The notes beneath the pieces were generated by a model. It made no database searches and was not told the origin of the DNA. It was given only the letters and a program-made list of their open reading frames with translations. Shown here piece after piece: positions 1 through 64,000 of a DNA stretch of 64,000 nucleotides (the stretch's first letter is position 1; the number at the start of each line of letters is the position of its first letter). A program made the translations under genes and the position numbers. The DNA comes from Bifidobacterium vansinderenii (GTDB lineage Bacteria; Actinomycetota; Actinomycetes; Actinomycetales; Bifidobacteriaceae). Location of the stretch: NCBI RefSeq assembly GCF_002234915.1, contig NZ_NEWD01000038.1:62001-126000 (forward strand), written 5' to 3'.

Positions 1-422
1 CCGGAGACCAGCATCTCGTCGAAGGCAAGCGCTCCCTCGTCGATCACCGTGCGATGATGCGTTTTCTGACCGAGCGGTGAAATGCCACCCACCACGTAAC
101 CGGTCTGCCGCATGGCCTTCTTCGGATCGGCCATCTGTGCCTTCTTCGCGCCCACAGCCGCGGCCAGCGCCTTCATGTCCAGATGGCCGCTCACCGGCAC
201 CACGGCGGTCACCAGCTCGTCGCCGGTGTCGGCCAGCAGCGTCTTGTACACCTGATGCTGGTCGTAGCCGAGCTTCGTGGCGGCCTCCACGCCATAGCCG
301 TCGTCCATATGATCGTTGGAATGTTCGTACTCGTGCAGGGTGAACGCCACTCCCGCGTTCTCCAGCTGCAGCGTGGCGGGTGTGGATCCCTTGCCTTTGG
401 CGTTCTTTGCTTTCTTTGACAT
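1..422 (-). CDS. ybaK: YbaK/EbsC-type Cys-tRNA(Pro) deacylase (3' end outside window)
   Basis: Members of this family hydrolyse mischarged Cys-tRNA(Pro) in the cytoplasm. Read on the minus strand from the ATG at 422, the protein begins MSKKAKNAKGKGSTPATLQL and continues through a stretch containing HEYEH, YDQHQVYKTLLA, LVTAVVPVSGHLDMKALA and GYVVGGISPLGQK, which is the normal order of YbaK motifs (Lys of the VYKTL segment and the GGxSPxG loop). About 140 residues are present; the family is about 160, so only the C-terminal tail is cut by the window edge. The lysine-rich start is typical of actinobacterial members. No neighbour on this side suggests an operon. Confidence 0.85.
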   Translation of the reverse strand, partial: MSKKAKNAKGKGSTPATLQLENAGVAFTLHEYEHSNDHMDDGYGVEAATKLGYDQHQVYKTLLADTGDELVTAVVPVSGHLDMKALAAAVGAKKAQMADPKKAMRQTGYVVGGISPLGQKTHHRTVIDEGALAFDEMLVS

Positions 423-603
423 GCCTTCAGTAATACCCGCAACGGTCAACTGCGCCATGTCGTACGCCATGCCGGCGTTGCGTCGGTCAAATCAATCCTG
501 AGGATGATGACTATGATGCCGTGCCGGGCCTATCGTTTCTGGGTTGGAAAATCCATATCGACGATATAGGGCATGCGCGTGACGAAACGGGAGGTGATCC
601 GGC

Positions 604-2094
604 GTGCGTTCGAGGTGGGTTCGTGAGCTGTTGCGCATCCGCATCGACTCGGGATGGCTGCCGGTCGGACTATTCGTACTGGTATGCATCGGCATGATCG
701 TATTGCTCGTGCTGTCGTTCGGCGCCACAGCCGGCAACGACGCATCGGGCGACGATGACGAATCGAAACAGAACGGGGAGGCGAGACGACGGTCGTTCGC
801 GATCGGTGGTCCGTTCGCGCTCGCCGGCCATCGGGCATGGTGGATGCCGGCGGGTGTGGTGCTTGGATTCGTCGGCGGCTTCGGCATCGCGTTCCTGTTG
901 GATCGTCTGCTGGTGTTCGGAGTGGAGCTTGGCATCAAGGTCGATCTCGTCATCGGCCTCGGATGCGCGATCGTCGGCGCTCTCGTCGCGGCCGTCATGC
1001 TGTTTCGCGGCCGCCGTCGTGTGCTGGCCGCCACGCTCATACCATTCGCCGTGCTGTCCTGCGTCATGAACGTCAACGGCGTGTACGGGGAGTATCCCAC
1101 AGTGGGCAGCGTGCTCGGCATTTCGACGTTCCGTGAATTCGACCCCGCGACGATCCACCGCGCCACGACCACGGTCGAACAGTGGAACGCGGCCGCGGAA
1201 CGGGGGAGCGCGCCCCAGGCGCCAAAACACGGCATGGTGGCCTCGGTGTTCATTCCGGCCACCGAGTCGGGATTCCGCGCCCGTGCCGCCGTCGTGTACC
1301 TGCCGCCCGCCGCATTGGTCGACAACCCGCCGGAACTGCCGGTGTTCATCATGATGGCCGGACAGCCCGGCAGCCCCGACAGGGCATTCCTCGCCGGACA
1401 CCTCAAGGAGATCTTCGACGACTATGCGGCGGCCCATCATGGGCTCGCCCCCATCGTCGTCTCTCCGGACCAGCTCGGCAATGCCTTCCATAACACGCTG
1501 TGTGTGGACTCGAGCAAGTACGGCAATGCGGAGACCTATCTCACCCGTGACGTCACCAACTGGATTACGAGCACCCTGCCCGTCGAGACCGACGCCGACC
1601 ACTGGGCCATCGGCGGATTCTCACAGGGCGGCACCTGCACGATCCAACTCGGACCGTCGCATCCCGACCTGTACGGCCACATGTTCACCGTGGGCGCCGA
1701 ACTCGGTCCGCACAACGGCAGTGAGCAGTCGATGATCCGCACGTTCTTCAACGGCGACGAGCAGGCCTACCGCCGGCACGTACCGATCGACATCATGCGT
1801 GCCCGCGGGCATTCGAGCCAGACGCTGATCATGTCAGCCGGCGAGCTGGACGACGAATCCGTGTCGAACATCACCCAGGTGGCCGGCGTGGCCCAGGGCA
1901 TCGGCATGGACGTGACCACGTTCGTGGTGACCGGCACCGGACACGACTGGCATACCGTGCAGTCCGCGTTGCGGGCGAGCGTCGATCGCCTCGGCGCGCA
2001 ACTGGGCCTTGGCGGCGAGGCCCGACCATTGCAGGACTTCAACAACATACGGCCGCTTGATGTGGCGACGATCTCACGGGAGGAGGAACGATGA
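604..2094 (+). CDS. Membrane-anchored alpha/beta-hydrolase (putative esterase), coupled to MprF-like gene
   Basis: A 496-residue protein with about four N-terminal membrane segments (roughly residues 20-40, 85-105, 112-133 and 140-160) and an extracytoplasmic alpha/beta-hydrolase domain of the esterase D/antigen 85 type. The nucleophile elbow is GGFSQGG with Ser340, and a late GTGHDWHTV gives the catalytic His. The start is the GTG at 604, seven bases after a GGGAGGTG ribosome binding site; no in-frame ATG is better placed. Its stop overlaps the next start in ATGA, so the two are translationally coupled. In Corynebacterium an esterase next to an alanyl-phosphatidylglycerol synthase removes the aminoacyl group; the same role here is inference. 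Confidence 0.8.
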   Translation: MRSRWVRELLRIRIDSGWLPVGLFVLVCIGMIVLLVLSFGATAGNDASGDDDESKQNGEARRRSFAIGGPFALAGHRAWWMPAGVVLGFVGGFGIAFLLDRLLVFGVELGIKVDLVIGLGCAIVGALVAAVMLFRGRRRVLAATLIPFAVLSCVMNVNGVYGEYPTVGSVLGISTFREFDPATIHRATTTVEQWNAAAERGSAPQAPKHGMVASVFIPATESGFRARAAVVYLPPAALVDNPPELPVFIMMAGQPGSPDRAFLAGHLKEIFDDYAAAHHGLAPIVVSPDQLGNAFHNTLCVDSSKYGNAETYLTRDVTNWITSTLPVETDADHWAIGGFSQGGTCTIQLGPSHPDLYGHMFTVGAELGPHNGSEQSMIRTFFNGDEQAYRRHVPIDIMRARGHSSQTLIMSAGELDDESVSNITQVAGVAQGIGMDVTTFVVTGTGHDWHTVQSALRASVDRLGAQLGLGGEARPLQDFNNIRPLDVATISREEER

Positions 2095-4718
2095 GCGATA
2101 CCGCGGCAGTCAATTCCAGAACGGACGAACCGACCAGACCCAACGAGCCGAAACGGACGGAAGGACCGGGAAAGCGGGGGAATCCGAAAACGGGCGGAAC
2201 GGATCGGAGCCTGTCCCGCTCGCTCGGCCCGGTGATGCGGGACGTGACCGGATGGGTGCGGTCCCATCCGCTCACCGTGTCGTTCGCCGCCGGTGTTCTG
2301 GCACTCAATCTGGCCTTCGTCGTATGGGCGGCGGTCACGAACGGCGTGTTCCCACCGCAGCTGGCGCGTATCAGCTACGACAAGCTCGGCCAGGGCCTGC
2401 TGGTCGTGGTGCCGTTCGCCCTGCTGCTCGTCATGCACCCGCTGCGACTGCTGCTTGACATTCCCGCCCTGCTGGCGGCCGGATCGGTGGCCGAATCCCG
2501 GTTCGGGGCTGCAAAGACCGCGTGGATCGCGCTGATCTGCTCGATCGGCGGCATCGCGGCGGGCATGGGCGTATCCGTCGCGGTGAACGGGCATAGCGCG
2601 GCATGGCAGTCCATGGCGCAGCTGGGCACTGTGCTCGGCCCGCTCGCCGTGGCCGTAGGCCCCCTTATGGCGGCGAGCGCATTCACCTCGCTGCTGTGGC
2701 GTCACCGCATCCGCGTGGTCGGCTATGCGATCGTGGCCGCGCTCGTGCTCTACCGCGGCGAGCCCGGAGACTACTGCATTCTCGCGGCCGCGCTGTTCGG
2801 CCACCTGCTCGGCTATCTCATGGCGCAACGCGACGAGGAGCACATGCAGTGGAACCACGGCACCGTGTTCGAGACGCGCCGCATGCTGGGCATCGTCTCC
2901 GCGGTGTTCGCGCTTGGACCCTTGGTGGCCATGTCGTCGCCGATCCACCACGGTCCGCTCTCCACGCTCGGCCTGCTGCTCGGGCCGAACTCGCTCGACA
3001 ACACCCGCCTGCAGCAGTGTCTCAATGGAGCCAACTCCATGGACTGCTTCGTGCAGTATCGTCTGCAGCGGCTTTCCATGCCGGGCGGCATCATCGTCTC
3101 CCTGCTGCCGTGCGCGTTCATGCTGGTCGTCTCCTGGGGCCTGTTCAAGGGGCGCCGACTCGCCGCGTGGACCAGCATCATTGCCAACATCGGCACCGCG
3201 GCGCTGGCCATGATCTACTATCTCGTATTCCCGCTCGCGCAGTCGCCGGACGGCATGCGCGCCCTGATCACTCACGGCGCATGGCGCTCTGCGCTGTTCA
3301 CTGCCCTGCTGCCGATCGTATTCGTCGTTGCCGTGGGCATGTCCATGCGATGCTTCCGTCTGCGCACCAGCGCGCGGCGGCTGACGATGGCCCTGGGCGG
3401 CTCGATCGGCGTCCTCCTCGCGCTCTGCGCGGCATATATGATCGTCGGACTGACCCGGCCGAACGAGTTCACCATCCGTCCGGGCGTGGGACTGCTGGTC
3501 GAGGAGCTTCCCCGCCGGTTCCTGCCCATCGGATTCCTCAACGAGGTCACGCCGGACTTCCTGCCTCGGACGCACACCATCGCATCCGTGGTTTATCAGG
3601 GCGTCGGGCCGGTGTTCTGGATCGTGGCTGTTCTCGCCGCGCTCTGGTGCTTCACCGACTCCGCTCTGGAGGGTCACGAGGCGCAGGCCAGGGCCTCGAA
3701 GCTCGTGGAGATCGATGGCGAATCCATGTCGTTCATGGGAACCTGGGACGGCAACCGCTACTGGTTCTCGCCGTCCGGCCGGTCGGTGATCGCCTATCGC
3801 GTGGAGCATGGCATCGCCCTGACCGTCACCGGACCGTTCGGCGACCGCGCCGAATGGGAGCAGGACTTCAGGGACTTCATCGCCTACTGTGCCGAACAGT
3901 CGTGGACGCCGGTGTTCTACAGCGTGCACGCCGAACAGCGGGATCTGCTCGCCTCGCTCGGATGGCAGTCTCTGGACGTCGGCACCGAGATGGTGGTGTT
4001 GCCCGCGCAGTGGCAGACCCGTGGCAAGAAGTGGCAGGACGTGCGCACCGCCATCAACAAGGCGAAGCGCGACGGCGTCACCGACGTGCTCACCACGTTC
4101 GAGCAGGCCCCGCTGAGCGTGCAGTCCCAGATCATGGACATCTCCGAACAGTGGGCCGAGGAGAAGTCGCTGCCCGAGATGAAGTTCACCCTCGGCGGCG
4201 TGGAGGAGCTGCTCGACCCGCGCGTGCGACTGCTGTGCGCCGTGGACGCCGACGGAACCGTGCAGGCAGTGACCAGCTGGCTGCCCACCTGGCGCGATGG
4301 CCGGATCGTCGGATGGACGCTCGACTTCATGCGGCACCGCCCCGACAGCGCCAACGGCGTGATGGAGTTCCTCATCGCCCGCATGGCCGAACGGCTCAAG
4401 GAGGAGGGCGCCGAGTTCATGAGCCTGTCCGCCGCCCCACTCGCCGGCATCAGCGTGATGGAGCTCGAGAATCAGAGCGCCGGCGTCGAGTTCCTGCAGC
4501 ATGTGCTCATGGCCGTGGCCGACATCATCGAGCCCGTGTACGGATTCCATTCGCTGTTCCGCTTCAAGAAGAAGTTCCAGCCGCAGGAGCAGGGCGTGTA
4601 CATCTGCTACCCCGATTCCGCCAAGCTCGTGCAGATCGCGCTCGCCGTGGTGCAGAGCTATCTGCCGGGCATGAAACCCGCCGATGTGATGCGCTTCGTG
4701 AAGGCGCTGCGCGACTGA
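2091..4718 (+). CDS. MprF/LysX-like aminoacyl-phosphatidylglycerol synthase (DUF2156)
   Basis: An 875-residue protein with a disordered, charged N-terminus (about 50 residues), a polytopic membrane half to about residue 525, and a cytoplasmic DUF2156 domain (about 540-860). Family landmarks are visible: TVTGPFGD, the basic KKWQDVRTAINKAKRDG segment, EEKSLPEMKFTLGG and the VGWTLDFMRH...GVMEFLI block. Such enzymes transfer an amino acid from aminoacyl-tRNA to phosphatidylglycerol and so lower the net negative charge of the membrane, protecting against cationic peptides and acid. Whether Ala or Lys is used cannot be read from the sequence. Coupled to the upstream esterase by a 4-base overlap. 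Confidence 0.82.
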   Translation: MSDTAAVNSRTDEPTRPNEPKRTEGPGKRGNPKTGGTDRSLSRSLGPVMRDVTGWVRSHPLTVSFAAGVLALNLAFVVWAAVTNGVFPPQLARISYDKLGQGLLVVVPFALLLVMHPLRLLLDIPALLAAGSVAESRFGAAKTAWIALICSIGGIAAGMGVSVAVNGHSAAWQSMAQLGTVLGPLAVAVGPLMAASAFTSLLWRHRIRVVGYAIVAALVLYRGEPGDYCILAAALFGHLLGYLMAQRDEEHMQWNHGTVFETRRMLGIVSAVFALGPLVAMSSPIHHGPLSTLGLLLGPNSLDNTRLQQCLNGANSMDCFVQYRLQRLSMPGGIIVSLLPCAFMLVVSWGLFKGRRLAAWTSIIANIGTAALAMIYYLVFPLAQSPDGMRALITHGAWRSALFTALLPIVFVVAVGMSMRCFRLRTSARRLTMALGGSIGVLLALCAAYMIVGLTRPNEFTIRPGVGLLVEELPRRFLPIGFLNEVTPDFLPRTHTIASVVYQGVGPVFWIVAVLAALWCFTDSALEGHEAQARASKLVEIDGESMSFMGTWDGNRYWFSPSGRSVIAYRVEHGIALTVTGPFGDRAEWEQDFRDFIAYCAEQSWTPVFYSVHAEQRDLLASLGWQSLDVGTEMVVLPAQWQTRGKKWQDVRTAINKAKRDGVTDVLTTFEQAPLSVQSQIMDISEQWAEEKSLPEMKFTLGGVEELLDPRVRLLCAVDADGTVQAVTSWLPTWRDGRIVGWTLDFMRHRPDSANGVMEFLIARMAERLKEEGAEFMSLSAAPLAGISVMELENQSAGVEFLQHVLMAVADIIEPVYGFHSLFRFKKKFQPQEQGVYICYPDSAKLVQIALAVVQSYLPGMKPADVMRFVKALRD

Positions 4719-4881
4719 GTGCGCGATAGGGAACATGACGTCGATCGTTTGCCGTTCCGTCCGTCGGTCTGGACGACAGACGACACGTCGACGACAAATG
4801 GACAAACTTTCAGCTGAAACCCCCAAAAAGTACAGATAACCAAGTAGTATGGGGGACGTTGGCAACAGCAGGCAGAGGTGT

Positions 4882-4905
4882 GCGAACGCTCACAAGGGCG
4901 TTCGC
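4882..4905 (+). promoter_or_regulatory. Hairpin in the gap leader
   Basis: GCGAACGC (4882-4889) and GCGTTCGC (4898-4905) form a perfect 8-bp stem about 40 bases before the gap start. It lies in a 225-base leader that also carries a possible -10 box TAGTAT (4845-4850); I see no convincing -35. It may stabilise the abundant gap mRNA. Confidence 0.4.
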
Positions 4906-4943
4906 CTCATGCGCCCCCGCCACTTCCATTCAGGAGATAATAA

Positions 4944-6002
4944 ATGACAGTAAAGATTGGTATCAACGGCTTTGGCCGCATCGGTCGTCTTGCTTTCCGC
5001 CGCATCTTCGAGCTTCAGGCTCGCGGTGGCCAGGCCAGCGATATTGAAGTCGCCGCCATCAACGATCTGACCACTCCCGCCACCCTGGCCTACCTGCTGA
5101 AGTATGACAGCACCCACGGCACCTTCCGTCACGACGACGGCACGCCGGTCGAGGTCACCTCCACCGACACCTCCATCGTGGTGGACGGCAAGGAGTACAC
5201 CGTGTACGCCGAGAAGGATGCTAACAACATCCCGTGGGTCAAGAACGACGGTGTCGAGTACGTGCTCGAGTGCACTGGCTTCTACACCTCCGCTGAGAAG
5301 TCCCAGGCCCACATCAACGCCGGTGCCAAGAAGGTCCTCATCTCCGCTCCGGCCAAGGACGACACCACTCCGACCGTCGTCTTCGGTGTGAACCACGAGA
5401 TCCTCAAGCCCACCGACGTGATCGTGTCCGCCGGTTCCTGCACCACCAACTCCATGGCCGCCATGGTGAAGCTGCTGCAGGAGAAGTGGGGCATCAAGGC
5501 CGGCTTCATGACCACCATCCACGCCTACACCGGCACCCAGATGATCCTCGACGGCCCGCGCGGCGCCAAGACCGGCCGCAACCTGCGCGCCGCCGGCATC
5601 AACACCATCGCCCACTCCACCGGTGCCGCCAAGGCCATCGGCAAGGTCGTGCCCGAGGTCAACGGCAAGCTGCAGGGCCACGCCCAGCGCATCCAGGTCC
5701 CGGACGGCTCCGTCACCGAGCTGACCTCCGTGCTCGAGAAGCCGGCCACCGCCGACGAGATCAACGCCGCCTTCAAGGAAGCCTTCTCCAACACCGAGTA
5801 CTTCGGCTACAACGGTGACGGCATCGTGTCCTCCGACATCATCGGCGACACCCACGGTGGCGTGTTCGACCCGACCCAGACCGACGTCAACACCGTTGAC
5901 GGCGTGACCCTGGCTCGTACGGTCACCTTCTACGACAACGAGTACGGCTTCACCTCCAACATGATCCGTACCCTGCTGTACTTCGCCGAGATCTCCGAGT
6001 GA
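4944..6002 (+). CDS. gap: Glyceraldehyde-3-phosphate dehydrogenase (type I)
   Basis: Cytoplasmic glycolytic enzyme that oxidises glyceraldehyde 3-phosphate to 1,3-bisphosphoglycerate with NAD+; in bifidobacteria it serves the lower half of the fructose-6-phosphate shunt. The 352-residue protein has the Rossmann start [14 protein letters not shown], the active-site segment SAGSCTTNS with Cys166 and the partner His193 in TTIHAYTG. The start follows AGGAGATAATAA. Codon use is extremely uniform (nearly all C-ending), as expected for a very highly expressed gene, in contrast to its neighbours. It is monocistronic: long leader upstream and a strong terminator at 6041-6079. Confidence 0.98.
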
Positions 6003-6040
6003 GTATAGCGAGACGCTGATCGTTACTGATTAGTCAACAG

Positions 6041-6079
6041 AGGCCTCTTCCTCCGGGCGACCGGGGAAGAGGCCTTTTT
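6041..6079 (+). terminator. Rho-independent terminator of gap
   Basis: AGGCCTCTTCC (6041-6051) pairs with the sequence ending in GAAGAGGCCT at 6075, followed by TTTTT. Classic intrinsic terminator 38 bases after the gap stop. Confidence 0.92.
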
Positions 6080-6188
6080 CATCGGTCCCGTTCCTTTGAC
6101 AAAGCCGCGCCGTGCCGGCCGTGCCGCGACGGGACGGAGCCGGCCACACCCATTCACCAACCCGACAACGACAGACAAGGATCCCATC

Positions 6189-6566
6189 ATGACCCAACCG
6201 CTGTTTCTCTGCCATCCCCGTTGTTCCACCTGCGCCAAGGCGCGCACATGGATGACCGAGCATGGCATCGCCTACACGGAGCGAGACATCCGCACCGACA
6301 ACCCCACCGTCGCCGAACTCACGCAATGGCACGCCGTCAGCGGCCTGCCCATCCGCCGCTTCTTCAACACCTCCGGACAGCTCTACCGCTCCATGGGCCT
6401 CAAGGACAGGCTCTCCGCCATGAGCGACGAGGACGCCATCGCCCTGCTCGCCACCGACGGCATGCTCGTCAAGCGCCCCCTGCTCATCATCGCCGACGAC
6501 AGCGGCGCTCCCGGCACCGTTCTCGTCGGCTTCCGGCAGAACGAATGGGAGACCGCATTGCTGTAG
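6189..6566 (+). CDS. ArsC/Spx-family thioredoxin-fold protein
   Basis: A 125-residue cytoplasmic protein of the ArsC/Spx/YffB family. It has a CXXC pair (Cys12-Ser-Thr-Cys15) followed by AKARTWM, then GLPIRRFFNTSGQLYRSMGL and the cis-Pro region VKRPLLI, in the usual order and spacing. Family members are arsenate reductases, redox-sensing transcription partners (Spx) or uncharacterised; no ars genes are nearby, so arsenate reduction is not supported by context. The ATG at 6189 follows ACAAGG and gives the usual family length; a longer in-frame extension upstream to 6096 is low-complexity and unlikely. Confidence 0.85.
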   Translation: MTQPLFLCHPRCSTCAKARTWMTEHGIAYTERDIRTDNPTVAELTQWHAVSGLPIRRFFNTSGQLYRSMGLKDRLSAMSDEDAIALLATDGMLVKRPLLIIADDSGAPGTVLVGFRQNEWETALL

Positions 6567-6600
6567 AAGCGGAACGGTCCGCGGCATCGCCCCCGCTTCT
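6565..6600. terminator. Hairpin between convergent genes
   Basis: AGAAGCGG (6565-6572) and CCGCTTCT (6593-6600) form an 8-bp stem that touches the stop codons of both converging genes. No T-run, so bidirectional termination is only a guess. Confidence 0.4.
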
Positions 6601-7357
6601 ATCGACGGGCCAGCAGTGCCGAGATCTCGGTGTCGAGCTCGCCCAGGGCGTCGGGACCCTCCGGTTCGCGCGTGGTGCGCCATACGGGTGCCGGAGCCGC
6701 GGAGTCGAAGGTAATGCTCAGCGTGCCGTCGCCGACTGAGATCGTTGCCGGACGGTCCGGCAGAAACTCGTTGCTCACGCCGAGCGCCCGCGTGTTGCGC
6801 AGCTCCACATCGCTCACCTCGTACTTGAGCCCTTGGATGCTTACGTGCCGGGCGCGGTCGGAGTGCGCGAACACCGAGACCATGCGGCGCTCCGGCGCGT
6901 CCCAGCCGGGAAAGCTTAGCGTGGCGTCGGCGATCGACGTGGCGACGAACCCATTGCCGTGCAGGAACCCGATACCGCTGTGATAGGCCATGCGGGCGAG
7001 CATCTGCATGTTCGCGATCGTGTGATCGAGACGCCCGCCGAGGCCTCCGTAGATATGGAATCGGCGTGCTCCCTGAGCCCAGCCGATCTTCACCGCCGAA
7101 AGCATGTCGGTCTCGTCCTTCTCACTAGGCAGGCGGGTGATGTTCCTCAGCCCGATGTACGCGGAGAAATCGTCGGCCACCGAATCGAAGTCACCGATGA
7201 TGGCGTCGGTGTCGATGCCGTAGGCGCGCGTATGGTCGAGCCCACCGTCGGCGGCCACCACGTACGCCCCATGGGGGACGTACGGAATCTCGTCGTAGTA
7301 TTCGCCGGCGCCGAAGATTACGCAGTCGGTGACGTCGCGCTCATGCGTCATGCCCAT
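6599..7357 (-). CDS. thiN: Thiamine pyrophosphokinase
   Basis: Transfers pyrophosphate from ATP to thiamine to make the cofactor ThDP, which phosphoketolase needs in bifidobacteria. Motifs in order: VVAADGGLDHTR, the catalytic GDFDSV, PSEKDETDMLSAV, and HIYGGLGGRLDHTIANM, which matches the GRxDH thiamine-binding stretch. The best start is the ATG at 7357, eight bases from AAGGAG; a GTG at 7366 overlaps that site and is rejected. About 252 residues, slightly longer than bacterial homologues because of a C-terminal tail. Convergent with the ArsC-like gene; runs in the same direction as the TetR gene upstream with a 50-base gap. Confidence 0.93.
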   Translation of the reverse strand: MGMTHERDVTDCVIFGAGEYYDEIPYVPHGAYVVAADGGLDHTRAYGIDTDAIIGDFDSVADDFSAYIGLRNITRLPSEKDETDMLSAVKIGWAQGARRFHIYGGLGGRLDHTIANMQMLARMAYHSGIGFLHGNGFVATSIADATLSFPGWDAPERRMVSVFAHSDRARHVSIQGLKYEVSDVELRNTRALGVSNEFLPDRPATISVGDGTLSITFDSAAPAPVWRTTREPEGPDALGELDTEISALLARR

Positions 7358-7407
7358 TTTTCGCACTCCTTGCTGTCGTCCTTGTCGTCATTGCTCCCGG
7401 TTCCCGG

Positions 7408-7977
7408 TCATGCCCGGGGAAGATTGGTGAATACACTGCCGAGGATGAAGGCGATGAACCTGTCGATCGGCATCCTGTTGCTCATCGACAGCCATGTGGT
7501 CACGGAGGCCACCAATCCGGACAGGTAGAACTCCTTGAGCAGACGGCGCTCGTCGTCGCTCATGTCGGGCGACTTCGTGATGCCGAGATACCGATCCACA
7601 AGCGGCCAGATGATCTCCTTGAACCGGGTGACGAACGTGGGATCACCCCTGTCGCCGAGCAGCACCGACATGTAGGCGGAATGCGACTTCGCCGCCTTGA
7701 GGATCACCCCCATGTTCGACTCGATGTCGATGCGATCGTCGTCCACGAGCATGTCGGCCACCAGATCGTCGATCATGTCCAGCAGACTCTCCTCGATCTG
7801 CGAGAACATGTCGCGCACATCACGGTAATACAGATAGAACGTACCGCGGTTGTAGCCTGCCTTCTCCGTGATCTCACGTACCGTGATCTTCTCGATCGGC
7901 CTGGTGCGGTACATCGACCAGAACGCCTTGCACAGCATAGCCTTGGTCCGTTCGGTCACCTGTGGCTGTTTGTTCAT
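7408..7977 (-). CDS. TetR/AcrR-family transcriptional regulator
   Basis: 189-residue one-component repressor. The N-terminal helix-turn-helix is visible at about residues 10-55 (KAFWSMYRTRPIEKITVREI then EKAGYNRGTFYLYYRDVRDM, the canonical TetR recognition helix region). The remainder is the ligand-binding core. The start is ATG 7977, preceded by CAGGAGG; an upstream extension to 8097 is not family-like. It is divergent from an ABC exporter across 244 bases that hold two palindromes (8113-8146 and 8185-8195), so it probably represses itself and the exporter and responds to an exported compound. The ligand is unknown. Confidence 0.9.
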   Translation of the reverse strand: MNKQPQVTERTKAMLCKAFWSMYRTRPIEKITVREITEKAGYNRGTFYLYYRDVRDMFSQIEESLLDMIDDLVADMLVDDDRIDIESNMGVILKAAKSHSAYMSVLLGDRGDPTFVTRFKEIIWPLVDRYLGITKSPDMSDDERRLLKEFYLSGLVASVTTWLSMSNRMPIDRFIAFILGSVFTNLPRA

Positions 7978-8112
7978 GATCGCCGCCTCCTGTTCGCTAT
8001 CCGATACGCGTCGTCGGCATCGATGAACCGGCCATACGCCCACGACGTCGGGAGCGTGTCGCGTGTTGTGCATCGACGCCGATCGGTTCAGCCCCAACCG
8101 TTTGCCGGACCA

Positions 8113-8146
8113 TCACTCAACATCATGTGCCTGACGTGTTGAGCGA
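8113..8146. promoter_or_regulatory. Inverted repeat, candidate TetR operator 1
   Basis: TCACTCAACA (8113-8122) and TGTTGAGCGA (8137-8146) are inverted copies with one mismatch in ten, 14 bases apart, in the tetR/ABC intergenic region. Confidence 0.5.
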
Positions 8147-8184
8147 TGGCCGTCAACGTTGCCGATACAGTGATTGTATAACAC

Positions 8185-8195
8185 AACATGATGTT
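8185..8195. promoter_or_regulatory. Perfect palindrome, candidate TetR operator 2
   Basis: AACAT-G-ATGTT is a perfect 11-base palindrome just downstream of a possible -10 box (TATAAC at 8177-8182) and 27 bases before the ABC ATPase start. The core AACATCATGT also occurs in operator 1 in the opposite orientation, which supports a common binding protein. Confidence 0.55.
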
Positions 8196-8221
8196 CAGTG
8201 ACGAGCCTCGGGAGGTGTGTG

Positions 8222-8923
8222 ATGGCGTACATCGAATTCAGCGACGTGACCAAGCAATACGGTGCCGGCGACACGGCGATCCTCGCGCTCGACAAGGCGT
8301 CGTTCGTCGTGGAGAAGGGAGAGCTGGCCGTGGTGCTCGGCGCATCCGGCGCCGGCAAGACCACGGCACTGAACATCCTCGGCGGCATGGATCGCGCCAC
8401 GTCCGGCACAGTGACCGTGGACGGACGCGACATCACCACATGCACCGAGAACGAACTCGTGGACTACCGACGCTTCGACGTCGGATTCGTGTTCCAGTTC
8501 TACAACCTCGTCCCCAACCTCACCGCGCTCGAAAACGTGGAGCTCGCCTCCCAGATCTGCGAGCGCGCCTTCGACCCCGCGCAGACGCTCGCCAAGGTCG
8601 GACTCGAACATCGCATGATGAACTTCCCCGCGCAACTGTCCGGCGGAGAACAGCAGCGCGTATCCATCGCCCGCGCGCTCGCCAAGAACCCCAAACTGCT
8701 GCTGTGCGACGAGCCGACCGGCGCGCTCGACTACGCCACCGGCAAGCAGATCCTTCAGCTCCTGCAGGACACCTGCCGCAGGGACGGCATCACCGTGGTG
8801 CTCATCACGCACAACTCCGCGCTCGCCCCCATGGCCGACCGGCTGATCCGATTTCGTTCGGGCACGGTGACCGACATGACCTTCAATCCGCATCCCACGC
8901 CCATCGCCGACATCGAATGGTGA
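8222..8923 (+). CDS. ABC transporter ATP-binding protein (MacB/LolD type)
   Basis: 233-residue ATPase that powers the adjoining FtsX-type permease. Walker A is GASGAGKTT, the signature is [15 protein letters not shown], Walker B is [12 protein letters not shown], and the switch His sits in [10 protein letters not shown]. Phe-Gln in [10 protein letters not shown] is the Q-loop and the motif set is that of the MacB/LolD branch, which drives mechanotransmission or export rather than import. ATG 8222 follows GGGAGGTGTGTG. The permease gene begins 10 bases after the stop, so they form a two-gene operon probably controlled by the divergent TetR. Confidence 0.92.
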
Positions 8924-8933
8924 GGTGAGCACA

Positions 8934-11900
8934 ATGACCCAGCAGGCACAATCCGGAATCCGGCGGAGGCCGGTGCGTCGCCGCCCCGCGCATTCGGCCA
9001 AGGGACGGCGTCCGCCACGATTCAACACCGCGTTCGGCAAGGACATCCGTCGTACGATCGCGCACAACGGCAAACGATTCGTCTCGATCCTCAGCATCAC
9101 GGCGCTCGGCGTGACCATGGCCACCGGCCTGCACGCAGCCTGCGACGATCTGCTCCGATCCGCCGACTCGTTCTTCGACCGGCAGAACCTGTACGACGTC
9201 TCCGTCGTCTCCACCATGGGTCTCACCGAAGACGACATCAACGCGCTCGCCAAGGTCAAGGGCGTGGACGACGTGCGCGGGGGACATTCCGAAGAGGTCG
9301 GCGTCACCGTTGACGGAGGCAAGACCACGGCCACGCTCAGCCAGATCGTCACCGGCTTCAACACGCCGTACGTGCTCGATGGGCGTCTGCCGAACAATGG
9401 CGACGAGGTCGCGACCACCTCCGCCTATCTCAACGACAGTGGCGCGAAGATCGGCGACAAGGTGAGCTTCGGAACCGCGGCGACGGAAAAGGATGATGAT
9501 ACGGCGTCCGGCTCCACTGAGATCTTCGCCCGCCGCGACTACACGATCGTCGGCACGGTGATCGACCCGACCAACACCAACAACAGCGAAGGCGCCACCG
9601 CGTTCCGCGACACCTCCACGACCCCCGACTACACGTTCTTCACCACGGCGGCAGCGGTGAACGATTCGGCGAAGGACGTCTATACGGCAGCCTACGTGCA
9701 CGTCGACGGATCCACGACCGAACGTGCCTACTCCGACGGATACACGAACCTGGTGGACGGCGCCAAGACCGCGATCGAAGCCATCCAATCCGACCGGGAG
9801 ACGGCACGGACGCAGGCGCTCAAGGCCGACGCCCACGCCACCGTGGACGAGGAGGAAAGCAAGGCCAACGACGAACTCGGCAACGCGCAGACGCAGATCG
9901 ACAACGCCCGCGCCGAACTCACCGACCAGCAGAACCGGATCGACGAACAGGAACGGCAGCTGGACGCGCAGGAGGAACAGCTGAAGGCCGCGCAGAGCGC
10001 CGAACAGGCGAACGGGCAGACGGAGCGGAACTCCCGAACCTCCGCGCAGAGCGCCCAGACACAGGCCCAGCTGCAGGCGGCCCAGGCCCAAGCCGAAGCA
10101 GCGGCCCAGCAGATCGCCGAAGGCCGCGCGCAGATCGAATCCGCAAAACAGCAGATCGCCGAAGCGCAAAGCCAGCTCGACGCCCGGCAGACGGAACTCG
10201 ACCAGAAGAAGGCCGAGGCCCAGCAGAAGATCACGGACGCGCGCGCCGACGTGGAGAACATCGCCGACGCACGCTGGTACGTGCGCGATCGCATGGCCCT
10301 CGGCGGCTATGCCAGCATCGACAGCGACACCAAATCCATCAACGCCATCGGCACCGTCTTCCCCGTCATGTTCCTGCTGGTCGCCGTGCTCATCAGCCTC
10401 ACCGCCATCACCCGCATGGTGGAGGAGGACCGCGGTCTGATCGGCACCTACAAGGCGCTCGGCTACCGTCGAAGCGAGATCCTGCGCAAATACGTGGTCT
10501 ACGCGCTGCTCGCCTGCCTCGCCGGTGGGATCCTCGGCGATCTGCTCGGGTTCATCGCCATGCCCAAAATCATCTTCTCGATCTTCGAAACCATGTACCT
10601 GCTGCCGGCGTTCACTCTGCACTTCGACTGGGTGTACGGCCTGACGAGCGTCGCCCTGTTCGTCGTCGCCATCGTGGGCAGTGCCATCTGGTCGTGCCGC
10701 AGCGAACTGCGCCTCAGCCCGGCCGCACTCATGCGCCCCAAGGCGCCGCGGGCCGGCAAACGCATCCTGCTCGAACGCATCGGATTCCTCTGGAAGCGCA
10801 TGTCGTTCCTCAACAAGGTGACCGCGCGCAACCTGTTCCGCTACAAGTCCCGGGCATTCATGACCATCGCCGGCATCATGGGTTGCACCATGCTGCTCAT
10901 GTGCGGATTCGCCATCAAGGACTCCGTCGTCGAACTCTCGCCCAGCCAGTACGGAGGCGTCTACGACTACGATCTCATGGCCGTCACCGGCGAGAACGAC
11001 CACGATTCCGCACTTGACGAGCTGCGGCAGAACAAGCAAGTCAAGGACGTGCAGTCCGTGCGCATCGACTCCGGCACGCTCAACGCCATCGGCGGCAACC
11101 GCGAGGAAAGCGTGCAGATCATGGTCGTGCCCAAGGGCGGCGATATCAGCGGATACATCCATCTGCGCGAGGCGCAGAGCGACTACAGCGCGGCGATCGG
11201 CGGGGGAGCGCCGGTGACGCTGTCCGACACCGGCGTGGCCGTCACCAAGAACGCGCAGCAGATGCTGGGCCTCGCCGAAGGAGGCCAGGCGCATCTCAAG
11301 GACTCCTCGCTCAACGGCGTGAACGTGACCGTCGACTCGGTGGTCGAAAACTACCTCGGCAACACCGTGTACATGACGCAGCCGCTGTACGAGAAGCTCT
11401 TCGGCGAATACAAGGCCAACGGCATGCTCGCCCACCTCAACGGCGACCCGGCCGGGCAGATCGACTTCTCCGACACGCTCCGGCACGACGACCGCTACCT
11501 GTCCGTCACGAGCACCGCCGAACTCGTGCGCGACTTCCGGAAGAACTTCACGCTCATCAACACCGTGGTCTACGTGCTGCTCGTGCTCGCCGGCGCCCTC
11601 GCCTTCGTGGTGCTGTTCACCCTGGGCACCACGAACATCTCCGAACGGCAGCGCGAACTCGCCACCATCAAGGTGCTCGGCTTCCGCAAGGGCGAGGTGC
11701 GGCACTACGTGAACAAGGAGATGATCATCCTCACCCTGATCGGCGTGGCTCTCGGACTGCCGTTCGGCCGACTCGTGGCCGAAGGCTTCACCGTGGCACT
11801 GCGCATGCCGAGCATGTACTTCGCCGTGCACGCGCACTGGATCAGCTACGTATACTCCGCGGCGCTCGCGCTCGGCTTCGCGCTGATCGTCACCCTGGTG

Positions 11901-11957
11901 ACCAACCGCATGCTCGACCGCATCGACATGGTCTCCGCGCTGAAGAGCCCGGAATAG
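8934..11957 (+). CDS. FtsX-family ABC permease with long extracytoplasmic coiled coil
   Basis: About 1007 residues. One membrane segment near residues 35-55 (ILSITALGVTMATGL), a large extracytoplasmic region, then a first FtsX domain (about 460-580, with the motif EEDRGLIGTYKALGYRRSEI) and a second near the C-terminus (ISERQRELATIKVLGFRKGEV). Between about residues 280 and 435 lies a Gln/Ala/Glu-rich heptad stretch containing many AQAQAEAAAQQIAEGRAQI-like units, a clear coiled coil. The ATG at 8934 sits five bases after GAGGTGA and is preferred to the GTG at 8925. The architecture matches actinobacterial and streptococcal exporters of peptides or lipids; the substrate is not identifiable. Confidence 0.88.
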   Translation: MTQQAQSGIRRRPVRRRPAHSAKGRRPPRFNTAFGKDIRRTIAHNGKRFVSILSITALGVTMATGLHAACDDLLRSADSFFDRQNLYDVSVVSTMGLTEDDINALAKVKGVDDVRGGHSEEVGVTVDGGKTTATLSQIVTGFNTPYVLDGRLPNNGDEVATTSAYLNDSGAKIGDKVSFGTAATEKDDDTASGSTEIFARRDYTIVGTVIDPTNTNNSEGATAFRDTSTTPDYTFFTTAAAVNDSAKDVYTAAYVHVDGSTTERAYSDGYTNLVDGAKTAIEAIQSDRETARTQALKADAHATVDEEESKANDELGNAQTQIDNARAELTDQQNRIDEQERQLDAQEEQLKAAQSAEQANGQTERNSRTSAQSAQTQAQLQAAQAQAEAAAQQIAEGRAQIESAKQQIAEAQSQLDARQTELDQKKAEAQQKITDARADVENIADARWYVRDRMALGGYASIDSDTKSINAIGTVFPVMFLLVAVLISLTAITRMVEEDRGLIGTYKALGYRRSEILRKYVVYALLACLAGGILGDLLGFIAMPKIIFSIFETMYLLPAFTLHFDWVYGLTSVALFVVAIVGSAIWSCRSELRLSPAALMRPKAPRAGKRILLERIGFLWKRMSFLNKVTARNLFRYKSRAFMTIAGIMGCTMLLMCGFAIKDSVVELSPSQYGGVYDYDLMAVTGENDHDSALDELRQNKQVKDVQSVRIDSGTLNAIGGNREESVQIMVVPKGGDISGYIHLREAQSDYSAAIGGGAPVTLSDTGVAVTKNAQQMLGLAEGGQAHLKDSSLNGVNVTVDSVVENYLGNTVYMTQPLYEKLFGEYKANGMLAHLNGDPAGQIDFSDTLRHDDRYLSVTSTAELVRDFRKNFTLINTVVYVLLVLAGALAFVVLFTLGTTNISERQRELATIKVLGFRKGEVRHYVNKEMIILTLIGVALGLPFGRLVAEGFTVALRMPSMYFAVHAHWISYVYSAALALGFALIVTLVTNRMLDRIDMVSALKSPE

Positions 11958-12064
11958 ACCCGATCGGCGCGGAGTGATGTTTCTCACAGGCTGAAATCCT
12001 GCGCGCCATCGACGTTGCAGAGTAGGGTAGACAGCGGACAGAAACGAACGTTGAAAGGACGCAT

Positions 12065-12469
12065 ATGGCAACGCTCACCGCTGAGATGAAGACCTTCATC
12101 GAGAACAACCTGGGCTGGATCGCCACCCAGAACGAGGACGGCACGCTGGATCTCGGTCCGAAGATGTCGCTGTTCGTGCTCGACGACAACCACATCGCCT
12201 ACCACGAGCGCACCGCCGGCCAGGCCTACAAGAACCTGCAGGCCAATGGCAAGCTCGTCATCGCCTTCGCCAACCTGGCGGAGAAGAAGGGCTACCGCTT
12301 CCGTGGCAACGTGGTGCTGCACACCGACGACGCCATCTACGAGGAGCAGGTGAAGGTGGCCGAGGAGAAGGGCACCAAGAAGCCCGCCGCCATCCCGGTG
12401 CTCGAGATCACCGAGATCGAGGACCTCGCCTCCGGCCCGACCGCCGGCAAGACCATCGCCAAGGACTGA
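12065..12469 (+). CDS. Pyridoxamine 5'-phosphate oxidase-like flavin-binding protein
   Basis: 134 residues forming a split-barrel domain of the PNPOx-like superfamily: MKTFIENNLGWIATQ, LGPKMSLFVLDDNHIAYHE and the GYRFRGNVVLHTDDA strand region are recognisable. Such small single-domain proteins bind FMN, F420 or haem and act as reductases of unknown substrate; a true PdxH is longer and carries an extra C-terminal region. The ATG follows TTGAAAGGACGCAT. It stands alone, with the terminator at 12526-12553 after it. Confidence 0.75.
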   Translation: MATLTAEMKTFIENNLGWIATQNEDGTLDLGPKMSLFVLDDNHIAYHERTAGQAYKNLQANGKLVIAFANLAEKKGYRFRGNVVLHTDDAIYEEQVKVAEEKGTKKPAAIPVLEITEIEDLASGPTAGKTIAKD

Positions 12470-12506
12470 CGGCAAAGGACTGATCCCGTTCCCCGCCGAT
12501 CGTCGA

Positions 12507-14276
12507 TCATCCTTCGACCGATTCCAGGGTCTCCCACAGGGGAGACCCTTTTTCATGCTCTGTCGTCGTCCCCGAGTGCTCCCTCCGTGTGGGGCCGCCG
12601 GCCGTCTTTTCGACATCCGCCGCCCAGTCGTGTAGCCGCTGTGCCTCGCCGGACCTGATCACGCTGAACCGCAGCCACGAATACCCGTTCATCACGAACA
12701 ACGGCAGATCCAGCGACTCCACTCCTGCGGCAAGTCTCCACGGCAGCACACGGCGCAACACACATTGAATACGCGACCGGTGTGTGAACATCGTGACGAA
12801 CCCGGCTCCGCGGGCGCCCGTGACGACGATCCGCTCGCTGTCGAGCAGCTCATATCCTTCCGAACGCAGCTTCAGCCAGCGGCACAGGCACAGACGTCCG
12901 CCGAACAACACCGGTATCAGGGCCAGCCACAGCAGCCAGACGATTCGGAACGAACCCATGAGCGAATCCGGATCCGTTCCGCCCGACAACGTCACCATGC
13001 TCATTGACATCCCGCTGTGTGAGGCACGGAAGGAGGCGAACGCCATTACGCCGGTCACGATCGCAGCCACGGCGATGACCGTGCCCAATAGGGGAGCGAG
13101 CAGCAGATACCGGCCCAGTCCACGCGCCGTGCGGCGTATGTGCGGGCATGCGAGATCCCATTCCGGCAGCATGCTCCGCAATGTCCCATACAGTCTCCGA
13201 TCGGCGATGACCGGGAGAATGCCGCCGTGCATACGCTTGTCCTCGTCGTCATGGGGTGCGCCCGTCGTGGCCAGCCCCACCTGGACCGAACTCAGATGCA
13301 GCAGTCTGCGCAGCACCGACTGTTGTACGGTGATGGTCTGAATGCGGCGGACCGGAATCGTCACCGACCTGCGGGTGAATAGCCCCCTCACGATGATTAG
13401 TTCACCGCCACGCCGCCACACCTCGAACCGGTAGTATCGCATCAGCGATCTGACGATGCTGACGGCCAGCATCGACGCCAGGACCAGCATGATCGTCAAT
13501 ACGATGCTCAACGTGCTGTGCGTAGACAGACGGATGACGGAATCCTGCGCGGAATCGTAGACGCTTCCCGGAATCACGTCGTGCAGGTTCTGCACGAACC
13601 CGTAGAGGACCGCCAACGCGGCGAGGAATCCAAGATCGGTTACGGCGAACAGCAGCGTGTCGCGGGTCGATGCGCGGAACACCAGGGTCCGTTTGATGGC
13701 GATGTTGCCATCATCATCGACCGCCAAACGGGGGCGTTGGCCGGCAACGGTATCTGTAGTCGGCATGGCGCAGTCCGCCGTCGCATTCCGGCGTAGTTGT
13801 TCCAGACGATCCGGCAGCTTCTCCGGGACTGCGAACAGGGTGATCGACGAACCATCCGACGAACCGCCCGAATCCACGGTCACCGTCACCAGACCGAACG
13901 GTCGGAGCATTATCGGTGACGAAACGTTGACGGCATGCATGTGATCGTAGGGAATGGTCGTGCGCGTTGTGGTGAACAGACCGGATCTGACCGTGAGCGC
14001 ATCGTCACCCAGCCGGTACCGTCTTGCCGACCACGAGGCAACACGGCAGATGACGCCGACGATCAGCGTCGCCGCAGTGATCGCGCATATGAGCCGGAAC
14101 GACAGATGGAATCTGGAGAACACCACCAGCATGGAGACGACGAATCCGATGATCCTCTTTCCCCATCCGTAGATGTCGAGAATCAGCGACAGGGGGTGCG
14201 TTCGATGCCATAGCTGCTCCGATACGTCACAAGTCGTGGAATCGGGCGCCGGCATGGTGATCCGGAACAGGCCCAT
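12507..14276 (-). CDS. PH-domain (bPH2/YdbT-type) membrane protein
   Basis: About 589 residues with three copies of the bacterial PH-like (DUF304) domain alternating with paired membrane segments. Recurrent landmarks are YRLGDDALTVRSGLFTTTRT with IPYDHMHAV, then a second copy RGGELIIVRGLFTRRSVTIP with VRRIQTITV, and a third near the C-terminus (RIVVTGARGAGFVTMFTHRS). This is the YdbT layout known from Bacillus, where YdbS/YdbT act in membrane stress responses; the biochemical role is not known. ATG 14276 shares its A with the TGA of the upstream gene and has AGGGA eight bases before it, so translation is coupled. Its 3' end overlaps the converging terminator. Confidence 0.82.
   Translation of the reverse strand: MGLFRITMPAPDSTTCDVSEQLWHRTHPLSLILDIYGWGKRIIGFVVSMLVVFSRFHLSFRLICAITAATLIVGVICRVASWSARRYRLGDDALTVRSGLFTTTRTTIPYDHMHAVNVSSPIMLRPFGLVTVTVDSGGSSDGSSITLFAVPEKLPDRLEQLRRNATADCAMPTTDTVAGQRPRLAVDDDGNIAIKRTLVFRASTRDTLLFAVTDLGFLAALAVLYGFVQNLHDVIPGSVYDSAQDSVIRLSTHSTLSIVLTIMLVLASMLAVSIVRSLMRYYRFEVWRRGGELIIVRGLFTRRSVTIPVRRIQTITVQQSVLRRLLHLSSVQVGLATTGAPHDDEDKRMHGGILPVIADRRLYGTLRSMLPEWDLACPHIRRTARGLGRYLLLAPLLGTVIAVAAIVTGVMAFASFRASHSGMSMSMVTLSGGTDPDSLMGSFRIVWLLWLALIPVLFGGRLCLCRWLKLRSEGYELLDSERIVVTGARGAGFVTMFTHRSRIQCVLRRVLPWRLAAGVESLDLPLFVMNGYSWLRFSVIRSGEAQRLHDWAADVEKTAGGPTRREHSGTTTEHEKGSPLWETLESVEG
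12526..12553 (+). terminator. Terminator lying inside the 3' end of the opposite gene
   Basis: AGGGTCTCCC (12526-12535) pairs with GGGAGACCCT (12540-12549), followed by TTTTT. It ends the PNPOx-like transcript, yet lies within the last codons of the minus-strand PH-domain gene that stops at 12507. Confidence 0.85.
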
Positions 14277-14776
14277 CACACGTCATCCCTCGACGCCAGC
14301 ACGCGGGCGCTGATCTGTTCGACGATCGCGGCCGCCTGCGTATTCTCCAACGCGGGGATCTCATGCTCGCTCACGGCGGTATGAATCTCCACCGCCGTCA
14401 GACCGAACCGGCGCAGCAACGGCCCCTGCCGGGTTTCCACATGCTGCACCCGGTTATAGGGGATCGTCGTGGTCGTGCGAAACAGCCATCCCCGATGCAG
14501 CATCACGTCATGCCCGCCGATCGAATACCGGTTGAATCGGTACGCGTATCGCGTGCGCAACGGTTGGGTGGCCAGTTCCAGCGCCGCCAGCACGACGATG
14601 GACGTCAAAGCCAGCGCATGGCACCATGACCACCATCGGATGACGTGGAAGACAACAGCCGCCAGCCCGCAGACCGCCATGACGCACAGATCCATGATCA
14701 GCGACCGCAGCATCCACACCCGTCTGACGGCATCGGGTAGCCGTCGCCATGGCCGTGCTGTGTCTGATTGCGTCAT
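14276..14776 (-). CDS. PH-domain (bPH2/YdbS-type) membrane protein
   Basis: 166 residues with two membrane helices (about 25-70) followed by one bacterial PH-like domain: YRFNRYSIGGHDVMLHRGWL, TTTIPYNRVQHVETRQGP and LLRRFGLTAVEIHTA are the defining strands. Short YdbS-like proteins normally precede a longer YdbT-like partner, exactly as here. ATG 14776 follows GAGGGGG. The pair is a two-gene operon on the minus strand. Function beyond membrane association is unknown. Confidence 0.82.
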   Translation of the reverse strand: MTQSDTARPWRRLPDAVRRVWMLRSLIMDLCVMAVCGLAAVVFHVIRWWSWCHALALTSIVVLAALELATQPLRTRYAYRFNRYSIGGHDVMLHRGWLFRTTTTIPYNRVQHVETRQGPLLRRFGLTAVEIHTAVSEHEIPALENTQAAAIVEQISARVLASRDDV

Positions 14777-14896
14777 GAAACCCCCTCGAACGACGTTGCA
14801 CTACAGAATAGTGGACGTGGTCGATAGGCGGATATGGGTGGGAAGCTTGATAAGCTGAGGCCGGAAGCACAATGAAGGCAACCGAGGAGATCACTC

Positions 14897-15694
14897 ATGG
14901 CACAGCAGATCAAGGCCGCGTTCTTCGACATCGACGGCACACTCACCAGCTTCAAGACCCATGAGGTTCCGCAGTCCACCAAGGACGCCATCGACGCGCT
15001 CAAGGCCAAGGACATCAAGGTGTTCATCGCCACCGGACGCTCGCCTACGCAGATGGGCGTCGTCACCGAACATCTCGGCATCACCTTCGACGGTTACATG
15101 ACCATGACCGGCCAGTACTGCTTCGACTCCAACGGGTTCCTCTTCAAACACGACATCGACAAGCAGGACCTTCGCATCTTCCTCGACTACCTCGCTGCCC
15201 ATCCCGAGGTCGGCGCGAACTTCGCCGAAGAGGACTACGTGTACTTCAACCAGATCAACGAGACGATCCGCATCCAGTATGCGGGACTCGGATCCACCGC
15301 CCCCTCGCTGGTGATCGACGACGTGAACCGCGTGTTCGACCACCCCACCTACCAGTTCAGCGCGTTCGTCGGCGAAGACGAGGAACGGCGCATCGTCGAC
15401 ATGCTGCCTAACTGCCGTTCGGTGCGCTGGCACCCCATGTTCTGCGACTTCATCCCCGCCGACGGAGGCAAGCCCGCCGGCATCAGGGCATTCCTGAAGC
15501 TCTACGGATTCACACGTGAGGAATGCATCGCGTTCGGCGACGGCGGCAACGACGCCGACATGCTCGCCTACGCCGGCATCGGCGTGGCCATGGGCAACGG
15601 CGGCGAGTCGGCAAAGGCCACCGCCGACTACATCACCGCCGACGTGGATGACGACGGCATTCTCAAGGCGCTGCAGCACTTCCACGTTCTGTGA
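14897..15694 (+). CDS. HAD-superfamily (Cof-type) phosphatase
   Basis: 265-residue cytoplasmic phosphatase of the Cof/YbiV subfamily. Motif I is FFDIDGTLTS (nucleophile Asp and acid Asp two residues on), motif II ATGRSP, and motifs III/IV K...FGDGGNDADMLAYAG. The long insert between motifs II and III is the C2 cap that sets the substrate, usually a sugar phosphate or flavin/pyridoxal phosphate. Substrate cannot be told. ATG 14897 follows GAGGAGA. The convergent hairpin at 15705-15740 ends the transcript. Confidence 0.9.
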   Translation: MAQQIKAAFFDIDGTLTSFKTHEVPQSTKDAIDALKAKDIKVFIATGRSPTQMGVVTEHLGITFDGYMTMTGQYCFDSNGFLFKHDIDKQDLRIFLDYLAAHPEVGANFAEEDYVYFNQINETIRIQYAGLGSTAPSLVIDDVNRVFDHPTYQFSAFVGEDEERRIVDMLPNCRSVRWHPMFCDFIPADGGKPAGIRAFLKLYGFTREECIAFGDGGNDADMLAYAGIGVAMGNGGESAKATADYITADVDDDGILKALQHFHVL

Positions 15695-15704
15695 GTATAT
15701 GATC

Positions 15705-15740
15705 GCGTCCGGGCCGCTCGCGCTGCAACGGCCCGGACGC
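15705..15740. terminator. Hairpin between convergent genes
   Basis: GCGTCCGGGCC (15705-15715) and GGCCCGGACGC (15730-15740) form a perfect 11-bp stem between the HAD and VOC genes. No T-run on either strand, so it is called by position and stem strength. Confidence 0.6.
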
Positions 15741-15754
15741 CCCGGATGATTCGG

Positions 15755-16108
15755 CTAGTGAGAGCAGGCCTCGATGTTGTTGCCCTCGGGATCGTGCACG
15801 AACGCCGCATAGTACGTCGGTCCGTAGTTCGGGCGCGGACCGGGCGCGCCGTTGTCGGTGCCGCCGGCCGCCAGACCGGCCTCATGGAACGCCTTGATCG
15901 CATCCTCGTCGCCGACGAACGCCACATGCACGGGGACCACATCGCCATCCGTGCCGCTCACCCACACGCTGCTGCCGTCCGAAGACGCGAACTGCACCGC
16001 TCCAGGAAACTCCACGCCCTTCGCATAGCCGAGCGGAGCGAGCGCCGCCTCATAGAACGCGGCCTCCTTCTCGAAATCCCTCACCTTGATCGTCAGATGG
16101 TCGATCAT
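15755..16108 (-). CDS. VOC-superfamily (glyoxalase/bleomycin-resistance fold) protein
   Basis: 117 residues with the two beta-alpha-beta-beta-beta halves of the vicinal oxygen chelate fold: MIDHLTIKVRDFEKEAAFYE at the start and the closing AAFVHDPEGNNIEAC, which holds a metal-ligand-type Glu; His4 is the partner ligand. Members include glyoxalase I, dioxygenases and antibiotic-binding proteins; the substrate is not identifiable. ATG 16108 is six bases after AAGGAGG, preferred over the ATG at 16123 that lies in front of that site. Confidence 0.82.
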   Translation of the reverse strand: MIDHLTIKVRDFEKEAAFYEAALAPLGYAKGVEFPGAVQFASSDGSSVWVSGTDGDVVPVHVAFVGDEDAIKAFHEAGLAAGGTDNGAPGPRPNYGPTYYAAFVHDPEGNNIEACSH

Positions 16109-16256
16109 CGCGTCCTCCTTCATCGTTGATGGAACATGACACCCACAATTCTAGACTTCTCTCCATAATTGGGTGGGACAACCATGTGGGATGGCACAGT
16201 CATACAGCCATGTGGAACGCCATCACCAACGCAACGCAAGGCGGGGAACACGGAAC

Positions 16257-17927
16257 ATGAGGAAGAACGAAACGAACAACCGACCGATCCTGAAATCGAA
16301 GACCTTCCTCTACGTCACCGAATTCTTCTCCGGCATGGCGGTCATGGCCGCCGAACTCGGCGCATCGCGACTGCTCGCCCCATACTTCTCCAGTTCGCAG
16401 ATCGTATGGACCATCATCATCGGCACCATCATGATCGCCCTCGCCCTGGGCGCCGTGGTCGGCGGACGCTGGGCAGACCGCAACCCTGACCCCGACCTGC
16501 TCTACCGTCGCATCGCCATCGCCGCCGTGTGGATCGCGCTGATCCCGCTCGTCGGCAAATACCTGATCCTGCTCATCTCAGGACTGCTGATCGTCACCGT
16601 CTCCACGAACTTCCTCGTCATCGCCGCGTTCATCAGCTGCATGATCATCTTCGTGCCGCCGCTCTTCCTGCTCGGCACCGTCACCCCCGGACTGGTCAAG
16701 TTCACCACCGACTCGCTCGACGACAACGCCACCATCGTCGGCCGTCTCTCCGCATGCAACACGGCCGGCTCCATCCTCGGCACGTTCCTGCCCACGTTCG
16801 TCACCATTCCCGCGGTAGGCACGTTCGTCACCTTCCTCATCTTCTCCGGCCTGTTGCTCGCCATAGCCTTGGCCTACTTCATCGCCTCGCGCATCAAGCC
16901 GATCACCGGAGCCGTATGCACCGTGCTGTTCATTGGCTCGGCCGTCTGCTCGCCCATGAGCGGGTTCGCGTTCTGGGAGAACAACCTCGCCTACGAGGGC
17001 GAATCCATCTACAACTATCTGCAGGTCAAGAACCTCGCCGACCGCACCATCCTGTCTACCAACGTGCTGTTCGGCGTGCAATCCGTCACCATGAAATCCG
17101 AAGGCCTCACAGGCATGTACTACGACACCGCCCTGGCTGCACCCGCGCTCGCCGACCACGCCGACTCCGCGTTGATCCTCGGCATGGGAACCGGTACGTA
17201 CGCCCGGCAGCTGCGCCGGTACTATCCCGACATGAAGGTGCAGGGCGTGGAGATCGACGGGAAGATCACGCGACTGGCGGGGGAGTACTTCGACGAGCCG
17301 AGCGACATTCCGGTGAGCACGTACGACGGTCGCGCATGGCTGGCCGCCAGCGACGACACGTACGACGTGATCATGGTCGACGCGTATCAGGACATCACGA
17401 TCCCGTTCCAGATGAGTAGTGTCGAGTTCTTTCGCATGGTGCAGCGTCATCTCAACCCGGGCGGTGTGATGGTGGTGAACATGAACATGATCTCCGATGG
17501 CGAGGGATCTATCAACGAATCCCTGCAGGCCACCATCGCCTCCGTGTTCGGCAGCGGCAACGTGATCACCGCCGACGTGCCCGGTACCACCAACCGCGAG
17601 CTGTTCGCCAAGACTCAGGGAGAGGACAAGTCGTTCAGGGGTGTGAGCGATCTGGCCAAGGATTCCAAGGCGATACCGCTGCGTGCCATCACCTACATTC
17701 GCACGCACGATTCCGAGCTGCGCGACTACATGTCCGACGTGGCGCATCGGTTTGTGAAGGTGGAGGAGCCGGACTCCGACAGTCCGCTCATCCTCACCGA
17801 CGACAAGGCCCCCGTGGAACTGCTCGGCATGCGCGCCATCGACCAGCTCATCGCCGAGGAGGCCGGCCCCTACCGGAAGATCCTGAAGGAGCAGGGCATC
17901 CAGGGACTGCTCGACGCGGTACGCTGA
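16257..17927 (+). CDS. Fused membrane transporter / spermidine synthase-like protein
   Basis: About 556 residues. The N-terminal half has eight or so membrane helices (FFSGMAVMAAELGASRLLAP through about residue 240), and the C-terminal half is a SAM-dependent aminopropyltransferase-like Rossmann domain: LILGMGTGTYARQL, GVEIDGKITRLA and VIMVDAYQD in the right order. True polyamine synthases have two catalytic acidic residues in this area; here VDAYQD retains acidic positions, but no speD is visible nearby, so polyamine synthesis is not shown. These fusions are widespread in actinobacteria and uncharacterised. ATG 16257 is chosen because the upstream extension to 16173 is not conserved-looking. 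Confidence 0.8.
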   Translation: MRKNETNNRPILKSKTFLYVTEFFSGMAVMAAELGASRLLAPYFSSSQIVWTIIIGTIMIALALGAVVGGRWADRNPDPDLLYRRIAIAAVWIALIPLVGKYLILLISGLLIVTVSTNFLVIAAFISCMIIFVPPLFLLGTVTPGLVKFTTDSLDDNATIVGRLSACNTAGSILGTFLPTFVTIPAVGTFVTFLIFSGLLLAIALAYFIASRIKPITGAVCTVLFIGSAVCSPMSGFAFWENNLAYEGESIYNYLQVKNLADRTILSTNVLFGVQSVTMKSEGLTGMYYDTALAAPALADHADSALILGMGTGTYARQLRRYYPDMKVQGVEIDGKITRLAGEYFDEPSDIPVSTYDGRAWLAASDDTYDVIMVDAYQDITIPFQMSSVEFFRMVQRHLNPGGVMVVNMNMISDGEGSINESLQATIASVFGSGNVITADVPGTTNRELFAKTQGEDKSFRGVSDLAKDSKAIPLRAITYIRTHDSELRDYMSDVAHRFVKVEEPDSDSPLILTDDKAPVELLGMRAIDQLIAEEAGPYRKILKEQGIQGLLDAVR

Positions 17928-17990
17928 CGTTCCTCCGACCGGTGCCGCGGCTGGTCGGGAACGTCGGGGACACGACACGCGCCACGCCGG

Positions 17991-18018
17991 TTGCATAACA
18001 GAAAAACCGTGGTATTAT
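17991..18018 (+). promoter_or_regulatory. Promoter for infC-rpmI-rplT
   Basis: TTGCAT (17991-17996), 16-base spacer, TATTAT (18013-18018). This would give a leader of about 300 bases before infC. Confidence 0.6.
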
Positions 18019-18326
18019 CTTCAAGGCTTGAGAAATCAAGAAAGTGGAGAAATCCCACCTGGAAGCCTCTTATGGCCTCGGGTCCAAGGCCTACAGCCTT
18101 CCGAACCGTCGATCAAGGGCAATGCCTGATTGTTGGATTCGGCCGGCAACGTCGGAATGCACGACGTGCCGAGGAATCGTGCATCGTTCATCGATGTGCT
18201 CAGGATTCCGCACACGTATGGTCGCCGCGAAGCATGCCTTCGTGAATGGTGATCGGTTGGACGTGTGAACGCTGTATGTTTCGGACGCAGATGGAATTTC
18301 GCCGGGCAGTAGGGAATGGAGTCATC
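18019..18326 (+). ncRNA. Long structured infC leader
   Basis: This 308-base stretch has no credible gene. Visible local hairpins are GTGG...CCCAC around 18043-18057 and AAGGC-CTACA-GCCTT around 18088-18102. Leaders before infC-rpmI-rplT are commonly cis-regulatory (L20- or IF3-responsive); similar control here is inference from position and length. Confidence 0.5.
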
Positions 18327-19034
18327 ATTAGCGCCGAACCACGTATCAACGAAGAGATTCGCGTACCGCAAGTACGCCTGATCGGCCCGAAGGGCGAGCA
18401 GGTGGGCGTCATCGCGACCTCTGTCGCGCTGAATCTTGCGCGTGAGGCCAACCTCGATCTCGTCGAGGTGGCGCCGAATGCGAAGCCTCCGGTGGCCAAG
18501 CTCATTGACTACGGCAAGTACAAGTACAACGAGAAGATCAAGGCTCGTGAGGCTCGCCGTAACCAGAGCACCGCGGAGATCAAGGAGATTCGTTTCCGCC
18601 TGAAGATCGACGACCATGACTTCGACGTCAAGAAGGGTCATGTCGAGCGGTTCCTTTCCGGCGGCGACAAGGTCAAGGTCACCATTATGCTGCGTGGCCG
18701 CGAGCAGTCCCGTCCGATCGGCGGTGTGGAGCTGCTGCGTCGTCTTGCCGACGAGGTGGCCGAGCTGGGTACGATCGAATCCCAGCCGCGTCAGGAAGGC
18801 CGCAACATCATCATGGTGCTGGCCCCCAAGGGCAAGAAGGTGCACACCCAGTCCGAACAGCGCCGTCGTGGCGCCTCCGCCCGCGCGGAACGCCAGGCCC
18901 GTCAGGCCGCGCGACTGGCCGCGAAGAAGGAAGCCCAGGCCGAGGCCGCAGCCGAGGCCCATGCCGAACTGAACAAGACTTCCGTGAAGGAACATACTCA
19001 AAAGGAGGGCAGCAATGCCGAAGATGAAAAGTAA
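18327..19034 (+). CDS. infC: Translation initiation factor IF-3 (non-ATG start)
   Basis: IF-3 binds the 30S subunit and proofreads the start codon. The conserved family start [14 protein letters not shown] is reached only through ATC (18324) or ATT (18327); GGAG at 18318-18321 is five bases from the ATT. Family landmarks follow: [33 protein letters not shown] and [14 protein letters not shown]. An ATG further upstream (18246) would add an unrelated 27-residue head. A rare AUU/AUC start is the known basis of IF-3 autoregulation in other bacteria. The tail beyond about residue 180 is a long Ala/Glu/Lys-rich extension, as in other actinobacteria. The last 20 bases overlap rpmI. Confidence 0.92.
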
Positions 19035-19209
19035 CTCCGCTGCATCCAAGCGCGTCCGCGTCACCGGTACGGGCAAGCTGATGCACGCTGGTAGCTCCAT
19101 GCGCCACAACCTTGAGCACAAGTCGGCTCGTATGCGCCGCGCTCTGAAGGCCGACAAGGTGCTGGCCAAGACCCAGACCGCCAACCTGAAGAACATGCTC
19201 AACCACTGA
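19015..19209 (+). CDS. rpmI: 50S ribosomal protein L35
   Basis: 64-residue basic protein of the large ribosomal subunit. [20 protein letters not shown] is the standard L35 start, and [16 protein letters not shown] is the conserved centre. Its ribosome binding site AAGGAGGGC and first codons lie inside the end of infC (20-base overlap), so translation is tied to infC. Confidence 0.97.
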
Positions 19210-19257
19210 TCCGTGGTCTGCACAGAAGACGACTTAGGAAAGCTGAGGAATTAAGAT

Positions 19258-19641
19258 ATGGCACGTGTCAAGCGCGCAGTCAACGCCAAGAAGAAGCGTC
19301 GCGTCGTTCTCGAGAGGGCTTCGGGCTACCGTGGCCAGCGCTCCCGCCTGTACCGCAAGGCCAAGGAACAGCTGCTGCACTCCTTTAACTACAACTTCCG
19401 CGACCGCAAGGCTCGCAAGGGTGACTTCCGCAAGCTGTGGATCCAGCGTATCAACGCTGCCGTCCGCGCCGAAGGCATCACCTACAACCGCTTCATCCAG
19501 GGTCTGCGTCTGGCCGACATCGATCTCGACCGTCGCGCTCTGGCCGAGCTGGCCGTCTCCGATCCGGAGACCTTCAAGACCATCGTCGAGGCCGCCAAGG
19601 CCGCTCTGCCCGAGGACGTGAACGCCCCGGTCAACGCCTGA
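19258..19641 (+). CDS. rplT: 50S ribosomal protein L20
   Basis: 127-residue 23S rRNA-binding assembly protein. [40 protein letters not shown] and [20 protein letters not shown] are unmistakable. L20 is the usual autoregulator of this operon in other bacteria. Last gene of infC-rpmI-rplT, followed by a strong terminator and then directly by a transposon. Confidence 0.98.
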
Positions 19642-19664
19642 TTCGTTTTCAGGTTCGATGATTG

Positions 19665-19700
19665 AAAACCCCGCCACGCTGTTTCGCGCGGCGGGGTTTT
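19665..19700 (+). terminator. Terminator of infC-rpmI-rplT
   Basis: AAAACCCCGCC (19665-19675) pairs with GGCGGGGTTTT (19690-19700): 11-bp stem with A-run and T-run. Confidence 0.93.
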
Positions 19701-19755
19701 GAATTGTTGTGTTATTGGCTTGTTTTTCTTTGTTCGCCAGTGTTATGATTTGTTC

Positions 19756-20337
19756 ATGCGTGTCAGGGAATGGGCGGCCCGTGAGGGTTTGAACGAGCAG
19801 ACGGTGTGGAAGTGGTGTCGTGAGAATCGTATGCCCGTGCCGTTCGAGCGTTCGAACGGAGTGTGGCTCATCCACGACCCGAAATACGAGAGGTCTGATG
19901 CGCCCGTCGCGGGCTCGCGCACCGTATGTTATGCGCGCGTATCCTCCGCGGATCAGAAAGCGGATCTGCGACGTCAGGCGGATCGATTGAAAGCGTTCGC
20001 CATCGCCATGGATGTCGAGAACCCGGAGACGGTCATGGAGACCGGTTCGGGCGTGAACGACAGGCGTCGCAAGCTCAACCGGATTCTCTCCGACCCGAGC
20101 GTAGGTACCATCATCGTGGAACACAGGGATCGTCTCGCCCGCATGAACGCCGGACTCGTCGAGTCCGCGCTGAAAGCCTCCGGCCGTCGTCTCGTCGTCG
20201 TGGATGATACGGAACTTGACGATGATCTGGTACGTGACATGACCGAGGTGTTGACCTCGTTCTGCGCGCGCCTGTACGGGCGTCGCGCGGCGAGGAGCAA
20301 GGTGAAGGCCGCGATGGAGGCGGCGGAGAATGCTTGA
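19756..20337 (+). CDS. tnpA: IS607 serine recombinase TnpA
   Basis: 193 residues: an N-terminal MerR-like helix-turn-helix (VREWAAREGLNEQTVWKWCR, about 3-45) followed by a small serine-resolvase domain. The catalytic motif is CYARVSS with Ser63, and DRLARMN and the helix after ELDDDLVRDM complete the fold. This DNA-binding-then-catalytic order is specific to IS607 recombinases and the reverse of normal resolvases. ATG 19756 is chosen because translation from 19699 would add 19 hydrophobic residues with no family match. The last 8 bases overlap tnpB. Confidence 0.93.
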   Translation: MRVREWAAREGLNEQTVWKWCRENRMPVPFERSNGVWLIHDPKYERSDAPVAGSRTVCYARVSSADQKADLRRQADRLKAFAIAMDVENPETVMETGSGVNDRRRKLNRILSDPSVGTIIVEHRDRLARMNAGLVESALKASGRRLVVVDDTELDDDLVRDMTEVLTSFCARLYGRRAARSKVKAAMEAAENA

Positions 20338-21631
20338 GGCCGTCAAGGTGGCGCTGGATCCCACTCCCGCGCAGGAGCGCGGGCTCATGTCGCATGCGGG
20401 CGCGGCCCGGTTCGCGTTCAACGCGGGGTTGGCGCACGTCAGGGAGACCATTGAGGCCAAGGGGAAGCCGGAGTGGTCGCTGTATGCGCTGCGTCGCTGG
20501 TGGAACGCGAACAAGGACGCGCTGGCCGTGGATGTGGACGGCATGCCATGGTGGCGGGAGAACAGCAAGGAATCCTACAACAGCGGGCTGGAAGCGCTGT
20601 CGGATGCGTTGTCGAACTGGTCGAAAAGCCGCCGTGGGTTGCGCAAGGGGCGTAGGGTCGGGTTCCCGAGATTCAGGTCCAAGGACAGGACGCCGCCGCG
20701 CTTCGCGTACACGACCGGGTCGTTCGGCCTCGTCGGGGATGACCCGAAGGCGTTGAAGCTGCCGCGCATCGGGCGTGTCCACTGCATGGAGAACGTTGCG
20801 AAACGGGTCGGAGGCGCGAGGGTGCTGCGCATGACCGTCAGCCGGCATGCGGGCCGCTGGTACGCGTCCCTGACCGTGGAACGACCGGACGTGAGACCCA
20901 TCCGCCCGCCAAGGGGCGAGGCGGTCGGCATCGACCTGGGCGTCAGGACCCTGGCGACGCTCTCGGACGGCACCGTCATCCCGAATCCGCATGCGCTCAG
21001 GGCCGGCGAACGTCGATTGAAGCGCGCGCAGAAGTCGTTGAGCCGCAAAACGAAGGGATCACATCGGAGGCACGACGCGCGCGAGCGGGTCGCCCGGCTG
21101 CACGCCCGCGTCGCCGACCGGCGCCGTGACCTGTTGCACAGGCTCACCACGATGCTCGCATCCACGTACTCGGACATCTCGATCGAGGATCTGAACGTGG
21201 CCGGCATGGTCAAAAACCATCGGCTCGCCAAGGCCGTCATGGACGTGTCGTTCGCCGAGCTGCGCCGCCAATTGGAGTACAAGACCGTCCGCACGGGCGC
21301 GAGACTGCACGTCATCGACCGTTGGTATCCCAGTTCGAAACGCTGCTCGAACTGCGGGAGGGTGAAAGCCAAGCTCTCCCTGGGCGAGCGCATCTACCAC
21401 TGCGAAGCCTGCGGACTGACCATCGACCGTGACCTGAACGCGGCCGTCAACATCCAGGTCGCCGGGAGTGCCCCGGAGACCCTAAACGCGCATGGAGGGA
21501 CCGGAAGACGGAACGACGCCTCGCGTCGCGCAACGCAGGACCCGGTGAAGTGCGAACCAAGCAACGGCGACAGCCGTGTGAGACTTGGAGCGGACGCCCG
21601 CAAGGGCGTCCTACAAGCTAGAACAAACTAA
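20330..21631 (+). CDS. tnpB: TnpB RNA-guided nuclease of IS607
   Basis: 433 residues with an intact split RuvC active site: Asp202 in GIDLGVRTLATL, Glu286 in SIEDLNVAGM and Asp368 in TIDRDLNAAVNI. Zinc-finger cysteines are Cys339/Cys342 (CSNC) and Cys358/Cys361 (CEAC). Length and motif order match active TnpB proteins, which cut DNA guided by an RNA made from the transposon's right end and so help the element persist. The start ATG overlaps tnpA's end. The C-terminal tail (after about 385) is low-complexity and its codons probably double as guide-RNA scaffold. Activity itself is inference. Confidence 0.93.
   Translation: MLEAVKVALDPTPAQERGLMSHAGAARFAFNAGLAHVRETIEAKGKPEWSLYALRRWWNANKDALAVDVDGMPWWRENSKESYNSGLEALSDALSNWSKSRRGLRKGRRVGFPRFRSKDRTPPRFAYTTGSFGLVGDDPKALKLPRIGRVHCMENVAKRVGGARVLRMTVSRHAGRWYASLTVERPDVRPIRPPRGEAVGIDLGVRTLATLSDGTVIPNPHALRAGERRLKRAQKSLSRKTKGSHRRHDARERVARLHARVADRRRDLLHRLTTMLASTYSDISIEDLNVAGMVKNHRLAKAVMDVSFAELRRQLEYKTVRTGARLHVIDRWYPSSKRCSNCGRVKAKLSLGERIYHCEACGLTIDRDLNAAVNIQVAGSAPETLNAHGGTGRRNDASRRATQDPVKCEPSNGDSRVRLGADARKGVLQARTN
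21592..21611 (+). ncRNA. Candidate omega-RNA (reRNA) terminal hairpin
   Basis: GGACGCCC (21592-21599), GCAA tetraloop, GGGCGTCC (21604-21611): a perfect 8-bp stem with a GNRA loop inside the last codons of tnpB. TnpB guide-RNA scaffolds come from this region and run into the flanking DNA, which supplies the guide; the full RNA ends are not determined. Confidence 0.55.
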
Positions 21632-21727
21632 CTTGCAACGGTTTTCTGATATCGGGCGCGATGTCCGACGGCGCCGAACGATGCCGATTGACATGGATGA
21701 GTGGATGATACGGATACGGAGGACCAT

Positions 21728-22675
21728 ATGGACGAACCTGGCTGGCACGCGAAATCCGGCACGGACACGCTGGACGATCTGATCGATCGCTTTCTGGCGT
21801 ACATCGACGTGGAACGGGGATTGGCGAAGGCCACGGTCGCCGCCTACCGCTCCGACCTGTCCAGATACGCGCAGTGGCTGCGTGGCAGAGGCATCGGTTC
21901 GCTCGTCGAGGTCTCGCGTCATGACGTGGAGGATTTCATGGCGTCGCTTGCCGTGGAAAGCGCGAGGAGCCGGGCCCGTCGCCTCGCCGCGGTGCACGAG
22001 CTGCACCGGTTCGCCGTCGCCGAGGGCAAGATTCCGTCCGACGTCTCCGAAGGAGTGAAGCCGCCCAAGGGGCCGTCCACGCTTCCTGATGTGCTCAGCG
22101 TGGACGAGGTGTCCAAGCTGCTCGACGCGGCGGCACCCAAGGGGGCGACCGATCCCGTATCGCTGCGCGACCGTGCGCTGCTCGAATTCATGTACGCCAC
22201 CGGATGCCGCGTCTCGGAGGCGGTGGGGGCGGACCTTGCCGACATCGACCTCGACCAGCGCGTGGCGAGACTGACCGGCAAGGGATCCAAGCAGCGTCTG
22301 GTTCCCGTCGGCTCCTACGCCTGCGCCGCCATGCACGCGTACCTGAACGACGGGCGCGAGCCGCTCATGCGCAAGGCCAAGAGCAATCCCGAGCTGCGCG
22401 CGATCTTCCTCAACAAGCGCGGACGCCGTCTTTCCAGACAATCCGTGTGGGAGATCGTTCGGATCGCAGGGGAGCGGGCCCACATCGACAAACCGCTGCA
22501 TCCGCACACGCTTCGCCACTCTTTCGCCACCCATCTCATCCAGGGCGGCGCCGATGTGCGCACCGTGCAGGAGCTGCTCGGCCATGCCAGCGTCACCACC
22601 ACGCAGATCTACACGCACGTCAGCCCCCAGGTGCTGATGGAGACGTACCTCACCTCCCATCCGCGTGCCCGATGA
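21728..22675 (+). CDS. xerD: Tyrosine recombinase XerD
   Basis: 315-residue site-specific recombinase that, with XerC, resolves chromosome dimers at dif. N-terminal SAM-like domain (about 15-105), then the catalytic domain with Arg in ATGCRVSEAVG, Lys in TGKGSKQR, HxxR in HPHTLRHSFATHLIQGG, and LLGHASVTTTQIYTHV holding the final His and the Tyr nucleophile. ATG 21728 is five bases after GGAGG; a GTG at 21701 is poorer. It heads xerD-parA-scpA-scpB, an actinobacterial segregation cluster. The XerC partner is at 42123. Confidence 0.93.
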   Translation: MDEPGWHAKSGTDTLDDLIDRFLAYIDVERGLAKATVAAYRSDLSRYAQWLRGRGIGSLVEVSRHDVEDFMASLAVESARSRARRLAAVHELHRFAVAEGKIPSDVSEGVKPPKGPSTLPDVLSVDEVSKLLDAAAPKGATDPVSLRDRALLEFMYATGCRVSEAVGADLADIDLDQRVARLTGKGSKQRLVPVGSYACAAMHAYLNDGREPLMRKAKSNPELRAIFLNKRGRRLSRQSVWEIVRIAGERAHIDKPLHPHTLRHSFATHLIQGGADVRTVQELLGHASVTTTQIYTHVSPQVLMETYLTSHPRAR

Positions 22676-22787
22676 CATCGCCGCCCCGCCCGCAGGCGGT
22701 CCCGTCGTCATGCCGTCGGGCATGCGGATGACACGTCGGCAAAATCCGCGATTCGGGTGACGAAAACTAGGCACGGTTGTTGTTAGC

Positions 22788-23636
22788 ATGGAGATTATGC
22801 CTACTGATCTGTTAGGGCGCGAATACGAGACCTTCCCCGCGCCGCAAGCTTTGGACCATCACGGACCCGCACGAATCATCGCCATGTGCAACCAGAAGGG
22901 CGGCGTAGGCAAGACCACCTCATCGATCAACATCGCCGGTGCGCTGACGAACTTCGGGCGCAAGGTACTCATCGTCGACTCCGACCCGCAGGGCGCATCC
23001 TCGGTCGGTCTCGGCATCAACGCGAACTCCGTGGACAACACCATCTACACGGCCATGTTCAACCCGTCGATGGACCCGCACGAGGTCGTGCATCACACGC
23101 GGTTCGAGGGATTGGACATCATTCCCGCGAACATCGACCTGTCCGCCGCGGAGGTACAGCTGGTCACCGAGGTGGGACGCGAACAGGTGCTCGCCAGCGT
23201 GCTGCGTCCGCTGCGCGACGAATACGATCTGATCATCATCGACTGCCAGCCGTCGCTGGGTTTGCTCACCGTGAACGCGCTGACCGCGGCCGACGGCGTG
23301 ATCATCCCCGTGGCCGCCGAGTTCTTCGCCCTGCGAGGCGTGGCGCTGCTCATGCAGTCCATCGAGAAGGTGAAGAGCCGCATCAATCCCGGTCTTGAGG
23401 TCTACGGTGTGCTCGTGACCATGTACACACGCACGCTGCACTCCGAGGAGGTGCTCGACCGCATCTACGAGGCGTTCCAGGAGAAGGTGTTCCACACCGT
23501 GATCACACGGTCGATCAAACTGCCCGACGCCACGATCGCCGCGGCGCCGATCACCATGTACGCCCCGGAGCACAAGACCGCCAAGGAATACCGCGAGGTG
23601 GCGCGTGAGTTGGTGGCACGCGGAGTGGTGGCGTGA
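22788..23636 (+). CDS. parA: ParA-family chromosome-partitioning ATPase
   Basis: 282-residue deviant Walker ATPase. The P-loop is CNQKGGVGKTT, followed by VLIVDSDPQGASSVGLG and the Walker B region IIIDCQPSLGLLTVNAL. It is the ParA-like protein found next to scpA/scpB in actinobacteria, distinct from the parAB pair near oriC. Starts at 22788 and 22797 are both possible; the first has no clear ribosome binding site and could be leaderless. It overlaps scpA by 4 bases (GTGA), indicating coupling. Role in segregation is from context. Confidence 0.88.
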   Translation: MEIMPTDLLGREYETFPAPQALDHHGPARIIAMCNQKGGVGKTTSSINIAGALTNFGRKVLIVDSDPQGASSVGLGINANSVDNTIYTAMFNPSMDPHEVVHHTRFEGLDIIPANIDLSAAEVQLVTEVGREQVLASVLRPLRDEYDLIIIDCQPSLGLLTVNALTAADGVIIPVAAEFFALRGVALLMQSIEKVKSRINPGLEVYGVLVTMYTRTLHSEEVLDRIYEAFQEKVFHTVITRSIKLPDATIAAAPITMYAPEHKTAKEYREVARELVARGVVA

Positions 23637-24550
23637 CGGCGGCGGAACGTTCCGCGGATCTTTCGAACTCGCAGCCCGGCGGTGAGGCCATCGAATCCGA
23701 TGCCACCGCCGGTTTTCATGTCGAGCTCGACTCCTACCAGGGGCCGTTCGACGTGCTGCTGGGACTGCTGGCCAACAAGCGTCTGGAATTGACCGAGGTG
23801 TCGCTGGCCACGGTCACTGAGGAGTTCATCGCCTACATCGATGCCATGGACCTGACCGCGAACATGGACGAGGCGAGCGAGTTCATCGACGTCGCCTCGG
23901 TGCTGGTGGAGGCGAAGAGCGCCGCGCTGCTGCCGTCCTTCGATGACGGTGACCGCGACGAGCACAGCATGGACGCGCTGCGTGAACGAGACCTGCTGTT
24001 CGCCAGACTTCTGCAGTACAAGGCGTTCAAGCAGGCGGGCGTGGATTTCCGCTCGCGTATGGCCGCCAACGCCGGTCGAGTGGACCATCCGGGATACGTG
24101 GACGATGCGATCGCCGCCATGATGCCGGATCTGCGACTGACGATCGACGCGGAGGCGCTGGCCAGGATGGCCGCCCGTGCGATCGCCGGCGCGCCGCCGG
24201 AGGAGGTGACGGTCAGCCAGCTGCATGTGCCGTTGGTGGACCTTCGCGAGCAGGCGTCCATGGTTCGCGACCGCCTGCGCCGGCTTCCTGAGGGGGACTC
24301 CATGACGTTCGACCAGCTGACCGCCGACACGGACACCCGCATCGAGGTGGTGGCACGGTTCCTGGCGGTGCTGGCGTTCTTCAAGCAGGGCGAGCTGCAG
24401 TTCAAGCAGGAGGGACCGTACGCCGACCTGCACCTGCGGTGGGCGGCTGGCATGCGTGCCGTGACCGGGCGTATGGGCGATGGCGAGGATGGCTCGGCGA
24501 CCACGAACGATGATGATGACGTGACAATCAGCGAAAAGGATTTTGCATAG
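23633..24550 (+). CDS. scpA: Segregation and condensation protein A
   Basis: 305-residue kleisin that bridges the SMC heads. The recognisable segment is FHVELDSYQGPFDVLLGLLA followed by LTEVSLATVTEEFIAYIDAM and EASEFIDVASVLVEAKSAAL, then a C-terminal winged-helix part (VVARFLAVLAFFKQGELQFK). Starts at GTG 23633 inside the end of parA and abuts scpB with no gap. The acidic C-terminal 25 residues are extra relative to firmicute ScpA. Confidence 0.93.
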   Translation: MTAAERSADLSNSQPGGEAIESDATAGFHVELDSYQGPFDVLLGLLANKRLELTEVSLATVTEEFIAYIDAMDLTANMDEASEFIDVASVLVEAKSAALLPSFDDGDRDEHSMDALRERDLLFARLLQYKAFKQAGVDFRSRMAANAGRVDHPGYVDDAIAAMMPDLRLTIDAEALARMAARAIAGAPPEEVTVSQLHVPLVDLREQASMVRDRLRRLPEGDSMTFDQLTADTDTRIEVVARFLAVLAFFKQGELQFKQEGPYADLHLRWAAGMRAVTGRMGDGEDGSATTNDDDDVTISEKDFA

Positions 24551-25126
24551 ATGGTGAATGTGGACGAATTCCCCGGTGGTCTGGCCGCCTGTCTGGAATC
24601 GGTGCTGATGGTGAGTGACCGTCCGCTGACGGAGGATGCGCTGGCGGGGGCGTTGGGCGTGGACGTCGATCGCGTGGTCCAGGTTCTGGAATCGTTGCGC
24701 GACGACTACGATGGCGCGGATGGCACGCAACGTCGTGGATTCGAACTGCTTCATACGGTTCGCGGATGGCGCCTGGCCAGCCGTCGGGAGATGCTGCCCG
24801 CGGTGGAGGCCTTCGTCAACGACGGAAAGACGGCGAGGCTGTCGCAGGCCGCGATGGAGACCCTGGCGATCATCGCATACAAGCAGCCGATCACACGTGC
24901 GCAGATATCGGCCATTCGCGGGGTGAGCTCCGACGGCGTGATCCGTTCGCTGACGCTGCACAGACTGGTGGAGGAACGCGGCGCGGACCCCGATTCACAT
25001 GCGGCGCTTCTGGTGACCACCGACGTATTTCTGGAAAAAATGGGACTTGACGGACTTGATCATCTGCCGTCTCTTGCCCCGTTCCTGCCCGAATCGGCGC
25101 GAGCCGTCGAATCAGTGGAAGAATAG
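24551..25126 (+). CDS. scpB: Segregation and condensation protein B
   Basis: 191-residue partner of ScpA in the SMC complex, made of two winged-helix domains. ACLESVLMVSDRPLTEDALA at the start and the family signature ALAIIAYKQPITRAQISAIRGVSSD (seen as ETLAIIAYKQPITRAQ then IRGVSSDGVIRSL) are clear. ATG 24551 immediately follows the scpA stop. Last gene of the cluster. Confidence 0.94.
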   Translation: MVNVDEFPGGLAACLESVLMVSDRPLTEDALAGALGVDVDRVVQVLESLRDDYDGADGTQRRGFELLHTVRGWRLASRREMLPAVEAFVNDGKTARLSQAAMETLAIIAYKQPITRAQISAIRGVSSDGVIRSLTLHRLVEERGADPDSHAALLVTTDVFLEKMGLDGLDHLPSLAPFLPESARAVESVEE

Positions 25127-25173
25127 CACAAGAAAAGGCAATATTTGCGATATATATTTCCAAAAACTGGAAT

Positions 25174-25200
25174 AATTTTTTGCAAAATTTGCGAAAAATT
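25174..25200. promoter_or_regulatory. 27-bp operator-like palindrome before GH105 gene
   Basis: AATTTTTTGCA (25174-25184) and TGCGAAAAATT (25190-25200) are inverted copies with one mismatch in eleven, separated by AAATT. They lie in a very AT-rich 70-base patch 66 bases before the GH105 start, where a sugar-responsive repressor would be expected. Confidence 0.6.
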
Positions 25201-25265
25201 GCGTTACGATGAGAATGTCAACAAAGTCAACGATGTCATTGTTCTTCTCACGAAACGAGGCTCCA

Positions 25266-26369
25266 ATGGAAACGACCGCGATGCCGATCACCCGCGAACA
25301 TCTTCAGAAGCTCATGGACGCCATGATCTCCAATCTGGTGTCCATCTCCAGCAAGGACGGTGACGGCCTGTGGACGCAGGGCGGCGTCGTGGTCGACGAC
25401 AAGAGCTGGGACGTATGGAACTGGCCTCAGGGCGTGGGCCTGTACGGACTGTTCCGCAACTACGACGTCACCGGCAACGAGGCCGCCTGGCAGGCCGTGA
25501 CCTCCTGGTTCGACCGTGCCCTGGCCAAGGGCACGCCGTCCAAGAACGTCAACACCATGGCGCCGCTGCTGGCCATGGCGTTCCTGTACGAGCGCACCGG
25601 CGAATCCCGGCTGCTGCCGTATCTCAAGCGCTGGACCGACTGGGCTATGAACGCCATGCCGCGCACCGAGGAACTCGGCATGCAGCACATCACGTTCGGC
25701 GAGCCGCACCACAACCAGCTGTGGGCCGACACCCTGGTCATGACCGTGCTGCCGCTGGCCAAGATCGGCATGCTGCTCGGCCGCAAGGACTACGTGGAGG
25801 AGGCCAAATACCAGTTCCAGATCCACGTCAAGTACCTCATGGACCCGTCCACCGGCCTGTGGTTCCACGGCTGGACCTTCGACGGACGCAACAACTTCGC
25901 CGGCGCCCACTGGGGCCGCGGCAACTGCTGGGCCACGATGGCCATCCCCGAAATCATCGACATTCTGGAACTCGAGCCCGGCGACTCCCTGCGCACCTGG
26001 CTGGTCGAGGTGCTCAAGACCCAGGTGGACGCGCTGGCGAAGCACCAGGACGAGTCCGGCCTGTGGCACACGCTGGTCGATCACGACGACACGTACGTCG
26101 AGTCCTCCGCCACCGCCGGCTTCGCCTATGGCATCCTGCGCGCCGTGCACGGCGGGCTGCTCAACGAGTCGTACGCGGCGATCGCCTACCGCGCAATTGC
26201 GGGACTGACCGAGCAGGTCGGCGAGGACGGCGCGGTGGCCAACGTGTCGGTGGGCACCGGCATGGGCTCCGACCTCGACTACTACCGCACCATCGAGCGC
26301 ACCCCGATGCCGTACGGCCAGTCGCTGACCATCCTCGCCTTCACGGAGATGCTCGTCTCCTACTGCTGA
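25266..26369 (+). CDS. GH105-family unsaturated glucuronyl/rhamnogalacturonyl hydrolase
   Basis: 367-residue cytoplasmic (alpha/alpha)6-barrel hydrolase that removes the unsaturated uronic acid left by polysaccharide lyases. No signal peptide. Key segments: WNWPQGVGLYGLF, the HHNQLWADTLVMTVLPLAKIG loop with Asp155 likely equivalent to the catalytic Asp of YteR, and FAGAHWGRGNCWA. ATG 26266 is not it: the ATG at 25266 follows ACGAGG, whereas starting at 25209 would include the operator-proximal leader. It is monocistronic here, with no lyase or transporter beside it, so its substrate (pectin- or glycosaminoglycan-derived) is open. Confidence 0.87.
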   Translation: METTAMPITREHLQKLMDAMISNLVSISSKDGDGLWTQGGVVVDDKSWDVWNWPQGVGLYGLFRNYDVTGNEAAWQAVTSWFDRALAKGTPSKNVNTMAPLLAMAFLYERTGESRLLPYLKRWTDWAMNAMPRTEELGMQHITFGEPHHNQLWADTLVMTVLPLAKIGMLLGRKDYVEEAKYQFQIHVKYLMDPSTGLWFHGWTFDGRNNFAGAHWGRGNCWATMAIPEIIDILELEPGDSLRTWLVEVLKTQVDALAKHQDESGLWHTLVDHDDTYVESSATAGFAYGILRAVHGGLLNESYAAIAYRAIAGLTEQVGEDGAVANVSVGTGMGSDLDYYRTIERTPMPYGQSLTILAFTEMLVSYC

Positions 26370-26387
26370 TCCGACGCCGGACCGCCG

Positions 26388-26418
26388 TCGTGGCGCCGAA
26401 GCCGTTTCGACGCCACGA
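26388..26418 (+). terminator. Hairpin after GH105 gene
   Basis: TCGTGGCG (26388-26395) and CGCCACGA (26411-26418), 8-bp stem 19 bases after the stop. No T-run. Confidence 0.35.
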
Positions 26419-26583
26419 ACGCCGCCGGCATGCCATGATGCCGATTGGTCACTGTCAAGGAATACGGCTACTATTGGTGCGGTTTGTGTATAGGGAAACG
26501 GCAACGAACCAGTCCGAATACTCCAAAAGCGACGCAAATACTTCATTGCGACACAAATAGACAGTCAATTAAGAGAGGTTTTC

Positions 26584-28506
<1,923 letters not shown>

Positions 28507-28508
28507 TA

Positions 28509-28535
28509 GTAAGCGTTCGTTTCCCGAACGTTTAC
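28509..28535 (+). terminator. Terminator-like hairpin after typA
   Basis: GTAAGCGTTCG (28509-28519) pairs with CGAACGTTTAC (28525-28535), 11 pairs including one G-U, directly after the typA stop. A longer inverted repeat (GGCCGTCGG near 28543 and CCGACGGTC near 28590) follows. No T-run. Confidence 0.45.
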
Positions 28536-28608
28536 CGGGTGTCGGCCGTCGGTCTCGGCAGGTGGAATTGTGAAGCACTTGTAGAGGCCGACGGTCATAC
28601 TAAACCAT

Positions 28609-29082
28609 ATGACTACACGAATGGAGATGACTCCACGGCGAGGCCGGGCGGATCGAAACGCCCTCAAGCCGTGGAGTTTTCGTTTGCCCCTGTGGGGCCG
28701 CATCCTCGTCAGCGCGGCCTCGGGCGCGATCGTCGGCTTCGTCGGCGCCGCTGCCCATCGCATGGGCGTCCAGTGGAGCATCCCCTACGGACTGGTGCTG
28801 TCGTTCCTCCTGCTCGGCATATCCACATGGTCGGCGCGGGCTCGATCCGGCAGCACGGGAGTGGGATTTCATCTCATCGCATCCGGTGCGGTGACCATGC
28901 TGATCCTGCAGATGTCCACCCAGTCCCGAGCGATGCTGATTTTCGGGTACACCTCGGACTCCTACACCTTCTTCATGCAGAAGACCGGCATCATCTGGAT
29001 GCTGGGCATGGTGGCGCTTCAGGTGCTCATGCTGATGCTGCCGAAACGGTGGTTCGACGTGCCCGATAGAAGGATTCGCTGA
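28609..29082 (+). CDS. Small four-helix membrane protein of unknown function
   Basis: 157 residues: basic N-terminus, then four hydrophobic segments (about residues 30-50, 58-76, 86-103 and 124-145) and a short basic tail. I do not recognise a family motif. It begins at ATG 28609 without a strong ribosome binding site; the ATG at 28624 (after GAATGGAG) is an alternative. Only two bases separate its stop from pheA, so it is likely cotranscribed with pheA-tyrA. It could help membrane handling of aromatic compounds, but nothing in the sequence shows this. Confidence 0.7.
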   Translation: MTTRMEMTPRRGRADRNALKPWSFRLPLWGRILVSAASGAIVGFVGAAAHRMGVQWSIPYGLVLSFLLLGISTWSARARSGSTGVGFHLIASGAVTMLILQMSTQSRAMLIFGYTSDSYTFFMQKTGIIWMLGMVALQVLMLMLPKRWFDVPDRRIR

Positions 29083-29084
29083 TT

Positions 29085-30047
29085 ATGACCGTGTCATTGC
29101 ATTATCTTGGGCCGCAGGGCTCGTTCACCCATCAGGCCGCTTCGGCCGCCGCGCAGCTCATCCCCGACGGGGGCGAATGCGTCGCCGCGCCGAACGTGCC
29201 GGCCATCTTCGACGCCGTGGCCAACGGCAACGGCTGGGGCGTGGTCGCCTGGGAGAACAATGTGGAGGGCTACGTGGTGCCGAACCTCGACGCCCTGATC
29301 GATGCCGAGGACGTGGCCGGATTCGCCCGCGTGAGCGTGGACGTCACCTTCGATGCGCTGGTCCGTCCGGGCCATGGCGACCTGACCGTGGTGCGCGCCC
29401 ACCCGCACGGGCTGGCGCAATGCTCCAAGTTCATCGCCGAGCATGCGCTCACCGCCGAGCCGTCGTCGTCCAACGCCGCGGCATGCCGTGACATCGCCGC
29501 CGACGAGGTGGCGCTCGGCCCCTCGATCTGCGCCGGCCTGTACGGACTGAACGTGCTGTGCAAGGGCGTGCAGGACTTCGATGGCGCCTCCACCGACTTT
29601 CTGGTGCTCGCCCCTCGCGAGCAGGTGCGCGAGCAGCTGGTTCAGGCCGAGACGCAGGGCGTCACTGAGTTCGAGTCCATCGTTGCGTTTATTCCATTGA
29701 GCACCGGCCCCGGTGTGCTGGCCGATCTGCTTGACGTGATCCGCGACGCCGGCCTGAATATGACCAGCTTCATCTCCCGCCCCATCAAGGGGCACGCGGG
29801 CACCTACAGCTTCATCGCCACGCTCGATGCGGCACCGTGGCAGCCGCAGTTCAAGGCGGTGCTCAACACCGTGGTGGCGCACGGAGATTGGGTGAAGACC
29901 CTGGCCGTCTATCCGCGACGTGAACGGCCGAATCCTCCGGTGAGCGCATGGATGCTGCCCGACGGCGGTGTGCGACTGACCCCCGAGGATACCGCGGCCG
30001 GCATGCAGTTCGAGCCGGACGATGACAAGGAGCTGCTATGGGCGTGA
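29085..30047 (+). CDS. pheA: Prephenate dehydratase
   Basis: 320-residue monofunctional enzyme turning prephenate into phenylpyruvate for phenylalanine synthesis. YLGPQGSFTHQAA is the N-terminal signature, NNVEGYVVPNLDALI and ALGPSICAGLYGLNVL follow, and a regulatory ACT domain occupies about 200-275 with SFISRPIKG (the Phe-binding ESRP equivalent). Oddity: the otherwise invariant Thr-Arg-Phe near residue 165-170 reads Thr-Asp-Phe (DGASTDFLVLAP). The start ATG 29085 is two bases after the membrane protein stop, and the end overlaps tyrA by 10 bases. Confidence 0.92.
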   Translation: MTVSLHYLGPQGSFTHQAASAAAQLIPDGGECVAAPNVPAIFDAVANGNGWGVVAWENNVEGYVVPNLDALIDAEDVAGFARVSVDVTFDALVRPGHGDLTVVRAHPHGLAQCSKFIAEHALTAEPSSSNAAACRDIAADEVALGPSICAGLYGLNVLCKGVQDFDGASTDFLVLAPREQVREQLVQAETQGVTEFESIVAFIPLSTGPGVLADLLDVIRDAGLNMTSFISRPIKGHAGTYSFIATLDAAPWQPQFKAVLNTVVAHGDWVKTLAVYPRRERPNPPVSAWMLPDGGVRLTPEDTAAGMQFEPDDDKELLWA

Positions 30048-31087
30048 ATGCGGAAGTGAATGCGAAGCCCGAGGCACGCGTGATCGCCGTTGCCGGACTG
30101 GGCCTGATCGGCGGATCGCTGGCCCGTCGTCTGGCGGACCGGGGCCGTCGCGTGATCGCATGGAACCACCGCCCGGCGCCCTATGATCTGGCGCGTGCCG
30201 CCGGCATCGAATGCGTGGACGACGTGACGGATCTGGCGCGTGCCGTTCCTGATGTACTCGTGCTGTGCACGCCGCTCAAGGCCATGCCCGACGTGCTGGC
30301 GAAACTGGCCCCCGTTCTGGACCGACGCACCGTGCTCACCGATGTGGGCAGCGTCAAGGGGCAGGTGCGTGACGAGGTGAAGGCCGCCGGCCTGAACGAC
30401 CTCTACGTGGGGGCGCATCCGATGGCCGGCAACGAATTCTCCGGCTATGCGGCCTCCGATCCGTCACTGTACGACGACGCCCTCTGGGCGATCACCTTCG
30501 ATGAACGTACTGCCTTCGACCGTCTGCTCGTCGTGGCCGACATGATCTGCGAGGGCGTGGGCGACCGTTTCATCGCGATCGACGACGATACCCACGATCA
30601 TGCTGCCGCGCTGATCAGCCATATGCCGCACGTGGTGTCCACCGCATTGGCCAACGAGCTGACCGAGACCCCGGGGCGCAACATCGCCCAGGCGCTTGCC
30701 GCCGGCTGTTGGCGGGACATGACCCGTGTGGCCCTCACCGACCCCGATCGCACCCGTGCGATGGTGGAGGAGGACGCCGCCAACGTGGCCATGCTGCTGC
30801 ACCATATGAGTGAGCGTCTGGACTCCATGGCGACGCTGCTGGAATCGGGTGACGAGACGGCTATGGCACGGATTCGTGAGTTCTTCGCCGTGGCCCGCCC
30901 GTACCGTGAGTACAAGGCCCGCGAGCGCGGGGGAGCGGCTCATGAGACCGTGACCGTGCGCATCGACGGCGGTGATGAGACCGTATGGCGCGGTCAGCTG
31001 TTGGAATCCGCCAAGCGTGGCGAGCACGTCACGCACATGACCGATCGCGGCCATGCCGTTGCCGAGGTCCGCACCGCCCTTGTCTAG
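30038..31087 (+). CDS. tyrA: Prephenate dehydrogenase
   Basis: 349-residue NAD(P)-dependent enzyme that makes 4-hydroxyphenylpyruvate for tyrosine. N-terminal Rossmann motif VAGLGLIGGSLARRLADRG, then VLCTPLKAMPDVL, TDVGSVKG, GAHPMAGNEFSGYAASD and the dimerisation part with DHDHAAALISHMPHVVSTAL-like helix. No ACT domain. ATG 30038 lies inside the end of pheA (10-base overlap), so phenylalanine and tyrosine branches are coupled. Confidence 0.94.
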   Translation: MGVNAEVNAKPEARVIAVAGLGLIGGSLARRLADRGRRVIAWNHRPAPYDLARAAGIECVDDVTDLARAVPDVLVLCTPLKAMPDVLAKLAPVLDRRTVLTDVGSVKGQVRDEVKAAGLNDLYVGAHPMAGNEFSGYAASDPSLYDDALWAITFDERTAFDRLLVVADMICEGVGDRFIAIDDDTHDHAAALISHMPHVVSTALANELTETPGRNIAQALAAGCWRDMTRVALTDPDRTRAMVEEDAANVAMLLHHMSERLDSMATLLESGDETAMARIREFFAVARPYREYKARERGGAAHETVTVRIDGGDETVWRGQLLESAKRGEHVTHMTDRGHAVAEVRTALV

Positions 31088-31105
31088 GTAGTCTTCTTGC
31101 CCCGT

Positions 31106-31146
31106 GTGCTCCCTCCCCATGGGGCATAGCACGTCTGAGGCTTTTT
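31106..31146 (+). terminator. Terminator after tyrA, built from a degenerate repeat fragment
   Basis: GTGCT (31106-31110) pairs with AGCAC (31128-31132) around an inner CCCC-AT-GGGG stem; TTTTT follows at 31142-31146. The first bases, GTGCTCCCTCC, match the start of the dispersed repeat found 45 bases downstream. Confidence 0.6.
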
Positions 31147-31150
31147 CTCT

Positions 31151-31197
31151 GTGCTCCCTCCAAGGGAGGGAGCTGTCACGCAGTGACTGAGGGAGGG
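31151..31197 (+). repeat. Two-hairpin intergenic repeat, copy A
   Basis: Starts GTGCTCCCTCC and ends TGAGGGAGGG. Hairpin 1: GCTCCCTCC, loop AAG, GGAGGGAGC. Hairpin 2: GTCAC, loop GCA, GTGAC. Lies between the ends of the convergent tyrA and tetR genes. Confidence 0.9.
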
Positions 31198-31218
31198 ATG
31201 CACTGTCAAAAGCTCTCC

Positions 31219-31818
31219 CTAGCTCAGCAGGTCCGCCGGCGCCAGCGTACGCCCGCGATCGATGATCGTGGCGATGGTTTCGGGCGACTCCTCGCATCCG
31301 CGCTTGAGCCACAGCCAGATGACGGCGGTGAGCGACGCCGCAAGCATCTCCCTCGCATAGACCGAGGGGATGTCGTCGCGGCCGGGTTTCTTGCCCACCT
31401 TCTCCGCCTCGATGAGCAGCAGTTCGGTGGTGATGTCCTTGGTGCGGTTGTACAGCTGCATGTCGTTGCCGCTGTGGGAGATGGCGTCGAAGAACGCGAA
31501 GTCGTTCTTGATGTAGCGCAGGCCTCCAAGCAGGGCCATGTACGGGATGAGCTGGCCTTCGGGGCCGGACGTCTGCTGGTGGAGGGGCGCGGAGCCCGGA
31601 CTGAGCATGATCTGCGTCAGATCGCTCATGGCGTTGGCGAGCAGCTGCTGGCGCAGATCGAACTTGTCGGTGTAGTGCGTGTAGAACGTGCCGCGGTTGA
31701 TGTGCGCCTCGCGGGCGAGATCGCTGACGGTCATGGCGTCGAATCCCTTGGCGTTCGTCAGCGTGATGAACGCCTCCTTGATGGCGCCTTCGGTGCGTGT
31801 GTTCCTGCGTTGTACCAT
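31219..31818 (-). CDS. TetR/AcrR-family transcriptional regulator
   Basis: 199 residues. The N-terminal helix-turn-helix is clear: RRNTRTEGAIKEAFITLTNA, GFDAMTVSDLAREAHINRGT then FYTHYTDKFDLRQQLL (TetR_N with the HINRGTFYTHY recognition helix). The C-terminal 130 residues are the effector domain. ATG 31818 is preceded by AAGGAGAGCCC; a longer frame to 31875 has no support. A palindrome at 31910-31931 lies about 90 bases upstream, where an autorepressor would bind. No exporter is adjacent, so its other targets lie elsewhere or are absent. Confidence 0.9.
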   Translation of the reverse strand: MVQRRNTRTEGAIKEAFITLTNAKGFDAMTVSDLAREAHINRGTFYTHYTDKFDLRQQLLANAMSDLTQIMLSPGSAPLHQQTSGPEGQLIPYMALLGGLRYIKNDFAFFDAISHSGNDMQLYNRTKDITTELLLIEAEKVGKKPGRDDIPSVYAREMLAASLTAVIWLWLKRGCEESPETIATIIDRGRTLAPADLLS

Positions 31819-31909
31819 GGGCTCTCCTTGCGGTCGACTGCGGACAGACCGGTCCGTCCGCAGTCCTTCGTGCATGTGTTTCGGACCAGCCTATCACTGA
31901 CCATAATCA

Positions 31910-31931
31910 ACACGTTGTTCGTATAACGTGT
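31910..31931. promoter_or_regulatory. Palindrome upstream of tetR, candidate operator
   Basis: ACACGTT (31910-31916) and AACGTGT (31925-31931) are perfect inverted copies with an 8-base spacer, a typical TetR-site size. Confidence 0.55.
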
Positions 31932-31940
31932 GTGAGGAGG

Positions 31941-32201
31941 TCATGCGCGTCGGACGGGGAACTGCGGGCGTTCGGGAACCGGCTTGAGCCGTACGATGCT
32001 GGCCGCGTCGACGGACACGATCTCGGCCTTTCGTCGTCCGTTCGCCGATTCGTCGCGCAGCATCGTCAACGTTCGTCCGTCCCATCCGGTGACGTGCCCC
32101 ACGTAGTCGCGATACTTTTCCCGCCCGTCGTGCTCGTCCACGCCGATGAGGGTGCGCACCACGATGCGTGCGCCGGTCGGAATATGCTTCGGTAGGATCA
32201 T
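31941..32201 (-). CDS. Small SH3-like barrel protein of unknown function
   Basis: 86 residues, MILPKHIPTGARIVVRTLIG at the start and IVSVDAASIVRLKPVPERPQ near the end. The pattern (GARxVVR, WDGRTLTMLRD, V..AxIVxLKPVPERP) resembles the short SH3-like domain that precedes some actinobacterial GNAT acetyltransferases, but here no acetyltransferase follows, so it is free-standing. No good ribosome binding site is seen before ATG 32201. A longer frame upstream is a shadow of the DASS gene. Function unknown. Confidence 0.6.
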   Translation of the reverse strand: MILPKHIPTGARIVVRTLIGVDEHDGREKYRDYVGHVTGWDGRTLTMLRDESANGRRKAEIVSVDAASIVRLKPVPERPQFPVRRA

Positions 32202-32395
32202 GGTTTCGAGTGTAATCGTCGGTTCGATGTCGTCGAATGCAGATCGGCGATCAATGTCAACGATGTGATTTGCGTCACATCGATCGGTTGCCATCGGTTT
32301 CCTCGAGGTGCCGTAACCCGGGCAGGAGTAACGTGAATACCGATTGGTGGGAAGCCCTGCTCCGGACCAGAATCCCGGATGCCAACGGGGATGAG

Positions 32396-32433
32396 AAAAC
32401 CTCTTCGCGAACAATGATGTGCGAAGAGGTTTT
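32396..32433. terminator. Bidirectional terminator
   Basis: AAAACCTCTTCGC (32396-32408) and GCGAAGAGGTTTT (32421-32433) form a perfect 13-bp stem with A-run and T-run on opposite sides. On the minus strand it lies 31 bases after the DASS carrier stop. Confidence 0.88.
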
Positions 32434-32464
32434 TCTTTGTGTAGGTCCGATTGCTCCGGATCCG

Positions 32465-33940
32465 TCACCACAGGCCGATGATCTTCCACCAGCCCATGCC
32501 CACGGTCAGCCAGATCGCCACCGTCACGATGCCGCACAGGAAGCCGATCTTCAGGAACTCCGGCGTCTTGAGGTAGCCGGCGCCGTAGATCAGTGCCGCC
32601 GGACCGGACGCGTAGTGCGTCATGGCGCCGATCAGGCCGGTGGCGCAGCCCAGCATCAGCGCGGAGGCGACCGGGGGAGCGCCGGCGGCCACGGCCACGC
32701 CGAGGAACAGCGTGTACAGGGCCACCGCCTGGGCCAGTTCGGCGGCGAACATGTAGTGCATCAGGAAGTAGCAGACGGTGAGCAGAGCGAGCACCGCCAT
32801 CCACGGCATGCCCGAGGTGGCGTCGGCGATCATCTCGCCGGCCCATTCGGTCACGCCCAGCTCGTTGAGCGGCGTGGCCATGCCCACCAGCACGCCGAAG
32901 AAGATCAGCGTGGACCATGCCGACTTGTTGGCCGCCATGTCCTGCCAGCTGATGATGCCGGTGGCCAGCAGTACGGCCACGCCCAGGAACGCCACGGTGG
33001 TCGCATTGATGCCGGTCATGGAGCCGGTGGCCCACAGCACGAGCATCACCACGAACGTCGCCGCCATGATCCACTCCCGCATGCTCAGACGTCCCAGCTG
33101 CTTCAGTTCGTCACGGGCGTCGGACTGGGCGGACGGCACATGCTTGATCGTGGGCGGGTACACCTTGTACACCAGCGCGGGGATGATCAGCAGACTCAGC
33201 ACGCCGGGCACGATGCCGGCCAGCGCCCACGTGCCCCAGCCGATCGTCACATTGCTGTCGGCGGCGAGCTGCACCACCACCGGGCCCGCGGCCATGGACG
33301 TGACGAACATGGCGGAGGTGATGGCGTTCACGTTGTTCGCCGTCACGGCCAGGTACGCGCCGATGCGGCGACGGGATTCGTCGCTCTCCGGCGTGGACTT
33401 CTGCACGTCGCTGATCGACGTGATGATCGGGAACAGGATGCCGCCCAGTCGTGCGGTGTTCGACGGCGTGGCCGGCGCCAGCAGCAGGTCGGCCGCCGAC
33501 AGGCCATAGGAGATGCCGAGCGTGGATTTGCCGAGCAGACTGATGAACACCAATGCCACACGACGGCCCAGTCCGGTCTTCACGAATCCCTGGGCGATGA
33601 AGAAGGCCGCCACGATCAGCCAGATTGAGGCGCTGCCCAGACCGGAGAACGCCGCCGTCTTCGGATCCATCGTTCCGGTGAGCATCGCCGCCGTCAGCCC
33701 GATGATCGCCACCGCGGCCGTGGGCAGCGGCTGCAGGATCAGGCCGAGGATCGTGCCAAGGAAGATCGCCAGCATATGCATGGCCTGTGGTTCGAGTCCG
33801 TCCGGTGCGGGAACGACGTAGATCGCAACGGTGACGGCCACGCAGATCGCCGCCTTGATCAGACGCGCCGGTTCGAAGGCCGTCCTCGACGTGTCTTTGG
33901 CGGTCCGTGCGGCGGTGTTGATGCTCGCTGCTGCTGCCAT
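32465..33940 (-). CDS. DASS/SLC13-family dicarboxylate transporter (probable malate uptake)
   Basis: 491-residue inner-membrane carrier with about 11-13 helices. The repeats with hairpin-tip motifs are visible (SAADLLLAPATPSNTARLGG in the first half, matching the Ser-Asn-Thr substrate motif, and ALMLGCATGLIGAMTHYASG in the second), as in CitT, YflS and SodiT-type 2-oxoglutarate/malate translocators. ATG 33940 follows AAAGGAGCACATC; translation from 34036 adds an unrelated head. It is divergent from a malolactic/malic enzyme gene and shares a regulatory region with it, which points to malate or a similar C4 acid as substrate. Confidence 0.87.
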   Translation of the reverse strand: MAAAASINTAARTAKDTSRTAFEPARLIKAAICVAVTVAIYVVPAPDGLEPQAMHMLAIFLGTILGLILQPLPTAAVAIIGLTAAMLTGTMDPKTAAFSGLGSASIWLIVAAFFIAQGFVKTGLGRRVALVFISLLGKSTLGISYGLSAADLLLAPATPSNTARLGGILFPIITSISDVQKSTPESDESRRRIGAYLAVTANNVNAITSAMFVTSMAAGPVVVQLAADSNVTIGWGTWALAGIVPGVLSLLIIPALVYKVYPPTIKHVPSAQSDARDELKQLGRLSMREWIMAATFVVMLVLWATGSMTGINATTVAFLGVAVLLATGIISWQDMAANKSAWSTLIFFGVLVGMATPLNELGVTEWAGEMIADATSGMPWMAVLALLTVCYFLMHYMFAAELAQAVALYTLFLGVAVAAGAPPVASALMLGCATGLIGAMTHYASGPAALIYGAGYLKTPEFLKIGFLCGIVTVAIWLTVGMGWWKIIGLW

Positions 33941-34034
33941 GATGTGCTCCTTTACACGAAAGATTGGTGGCCCGCCGCGGCATCCTTGTGGCGACGGGCT
34001 ATGCACCCGAGCATAGAAATCTGTGAACTGCCTC

Positions 34035-34132
34035 ACAAATAACGAATGACAATATGGGTGCGACTCACCGTGCCATATGTCGGGATCGTTGCGATGTCAG
34101 GCGTGTCGTGCATATAAACAGGACTTATTTGT
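34035..34132. promoter_or_regulatory. Shared divergent promoter region with mirrored operator boxes
   Basis: TTATTTGT occurs on the plus strand at 34125-34132 and, inverted as ACAAATAA, at 34035-34042. Each copy lies exactly six bases after a -10-like box: TATAAA (34113-34118; -35 TTGCGA at 34089-34094, spacer 18) for the enzyme gene, and TATTGT (minus strand, 34054-34049) for the carrier gene. Same spacing at both promoters suggests one regulator blocking both. Confidence 0.65.
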
Positions 34133-34215
34133 AGAGCGGTCGGCGGCTTCCTAATTTGGGAGACATCAACCGGGCAAGGACGCCCACGCCGTTCCAAGAA
34201 AAGAGGATGATCGAC

Positions 34216-35838
34216 ATGACCGGATTCGCCACTCTGAAGGACTCCTTTGTCAACAAGGGCATCGCCTACACTGCCGATGAACGCGTGGCCGCGGACGTCG
34301 ACGGCCTGCTGCCCGCCGCGGTGCAGTCGCTCGACCTGCAGGAACAGGCCATGTACGCACGATTCCACAGCCTTGACAAGGACATTGAGAAGCGCCTGTA
34401 CCTGATGGGCGTGTGCCGTGAGAACCGTCGCCTGTTCTATCACGGCATGGCCAAGCATCTGACCGAATACATGCCGATCGTCTACGCGCCCACCGTGGCC
34501 CAGTCGATCCAGCGCTACGACGAGTTCTACTTCGGATCCGACGTGGCCTACGTGTCGATCGAGCATCCCGAACGCATCAAGGACGCGCTGCGCCAGTACG
34601 CTCAGGGTCGCGACATCGACCTGATCGTCGCCACCGACGGCGAGGGCATCCTCGGCATCGGCGACTGGGGCGCCCAGGGCGCGGAGATCCTCACCGGCAA
34701 GCTCGCCGTGTACACCGCCGCCGCAGGCATCGACCCCGCCCGCGTGCTGCCCGTCATGATTGACGTGGGCACCGACCGTCAGGAGCTGCTCGACAACCCG
34801 CACTACGTGGGCAACCGCTTCCCGCGCGTCCGCGGACAGCGCTACGACGACTTCATCGAAGCGTTCGTACGCGACAGTCTGGAACTCTACCCGGACGCGC
34901 TGCTGCACTGGGAGGACTTCGGCCGCCCGTGCGCCGCGCCGATCCTGGAACGCTACCGTCACGATGTGCTCACGCTCAATGACGACATTCAGGGCACCGG
35001 CGTGACCGTGCTCGCCGCCCTCGTGGCCGCCCGCCGCATCGCCGGCACGAGCTACGACGACACGCGCATCCTCGTGTTCGGTGCAGGCACCGCCGGCGTG
35101 GGCATCGCCGACCAGCTCGTCGACGACATGGTGCTCGAGGGAGGCATGGACCGCGCCGACGCCATGAGCCGCGTGGCGCTTGTGGACCGTTACGGTCTGA
35201 TCCTCGCCGGTCAGGAAGGACTGACCGAAGGCCAGGCCAAGTACGCGCACGATCCGGCCGAATTCGCCGGTCTTGACGACATCACCGATCTGGCCGCCGT
35301 GGTCGACGCGTTCAAGCCGTCCGTGCTCATCGGCACCTCCACCCGTCCCGGCGCATTCAACGAGCAGGTGGTCCGCGCCATGGCCTCCCACGTGGAACGC
35401 CCGCTGATCTGCCCGATCTCCAACCCCACCGAACTGTCCGAGGCCAAGGCCGCCGATGTGATCCGCTGGACCGAAGGCCGCGCGTTCGTGATCACCGGCA
35501 CCCCGTCCGCCCCCGTGGAGTACAACGGCGTGACCTACCACATCGGCCAGGGCAACAACGCGCTCATGTATCCCGGCATCTGCTTCGGCGCGATCGTCGG
35601 CAAGGCCCGACTCATCAGCGACCGCATGCTGCTCGCCGCCGCACACGCCATCTCCGGCATGATCGACGTGAACGAGCCCGGCGCCGCCGTTCTGCCGCCC
35701 GTCTCGTCGCTCACCGAGATCTCCCGCCGCGTGGCCATCGCCGTGGCCGAGCAGGCCATCGCCGAAGGACTCAACCGCGAGCCGGTGCCGGACGTGCCCG
35801 CCGCGGTGGAGGCCAACACCTGGCATCCCGAAGCATAG
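34216..35838 (+). CDS. Malolactic enzyme / NAD-dependent malic enzyme
   Basis: 540 residues. Converts malate to lactate plus CO2 (malolactic) or to pyruvate plus CO2 (malic). The whole chain follows lactic acid bacterial MleS closely: FVNKGIAYTADER near the start, MPIVYAPTVAQSIQRYDE, DLIVATDGEGILGIGDWGAQ, LTLNDDIQGTGV, FGAGTAGVGIADQL and ISNPTELSEAKAADVIRWT. Sequence reading alone cannot separate the two activities. ATG 34216 is nine bases after AGAGG; ATG 34207 touches that site. Context (divergent carrier, downstream LysR) resembles mleR-mleS-mleP loci of lactic acid bacteria, favouring malolactic conversion. Confidence 0.9.
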   Translation: MTGFATLKDSFVNKGIAYTADERVAADVDGLLPAAVQSLDLQEQAMYARFHSLDKDIEKRLYLMGVCRENRRLFYHGMAKHLTEYMPIVYAPTVAQSIQRYDEFYFGSDVAYVSIEHPERIKDALRQYAQGRDIDLIVATDGEGILGIGDWGAQGAEILTGKLAVYTAAAGIDPARVLPVMIDVGTDRQELLDNPHYVGNRFPRVRGQRYDDFIEAFVRDSLELYPDALLHWEDFGRPCAAPILERYRHDVLTLNDDIQGTGVTVLAALVAARRIAGTSYDDTRILVFGAGTAGVGIADQLVDDMVLEGGMDRADAMSRVALVDRYGLILAGQEGLTEGQAKYAHDPAEFAGLDDITDLAAVVDAFKPSVLIGTSTRPGAFNEQVVRAMASHVERPLICPISNPTELSEAKAADVIRWTEGRAFVITGTPSAPVEYNGVTYHIGQGNNALMYPGICFGAIVGKARLISDRMLLAAAHAISGMIDVNEPGAAVLPPVSSLTEISRRVAIAVAEQAIAEGLNREPVPDVPAAVEANTWHPEA

Positions 35839-35858
35839 GCCTTTCCTCGGTCTGATTC

Positions 35859-35930
35859 AAGCCTCCCCGCATCCTTCCGCGTCCTCCACGTACAATGGCT
35901 GGAGAACAACGGCGGAAAGCGGGGAGGCTT
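35859..35930 (+). promoter_or_regulatory. 12-bp inverted repeat enclosing the LysR promoter and hiding its ribosome binding site
   Basis: AAGCCTCCCCGC (35859-35870) and GCGGGGAGGCTT (35919-35930) are perfect inverted copies 48 bases apart. The second arm contains GGGGAGG (35921-35927), the ribosome binding site of the LysR gene; the loop holds a -10-like TACAAT (35892-35897). In transcripts coming from the upstream gene the site would be paired. Confidence 0.65.
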
Positions 35931-35935
35931 TGCCT

Positions 35936-36907
35936 ATGGCGTCGATCGACAACGTGCGCGACATGGAACTGTTCCAGCTCGTCGCGGAACTCGGCAGCTT
36001 CACCGACGCGGCGGCCGCAGCCCACGTCTCCCAGCCCACGGTGTCACTGGCGGTCAAGCGACTGGAACAGCGACTCGGCGCCACCCTGGTGGAACGCCAT
36101 CGATTCGGGGCCAAGGGCGGCATCTCCCTGACCGAGGCCGGACTCGTGGTCATGCGGCACACGGCGTCGATCCTCGGCGAACTCGACCAACTGTCCGAGG
36201 AACTGCAGGCGGCACGGCAGACGAGCCGATACAACGTGGGACTGCCTCCCATCATCTCCGCCTACCTGCTCGGCGCCGACTCGCTCGACACGCTCGCCCA
36301 CCGTCTCGGCGGACAGGTGGACGTGCAGTCCGTGGGATCGCGGCGACTCATGCGGCAGATCGAACGGCACGCCGTAGACTTCGGCGCCGTGGCCAGCGTG
36401 GATCAAGCGCCCAGCGTCGGCGGCATCCAGACGTTCCGCATCGCATCGTTCCCGTTCGTGCTCGCCTACGCACCGGGCAATCCGCCGCAAGGACTGGCCG
36501 CAGTAGGGGAGCGGACGGTCTTCGACTTCTCCGATGCCACGCTGGTCGACACCCTGCGGTTCGTCACGCTCGGCGACGACTTCGTCCACTCCAAGGCCGC
36601 CACCGCGTTCCTGCGCTCGCACGTGGACACCACACGGCTCATCGAAGTGTCCGACGTGAACACCATGAAGGCGATCATCACATCAGGCCTGGCCGTGGGC
36701 CTCATGGCCTCGGTGGCCGTCGACCACGACGACCGACTGGCGTCGATGCCGGTCGTCGGAGTGAACCTGCCCGACTTCGACGTCTACGTGTTCAACGACG
36801 AGACCCGCGAGGCCGCAAATCAGGAGCGCGGGCTGGACGAACACGCCCCGGAGCCCCCATCGCAGACCTTCCTCGACATCATCGGCGAGCATCTGTCCCG
36901 GAAATAG
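35936..36907 (+). CDS. LysR-family transcriptional regulator
   Basis: 323 residues. The winged helix-turn-helix spans about residues 8-66: MELFQLVAELGSFTDAAAAA, HVSQPTVSLAVKRLEQRLGA and LVERHRFGAKGGISLTEAG. The remainder is the periplasmic-binding-like co-inducer domain (from about 95). ATG 35936 lies eight bases after GGGGAGG. It directly follows the malolactic/malic enzyme gene, as MleR accompanies mle genes, so it most likely activates that enzyme and the carrier with malate as co-inducer (inference). Its expression may be limited by the hairpin at 35859-35930. Confidence 0.88.
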   Translation: MASIDNVRDMELFQLVAELGSFTDAAAAAHVSQPTVSLAVKRLEQRLGATLVERHRFGAKGGISLTEAGLVVMRHTASILGELDQLSEELQAARQTSRYNVGLPPIISAYLLGADSLDTLAHRLGGQVDVQSVGSRRLMRQIERHAVDFGAVASVDQAPSVGGIQTFRIASFPFVLAYAPGNPPQGLAAVGERTVFDFSDATLVDTLRFVTLGDDFVHSKAATAFLRSHVDTTRLIEVSDVNTMKAIITSGLAVGLMASVAVDHDDRLASMPVVGVNLPDFDVYVFNDETREAANQERGLDEHAPEPPSQTFLDIIGEHLSRK

Positions 36908-36936
36908 ACGGCCTGGGGCGTGACAAAGAAGAGCGG

Positions 36937-36987
36937 GTGCTCCCTCCAAGGGAGGGAGCTGTCACGCACAGCGTGACTGAGGGAGGG
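36937..36987 (+). repeat. Two-hairpin intergenic repeat, copy B
   Basis: Hairpin 1: GCTCCCTCC, loop AAG, GGAGGGAGC. Hairpin 2: GTCACGC, loop ACA, GCGTGAC; ends TGAGGGAGGG. Followed at about 36998-37014 by an inverted fragment CCCCTCCCTCAGTCACC. Confidence 0.9.
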
Positions 36988-37051
36988 ATGCAAGTCACCC
37001 CTCCCTCAGTCACCGGAGAACATCCTGACCTTCAGCGACCGAAGGGTCCGA

Positions 37052-39169
37052 TCACTCCTCACGATCCGCATACCGGGACAGCAGCGCGTCGGCAAGCGCG
37101 TCAAGCTCCTCGTCCGTGTAGTCGCGGTCCGCGTCGAGCACGATCTCGTCGTCCGGCCCACCGTTAAAATTCACGCCGGCAAGATCGGCGACATCATGCA
37201 CGCCATCATCGCCGACGGTCAGCGGCGTGCCATCGGATGAGTACACGCGCACATCGTCCGAATCGTCCACGTCCGAATCGTCCACGGTGCTCGGAGCGAC
37301 AGGATCGTCCGCGCCCCCGTCATCGTCGGAGTCCGCGTCATCGCCATGATCGTCGTCCGGCTCGTCGTCGTACAACCGCACCAGATCGCCGAACGCCAAC
37401 GGCAGATGCGCCGCCACGTCGCCGGCGCGAATCGGCAGCCCCAACGTTCCCGTGACCGCATCGTCCGACACCGACTCCGGCTCCATGGCATGCAGGAACG
37501 CAATCGGATTCCCGCCGTCATAGATCACCGGCTCACACAGACCCGACTGCGTCGAAGCGGAGGCCATGGCCGCCGCCAGACCATGAATGTAGGCGCCCAC
37601 CGCAGCATAGATGGCCGTCTGATCGGGCAGCTTCTCCAGCGTCGCCGCATTCTGCGCCATCAGCGCACCCAGCGTACCGGCCAGCACGTCACCCGCGCCG
37701 GCGCTCGCCAGCCAGGCCGGAGCCGAACCGGACACGAACGTCTGCACATGGCCCTCGCCGTCATCGCCCACCACCACGGTCACCGCACCCTTGAGCAGCA
37801 CGGTCGCACCGGTAAGCTCCCACGCGCGAGTCGCCCAGACAAGCGGCTCCGCCATCACCTCGTCGGCGGTCACATCCTCATCACGCTCGGAGATGAGCCG
37901 GGCCAATTCGCTGGCATGCGGGGTGATCAGCACCTGCGGCACGCACGACTCGGGCAACAGATCAAGCGCACCGGCATCCACCACGATCGGCGGCATCTCG
38001 TCGCTGCCCTCCTCATCCACGGCATAATGGGCGAGCAGCGCGGCGATGCGCTTGCGCTGCGGATCCATATCGCCATCATCCGGTCCGGCAGGCACGCCCG
38101 AACCCACCACCCAGGACTGCACATGACCCTTGCCCATCACGGCCTCCGGCACGCTGCGCAACACCATGTCCTGCGCACGCACCGGACCCACATAGCGGAT
38201 CATGCCCACATTCGCGCTCGCCGCCGCCTCGCTCGACAGTACGGCCGCACCCGGGTATTCGTCCGAACCGGTGACCAGACCCACCACGCCGCGCGAATAC
38301 TTGGCGTCGTTGACATGCGGCAGACGAATCGCCTGCGCGGCGGTACGACGGGTGACCGCCTCCACGGCCGGGGCGAACGGCTCGGTGTCGAATCCGAAGT
38401 CCACCAGTACCTGACGGCCGCACACGTACGTGGCCGGCGGCAGCAGATCACACGGCTTCAACGCGCCGAACGTGATCGTCACATCGGCGGGAATATAGGG
38501 GCCGGGCAGCGTGCCGTCGTTGATACCCACGCCGGACGGCGTATCCACGGCCAGCACGAGCGGGAACTCGTCGCCGCCGCGACCGTGCGGCAGGGCGATC
38601 GTGTCGGGCAGTTCGCCGTTCTCTCCGACCTCGGCGGCGATATGCGCGGGAATGCCCCGCAACGCGCCGTTCAGCCCGATGCCGGTCATCGCGTCAATCA
38701 CCAGATGCGAGGTCTCGATCACGCCGATCGCGTCATCGAACAGGTCGGCGGCCTCCTGCTCGTCCTCCGGACCCGCGAATCCGGGAATGTCGGCGTCGGG
38801 GTCCAGCACGATCACCTCGCCGCCCTCGGCGCGCAGCGCGGCGAAACCCTCCTCGTGCAGACTGCGTCCCACAGCCACCACGGTCACCTCAACGCCGTCG
38901 CGCGCCAGCTCGGCCGCGGCGAACAGACCGTCACCGCCATTGTCTCCGCCTCCGGCCAGCAGCACAATGCGCGCGGTGTCGGGGGAGACGTGGGCACGGG
39001 CCATCATCACACGCGCGGTCATGGCGGTCGCGGACGCGGCCATGCGCATCAGCGGCACGCCGTCATCAAGCAGAGGCCTCTCCATCGCACGCACATCATC
39101 CGAAGTGAATGCTGCGGACTTGAACTCGTCCTCCAGCTCGGCGTCGTCATCGAACAACATCGACATCAT
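37052..39169 (-). CDS. nnr: Bifunctional NAD(P)H-hydrate epimerase / ADP-dependent dehydratase
   Basis: About 705 residues; repairs damaged NADHX/NADPHX in the cytoplasm. N-terminal epimerase domain (about 15-260: FTSDDVRAMERPLLDDGVPL, LLAGGGDNGGDGLFAAAEL, VIDAMTGIGLNG) and C-terminal ribokinase-like dehydratase (about 290-585: YSRGVVGLVTGSDEYPGAAV, VLITPHASELARL, ATVLLKGAVTVV, WLASAGAGDVLAGTLGALMA). The last 120 residues are an Asp-rich, low-complexity tail (several DDD and DSDD runs) not found in most homologues. ATG 39169 is chosen nine bases after GGAAGG; other starts up to 39211 are possible. Confidence 0.92.
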   Translation of the reverse strand: MMSMLFDDDAELEDEFKSAAFTSDDVRAMERPLLDDGVPLMRMAASATAMTARVMMARAHVSPDTARIVLLAGGGDNGGDGLFAAAELARDGVEVTVVAVGRSLHEEGFAALRAEGGEVIVLDPDADIPGFAGPEDEQEAADLFDDAIGVIETSHLVIDAMTGIGLNGALRGIPAHIAAEVGENGELPDTIALPHGRGGDEFPLVLAVDTPSGVGINDGTLPGPYIPADVTITFGALKPCDLLPPATYVCGRQVLVDFGFDTEPFAPAVEAVTRRTAAQAIRLPHVNDAKYSRGVVGLVTGSDEYPGAAVLSSEAAASANVGMIRYVGPVRAQDMVLRSVPEAVMGKGHVQSWVVGSGVPAGPDDGDMDPQRKRIAALLAHYAVDEEGSDEMPPIVVDAGALDLLPESCVPQVLITPHASELARLISERDEDVTADEVMAEPLVWATRAWELTGATVLLKGAVTVVVGDDGEGHVQTFVSGSAPAWLASAGAGDVLAGTLGALMAQNAATLEKLPDQTAIYAAVGAYIHGLAAAMASASTQSGLCEPVIYDGGNPIAFLHAMEPESVSDDAVTGTLGLPIRAGDVAAHLPLAFGDLVRLYDDEPDDDHGDDADSDDDGGADDPVAPSTVDDSDVDDSDDVRVYSSDGTPLTVGDDGVHDVADLAGVNFNGGPDDEIVLDADRDYTDEELDALADALLSRYADREE

Positions 39170-39379
39170 CGTACCCAGCCTTCCCGCCGGAACCATGGTG
39201 TCCTTCACCATTGCCGGCCTGCCCCACCATTGTCCCTCATTACGCGGAAAAACACGGATGATTCGCTGAACGACGCGTGAATGTTCCCGGCGGGTTCCCC
39301 GAACGTCGGCTCCGACGATTGGCATTCCGCGCGTGCATCGGATAAGGTGAAGGACCGATCGAATGGAGGTTATGCATCA

Positions 39380-40033
39380 ATGACGTCGCAAGCCGTACTA
39401 AGAGCCATGCGTGCCGAGGACATGCCGAGGATCGAGCGGATCGTCCGTCGCACCTGGAGCTACGACGACCAGGTATCGGAGCGTACCGCCGAACTGCTGG
39501 GCAGGATCGACACCTGCAACTGCCTGTCCCGCCGCACCTACATGCGTGTGGCCGACATCGACGGCGACGTGGCCGGATTCATCGTCGTCAACGATCTGCG
39601 CAATCCCCGTCGCGATATGCGGCTGCGAGCCATTCAGGCCGTGTCCATGCTTCGCCTGCTGGCCAGCCGTGACGGCCGCGAGGGACTGACGATGTTCCGC
39701 CGGTACATGGCCACCGACCGCCGGCTGGACAATGACGCCCGGGAACAGGGCAAGCATTATGACGGCGAGATCGTCCTGTTCATCGTCAACGACGAATACC
39801 GTGGCTACGGGCTTGGCCGTCTCCTGTTCGACGACGCGCTGCGTCATTTCCGCGAGATCGGCGTCGAGGACTTCTTCCTGTACACGGACACCGACTGCGA
39901 CTTCGGTTTCTACGAGCATCGCGGCATGAGCCGACGAGCGGCCCGGTCGGTGAACATCACGCTTGGCGGGCGGGCTGATTCCACGGAGATGTACATCTAC
40001 GACGACGTCGTCTCGCGCCAACTCGGGAACTGA
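39380..40033 (+). CDS. GNAT-family N-acetyltransferase
   Basis: 217 residues. LRAMRAEDMPRIERIVRRTW opens the fold and the acetyl-CoA loop is VNDEYRGYGLGRLLFDDALR, followed by FLYTDTDCDFGFYEHRGMSR in which the late Tyr lies where the general acid is usual. Substrate unknown. ATG 39380 follows GGAGG at ten bases. Divergent from the nnr gene, with a shared 210-base region. Confidence 0.87.
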   Translation: MTSQAVLRAMRAEDMPRIERIVRRTWSYDDQVSERTAELLGRIDTCNCLSRRTYMRVADIDGDVAGFIVVNDLRNPRRDMRLRAIQAVSMLRLLASRDGREGLTMFRRYMATDRRLDNDAREQGKHYDGEIVLFIVNDEYRGYGLGRLLFDDALRHFREIGVEDFFLYTDTDCDFGFYEHRGMSRRAARSVNITLGGRADSTEMYIYDDVVSRQLGN

Positions 40034-40197
40034 ACGTCCGCGGCCGTGATCTCGAACGCTCCCGATCGAAACCACGACCTTGCCTCTACAATGTGTCAAT
40101 GTGCCGCTGACAGTGCATGGGCGTGCATGACGCGGCGCCATTACGGGGCTTGCAGAACTTGCACTGCGATCGAGGACGGAAGGACAGGGGATCGACG

Positions 40198-40917
40198 ATG
40201 AATCTTGCGCAACGAACCAGAGTGCTGGCCGAGGCATGGTGGGCCAAGCACCATGTGCATCTCGCCGCGGAGCCGGCAGGGGAGCGTTCCGGCGTGGTCG
40301 GGCCTCTGGCCTCCGAGCGCAGTCCACTGAACCTGGTGGCGGTGGGCGACTCCATGGTGGCCGGCTGCGGCGTCGACGACCAGAAGGACGGTCTCATCCC
40401 GGACATCGCCCGAGGTATCGCCGGTGCTCTGGGCCGTCAGGTGCAGTGGCGAACGTACGGCAAACTGGGCGCCACCATGCGCCGCGTACGCTACCGTCTG
40501 CTGCCCGAAGTGGACGATTCCCCGGACCTGCTGATCGTGTGCGCCGGGTCGAACGACATCATGGCGCAGCGCAGCGTCGAGGAATGGAAAGCCGATCTGG
40601 CGGCCGTGCTCGACGAGGCATTGCCCCTGACCGACAACATCGTGGTGTTCAGCTCCGGCCAGCTCTACAACAGCCCCTCGCTCGGATCCGCGCTGCGACA
40701 GTTCCTCGAGGGGCGGATCGATGCACAGACCAAGGCCAGCCGTCAGATCTGCGAGGAACGTGGCGTGTTCTTCCTCGACATGACCCACGAGAACGTGCGT
40801 GCCGACACGGACGAGTTCTATGCGTCCGACCATTTCCATCCGGGCGCGTTCGGCTACCGATACATGGCCGACCGCACCGTGGAACTGCTCGACGATTATC
40901 TGAAACGCTTTCGCTGA
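40198..40917 (+). CDS. SGNH/GDSL-type hydrolase
   Basis: 239 residues without a signal peptide. The nucleophile block is VAVGDSMVAG (GDS), block III VCAGSNDIM and block V YASDHFHPGAFGYRYMAD with the Asp-x-x-His pair, so all SGNH catalytic positions are in place. Homologues act as lipases, acetyl-xylan or peptidoglycan O-acetyl esterases. ATG 40198 follows AGGGGATCGACG. The stop abuts the converging glycosyltransferase gene with no spacer. Confidence 0.88.
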   Translation: MNLAQRTRVLAEAWWAKHHVHLAAEPAGERSGVVGPLASERSPLNLVAVGDSMVAGCGVDDQKDGLIPDIARGIAGALGRQVQWRTYGKLGATMRRVRYRLLPEVDDSPDLLIVCAGSNDIMAQRSVEEWKADLAAVLDEALPLTDNIVVFSSGQLYNSPSLGSALRQFLEGRIDAQTKASRQICEERGVFFLDMTHENVRADTDEFYASDHFHPGAFGYRYMADRTVELLDDYLKRFR

Positions 40918-41988
40918 CTAGTTCACGCCGAACACGTTGTGCGCGATGCCGTAGCCGACATGCACGAGCATGCGTCCGAGCGGCCCGGGCACGTTGAGCA
41001 GACGCCCGATCATCGTGCGACGCACCGCCTCGTTCGCCTCCGGTGCGTGCTCGGCCAGATACGCCCACAGTTCGTCCTTGCGACGGTAGTTCTCCTTGTC
41101 CTTGGACAGCACCATGAACACCGAATCGACGGCCATGTTGATGGTCAGATAATGGATCATGTAACGGTAGAGTCCGGCCGGCACCGCGTCCGGCGACGGC
41201 GTGGCGTCGATCATCGTCTGCACCACGCGGATCAGCTGGTCGATGCGGCGGATCATCGTGTCCTTCTCCACCGACTGGCCCTCGCGGCCGATGAAGTAGC
41301 GGTAAAGATCCTCATCCATGTACATGAGCGTGCGCACCTGCGGCAGCGGCGCATACGCGTAGATGTTGTCCACGTAGAACGTGTGCTCCGGCAGGGCCAG
41401 ACGGGCCTTCTCACGCAGCACCTTGGTACGGTAGATCAGCGAATGCATGAGCAGGTTCTGATCGGGACGGAACCGTTTGACGTCGTTCCAGCCGAGAATG
41501 CGATTGACGGGCAGCACGCCGCGATAGCGGATCGTCTGCTTGATGCGCTTGCCCTGCTTCTCGTACGTGTAGTTGGTGATGAGCAGATCCACCGGCGCCT
41601 CGGCCCTGGCCTGAGTGCGCAGTTCGGCGAGCACGTTGCGCAGCGCCACCATGTCGAGCCAGTCGTCCGCATCGACGACCTTCACGTACATGCCGCGCGC
41701 ATTGGCCACGCCCGTGTTCACCGCACCGCCATGGCCCTTGTTCTCCTGATCGATCACACGGATCACGTTCGGATAGCGCTTCTCATATTCGCGGGCGAGC
41801 GCCGCGGTACCGTCCTTGGATCCATCGTTGACGATAAGGATCTCGGTGTCGCTCAGATCCTGCTCGATGAGCAGCGAAGACAGGCAGCGGCCCAGATAAT
41901 CCTCCACGTTGTAGGAGGGGACCACGAAGGTGAGTACGATGTCGCCGGCCGTTGCGGTCGGATTGCTGGCGTTGTCGGTAGTGTTCAC
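40918..41988 (-). CDS. Family 2 glycosyltransferase
   Basis: About 356 residues, GT-A fold: FVVPSYNVEDYLGRCLSSLL, ILIVNDGSKDGTAALARE and the DxD-like VVDADDWLDM are clear, with no membrane helix. Enzymes like this add sugars to cell-wall or capsular polymers, but no such cluster is adjacent. The start is uncertain: GTG 41988 has AGAGG too close and might be leaderless, ATG 42045 gives a 19-residue extension of unlikely composition. Confidence 0.85.
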   Translation of the reverse strand: MNTTDNASNPTATAGDIVLTFVVPSYNVEDYLGRCLSSLLIEQDLSDTEILIVNDGSKDGTAALAREYEKRYPNVIRVIDQENKGHGGAVNTGVANARGMYVKVVDADDWLDMVALRNVLAELRTQARAEAPVDLLITNYTYEKQGKRIKQTIRYRGVLPVNRILGWNDVKRFRPDQNLLMHSLIYRTKVLREKARLALPEHTFYVDNIYAYAPLPQVRTLMYMDEDLYRYFIGREGQSVEKDTMIRRIDQLIRVVQTMIDATPSPDAVPAGLYRYMIHYLTINMAVDSVFMVLSKDKENYRRKDELWAYLAEHAPEANEAVRRTMIGRLLNVPGPLGRMLVHVGYGIAHNVFGVN

Positions 41989-42122
41989 CCCTCTGTTAAA
42001 CCATAGATTCGCCCGGAGGCCAAACGCCACGCCCGAAATGCCCATTTCCGGTTCACGATATCCATCCCCTCGCAATCGTGAACTGTACGATGGCACATGA
42101 ATGCCGTGGAAAGGGGTTTGAG

Positions 42123-43115
42123 GTGGAGTATGACCGTCAATTGGACGCGTTTCTGGAATACCTGGACCGCAATCGCGGCCTGAGCGCGAACACCGTGCGC
42201 TCCTACGGCGCCGATCTGGCCGAATGCCTGCACATCCTGCACCTGTATGGCGTGGCGTCGCTCAACGCGGTGACGGTAGATGAGCTGCGCTCCTGGCTCG
42301 CCCATGAATCGCGCTCGCACGCGCGATCCTCCATGGCACGCAAGGTGGTGTCGGTCCGTTCGTTCTTCGCGTTCCTGCAGGACCGTGGCATGATCGCCTC
42401 CGATCCGGCCGCCGGGCTCAAGACTCCGAAGATCCCGTCGACGCTGCCCGCGGTATTGAGCGAGTCACAGGCGGAGACCCTGATGGACAGCGTGGACGAC
42501 ATCGCATCCTCTGCTCCGGGCGCCGATTCCGCCTCGTCTGCCATGACTGGCGAGCACGGCGAGTCGAAGGATGCGTCGCAGGCCGCGGCCTCTCCGCGCC
42601 AGCATGCCATCGCACTGCGTGACGCCGCCATCATGGAGCTGCTGTACGCCACCGGCATTCGAGTCTCCGAGCTCGCCGGGCTGGACCTCAACGACATCGA
42701 TTTCTCCGCCCGCACCATCCGCGTGACCGGCAAGGGCAACAAGCAGCGCGTGGTGCCGTTCGGAGCGCCCGCGGCCAAGGCACTGTCGCAGTGGCTGGAC
42801 AAGGGACGGCCGTGGATCCTCGAATATGCCGGGCGTTCGGAGACGGCTGTGTTCCTCGGCGCCCGTGGCGCCCGCATCGACCCGCGGCAGGCTCGCACGG
42901 TGGTGCACCGGAGCGCGGCCGAGGCCGGTGTGCCGGACATCAGCCCCCACGCGCTGCGCCACTCCGCCGCAACGCACATGCTCGACGGCGGCGCCGATCT
43001 GCGCGAGGTGCAGGAGATGCTCGGCCACTCCTCGCTGCAGACCACCCAGCGATACACGCACGTGTCCATCGAACAGCTCACCCGTCGCTACAATCAGGCC
43101 TTTCCCCGCGCGTGA
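42123..43115 (+). CDS. xerC: Tyrosine recombinase XerC
   Basis: 330-residue partner of XerD for dimer resolution. Core-binding domain (about 5-100), then the catalytic Arg in ATGIRVSELAGLDL, Lys in TGKGNKQR, SPHALRHSAATHMLDGGAD, and MLGHSSLQTTQRYTHV with the Tyr. Between about residues 120 and 155 there is an Ala/Ser-rich insertion (start of it SSAPGADSASSAMTGEHGES) that normal XerC lacks. GTG 42123 lies six bases after AAGGGG. It is followed by the exonuclease III gene. Confidence 0.9.
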   Translation: MEYDRQLDAFLEYLDRNRGLSANTVRSYGADLAECLHILHLYGVASLNAVTVDELRSWLAHESRSHARSSMARKVVSVRSFFAFLQDRGMIASDPAAGLKTPKIPSTLPAVLSESQAETLMDSVDDIASSAPGADSASSAMTGEHGESKDASQAAASPRQHAIALRDAAIMELLYATGIRVSELAGLDLNDIDFSARTIRVTGKGNKQRVVPFGAPAAKALSQWLDKGRPWILEYAGRSETAVFLGARGARIDPRQARTVVHRSAAEAGVPDISPHALRHSAATHMLDGGADLREVQEMLGHSSLQTTQRYTHVSIEQLTRRYNQAFPRA

Positions 43116-43173
43116 TGCGAATGGTCCGGCCCGTCCGCACCTCACCGACTGCACCGACTACACTAGGGAAACC

Positions 43174-44034
43174 ATGACGATCACGATCACCACTTCGAAC
43201 ATGAACGGCATCCGCGCCGCCCGCCGCAAGAACGTCGGCAAATGGGTCAACGACCACACCCCCGACGTCTGGTGCATGCAGGAGGTGCGCGCCCCGCAGG
43301 ACGAGATCGATCCGATCTTCAACGACTTCGCCTGTCGGTACGCCGAACACGGCGCCGTGACCGATCCCGCCGACCTGCACCGCATGAACGAGGTGTGCCG
43401 CGTCAAGGGTAGGGCCGGCGTCGGCATGCTGACCACGCTGTCCGTGGCCGCCACCCGATACGGACTGCCGGGCCTCGACGAGGACGTGGACTCCGGCCGT
43501 TGGATCGAAGCCGATGTCGTCACGCCGGAAGGCTACACGATCACCGTCGCATGCGTATACGTGCACGCCGGCAGCGCCGAGGACGAGACGAAGATGGCGC
43601 AGAAGTACCGGTTCCTCGACCACATGCTCGTCCGGCTCGGTGAACTGCGCGACGAGGCGGCCCGAGGCGGCAGGCAGGCCGTGCTGTGCGGCGACTTCAA
43701 CATCGCGCACACGCCACTCGACATCAAGAACGCCAAAGGCAACGTCAAGCACGCCGGATTCCTGCCCGAGGAACGCGCCTACGTGGACCGCTGGCTCGAC
43801 GAATACGAGTTCGTCGACGTGATGCGCGACCTCGCCGGCGACATCCAGGGACCGTACACATGGTGGAGCCAGCGCGGCCGGGCGTTCGACAACAACGTGG
43901 GCTGGCGCCTCGACTACCAGTTCGCCACACCGGAACTGGCCGAGACCGCCTGCGGATTCGTGATCGACAAGGCCCCCACCTATGAGACCCGCTGGTCGGA
44001 CCACGCTCCGCTGAGCATCATGTACAACGTGTAA
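43174..44034 (+). CDS. xth: Exodeoxyribonuclease III (AP endonuclease)
   Basis: 286-residue Mg-dependent repair nuclease of the EEP fold that cuts at abasic sites. Motifs in order: TSNMNGIRAA, CMQEVRAP (metal Glu), CVYVHAG, GDFNIAHTPLDIKN, and the closing GWRLDYQFAT and RWSDHAPL with the catalytic His. ATG 43174 is placed after TAGGGAAACC. Frames extending upstream run antisense to xerC codon usage and are rejected. Confidence 0.94.
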   Translation: MTITITTSNMNGIRAARRKNVGKWVNDHTPDVWCMQEVRAPQDEIDPIFNDFACRYAEHGAVTDPADLHRMNEVCRVKGRAGVGMLTTLSVAATRYGLPGLDEDVDSGRWIEADVVTPEGYTITVACVYVHAGSAEDETKMAQKYRFLDHMLVRLGELRDEAARGGRQAVLCGDFNIAHTPLDIKNAKGNVKHAGFLPEERAYVDRWLDEYEFVDVMRDLAGDIQGPYTWWSQRGRAFDNNVGWRLDYQFATPELAETACGFVIDKAPTYETRWSDHAPLSIMYNV

Positions 44035-44092
44035 CCTATGTAGCGGAAACAACGGGAACCCACCGTTCGTACGCGTTAAGAAACGAGGCACC

Positions 44093-44965
44093 ATGGGACT
44101 GTTCGGATTCGGCAGGAAAAAGCACGCCGAGGAGGAAGCCAAGGAGAACGAGACGGACAAGGCCGTCGACGCCGCCGAAGACGTCGAGGCCACCTCCGAC
44201 GACTCCGACGAGAACGAGGACGAGACCGCCGCGAAGCGCGACGACCGCCAGCCCACCGCCGACGGCGAGCGCGGCGAGAATCAGGGCCCGTGGGACGTGG
44301 ACGACGAGAACATCCCCGACTACGACGACTACCTCGACATCGGATCGCTCTACCTGCCGTTCCTGCAGGGCATCGAACTGCGTCTGAAGGGCAACCGCCA
44401 GACCAACCAGATCCTGGGCGCCACCATCACCTGGGGCGACTCCAGCCTGGAGCTCGAGGCGTTCGCCGCACCCAAGTCCTTCGGCCTGTGGGACGACGTA
44501 CGCAGCGATCTCATGGACGCCAACCGCGGCGCCGAAGAGCAGGAGGGTACGTTCGGCACCGAACTGATCCTGCCCGTCAAGGTGGGCAAGAAGATCCTCA
44601 AGACCCGCATCGTGGGCGTGGACGGTCCGCGCTGGATGCTGCGCGGCGTGTTCTCCGGCCCCGCCGCCACCGATGAAGGCAGCGAGGAGAAGAAGACGCT
44701 CGACAAGTACTTCTCCGACGTGGTGGTCGAACGCGGCGAGGAGCCGCTCGCTCCGCGCGATCTGATCCCCATGCACCCGCCGATCGGTCCGGCCGAACGC
44801 GCCAAGCAGGCCGCCGCCGAAGGCAAGATCGAAGACGACGAGGACTCCGGCGAGTCCAAGGCCGCCGAGATCCCCGGCAAGCCGAAGGGCCCGCTGAGCA
44901 AGACGCTCGAAACCGAAACGCAGACCACGCTGCGCCGCGGTCCGCTGTTCTCCGAAGTGCGCTGA
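44093..44965 (+). CDS. DUF3710-family protein
   Basis: 290 residues. An acidic, disordered N-terminus (about 15-75, rich in Glu/Asp) precedes the conserved domain: GPWDVDD, YLDIGSLYLPFLQGIELRLK, LEAFAAPKSFGLWDDVRSDL and IVGVDGPRWMLRGVFSG are the hallmark segments of DUF3710. Found only in actinobacteria, always in this neighbourhood, function unknown. The DUF3159 gene starts six bases after its stop. Confidence 0.88.
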   Translation: MGLFGFGRKKHAEEEAKENETDKAVDAAEDVEATSDDSDENEDETAAKRDDRQPTADGERGENQGPWDVDDENIPDYDDYLDIGSLYLPFLQGIELRLKGNRQTNQILGATITWGDSSLELEAFAAPKSFGLWDDVRSDLMDANRGAEEQEGTFGTELILPVKVGKKILKTRIVGVDGPRWMLRGVFSGPAATDEGSEEKKTLDKYFSDVVVERGEEPLAPRDLIPMHPPIGPAERAKQAAAEGKIEDDEDSGESKAAEIPGKPKGPLSKTLETETQTTLRRGPLFSEVR

Positions 44966-44971
44966 TCCGGC

Positions 44972-45724
44972 ATGGGCCTGTTCGATCATAAGACCGGCGT
45001 CGCGAACGACGGCGGTGACACGGGTGCGGATGGCACCGGCACTCACGGCAAACGCAGCGGCATGGCGTCCCTGGCGAACGAGGACTTCTCCGTCATCGAC
45101 GCCATCGGCGGTCCGCGCGGCGTGCTCGAATCCGTGCTGCCCGGCGTGGTGTTCGTGGTGCTGTTCGTCGCCACCCGCGACCTGCACCTGACGGTCATGG
45201 TCGCCGCCGCGCTCGCCGTGATCCAGGTGATCGTGCGCCTGCTGCAGCGGCAGTCGGCCATGGGTGCGCTCGCCGGCGTGTTCGCCGTGGCGATCTGCCT
45301 GGTGTGGGCGTGGTTCAGTCATGATGCGAGGAACTATTATCTGCCGGGCTTTCTGGTCAATTCGTTCTGGATCGTGGTGCTGGCGATCTCGCTGATTGTG
45401 CGGATCCCGGGCATCGGCGCGCTGGTGGAGTTCGTGCGCAATCCGGTGACCGAGCGTCCGCGCGCATGGCTGGCCGCATGGCGTGACGACAAGCCGCTGC
45501 TGCGCGCGTACATGATCGTCACCGGACTGTGGATCGCGGTGTTCGCCGCCCGACTCGGCGTGCAGATTCCGATGTATCTGACCAACCATGTGGGCTGGCT
45601 GGGCACGGCGCGGCTCATCATGGGCGTGCCGATGTTCGCCGCTGCCATCTGGGTGACCTGGCTCATCATCGCCACCCCACTGCACCGTCACCGCCTCGCC
45701 GAGGCCGCCGCCAAACAGGAGTAG
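44972..45724 (+). CDS. DUF3159-family membrane protein
   Basis: 250 residues with six or so membrane segments from about residue 50 on, and the DUF3159 opening FSVIDAIGGPRGVLESVLPG. It usually follows DUF3710 in actinobacteria, as it does here, suggesting a joint but unknown role. ATG 44972. The intergenic space after it holds two copies of the dispersed repeat in opposite orientation. Confidence 0.86.
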   Translation: MGLFDHKTGVANDGGDTGADGTGTHGKRSGMASLANEDFSVIDAIGGPRGVLESVLPGVVFVVLFVATRDLHLTVMVAAALAVIQVIVRLLQRQSAMGALAGVFAVAICLVWAWFSHDARNYYLPGFLVNSFWIVVLAISLIVRIPGIGALVEFVRNPVTERPRAWLAAWRDDKPLLRAYMIVTGLWIAVFAARLGVQIPMYLTNHVGWLGTARLIMGVPMFAAAIWVTWLIIATPLHRHRLAEAAAKQE

Positions 45725-45736
45725 ATATCACGTACT

Positions 45737-45788
45737 GTGCTCCCTCCCGGGGAGGGAGCTGGCCGGCGAGAGCCGGTCTGAGGGAGGG
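45737..45788 (+). repeat. Two-hairpin intergenic repeat, copy C1
   Basis: Hairpin 1: GCTCCCTCC, loop CGG, GGAGGGAGC. Hairpin 2 has changed completely yet still pairs: CCGGC, loop GAGA, GCCGG. Ends TCTGAGGGAGGG. Confidence 0.9.
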
Positions 45789-45807
45789 ATTGCAGGCGCA
45801 TGCTGAT

Positions 45808-45860
45808 CCCTCCCTCTGTCACGACACAATCGTGACATCTCCCTCCCACGGAGGGAGAAC
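45808..45860 (-). repeat. Two-hairpin intergenic repeat, copy C2 (inverted)
   Basis: Read on the minus strand: hairpin 1 is TCTCCCTCC, loop GTG, GGAGGGAGA, so the outermost pair changed from G-C to T-A on both sides; hairpin 2 is GTCACGA, loop TTGTG, TCGTGAC. It faces copy C1 across 19 bases. Confidence 0.9.
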
Positions 45861-45889
45861 AATGCGAAATGGAAAGGAACCATACCCAT

Positions 45890-47149
45890 ATGAACACTCA
45901 GGTCCGTATCGAACGCTATGCCGATCAGGGCCGGTGCGTGGCGCATATCGACGGACGTGTGGTGTTCGTCCGCTTCGCGCTGCCCGGCGAACTCGTGGCC
46001 ATTCGTCTCGACGAACCGCACGATCGCGACGACCGGTTCTGGACGGGCGAGGTCACCGAGGTGATCGAGCCGAGCGAAGACCGCGTGGATCCCGTCTGGC
46101 CGCTGGCCGGACCGCTCGCATGGGGCGGGGGAGTGGGCGGCGCCGACATGGTGCATGTCTCCATTCTCGGCCAGCTCAAGTGGAAGTCCTCCACGATCAG
46201 CGAGCAGATGCGACGCCTCGGACACATGGATGTCGACGTGCCCGTGACCGGCGTGCCGGATGATGTGGAACGCCATGGTCTCGGTTGGCGTACGCGCATC
46301 GAGATGATCGCGGACGATGACGGCCGGCCATCCATGCGCCGTCGCGAATCGCACACCCGTGTGCCGCTCGACGCCATGCCGCTCGCCACCGACGCGCTCA
46401 ACGCCGTGGCCGACGAGCTCCACGTTTGGGACGGCGGCTTCACCCCCGGCTCCCAGATTCGCCTCGCCGTCCCCGAACCCCGCACCGTTTCCCCGGTTGC
46501 ATCCAACCACGCCCTCCTCATCGACGGCAAGCTCAAGGCCGGCTCCCAGACCCTCACCGAAACCGTGCGTCTCAACGACGGCCACGAATTCGCCTACACC
46601 GTGGACGCTGGCGGCTTTTGGCAGGTGCATCGTCAGGCCCCGATCGCTCTGGCGAACGAGGTGATCGATCTGGTCCGCCAGCAGCTCGACGGCGCCACTT
46701 CCGCCGTGCTGTGGGACCTGTACTCTGGCTCAGGCCTGTTCACCCTACCGCTGGCCAGCGCGACCGCCGAACGCACGCAGGTGCTCAGCATCGAGGGCGC
46801 CAAGACCGCCGTGAAGAGCGCACAGCGCAACCTGCGTGCCGCTGGGCTTGACAACGTGGACTCCCGTGCCGGCGACGTGTCGAAGACCCTGCGCAGCATT
46901 CCGAAGAACCTCGCCCTGCCGGACGTGGTGGTGCTCGATCCACCGCGCGCCGGTGCGAAGAGGCGCGTGTGCGAGCAGATCGCCGACTCCGGCGCTCGCA
47001 GCGTGATCTACGTGGCCTGCGATCCGACAAGTCTCGCCCGCGACACCGCCACGCTCACCGACCTCGGCTACGATCTGGCGCACATCCAGGGCTTCGACAT
47101 CTACCCCAACACCCACCACGTCGAAACCGTAGCCCTCTTCGCCAAGTAG
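45890..47149 (+). CDS. TrmA/RumA-family RNA (uracil-5-)-methyltransferase
   Basis: 419 residues. N-terminal TRAM-like RNA-binding domain (about 1-60: GRCVAHIDGRVVFVRFALPG), central domain, and C-terminal SAM domain with VLWDLYSGSGLFTLPLA (motif I), VVLDPPRAGA and the catalytic Cys in VIYVACDPTSLARD. Such enzymes make m5U in tRNA or 23S rRNA. The iron-sulfur cysteines of RlmD/RlmC are not evident, which is usual in actinobacterial members. ATG 45890 is ten bases after GGAAAGGAA. Confidence 0.9.
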   Translation: MNTQVRIERYADQGRCVAHIDGRVVFVRFALPGELVAIRLDEPHDRDDRFWTGEVTEVIEPSEDRVDPVWPLAGPLAWGGGVGGADMVHVSILGQLKWKSSTISEQMRRLGHMDVDVPVTGVPDDVERHGLGWRTRIEMIADDDGRPSMRRRESHTRVPLDAMPLATDALNAVADELHVWDGGFTPGSQIRLAVPEPRTVSPVASNHALLIDGKLKAGSQTLTETVRLNDGHEFAYTVDAGGFWQVHRQAPIALANEVIDLVRQQLDGATSAVLWDLYSGSGLFTLPLASATAERTQVLSIEGAKTAVKSAQRNLRAAGLDNVDSRAGDVSKTLRSIPKNLALPDVVVLDPPRAGAKRRVCEQIADSGARSVIYVACDPTSLARDTATLTDLGYDLAHIQGFDIYPNTHHVETVALFAK

Positions 47150-47172
47150 CCGCGCCAGCCGGCCAACGTACA

Positions 47173-47772
47173 ATGACGGTGATGAACAGTCGAATGGTGA
47201 AATGGGGCAGACGCGCCGTGGCTGCGGCAATGCTGACGTGCATGATGGTGCCGTTGGCTGGGTGCATGCCGCAGGACAAGGCGGTGGGGGATACGCAGGA
47301 GACCGCGGCGGCGATCGCGCATGACGGCGTGGACCGCGCCGACGCCACAGTCGGTGTGGTCGGCAGCACCGATGCAGCCAAGACGAGTCTGGACTCGCAG
47401 GTGGTGGAGGCGATCGGCAACGATCGCATGCCCGCGCTCTACGCCGCCGGCAACACGGACGCCGACAGCCAGCAGAAGGCGGTGCGCGACTTCCTCGACC
47501 GCAACGTGAAGGCCATCATCCTGCACGCCGACCAGTCCACCGGCTGGGAGGAGACGCTCACCGCGGCCCGCAAGGCCGGCATCCCCGTGATCCTGCTCGC
47601 CAGCGCGATCGAACCTGACGACCAGACCTTGTACGCGGCCCGGTTCGTGGTGGTGCCGCGTGACACGCAGACCGGCGGCGTGAACTACGGCATCGGCGAC
47701 GCCCTGATGCGCGTGATCGACGACAAGCCCCACGCCAAGACCATGAACGTACTGCTGACAGGAGTGGAGTAG
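47173..47772 (+). CDS. Short sugar-binding-like lipoprotein (possibly truncated)
   Basis: 199 residues. A signal peptide ends in the lipobox LAGC (VPLAGCMPQD), so it is a surface lipoprotein. The rest matches one lobe of a type I periplasmic sugar-binding protein (YtfQ/RbsB class): YAAGNTDADSQQKAVRDFLD and AIILHADQSTGWEETLTAAR then GIPVILLAS. Full-length members have about 300-330 residues, so the second lobe is absent. No ABC genes are near. It ends just before the hairpin array at 47.8 kb, which may mark a deletion. ATG 47173 or 47182. Confidence 0.7.
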   Translation: MTVMNSRMVKWGRRAVAAAMLTCMMVPLAGCMPQDKAVGDTQETAAAIAHDGVDRADATVGVVGSTDAAKTSLDSQVVEAIGNDRMPALYAAGNTDADSQQKAVRDFLDRNVKAIILHADQSTGWEETLTAARKAGIPVILLASAIEPDDQTLYAARFVVVPRDTQTGGVNYGIGDALMRVIDDKPHAKTMNVLLTGVE

Positions 47773-47813
47773 CAGAGTCTGGTAATGGCGCTGCCGTGAC
47801 GATACGCGTGACT

Positions 47814-47879
47814 GTACACGGAATCGGCCTGTGTCGGACTGATTCAACGTGTTGCTATGCGTGTACATGGAATCGGCCT
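47814..47879 (+). repeat. Short direct repeat
   Basis: GTACACGGAATCGGCCT (47814-47830) recurs as GTACATGGAATCGGCCT (47863-47879), 16 of 17 bases identical, 49 bases apart. Its ATCGGC core also begins hairpins 1 and 5 of the adjoining array. Confidence 0.7.
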
Positions 47880-48009
47880 TTGGCCGATACGATGTGCTGT
47901 TTTCCGCTATTGCGGAAAATGTTCCACCTCATCCGTCCGGCTATGCCGGACACCTTCCCCTCAAGGGGAAGGCGGCACAATACCATGCAAGCTCATCGGC
48001 AACGCCGAT
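47872..48009 (+). repeat. Array of five perfect hairpins in a 367-base gene-free stretch
   Basis: Within 47773-48139, which has no credible gene, five perfect stems follow one another: ATCGGCC/GGCCGAT (47872-47888), TTTTCCGC/GCGGAAAA (47900-47919), GTCCGGC/GCCGGAC (47935-47951), CCTTCCCC/GGGGAAGG (47953-47972) and ATCGGC/GCCGAT (47995-48009). Loops are 3-4 bases. The block 47922-47973 has the same order as the dispersed repeat when read on the minus strand (G/C-rich hairpin, TGTC-type hairpin, ATGAGGTGG end), but a different sequence. Confidence 0.85.
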
Positions 48010-48139
48010 TCCAAAAATAAAACAGCCACCCTCCTCATCCCTACGATTGATTTTCCTCCGATTCCCCCGTTCACTACCTAGTGAAACCCACCGTCACTGA
48101 CATAATGAATACGGTACGCGTGGGAAAGGCGGCGAATCG

Positions 48140-50653
48140 GTGGCACAGCAGATCACGATGCCCGATGTACGGATGACGGGACTCACCGGCGAACAGGTGA
48201 GCAAACGCGTCATGCAGGGCGACATCAACATCGCCAAGGACAAATCCTCCAGGTCGATCGGACAGATCATCCGATCCAACGTGTTCACGCTGTTCAACGC
48301 GATCATCGCCGTGGCCATGGTCATGGTATTGCTTACCGGTCAGTGGCGCGACTCCGTGTTCGGCTTCGTGATCATCCTCAACACGGGCATCGGCATCATC
48401 ACCGAACTCAAGGCCAAGCGCACGCTCGACAAGCTGTCGATTCTTGTGGCGTCTACGTATCTGGTGCGCCGCGACGGCATCGACCAGGAGATCGCCCACG
48501 ACCGCATCGTCAAGGACGATCTGCTGTGGGTGCGCGCCGGCGACCAGGTGCCCGCCGACCTGGAGATCCTGAAGACCTGGGGCCTGGAACTCGACGAATC
48601 CATGCTCACCGGCGAATCGCGCACCGTGCGCAAAAACGTCGGCGACACCGCGTACTCGGGAGCCACCGCCGTATCCGGTCTCGCGCTGGGACGCGTCACC
48701 GCGGTGGGGGAGCGCAGCTACGCGGCCACGCTCACCGCACAGGCCAAGGTGTACAAGAAGACGCACTCCGATCTCAACGCAGGCATCAACACCATCCTCA
48801 AGTTCATGACGTTCCTCGTGGTGCCGCTGTGCATCCTGCTCATCTGGACGCAGCTCAACACCGTGGGCGGCTGGCATGCGGCGCTCGCCACCGGCGCCTG
48901 GCGGCAGGCCGTGGTCTCCGCCGTGGCCGGCGTGGTCGGCATGATCCCCGAAGGGCTCGTGCTGCTCACCTCGCTGAATTTCGCCGTGGCGGCCATGCGA
49001 CTCGCACGAAAGAACACGCTCGTGCAGGAGCTCGAATCCGTGGAGACGCTGGCCCGCGTGGACGCGCTCAACCTCGACAAGACCGGCACGATCACCGACG
49101 GTGGCATCGCCTTCGACCGCCTGATCATGCTCGACGAGCCTGACAGTGATGCCGTTGATTCAACGAACGAACAAAACAAGAAGAAGCATGACGCCGCCCG
49201 TCATGCCGCCGAACAGGCGCTGTACGATCTCGCCAACGAGGAGCAGCCCAACGGCACCGGTCGCGCCATTCTCGCCGGACTGCGCGAGAAGGGCGTCAGC
49301 GCAAGCAGGATCGCCGAACGCGTGCCGTTCTCGTCGGCACGCAAATGGAGCGCCATCACAACGAACGATGGCGTGACATGGTACATGGGAGCGCCGGAGG
49401 TCGTGATCGCCGCGCTCAACGACACGTACTCCGACGTACTGAAGCAGGCGAACGCATGCGCGGCGCAGGGGAGTCGCGTGGTGCTGCTGGCACGGACGGC
49501 GGCGGAGATCCCCTCCGAGGATGGCAATGAACCGACCCTGAATCCGAACGCGGTCCCCGTCGCACTGGTGGTGTGCACGGAACGCATCCGCCCCGATGCG
49601 GAGAAGACCCTCGCATGGTTCCGCGAGCAGGGGGTACGCTGCCGCATCATCTCCGGCGACAATCCACGCACCGTGGCTGCCATCGCCGGCAAGGTGCGGC
49701 TGACCGGCGACCAGGCCCCACGATACATGGACGCGCGCGAACTGCCCGACGTGAACGACCTCGACGCGCTCGCCGACGCCCTTGAGAATGTGGACGTACT
49801 CGGCCGCGTGCTGCCCGACCAGAAGAAGGCCATCGTCCAGGCGCTGCACAAACGCGACCACGTGGTCGCCATGACCGGCGACGGCGTCAACGACACGCTC
49901 GCCCTCAAGGAGGCCGACCTCGGCATCGCCATGGGCAACGCCGCCCCCGCCACCAAGGCCGTAGCCCAGGTGGTGCTCGTCGACTCCAAATTCTCCCACC
50001 TGCCCGACGTGGTCGCCCGCGGACGCCAGGTCATGGCTAACATGGAACGCGTGGCCAGCCTGTTCCTCGTCAAGACCGTCTACTCGGCCATCATCTCCCT
50101 CGGCGTGGTGCTCACCGCCATGCCCTACCCGTACCTGCCGCGCCACATCACCTACGTGGGCGCGCTCACCATCGGCGCACCCGCGTTCATCCTCGCGCTC
50201 GCGCCCAACACGCGCCGGTACATCCCCGGATTCCTCAAACGCGTCGTCGCGTTCGCGCTGCCCGGCGGCATCGCCACCGGACTGTCCGTGCTGCTCAGCG
50301 CATGGATCGTGCCGCGCGTGATGGGCTGGAACCTCGCCAGCCCCAAGGATCTCGAATCCCTGCGTGCCACCAGCGCGATCATCCTGTTCCTCATGGGCGT
50401 GTTCGTGCTCTCCCGCGTGGCGCGACCGCTCAATTCATGGCGTGGCGGGCTCGTCGCGTTCTTCGCCGCATGCGGCGTGATCGGCATGTTCATCCCGTTC
50501 GTCGCGAACTTCTTCGCCCTCATCATCCCCACCGGCGCCACGTTGATCGCCACGGGTGCCGCGCTCGTCATCGCCGCGCTCATCTTCGTGGTCTGCATCT
50601 GGGGCGTCCCAAAGATCGGGCGCATTATTACACACGAAACAAAAACACGCTAG
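48140..50653 (+). CDS. P-type cation-transporting ATPase (CtpE-like)
   Basis: 837-residue membrane pump. The actuator motif is MLTGESRTV, the phosphorylated Asp is in NLDKTGTITDG, and the hinge is MTGDGVNDTLALKEADLGIAMG. The fourth-helix motif is GMIPEGLVLL rather than the CPC of heavy-metal pumps, and there is no N-terminal metal-binding domain, which fits the CtpE-type Ca2+ transporters of actinobacteria. Ion specificity is inference. GTG 48140 is used after GGGAAAGG. It follows the hairpin array and is 41 bases before aconitase. Confidence 0.9.
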   Translation: MAQQITMPDVRMTGLTGEQVSKRVMQGDINIAKDKSSRSIGQIIRSNVFTLFNAIIAVAMVMVLLTGQWRDSVFGFVIILNTGIGIITELKAKRTLDKLSILVASTYLVRRDGIDQEIAHDRIVKDDLLWVRAGDQVPADLEILKTWGLELDESMLTGESRTVRKNVGDTAYSGATAVSGLALGRVTAVGERSYAATLTAQAKVYKKTHSDLNAGINTILKFMTFLVVPLCILLIWTQLNTVGGWHAALATGAWRQAVVSAVAGVVGMIPEGLVLLTSLNFAVAAMRLARKNTLVQELESVETLARVDALNLDKTGTITDGGIAFDRLIMLDEPDSDAVDSTNEQNKKKHDAARHAAEQALYDLANEEQPNGTGRAILAGLREKGVSASRIAERVPFSSARKWSAITTNDGVTWYMGAPEVVIAALNDTYSDVLKQANACAAQGSRVVLLARTAAEIPSEDGNEPTLNPNAVPVALVVCTERIRPDAEKTLAWFREQGVRCRIISGDNPRTVAAIAGKVRLTGDQAPRYMDARELPDVNDLDALADALENVDVLGRVLPDQKKAIVQALHKRDHVVAMTGDGVNDTLALKEADLGIAMGNAAPATKAVAQVVLVDSKFSHLPDVVARGRQVMANMERVASLFLVKTVYSAIISLGVVLTAMPYPYLPRHITYVGALTIGAPAFILALAPNTRRYIPGFLKRVVAFALPGGIATGLSVLLSAWIVPRVMGWNLASPKDLESLRATSAIILFLMGVFVLSRVARPLNSWRGGLVAFFAACGVIGMFIPFVANFFALIIPTGATLIATGAALVIAALIFVVCIWGVPKIGRIITHETKTR

Positions 50654-50694
50654 AACTGACGTGTTAATGATTTCATAAAAATCACGGAGGCCGT

Positions 50695-53394
<2,700 letters not shown>

Positions 53395-53411
53395 CGCATC
53401 CGCCGAAACGA

Positions 53412-53459
53412 AGCACAGCGGCCGTCTCTCCTCAGTCCGGGGGAGACGGCCGCTGTGCT
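53412..53459. terminator. 17-bp hairpin between convergent genes
   Basis: AGCACAGCGGCCGTCTC (53412-53428) and GAGACGGCCGCTGTGCT (53443-53459) pair perfectly. No T-run, but very stable and correctly placed between aconitase and the response regulator gene. A fragment of the dispersed repeat (GTGCTTCCTTCCAGGGAGGG, 53465-53484) follows. Confidence 0.65.
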
Positions 53460-53528
53460 ATCTCGTGCTTCCTTCCAGGGAGGGATTCATCTTCTCCGGG
53501 AAGACGTTCCAAGCTTTGCCGTCACGCA

Positions 53529-54290
53529 TCATCCTGCCTCCGGCAGATCCGCCCGCTCCACCAGTCGCGCCAGCTGGATCCGACTCATCGCGAGTTTGTC
53601 CGACGCGCTCGACAGATGCGCCTTGGCGGTGCGCTCGCTGATGAACATCCGCCCGGCGATCTCCTGATTCGTCAGTCCATCCGCGGCCAGCACCACCGTC
53701 TCGCGCTCCCGCTCGCTGAGCGTGCCCAGCAGCCGACGCGCCTCATCTCTGCGAGCCAATGGTCTGCGCCGATTGAGATCCTGCAGCAGCTGCCGCTGGC
53801 TGGCCGGATTGAACTGCGGTGCGCCCGTGCAGGCGCCGAGAATCCGCCGGATGATCTCCTCCGGCGCGTCCGTCTTCGACACGAACCCCTCCGCGCCCGC
53901 TTCGGCGGCGCGTTCCACCGTGTTCGACGGCGACAGCGACGTCAGAATCAGCACGTGCGGGGGAGAGGGCAGAGCCCTCATACGTGCGGTTGCCTCGATG
54001 CCGTCGCCATCTGGCATGGCGATGTCCATGAGCACTACATCAGGTCGCTCGACGCGCGCACGTTCCACGGCCTCGACACCATTGGTCGACGTGGACACCA
54101 CCGTGATCCTTCCATCCGAATAATCGTTGAGGATCAGCGACATCGCCTGACAGATCATCGGATCATCGTCGACGATGCTCACCGTGATCGGCCTGACCGG
54201 TGACGAATGCACGGCATCGGATTCGTCGGGGGACGATGACGATGGCGTGGGGGAGTGGGTGTCGGCGTTGGCTGAGGTCATGCCTCTCAT
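53529..54290 (-). CDS. NarL/LuxR-type response regulator
   Basis: 253 residues. After a 30-residue Ser/Asp-rich head comes the receiver domain (about 35-155) with acidic pocket IVDDDP and phospho-acceptor Asp89 in VVLMDIAMPDGDG; Lys in FVSKTD completes it. The LuxR helix-turn-helix is at about 185-245 (LSERERETVVLAADGLTNQE, IAGRMFISERTAKAHLSS). ATG 54290 overlaps the stop of the histidine kinase gene (ATGA), so the pair is coupled. Its targets are unknown. Confidence 0.93.
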   Translation of the reverse strand: MRGMTSANADTHSPTPSSSSPDESDAVHSSPVRPITVSIVDDDPMICQAMSLILNDYSDGRITVVSTSTNGVEAVERARVERPDVVLMDIAMPDGDGIEATARMRALPSPPHVLILTSLSPSNTVERAAEAGAEGFVSKTDAPEEIIRRILGACTGAPQFNPASQRQLLQDLNRRRPLARRDEARRLLGTLSERERETVVLAADGLTNQEIAGRMFISERTAKAHLSSASDKLAMSRIQLARLVERADLPEAG

Positions 54291-55750
54291 CGTATCCGGT
54301 TGAATGGAAGACGGAAGTCAAGATGGAAATCATTGCGTTCGTCATACCCGTACTGGCAGTCTCCGCCGACGGCGAGAACGCGAGCCTTCAGTCCGGGCAG
54401 ACCATTGCCCCCGCCTTTGTCTGCGTTGTTCCCGTCCTCTGCCATCGTGCCGTCGCCATGATCGATCAGACCGTCTCGCTCCATGCCGACCGGCACGGCG
54501 ACGCCCGCGGTGTTGAACACGGTCGGATTGGTGAATCGCACGTTCACGCCGGTCCTCGGCTCGGCGGAGATCTCCAATGCGACACGCGCCCCCGGCGCAT
54601 GCCGTCGCGCATTCGTCAGCCCTTCCTGAATGCCGCGAAACGCGATCTTGCCGATCTCCACGTCCAATAAGCCGAGCTCGCGAATGTCGATCCACGTGTC
54701 CAATGTCATCCCCGCATCACGCGCATCGTCGATTACCGCGTACAGCGCCTCACGAGTCAATGCGGTGTCGGAGTCCGGCATCAGCAACACCTGCGCCTGC
54801 TGCGGATGCCGTAGCATGTCGATGATGCTGTGCGCCTCGTCCAATGCCCCCGCAGCCTGTCGTCGAATGTCTCCGGCACGTTCGGCCAGCCGGACGAGAT
54901 CCTGGCCTTCTTCCGCATTGGTATCCGTTCCCGCATACTTCGGATCCCGGCTCAGCTTCAATGCCTCCGCCTGCAGCGCACTCGCGTTCACCGCGATGAG
55001 CGACAGGCTGTGCGCCAGCGTATCGTGTGCCTCGGCCGCCACGGCATCCGCGAACCGTTGTGTGTTGAGATCGTTTTCCAATACATTCGCGCGGTTGCGT
55101 TCCACATCCATCCGTACGTCGGCGGCATGTGCGTACGCCCGACTGCGTAGGTGCAGGCCCGAGAGTATCGCCGCTGCGAATGTGCAGATCGACCAGACCA
55201 CCGCCGCCACGACGATCGACGACAGATCCGAGTTCACCACGACCGGCACGCCGTCGACACCCGTACCGGGCTCCGCAAACAGACGATGCCACAGTGAATA
55301 ATCCGCAGGACGGGCGATGTCCCGAGCGTGCGCCACGACCATTACGATCAGACTTGCGGCGGTACACGCGCCCAACGTCTTCCGGTCACTGCGCCGGGCC
55401 CACACCCCGCATAGTCCGAACAGGCTGACCGCGGGACTGAACGGCAGCAGCAGCACCGTCGCCGATGCCGCCAGTGACACCAGTTCGGGACGACGTTCGC
55501 GCCATCGCAGCATGATCGGCGTCACGAAGGCCAGCAGCAGTCCCACCGCGGTCCACAGATAGCCGAGCTGCATGCCCATGGCCTCGAAATACGACGACGT
55601 GTAGGCGTCCTCGGCAAGATTCATCATGATGGCGCAGACGATCATCACGACCGTCCATCGACGGCGGGCCGGAACCGGGCAGTCGGGGCGGGATTCGGAT
55701 TCATGCCGGTCTGGATTCGTAGGAACTGCGGGAGGTGTCTGCGTCGTCAT
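54287..55750 (-). CDS. NarL-class sensor histidine kinase
   Basis: 487 residues: about six membrane helices (30-50, 62-80, 90-118, 125-142, 175-200) with short outside loops, then a HisKA_3 dimerisation domain with phospho-acceptor His242 in EAHDTLAHSLSLI, and an HATPase domain with IQEGLTNARRHAPGARV (N-box) and NGLPGLKARVLAVGG (G-box). It has no large sensor domain, so it may sense the membrane itself or a partner protein. Partner of the coupled response regulator. ATG 55750. Confidence 0.92.
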   Translation of the reverse strand: MTTQTPPAVPTNPDRHESESRPDCPVPARRRWTVVMIVCAIMMNLAEDAYTSSYFEAMGMQLGYLWTAVGLLLAFVTPIMLRWRERRPELVSLAASATVLLLPFSPAVSLFGLCGVWARRSDRKTLGACTAASLIVMVVAHARDIARPADYSLWHRLFAEPGTGVDGVPVVVNSDLSSIVVAAVVWSICTFAAAILSGLHLRSRAYAHAADVRMDVERNRANVLENDLNTQRFADAVAAEAHDTLAHSLSLIAVNASALQAEALKLSRDPKYAGTDTNAEEGQDLVRLAERAGDIRRQAAGALDEAHSIIDMLRHPQQAQVLLMPDSDTALTREALYAVIDDARDAGMTLDTWIDIRELGLLDVEIGKIAFRGIQEGLTNARRHAPGARVALEISAEPRTGVNVRFTNPTVFNTAGVAVPVGMERDGLIDHGDGTMAEDGNNADKGGGNGLPGLKARVLAVGGDCQYGYDERNDFHLDFRLPFNRIR

Positions 55751-55946
55751 AATACCTGAAGCATACGGTCGCGCTCACGACAACGCCATTGTCCTCATCG
55801 GCACGATCAGCCTGTCCGAACGGGCAAGCAGAACGGTCCGTTCGGACACTGACGGGACTTTGCCGATTCCCGTACGGTTGTCCTCGTAAACGATCGCTCG
55901 TCGACGACCATGACGCTCGCCGACGCATTCGGAAGAGAGGCACATC

Positions 55947-56555
55947 ATGACCCAGCCCACCCAAGGAAGCCCCCAACCGGCACAGCCACAGCAGCCCGTT
56001 CCCCAGATGACTCCGCAGCAGATGCCACCGCTCCAGCAGCCGCCGCAGCCGAAGAAGAAGCCGATCTTCAAACGCTGGTGGTTCTGGGTGCTTATCGTGA
56101 TCGTGCTGATCATCGGCATCAGCAACATGAATGGCGGCAGCTCGTCAAACTCCGATACGAACAGCACATCACAGTCGCAGTCGGCACAGTCCGGTTCCGC
56201 ATCAAGCGGCGGCGCCGCCGAACAGAAAAAGAGCGAGGAGCCGTCCGTACCCGCCGACTACAAGTCCGCGCTCCGTCAGGCGGAAAGCTATGCGAACACC
56301 ATGCACATGTCCAAGCAGGGCGTGTACGACCAGCTGACCAGCGAATACGGCGGTCAGTTCTCCGCCGAGGCTGCGCAGTACGCCGTGGACAATGTCAAGG
56401 CCGATTGGAATGCGAACGCGCTCGCCAAGGCCAAGGACTATCAGAAGAGCATGGCGATGTCTCCCGAGGCGATCCGCGACCAGCTGACCAGCGAATACGG
56501 TGAAAAGTTCACCGCAGACGAAGCCAACTACGCCGTCGAACACCTCAACGATTAA
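55947..56555 (+). CDS. Membrane-anchored Ltp-repeat (HTH-like, PF07553) surface protein
   Basis: 202 residues. A Pro/Gln-rich N-terminus (1-33) precedes one membrane helix (about 44-60: WWFWVLIVIVLIIGISNM), a Ser-rich linker to about 95, and two Ltp repeats: YKSALRQAESYANTMHMSKQ with VYDQLTSEYGGQFSAEAAQY, and LAKAKDYQKSMAMSPEAIRD with QLTSEYGEKFTADEANY. The repeat type is named for the prophage TP-J34 lipoprotein that blocks DNA injection by other phages. It lacks a lipobox here. ATG 55947 follows AGAGAGGCACATC. It stands between two two-component systems. Confidence 0.85.
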   Translation: MTQPTQGSPQPAQPQQPVPQMTPQQMPPLQQPPQPKKKPIFKRWWFWVLIVIVLIIGISNMNGGSSSNSDTNSTSQSQSAQSGSASSGGAAEQKKSEEPSVPADYKSALRQAESYANTMHMSKQGVYDQLTSEYGGQFSAEAAQYAVDNVKADWNANALAKAKDYQKSMAMSPEAIRDQLTSEYGEKFTADEANYAVEHLND

Positions 56556-56587
56556 TAGGATCGAGGCGAAAGCCCGAGAAATCAAGA

Positions 56588-56627
56588 GATTCTGCCGGAA
56601 CACCGTTCAATGGGTTCCGGCAGAATC
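56588..56627 (+). terminator. Hairpin after the Ltp gene
   Basis: GATTCTGCCGGAA (56588-56600) and TTCCGGCAGAATC (56615-56627): perfect 13-bp stem, 33 bases after the stop, no T-run. Confidence 0.6.
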
Positions 56628-56638
56628 AGGTGTGTGTT

Positions 56639-56689
56639 CCCTCCCTCAGTCACGCTTTGCGTGACAGCTCCCTCCCCCGGAGGGAGCAC
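56639..56689 (-). repeat. Two-hairpin intergenic repeat, copy E (inverted)
   Basis: On the minus strand: GCTCCCTCC, loop GGG, GGAGGGAGC; then GTCACGC, loop AAA, GCGTGAC; ends TGAGGGAGGG. Lies directly after the Ltp hairpin in a 336-base gene-free stretch (56556-56891). Confidence 0.9.
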
Positions 56690-56770
56690 GCTAGTGTTGA
56701 GCATGTGCGCGCCCTCCACGAAAGGGAGATGAGGTACGGCCCTTGCTGCGTGGCACGTTCAGACACCCAT

Positions 56771-56821
56771 GTGCTCCCTCCGAGGGAGGGAGCTGGCCGA
56801 CGCAGTCGGGCTGAGGGAGGG
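56771..56821 (+). repeat. Two-hairpin intergenic repeat, copy F
   Basis: Hairpin 1: GCTCCCTCC, loop GAG, GGAGGGAGC. Hairpin 2: CCGAC, loop GCA, GTCGG. Ends CTGAGGGAGGG. Faces copy E across 81 bases. Confidence 0.9.
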
Positions 56822-56891
56822 CTCCGCTCCCCGCAGCCCTGTACCTACGGTTATCAAACCATCGGAAAGAAGCTCAGTCCATCCAACCGCA

Positions 56892-57143
56892 TCACCCGCG
56901 TTCACCGCCGAACTGACGCCACAGCCCATCAACGACGATGGGCAGCAGCGTAAGCACCGTGGTGATCCAATACATGAGATCGCCAAACGTAACGCCGGCG
57001 AACACCACGCGGCTCATCACCGGGTCCGCCGCACAGATATAGATGGCGCCGGTCAGGCACGCCACCGTCCAGCACACCGCATAGCAGATGATGCGCGCCC
57101 TCACGCTCTTCGGATACGGCTTCAGCATCGCTCTCACACCCAT
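56892..57143 (-). CDS. Small membrane protein of unknown function
   Basis: About 83 residues: a basic start (MGVRAMLKPYPKSVRARIIC), then hydrophobic stretches at about 19-36, 43-60 and 60-75 with a C-terminal GLWRQFGGERG. I recognise no family. The ATG at 57143 is six bases after GAGG; 57146 and 57167 are alternatives. It is divergent from the second response regulator gene and could be a target or sensor partner, but this is only from position. Confidence 0.55.
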   Translation of the reverse strand: MGVRAMLKPYPKSVRARIICYAVCWTVACLTGAIYICAADPVMSRVVFAGVTFGDLMYWITTVLTLLPIVVDGLWRQFGGERG

Positions 57144-57324
57144 CATGCACCTCGCTTTCACGACCATGGACCCGCCCATGGTCCAACCGACGGGAACCAC
57201 GAAAAATCAGCGGTTCCTCCGTCCTCTACGGTCATTGTAGAAAGCGCCGTTCCACGAACCCAACGACGTAGACGTTCGTCCATGGCGTTCGACATCAGAT
57301 GTCCGTCCGGCATATGGTGAAGGC

Positions 57325-58044
57325 ATGAACGGACGACAGAACACGAAACGACGCATTGCCATAGTCGACAATGACGTCCTCGCCCTCACCGCACTGCGGG
57401 CGCTCATCGAACAGCAGCTGCCGCAAAGCACGGTGATCTGGACCACCGACGACGGACAGACGGCGGTGGACCGTTGCCTGAACGAGCCGACCCGACCGGA
57501 TCTGCTGCTCGTCGACATGTCGATGGAGCGCATGTCCGGAATCACCGTCTGCCGTCGCATCCGCACCGGCACCCCCGACGTGAAGCTGCTCGCGGTCACC
57601 TCGTTCACCGTGGACACCTACGCCGCCGCGGCGGCCTCCGCTGGCGCGCAGGGCATCGTGGGCAAGGCGGACGTATCCAAACTGTGCCAGGCCGTCGAAA
57701 CGGTGCTGGACGGCGGAACCTGTTGCAGCGCCCTCCCCGCAGTCTCATCCGAGGAAACCGGCGTTCCGCCCGTGCCGTTCCAAACCGCGCAACAGGCATA
57801 CGAACGACTGGATGGGGGAGGCGCCTGCAGTGGAACAGGACGTGACAGCCACGCCCTATCCGCTCAGGAGACAACCATCATGGATCTCTGCTGCAGCGGA
57901 CTGGACTTCACCGAAATCGCCGAACGACTCACCATATCGCCATCCACGGTACGTACGCACATCGGGCACATCAAAACCAAACTGGGCGCCCGCAACCTCA
58001 GCCAGGCGGTTGTACGCTGGATGACGGGAAAGGGGCAGCTATGA
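57325..58044 (+). CDS. NarL/LuxR-type response regulator
   Basis: 239 residues. Receiver domain (about 9-125) with IVDNDV acidic pocket, Asp64 in LLLVDMSMERMSG and Lys in IVGKAD; LuxR helix-turn-helix at about 172-232 (LSAQETTIMDLCCSGLDFTE, IAERLTISPSTVRTHIGHIK). The pocket has Asn where the first system has Asp (VDNDV), a modest change. The linker is long and low-complexity. It overlaps its kinase gene by 4 bases. Confidence 0.92.
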   Translation: MNGRQNTKRRIAIVDNDVLALTALRALIEQQLPQSTVIWTTDDGQTAVDRCLNEPTRPDLLLVDMSMERMSGITVCRRIRTGTPDVKLLAVTSFTVDTYAAAAASAGAQGIVGKADVSKLCQAVETVLDGGTCCSALPAVSSEETGVPPVPFQTAQQAYERLDGGGACSGTGRDSHALSAQETTIMDLCCSGLDFTEIAERLTISPSTVRTHIGHIKTKLGARNLSQAVVRWMTGKGQL

Positions 58045-59363
58045 ACACGCTCGCCAGCCGACTGCATCAGTGGTATCACACCCATCCCTGGCGAATCCTC
58101 ATCACCGTGGCCGCTTTCGCCGTCACGCTGATCGAATTCGCACTCATGCCTATTCCCCACGGGCCCATCGCCGACGGGCTGGTCCCGTTCCTGCTGATTT
58201 GCTACGCGTACGCCGTGGCATCCATGGCATGGCATCCCCGTGTGGGCGGCATTCTCACGTCTGTCCTCTACATCATGATCGCCCAGCTGCGCAACTGGTG
58301 CGACGTGGACCTGGGCATTCTCCCGTTCGTCCCCGGCGTCATGCTGGCCCTCGCCCTGATGGTGTACGAATACACGCCTACCCTGCGCAGCCGCGTGCAG
58401 GAATGGCGGGACGAAGGCATCCTGCACGTCCTGTTCTGGACGCTTGGCCTGATCTACCCGGTGGCGCTCGCCATCTACGTGCTGGTGTCCACGTTCGGCT
58501 ACTACATGCACGGATGGATGGACATGTCCGCCGCGGCATGGCTGTCGTCGATCGGCATCGCGGCGCAGATGGCCCTCGCACCGTTGACCGCATACGCGCT
58601 GCTCTGCCGAAGCCGGGCGCAGCAGGCCGTCGAGGAGACGTCCCGACTGCGCGACCGTGAACGGGAATTCAAGGCACGCGAACGCGATCTGGCGCTCGCC
58701 GGCAGCATTCACGACGCGGTCACCAACGAACTGTCGTCGATCGCGCTGGTCGCCGGTCGCAAGGCGCGTTCGGAGGGACTGCCGGACGAGGAACGCGAGA
58801 CATATGACGGTCTGTACCGTCAGTCGCTGCACGCACTGGACGAACTGCACAAAGTCATTGACGTGCTTCGTGTACCAGCCGTGAACGGTCCGTCGGACAG
58901 CACCGGGCCGGCGTCATCGGCGGCGTCCGAAACCGCGGACGGAGACGCATGCAATACGAACGATGGACCGACCGTGATCCGCGCGGCACTTGACGGGATC
59001 GACCGCCAGCTGCATCGGGTCGGATTCGACGGGGCTGGCACGCTGACCGTTGGCGGGAACGCTCCGAAGACTCTCTCCCAAGTCGTCGTGGACGCCACGT
59101 GTTCATTGCTGCGCGAGATCTGCACGAACGTCATGCGTCATGCTGATCCGACTCAGCCGTACATGATCGCCGTGCGCATCGACGGTCATGCGATCACGGT
59201 CACCGAAACGAACTCGTGCGCGGCCGACGAGTCGTGGCGCGGCCGGGCCGGGGGCGTAGGACTCGCGGCGCAACGGTCACGGATCGAATCCCTGGGCGGA
59301 GTCATGCGCACGACACGACAGGACGATTCCTGGATCATCCACGTGGAACTGCCCATCGGATAG
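58041..59363 (+). CDS. NarL-class sensor histidine kinase
   Basis: 440 residues: membrane helices at about 18-38, 46-65, 68-85, 95-110, 130-152 and 165-190, a short coiled linker (AVEETSRLRDREREFKARER), then the HisKA_3 domain with His224 in GSIHDAVTNELSSI and the HATPase domain with LLREICTNVMRHADP and GGVGLAAQRSRIESLGG. Coupled to its regulator by overlap. It is similar in plan to the kinase at 54287 but with little sequence likeness in the membrane part. Confidence 0.91.
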   Translation: MNTLASRLHQWYHTHPWRILITVAAFAVTLIEFALMPIPHGPIADGLVPFLLICYAYAVASMAWHPRVGGILTSVLYIMIAQLRNWCDVDLGILPFVPGVMLALALMVYEYTPTLRSRVQEWRDEGILHVLFWTLGLIYPVALAIYVLVSTFGYYMHGWMDMSAAAWLSSIGIAAQMALAPLTAYALLCRSRAQQAVEETSRLRDREREFKARERDLALAGSIHDAVTNELSSIALVAGRKARSEGLPDEERETYDGLYRQSLHALDELHKVIDVLRVPAVNGPSDSTGPASSAASETADGDACNTNDGPTVIRAALDGIDRQLHRVGFDGAGTLTVGGNAPKTLSQVVVDATCSLLREICTNVMRHADPTQPYMIAVRIDGHAITVTETNSCAADESWRGRAGGVGLAAQRSRIESLGGVMRTTRQDDSWIIHVELPIG

Positions 59364-59465
59364 CCGATCGGATGATTCTCACGGTATCGGCGTCGATGCC
59401 TTTATCGTCCGGCGCCATCATGGCAGAATGGGAGGCGACCCAACCGGCCCATTCAGGAGGCAATC

Positions 59466-60080
59466 ATGACCAGGGCATTGATCATCGTCGACGTGCAACC
59501 CACATTCTGCGAAGGCGGCGAGCTCGGTGTGAACGGCGGCAACGCGGTCGCCGAGCGCATCGCCGACTATGTGCGTGCGCATCGCGGCGAATACGCCTAT
59601 ATCGCCACCACACAGGACTGGCATATCGTGCCGGGCGATCATTTCTCCGCCCATCCCGATTTCGTGGACTCCTGGCCGCAGCATGGCGTGGCCGGCACCG
59701 CGAACGCGCAGTTGCATCCTGCCATCGCCGCGTTGAACGTCGCCCATCACTTCAAGAAGGGCCAGTATGCCGCCGCATATTCGGGCTTCGAGGGCATCGA
59801 GGACAACAGCGATCGGCAGCAGTCCCGCGCCGAGGTGCGCATCGCCACGGAGGAGGGGCATACGCTGGTCAACGCGCTGCGAAAGGCCGAGGTGACCGAT
59901 GTGGATGTGGTCGGCATCGCCGAGTCGCACTGCGTCAAGGAGACGGCGTTGGATGCCGTGAAGTTCGGATTCCATGTTCGTGTGTTCACCGATCTCACCG
60001 TCCCGGTGAGCCCCGAGCTCGGCGAGCAGGCCCGTAGTGAGATGATCGCCGCCGGCGTGACGCTGGAGCCATCCCGCTGA
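59466..60080 (+). CDS. pncA: Nicotinamidase
   Basis: 204-residue isochorismatase-fold amidase that converts nicotinamide to nicotinate for NAD recycling. The catalytic triad can be placed: Asp in IIVDVQPTFCEGGE, Lys in HHFKKGQYAAAY and Cys in VVGIAESHCVKETALDAV; the metal-site motif TQDWHIVPGDHFSAHP is also present, which marks nicotinamidase rather than other isochorismatases. ATG 59466 follows CAGGAGGCAATC. A 20-bp hairpin ends the transcript. Confidence 0.93.
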   Translation: MTRALIIVDVQPTFCEGGELGVNGGNAVAERIADYVRAHRGEYAYIATTQDWHIVPGDHFSAHPDFVDSWPQHGVAGTANAQLHPAIAALNVAHHFKKGQYAAAYSGFEGIEDNSDRQQSRAEVRIATEEGHTLVNALRKAEVTDVDVVGIAESHCVKETALDAVKFGFHVRVFTDLTVPVSPELGEQARSEMIAAGVTLEPSR

Positions 60081-60115
60081 CCGTCGATCACGGCCGTTGG
60101 CCGTGGGGATGTGGT

Positions 60116-60161
60116 GAATGTGCCCGGCGGACGATTTGCTGATCGTCCGCCGGGCACATTC
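60116..60161 (+). terminator. 20-bp hairpin after pncA
   Basis: Arms 60116-60135 and 60142-60161 are perfect complements (GAATGTGCCC start, GGGCACATTC end) around a 6-base loop. No T-run. The remaining stretch to 60470 holds no gene that I can support; it is less GC-rich than the rest of the window. Confidence 0.6.
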
Positions 60162-60470
60162 GTATGTTCGACAAAACAACATTCTCGATGTGAACGTGAA
60201 CAAGAGGATCGGCAGGCGGCTGCATGGGGAGAAACGACCGGTGCTCGCAAGATAGGGGGTATCGATGCACTGCCCTCGATGAGACGACACGACACGCCAA
60301 TGGTGTTCATTACCTCACGTTTTTGGACTCGTAACTGTACCGGAGGGGGCATGTGGTCTATTGTCGAATAGAGAAGGGGCAGTGAACGGCGCATGGCAGC
60401 GACATTCAGCGTCTTCGGAGAGAAACGAAACAATGAACAGGTTAACCACAGGAACAAGGGGGTCCTTGAT

Positions 60471-60635
60471 ATGACAAGTCAGCAATGCGCCATAATCGGG
60501 TGCGATAGACAGGCGGAAGCCAACGGGATGTGCGAAATGCACTTCACCCGCGCACTCGTGTATGGCCAGGTAAGGACCCCGCAGCACAAGGCCGTCCTCG
60601 GTTCGACGATGGCGAAGGCACACTGCCCGGCCTGA
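60471..60635 (+). CDS. Small protein with zinc-finger-like Cys/His motif
   Basis: 54 residues, beginning MTSQQCAIIGCDRQAEANGM and continuing CEMHFTRALVYGQ. The spacing C-x4-C-x9-C-x2-H matches the short zinc motif that opens many phage HNH endonucleases and small DNA-binding proteins (CxxxGCxxxxxxxGxCxxH), but no HNH domain follows. ATG 60471 is eight bases after AAGGGGG; an in-frame ATG at 60393 is too far from its site. It lies in the least GC-rich part of the window, which hints at foreign origin. It may be a remnant. Confidence 0.55.
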   Translation: MTSQQCAIIGCDRQAEANGMCEMHFTRALVYGQVRTPQHKAVLGSTMAKAHCPA

Positions 60636-60683
60636 TCGAGAACTCGGATCCGCGACACATCGTAAATCTACGATGCCCGACAC

Positions 60684-60723
60684 AGTGGGGGATGATCGAC
60701 TATGACGTCGAACATCCCCCACT
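60684..60723. terminator. Hairpin between small ORF and EamA gene
   Basis: AGTGGGGGATG (60684-60694) and CATCCCCCACT (60713-60723): perfect 11-bp stem with an inner CGAC/GTCG pair in the loop. Convergent position, AT-rich on the right, no T-run. Confidence 0.5.
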
Positions 60724-60777
60724 CGCATATTCGAATACATTCATTATTCATTCATCAAACGATTGTCTGAATCTGTC

Positions 60778-61746
60778 TTAATTTCGACGGTGCCGTCGCT
60801 CAAGCAGTCGCTTGGGCAACGACGCCGGCATCTGCGCCAGCAGCGTGCCGATGAAGATCAGCGCACAACCCCAGTAGGCGCGTCCGGTCATCACCTCGCC
60901 GAGGATGATCGCCCCGCCCACCACGGAGAAGAACGATTCCAACGACATGATCAACGACGCCTGCGTGGGCGGCACCCACTGTTGCCCCACCACCTGCAGT
61001 GTATAGGCGATGCCCACCGAGCCGATGCCGGCATACAGGATCGGCAGCCAGCCGGAGGCCGCGCCCGCCCAATCGATGGAACCGTCGATCAGGGAACCGA
61101 CCCAGCTGAATACGGCGGACACGACGAACTGACAGAACGACAGGCGGATCGGATCCACCGCGGCACCCATCGTATCGATCACCAGAATATGGGCGGCGAA
61201 CAGCACGGCGCAGCCGAACAGAATAAGGTCGGCGCCGCTGATCGATCCGAATCCGCCGGTGATGCACAGCAGATAGAAGCCGATCACGGCGATGATCACG
61301 CTGACCACCGTGACGAACGTGATGCGTCGCCGGAGAAACACCCAGGCCAGCAGTGGCACGATCACGATATACAACGCCGTGATGAACCCGGCACGTCCGG
61401 CCTCGCGCCCCCACAGCACGCCGTATTGCTGCAAAGTGCTTGCCGTGAACAACACCACGCCGCAGACTCCTCCCACCAGCAGCGTGCGCGTCCACCCGAC
61501 GGACACGTCGCCATGCGCGTCGCCCGTTTCGGCGCGCACGTCCGGAACGGAGCCTGTTCGATTCCGCGCTCGCGACTGAACCAGCAGGATCGGAACCAAC
61601 GACAGTGCGCCCAGTGTGAACCTGGTGGCATTGAAGAAGAAGGGGGATACGGAATCCATGCCCTGCACCTGGGCCACGAACGAAAACCCCCAGATCAGGG
61701 CCGTCAACAGCAGGCAGACGATGCCGCCCAATTCTTTCCTCTGCAC
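60778..61746 (-). CDS. EamA/DMT-family transporter
   Basis: 322 residues with ten predicted membrane helices in two EamA repeats (GGIVCLLLTALIWGFSFVAQ opens the first; YAGIGSVGIAYTLQVVGQQW then PPTQASLIMSLESFFSVVGG is the classic end of the second). Such carriers export amino acids, nucleosides or other metabolites. The GTG at 61746 fits the family N-terminus; there is no ribosome binding site and a TTATGC just upstream, so the message may be leaderless. Upstream extension to 61950 overlaps the BI-1 gene and terminator and is rejected. Confidence 0.87.
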   Translation of the reverse strand: MQRKELGGIVCLLLTALIWGFSFVAQVQGMDSVSPFFFNATRFTLGALSLVPILLVQSRARNRTGSVPDVRAETGDAHGDVSVGWTRTLLVGGVCGVVLFTASTLQQYGVLWGREAGRAGFITALYIVIVPLLAWVFLRRRITFVTVVSVIIAVIGFYLLCITGGFGSISGADLILFGCAVLFAAHILVIDTMGAAVDPIRLSFCQFVVSAVFSWVGSLIDGSIDWAGAASGWLPILYAGIGSVGIAYTLQVVGQQWVPPTQASLIMSLESFFSVVGGAIILGEVMTGRAYWGCALIFIGTLLAQMPASLPKRLLERRHRRN

Positions 61747-61778
61747 GTGGCATAACCTAACCGTCCCGGGTAACGGAA

Positions 61779-61813
61779 AACCCGCCCGTCTCGTATGCCG
61801 AAACGGGCGGGTT
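61779..61813 (-). terminator. Terminator of the BI-1 gene
   Basis: AACCCGCCCGT (61779-61789) and ACGGGCGGGTT (61803-61813). Read on the minus strand the stem is followed by TTTTCC, 62 bases after the BI-1 stop. Confidence 0.85.
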
Positions 61814-61874
61814 CGCCTATCCGAGTCCGAACCGCCGATCGCCGCTATGGCGAATCGACGTCGGGTTGCCACAG

Positions 61875-62792
61875 TTACTCGCGCGAGCCGAGCAGCTGCA
61901 GTAGGTTGAGGAAGAAGTTGATGAAATCGAGATACAGATTCAGCGCGCACAGGATCGACACGCGCTTGATCATCGTCGCATCCCCGGCATACTGCTGGAA
62001 CAGCGCACGCGTGAACTGCGCGTCATACGCCGTCAGACCGGCGAAGATCACCAGGGCGATCGCCGAGATCACCATCGTCGCAGTCTGACCGGGCATGACG
62101 AACATCATGATCAGCTCAGCCACGATCAGTACGATCAGCGCCACCATGAGAATCGGCCCCGCCTTGAGCAGATCCGCCTTCGTGGTGAGCGCGACCATCG
62201 TCAGGCACAGGAAGAATCCGGCAGTCATCGCCAACACCAGCACGATGCTGCCCAAGGAATACACGGCGAAGATCGAACTCAGCGTGAATCCCATCAACGC
62301 CGCATACACGTAGAACATCACGCGTGCGGTGGTCGGATTCATCGACATCACCTTCCAGCCGAGCACCACGGCCAGACCCACCTGCACGATGGCCAGACCG
62401 ATCAGGCCGACCGAACCGAACGCCATCAGGAACGCATACAGCAGACCCGTGGCCTGGGTAAGCAGCGCCACCACCGCGGTGACCAGCAGACCGGCGGTCA
62501 TCTCGCCATACGCCTTTGCCGTGGATACGCGAGTGGCCTTCAGATAGTTCTCCTGCGTGTACGTGGCCTGCGCGTCCATCACCGGCTGGCCGTAGGCGGC
62601 GGTCCCATAGCCGTTCTGCGCATACTGCGGCTGACCATACGGATTGTTCTGCTGGCCATACTGGGGCTGTGAATACTGCGGTTGACCGTACTGCGGCTGC
62701 TGATAGTTCTGCTGCGCATACGGCTGCTGCCCATACGGATTCTGCGCGTTGTTGAATTGATTTCGGGGCTGGCCATTATTACCAAATGCCAT
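61875..62792 (-). CDS. Bax inhibitor-1/YccA-family membrane protein
   Basis: 305 residues. The first 85 are a Gln/Tyr/Pro/Asn-rich cytoplasmic arm with repeated PQYGQPQYSQ and NPYGQ units; then seven membrane helices of the BI-1 fold (from YLKATRVSTAKAYGEMTAGL onward) with the C-terminal NLYLDFINFFLNLLQLL, which has the Asp that forms the conserved pH-sensing pair in this family. BI-1 proteins leak Ca2+ or protons; the role in bacteria is open. ATG 62792 follows AAGGAGCGATC. Monocistronic. Confidence 0.9.
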   Translation of the reverse strand: MAFGNNGQPRNQFNNAQNPYGQQPYAQQNYQQPQYGQPQYSQPQYGQQNNPYGQPQYAQNGYGTAAYGQPVMDAQATYTQENYLKATRVSTAKAYGEMTAGLLVTAVVALLTQATGLLYAFLMAFGSVGLIGLAIVQVGLAVVLGWKVMSMNPTTARVMFYVYAALMGFTLSSIFAVYSLGSIVLVLAMTAGFFLCLTMVALTTKADLLKAGPILMVALIVLIVAELIMMFVMPGQTATMVISAIALVIFAGLTAYDAQFTRALFQQYAGDATMIKRVSILCALNLYLDFINFFLNLLQLLGSRE

Positions 62793-63017
62793 GATCGCTC
62801 CTTCTATGCATCATTGCCGCCAGTCTATGGAAGTCACCTGAAGGCTTGCTGAACACTAGGGGGCAATTACGCTGAGAACGATAACAGTCGGCGTGGTGAC
62901 TCGACGCAACGGCCGCACCTGCGCGCAAGACAGTAGGATGGAACGCGAATCAGGCCGATTCGGTGCATGCCGTGCGATCCTCGTGCAAGCACCCCGGCAC
63001 GAAATCAAGGAGGATTC

Positions 63018-63836
63018 ATGGACTTCATCACACTCAACAACGCCGTGACCATCCCGCAGCTGGGACTCGGCGTCTTCCAGACCCCCGAGGGCGAACAGAC
63101 CGAAAACGCAGTGCGCTGGGCGCTCGCCAACGGCTACCGCCACATCGACACCGCCAAGGTCTACGGCAACGAGGATTCGGTGGGCAAGGCTATCGCCGAA
63201 TCCGACGTGGACCGCAAGGACATCTTCCTGACCACCAAGCTGTGGAACGAGGACATTCGCCAGCACCGCGCCAAGGAGGCGTTCGAGGAAAGCCTCGCGC
63301 GCCTGGGCACCGACTACGTCGACCTCTACCTGATCCATTGGCCCGCCGACGGCTGGCAGGATGCGTGGCAGGCCATGGTCGACCTGTACCATGAAGGCCG
63401 CATCCGCGCCATCGGCGTGAGCAACTTCCAGATCCACCATCTCGAAGAGCTCGCCGGCATCAGCGATGTCGTGCCCGCAGCCAACCAGATCGAATCCTCG
63501 CCGGACTTCCCGAACGACGACGTCATCGACTACTGCAAGAAGCATGGCATCACAGTCGAGGCGTGGAGCCCGCTCGGCGGCACCGGCGGCGGTCTGCTGA
63601 AGAATCCGGCGCTCGCCGAGATCGGCGCCAAGTACGGCAAGTCCGCGGCGCAGGTGGTCATCCGCTGGCATCTGCAGCGCGGCGTGGTGGTGATTCCCAA
63701 GTCCGTGCATGAGAATCGCATCCGTCAGAACATCGACGTGTTCGACTTCACACTGACCGATGAGGACATGGCCGCCGTCGAAGCGGCCGGCAGCGGCGTG
63801 CGAAACGGCGCCAATCCCGACACCTTCGACTTCTGA
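63018..63836 (+). CDS. Aldo/keto reductase
   Basis: 272-residue NADPH-dependent reductase of the 2,5-diketo-gluconate reductase type. Catalytic tetrad: Asp in HIDTAKVYGNEDSVGKA (with Tyr), Lys in FLTTKLWNED and His in YLIHWPADGW. NADPH-binding motifs IPKSVHENRIRQNIDVFDF are at the C-terminal end. ATG 63018 is seven bases after AAGGAGG. Single gene followed by the nested hairpin at 63841-63882. Confidence 0.93.
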   Translation: MDFITLNNAVTIPQLGLGVFQTPEGEQTENAVRWALANGYRHIDTAKVYGNEDSVGKAIAESDVDRKDIFLTTKLWNEDIRQHRAKEAFEESLARLGTDYVDLYLIHWPADGWQDAWQAMVDLYHEGRIRAIGVSNFQIHHLEELAGISDVVPAANQIESSPDFPNDDVIDYCKKHGITVEAWSPLGGTGGGLLKNPALAEIGAKYGKSAAQVVIRWHLQRGVVVIPKSVHENRIRQNIDVFDFTLTDEDMAAVEAAGSGVRNGANPDTFDF

Positions 63837-63840
63837 TCGG

Positions 63841-63882
63841 TTCCGCCGCATCGACGTCACTGCCGATGTCGGTACGGCGGAA
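63841..63882 (+). terminator. Nested hairpin after aldo/keto reductase gene
   Basis: TTCCGCCG (63841-63848) and CGGCGGAA (63875-63882) enclose CATCG/CGATG (63849-63853, 63864-63868). No T-run. Beyond it, 63883-64000 shows no feature I can support. Confidence 0.5.
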
Positions 63883-64000
63883 TGTGGAATGTGGCGGTGC
63901 ACGCGTGTGTCATCAAGGCGCGGACGGTGAAGACGTACGGACGGTACGTCGAACCGGCCGCAACGCCGGTGACACTCCGTGCATCACCGCATTCAGCCGA

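What the first reader, a model, noticed from the sequence alone, without database searches (positions are those of the whole stretch)
31151..56821. Family of dispersed two-hairpin intergenic repeats with compensatory base changes
Six near-complete copies of 47-53 bp lie at 31151-31197, 36937-36987, 45737-45788, 45808-45860 (inverted), 56639-56689 (inverted) and 56771-56821, with fragments near 31106, 36998 and 53465. All share a hairpin of GCTCCCTCC against GGAGGGAGC, a linker, a second hairpin and the end TGAGGGAGGG. Hairpin 2 is GTCAC/GTGAC, GTCACGC/GCGTGAC, CCGGC/GCCGG, GTCACGA/TCGTGAC or CCGAC/GTCGG, so sequence varies while pairing is kept. In the copy at 45808 the closing pair of hairpin 1 changed on both sides (G-C to T-A). 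That argues for selection on structure. The GAGGGAGGG end could also compete for the CCCTCC arm, giving two alternative folds. It resembles REP/BIME elements or a small mobile element; no REP-associated transposase is in the window.
Basis: seen in the sequence. Interest (0 to 1): 0.85.

Follow-up and report, generated by a model that had tools for sequence, protein, structure and literature searches.

The report
Two-hairpin DNA repeats forming triplexes
A short DNA repeat scattered between the genes of a Bifidobacterium appears to be kept for its ability to fold, as single-stranded DNA, into a hairpin wrapped by a third strand, and look-alikes with different sequences but the same fold occur in distant gut bacteria.

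Summary
All six copies are where stated, and they belong to a family with 191 hairpin-1 sites in this 3.1-Mb Bifidobacterium genome and over 200 in B. callimiconis. Most copies examined are intergenic, often in inverted pairs.

The 3' tail (GAGGGAGGG) is the mirror image of the purine arm of hairpin 1 (GGGAGGGAG). Across 48 distinct arms, mainly from bifidobacteria and Clostridia, the tail follows its own arm by the antiparallel-triplex code (G over G-C; A or T over A-T) far beyond tails swapped between arms. Two further samples (80 and 40 loci) repeat this. Hairpin 2, which covaries strongly, bridges second and third strands; its loops are mostly C(GNA)G, a DNA mini-hairpin signature.

I read it as an intrastrand DNA-triplex repeat: the principle of E. 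coli TMECO (Holder et al. 2015), with a variable hairpin in the third-strand loop, in BIME-like pairs. It is probably a non-autonomous mobile or selfish element recognised as folded single-stranded DNA. The enzyme is unknown; no Y1 (REP-type) transposase was found in this genome. Triplex formation and mobility are inferred, not measured.

The parts
31151..31197 (+). copy a, type A (G-C closing pair, T in tail), short hairpin 2
   Evidence: absent from the syntenic site of G001
36937..36987 (+). copy b, type A, between convergent LysR-type and YjeF/Carb_kinase genes
45737..45788 (+). copy c, type A; tail-to-tail pair with d, 19-nt gap
45808..45860 (-). copy d, type B (T-A closing pair, A in tail)
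56639..56689 (-). copy e, type A
56771..56821 (+). copy f, type A; hairpin 2 GAC/GTC here, GCC/GGC at the orthologous site of G001
31106..31116 (+). 5' fragment of a copy
36998..37013 (-). fragment: tail and half of hairpin 2 of an inverted copy
53465..53486 (+). decayed copy (lacks hairpin 2 and tail), complete in G001
12576..12586 (+). 5' fragment of a copy, outside the reported span
47925..47972 (-). copy of a second family with the same two-hairpin plus mirror-tail architecture (CCTTCCCC/GGGGAAGG, hairpin 2, GGATGAGG)

Best explanation
Each copy is a roughly 50-nt DNA element that can fold, on one strand, into an antiparallel purine-motif triplex. Hairpin 1 (pyrimidine arm, tiny loop, purine arm) is the duplex. 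The 3' tail folds back as third strand over the purine arm. Hairpin 2 is a compact bridge between second and third strands. Copies occur singly, or in inverted tail-to-tail (type B facing type A) and head-to-head pairs, mostly downstream of genes and hardly ever between divergent genes. I infer that they are non-autonomous, REP/BIME-like mobile or selfish repeats, recognised and copied as folded single-stranded DNA by a host or element enzyme not yet identified. Shown from sequence: copy number, architecture, Watson-Crick covariation in hairpin 2, arm-to-tail mirror coupling by the Hoogsteen code across families, DNA-type mini-hairpin loops, placement. Inferred: that the triplex forms in cells, that it is the recognised form, and that spread is by transposition.
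For: Mirror tail: GGGAGGGAG against GAGGGAGGG. Outermost triple (5' base - arm base. tail base): G-C.T 97 and T-A.A 44 of 141; in G007's second family G-C.T 11 and C-G.G 12 of 23 rows. 67 rows from the Clostridia sample: at position 6 arm G has tail G in 28 of 28, arm A has A 35, T 3, G 1; at position 7 arm A has T 18 and G 1, arm G has G 36 and A 4, including 5 rows of one genome where the pyrimidine-arm base stays T while arm and tail are both G. Swap test without a tail constraint, 48 distinct arms: 7.02 of 9 against 5.76 for swapped tails, z 10.7, 0 of 300 shuffles; the direct-repeat order needed for Watson-Crick competition is weaker, z 4.7. Second sample, 80 of the 120 loci: arm G to tail G 64 of 71, arm A to A or T 54 of 55 at positions 6-8; the other 40 loci: 7.70 against 6.41, z 8.8. 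Hairpin-2 covariation and two compensated changes among 9 orthologs. C(GNA)G in 128 of 209 triloops and 119 of 152; GNA and GNNA loops are described as making extraordinarily stable DNA mini-hairpins (PMC4686876, passages). 133 of 135 triples in 15 typed E. coli TMECO rows fit the code, and that motif folds as a triplex in vitro by NMR and CD (PMC4666352, parts read). Not overlapping predicted genes: 97 of 110; 1 of 97 divergent, against 45 of 237 baseline spacers.
Against: No biophysics was done on these sequences. Holder et al. found no stable triplex at one chromosomal TMECO site by in vivo DMS footprinting. In the main sample plain mirror identity does about as well as the code (z 9.4 against 10.7 for all 48 arms; 11.5 against 11.0 for 47 purine-rich arms), so there the swap test shows mirror order rather than the exact code; in the two viral-collection samples the code does better than identity. 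The direct order also exceeds all 300 shuffles in the main sample. Family 2 keeps a fixed non-code triple (A over G-C) at one tail position. At positions 8-9, near the loop, the rows are mixed, and inverted pairs there carry C, not T, in 2 Clostridia rows and 2 viral rows. T over a C-G inversion in the purine motif is my recollection; the citation seen concerns the pyrimidine motif. Families are related by descent, so independent arm-tail changes are fewer than rows. 62 of 376 hits score below 8 of 9. No mobilising enzyme was found, and G000/G001 indels at these sites include flanking DNA, so mobility rests on copy number, patchy distribution and presence/absence.
Confidence: 0.62

Rival explanations
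1. The elements act mainly as RNA: transcribed two-hairpin structures at mRNA 3' ends that stabilise or process transcripts, with the tail kept for protein or RNA binding. Rfam's whalefall-1 would be a relative.
For: Placement downstream of genes with almost no divergent spacers. Sub-threshold likeness to whalefall-1, best 29 bits against a gathering score of 37. Hairpin-2 pairing is conserved.
Against: Both orientations relative to co-directional genes are common (33 same, 24 opposite). GNRA is 16 of 97 hairpin-2 tetraloops, while C(GNA)G is 128 of 209 triloops. An RNA role alone does not predict mirror coupling of tail and arm.
Confidence: 0.15
2. A member of the REP/RAYT system: a hairpin moved by a Y1 tyrosine transposase supplied in trans, now lost from this genome.
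For: Copy number, intergenic placement, inverted pairs and arrays as in BIMEs. 12 of 16 element-positive genomes of the Clostridia sample have a Y1 transposase.
Against: None detected in this genome. 118 of 196 genomes of that sample have one anyway, and G060 and G113, with 17 and 29 sites, have no match. Element edges are GTG or GTT in 140 of 143 copies, not GTAG.
Confidence: 0.12
3. The tail competes with the purine arm for the pyrimidine arm, giving two alternative Watson-Crick folds.
For: GAGGGAGGG can pair partly with CCCTCC; direct-repeat likeness exceeds swapped tails (z 4.7, 0 of 300; z 2.5-2.9), which partly palindromic mirror sequences would also give.
Against: The mirror code fits better in all three samples. 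Positions with T in the tail opposite T in the pyrimidine arm cannot pair.
Confidence: 0.04
4. A four-run G-quadruplex (GGGAGGG plus GGGAGGG) is the selected structure.
For: Family 1 has four GGG runs.
Against: Only 138 of 335 elements and 12 of 64 distinct arm/tail cores have four GGG runs. Arms such as GGAAGGAG and tails such as GGATGAGG lack them yet keep the architecture.
Confidence: 0.05
5. No selected structure: hairpins stay paired because replication template switching corrects imperfect palindromes, and copies are neutral debris.
For: Such correction yields compensated stem changes without selection (established idea, recalled). One of nine orthologs shows a one-sided hairpin-2 change to a wobble (98939).
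Against: It does not generate mirror coupling between arm and tail or the GNA loop bias.
Confidence: 0.06

Closest known systems
TMECO / PIT motif of E. coli (intrastrand class II triplex motif; Holder et al. 2015, PMC4666352: parts 1, 3, 4, 5 of the text and part of the discussion read). The paper mentions BoxC structures in a tool comparison; that TMECO and BoxC are the same repeat is my recollection.
   Same: C-rich arm, small loop, G-rich arm, second G-rich strand in mirror order; always intergenic in E. coli MG1655; two types A and B always combined in inverted pairs (5 of 5 in the paper; 21 of 22 tail-to-tail here, though only 18 of 33 head-to-head); uneven counts between close relatives.
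   Different: Arm sequences differ. TMECO was reported from proteobacterial genomes; here Bifidobacteriaceae and the class of an Oscillospiraceae MAG.
REP / BIME with RAYT (Di Nocera et al. 2013, PMC3733652: abstract, outline and a term search)
   Same: High copy number, intergenic, inverted pairs and arrays, between co-directional and convergent genes.
   Different: No GTAG or CGTC tag, two hairpins plus a third-strand tail, no Y1 transposase detected in the genome.
Whalefall-1 RNA, RF01762 (Weinberg et al. 2010, PMC2864571: passages only)
   Same: Hairpin 1, short linker, hairpin 2, G-rich single-stranded tail; by my reading of the consensus printed, 5 of 7 tail positions fit the mirror code.
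   Different: Below the gathering score in all three genomes searched, and at the loose limit used 11 of 14 control genomes also gave hits, none over the cut-off; listed as a probable noncoding RNA from whale-fall samples.

Membership tests
REP/RAYT system | GTAG or CGTC tag at one end | tested here: not met
   143 parsed copies begin GTG (96), GTT (44), ATG (2) or GCG (1) (the parser favoured G[TG][GT], up to 4 substitutions in the hairpin-1 block)
REP/RAYT system | Y1 transposase (PF01797) in the genome | tested here: not met
   0 matches in G000, 5 of 14 control genomes ring; 12 of 16 element-positive genomes have one against 118 of 196 overall
REP/RAYT system | intergenic, inverted pairs or arrays (BIME) | tested here: met
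   97 of 110 not overlapping predicted genes by more than 30%; 22 tail-to-tail, 33 head-to-head and 3 direct neighbours within 250 bp
Intrastrand triplex motif, class II (TMECO type) | Y arm, R arm, then third strand in mirror order by the purine-motif code | tested here: met
Intrastrand triplex motif, class II (TMECO type) | TMECO consensus with 3-nt loop 2 | tested here: not met
   segment between arm and tail is 13-21 nt in the 143 parsed copies and holds a hairpin
Intrastrand triplex motif, class II (TMECO type) | triplex formed in vitro | not testable with these tools
   needs CD/NMR
Whalefall-1 RNA RF01762 | score at or above the gathering threshold of 37 bits | tested here: not met
   best 29 bits; 0 of 3 genomes over the cut-off
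Intrinsic terminator | GC-rich hairpin followed by a T-run | tested here: not met
   0 of 143 with 5 T in 6 after hairpin 1, hairpin 2 or tail; 4 of 143 on the other strand

The most novel reading that the evidence does not exclude
A superfamily of bridged-triplex repeats, spanning at least Bifidobacteriaceae and Clostridia and probably including E. coli TMECO and the presumed RNA whalefall-1, shows three-strand covariation by the Hoogsteen code. That would be evolutionary evidence that a DNA triple helix, as single-stranded DNA, is itself the selected and recognised structure, and it predicts an unknown enzyme that reads this fold and spreads the repeats.
Probability: 0.4. Interest if true: 0.87.

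Novelty: new variant of a known kind. Interest (0 to 1): 0.72.

Why it matters
Whether DNA triplexes matter in living cells is an old open question; in vitro folding says little about selection. Repeat families in which the third strand changes together with the duplex arm give a natural mutational test of the triplex code, and a defined set of sequences for binding, footprinting and pull-down. It would also link several unexplained repeat classes (TMECO, perhaps whalefall-1, two-hairpin intergenic repeats of gut bacteria) by one architecture, and point to an unidentified single-strand-DNA enzyme.

Tried and rejected
Two alternative Watson-Crick folds: disfavoured, since the tail tracks the purine arm better than its complement. 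Intrinsic terminators: not supported. REP/RAYT: rejected as membership. G-quadruplex: not general. Rfam: nothing over threshold on the copies; the only hit of the whole window is an unrelated Transposase-2 RNA. Plasmid and phage collections: no match to the c/d pair at E 0.001. Streptomyces L038 and Devosia L042 hits of the hairpin-1 pattern lack the tail in place. An ortholog scan with a looser pattern gave misoriented calls and was replaced; the 'G000-only' copy at 57991 is a miss of the scan, because its G001 counterpart has a changed arm, and one of the five 'G001-only' elements (108304) matches the decayed window copy at 53465. Insertion boundaries and target-site duplications could not be defined at roughly 86-95% identity. 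Literature: no paper describing these repeats in bifidobacteria was seen in the listings (one search returned none); subscription journals are largely not held.
Full report
OBSERVATION. The six copies are present at the stated places and strands. The window is contig 32, bases 62001-126000, of a 3.11-Mb draft genome in 68 contigs. The larger matches to G001 over the searched stretch are 86-95% identical. The hairpin-1 pattern has 191 sites in this genome and none for the reversed control. A stricter oriented form has 176 sites here and 222 in G001, and none in the other seven of nine genus genomes.

ANATOMY. 143 full copies were parsed from the loci then held (21 from this genome, 122 from G001). 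Type A reads GTG-CTCCCTCC-nnG-GGAGGGAG-C-TG-hairpin 2-C-T-GAGGGAGGG; type B reads GTT-...-A-TG-hairpin 2-C-A-GAGGGAGGG. The outermost triple (5' base, arm base, tail base) is G-C.T in 97 and T-A.A in 44 of the 141 with standard length. Hairpin 1 hardly varies inside the family. Hairpin 2 varies widely: in 64 unique type-A sequences the three best column pairs of the whole element by corrected mutual information are three hairpin-2 pairs, and in 27 unique type-B sequences the two best are.

ARRANGEMENT. Of 22 tail-to-tail neighbours within 250 bp, 21 join a type A and a type B copy, and 18 are 19-26 nt apart. Of 33 head-to-head neighbours 18 are A/B, 14 A/A and 1 B/B; 19 are 12-17 nt apart. 97 of 110 copies evaluated do not overlap a predicted gene by more than 30%, against 19 of 110 random 51-mers. 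Of 97 placed copies 57 lie between co-directional, 39 between convergent and 1 between divergent genes; spacers of 40-800 nt in a sample of 24 loci divide 144, 48 and 45 (genes predicted by a simple script). In the window the neighbours are ordinary genes, e.g. DUF3159 and a tRNA (uracil-5-)-methyltransferase around c/d, aconitase and a response regulator around the 53.4-kb fragment. No T-run follows hairpin 1, hairpin 2 or tail in 143 copies; 4 have one on the other strand.

ORTHOLOGS. In the syntenic stretches of G000 and G001 examined, 9 elements (both families) are shared. Two differ by compensated double changes in hairpin 2: GAC/GTC to GTC/GAC at contig position 14454, and GAC/GTC to GCC/GGC in copy f. 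One (98939) has a one-sided change to a wobble. Copy a is absent from G001; five elements score only in G001, one of which is the copy decayed in the window; no element is seen at the c/d and b sites of G008. Gene conversion between copies could also produce such replacements.

THE TAIL. The tail is the mirror image of the purine arm, which is what an antiparallel third strand needs: G over G-C, A or T over A-T (code as printed in PMC10609763, passages, and in PMC4666352). Three lines test this against the competing-pairing idea. First, other families reach other states: the second family (23 rows from G007) shows G-C.T in 11 and C-G.G in 12, and an Oscillospiraceae MAG has T instead of A over an A-T pair. 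Second, in the class of that MAG (Clostridia, by my taxonomy) 16 of 196 genomes carry the architecture, controls zero. In 67 distinct rows copied from that output, arm G goes with tail G in 28 of 28 cases at position 6 and in 36 of 40 at position 7 (4 have A); arm A goes with A or T in 38 of 39 and with T in 18 of 19. In five rows of one genome the pyrimidine-arm base stays T while arm and tail are both G. At positions 8-9, close to the loop and often unpaired, rows are mixed. Third, a scan with no constraint on the tail found 376 unique two-hairpin hits; 314 score 8 or 9 of 9 by the code. With one element per distinct arm (48 arms), the mean is 7.02 against 5.76 after swapping tails, never reached in 300 shuffles. 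The direct-repeat order needed for Watson-Crick competition gives 5.98 against 5.40, also never reached but much weaker. Plain mirror identity does about as well as the code in this sample (z 9.4 against 10.7; 11.5 against 11.0 for purine-rich arms). The scan required pyrimidine-rich first arms.

REPEAT SAMPLES. In 80 of them arm G goes with tail G in 64 of 71 and arm A with A or T in 54 of 55 at positions 6-8; two inverted pairs carry C, not T; the swap test gives z 7.0, or 4.9 for hits that do not match the search pattern. In the other 40 loci the mean is 7.70 against 6.41 (z 8.8), with plain mirror identity z 6.0 and direct order z 2.5.

DNA RATHER THAN RNA. Hairpin-2 loops are C(GNA)G in 128 of 209 triloops, and GNRA in 16 of 97 tetraloops; in the 80-locus sample C(GNA)G is 119 of 152 triloops. 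GNA and GNNA loops are described as making extraordinarily stable DNA mini-hairpins (PMC4686876, passages). This favours single-stranded DNA as the folded molecule but does not exclude RNA.

WHAT IS KNOWN. The principle is that of TMECO, an intrastrand triplex motif shown to fold in vitro and tied to unstable loci in E. coli, where inverted pairs always join types A and B (PMC4666352, parts read). That paper did not find stable triplex in vivo by DMS. Applied to 15 typed E. coli rows, 133 of 135 triples fit the code; the misfits are two T bases in the arm. The new points here are the covarying hairpin that bridges second and third strands, the arm-tail covariation itself, and the spread: in Bifidobacteriaceae 16 of 151 genomes match a degenerate form, 7 of 9 in this genus and 9 elsewhere, controls zero. 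REP membership fails on tag and transposase. Whalefall-1 is below threshold, best 29 of 37 bits, and weak hits at that loose limit also occur in 11 of 14 control genomes, so it stays a lead.

MECHANISM. Shown from sequence: a conserved three-strand-capable fold, paired placement, avoidance of divergent spacers. Inferred: during replication, repair or transfer the strand is exposed and folds; an unidentified enzyme recognises the fold and copies or moves the unit, perhaps the B-A pair; copies survive where they do least harm, downstream of genes. No enzyme was found and no clean insertion site was resolved.

Noticed in passing
window 47925-47972 (-) and many places in G007, G001, G000: A second two-hairpin repeat family (CCTTCCCC or GCTTCCCC arms, tail GATGAGG) with the same mirror-tail architecture, abundant in a sister genome that has no match to the reported family's hairpin-1 pattern.
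   Followed up: yes
window 21547-21615 (+): Rfam Transposase-2 RNA (RF03015), 86.5 bits against a gathering score of 42.7; function unknown to me, not near the repeats.
   Followed up: no
L036, L072, L093, L094, L097 (Oscillospiraceae MAG): There the listed elements form head-to-head pairs about 50 bp apart with a similar spacer, i.e. tails outward, unlike the tail-to-tail B/A pairs of the Bifidobacterium.
   Followed up: partly
hairpin 2, pair next to the closing G-C, type A copies: 26 of 64 type-A sequences with a 17-nt hairpin 2 have G opposite A there, a recurrent mismatch that could be a protein contact.
   Followed up: no
window 56588-56627: A separate palindrome (GATTCTGCCGGAAC ... GTTCCGGCAGAATC) just upstream of copy e, partly changed in G001.
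   Followed up: no
Viral-contig loci, e.g. L152, L167, L204: Many contigs of the viral collection carry the architecture, some with about ten copies in 12-15 kb; phage or host origin not sorted.
   Followed up: partly
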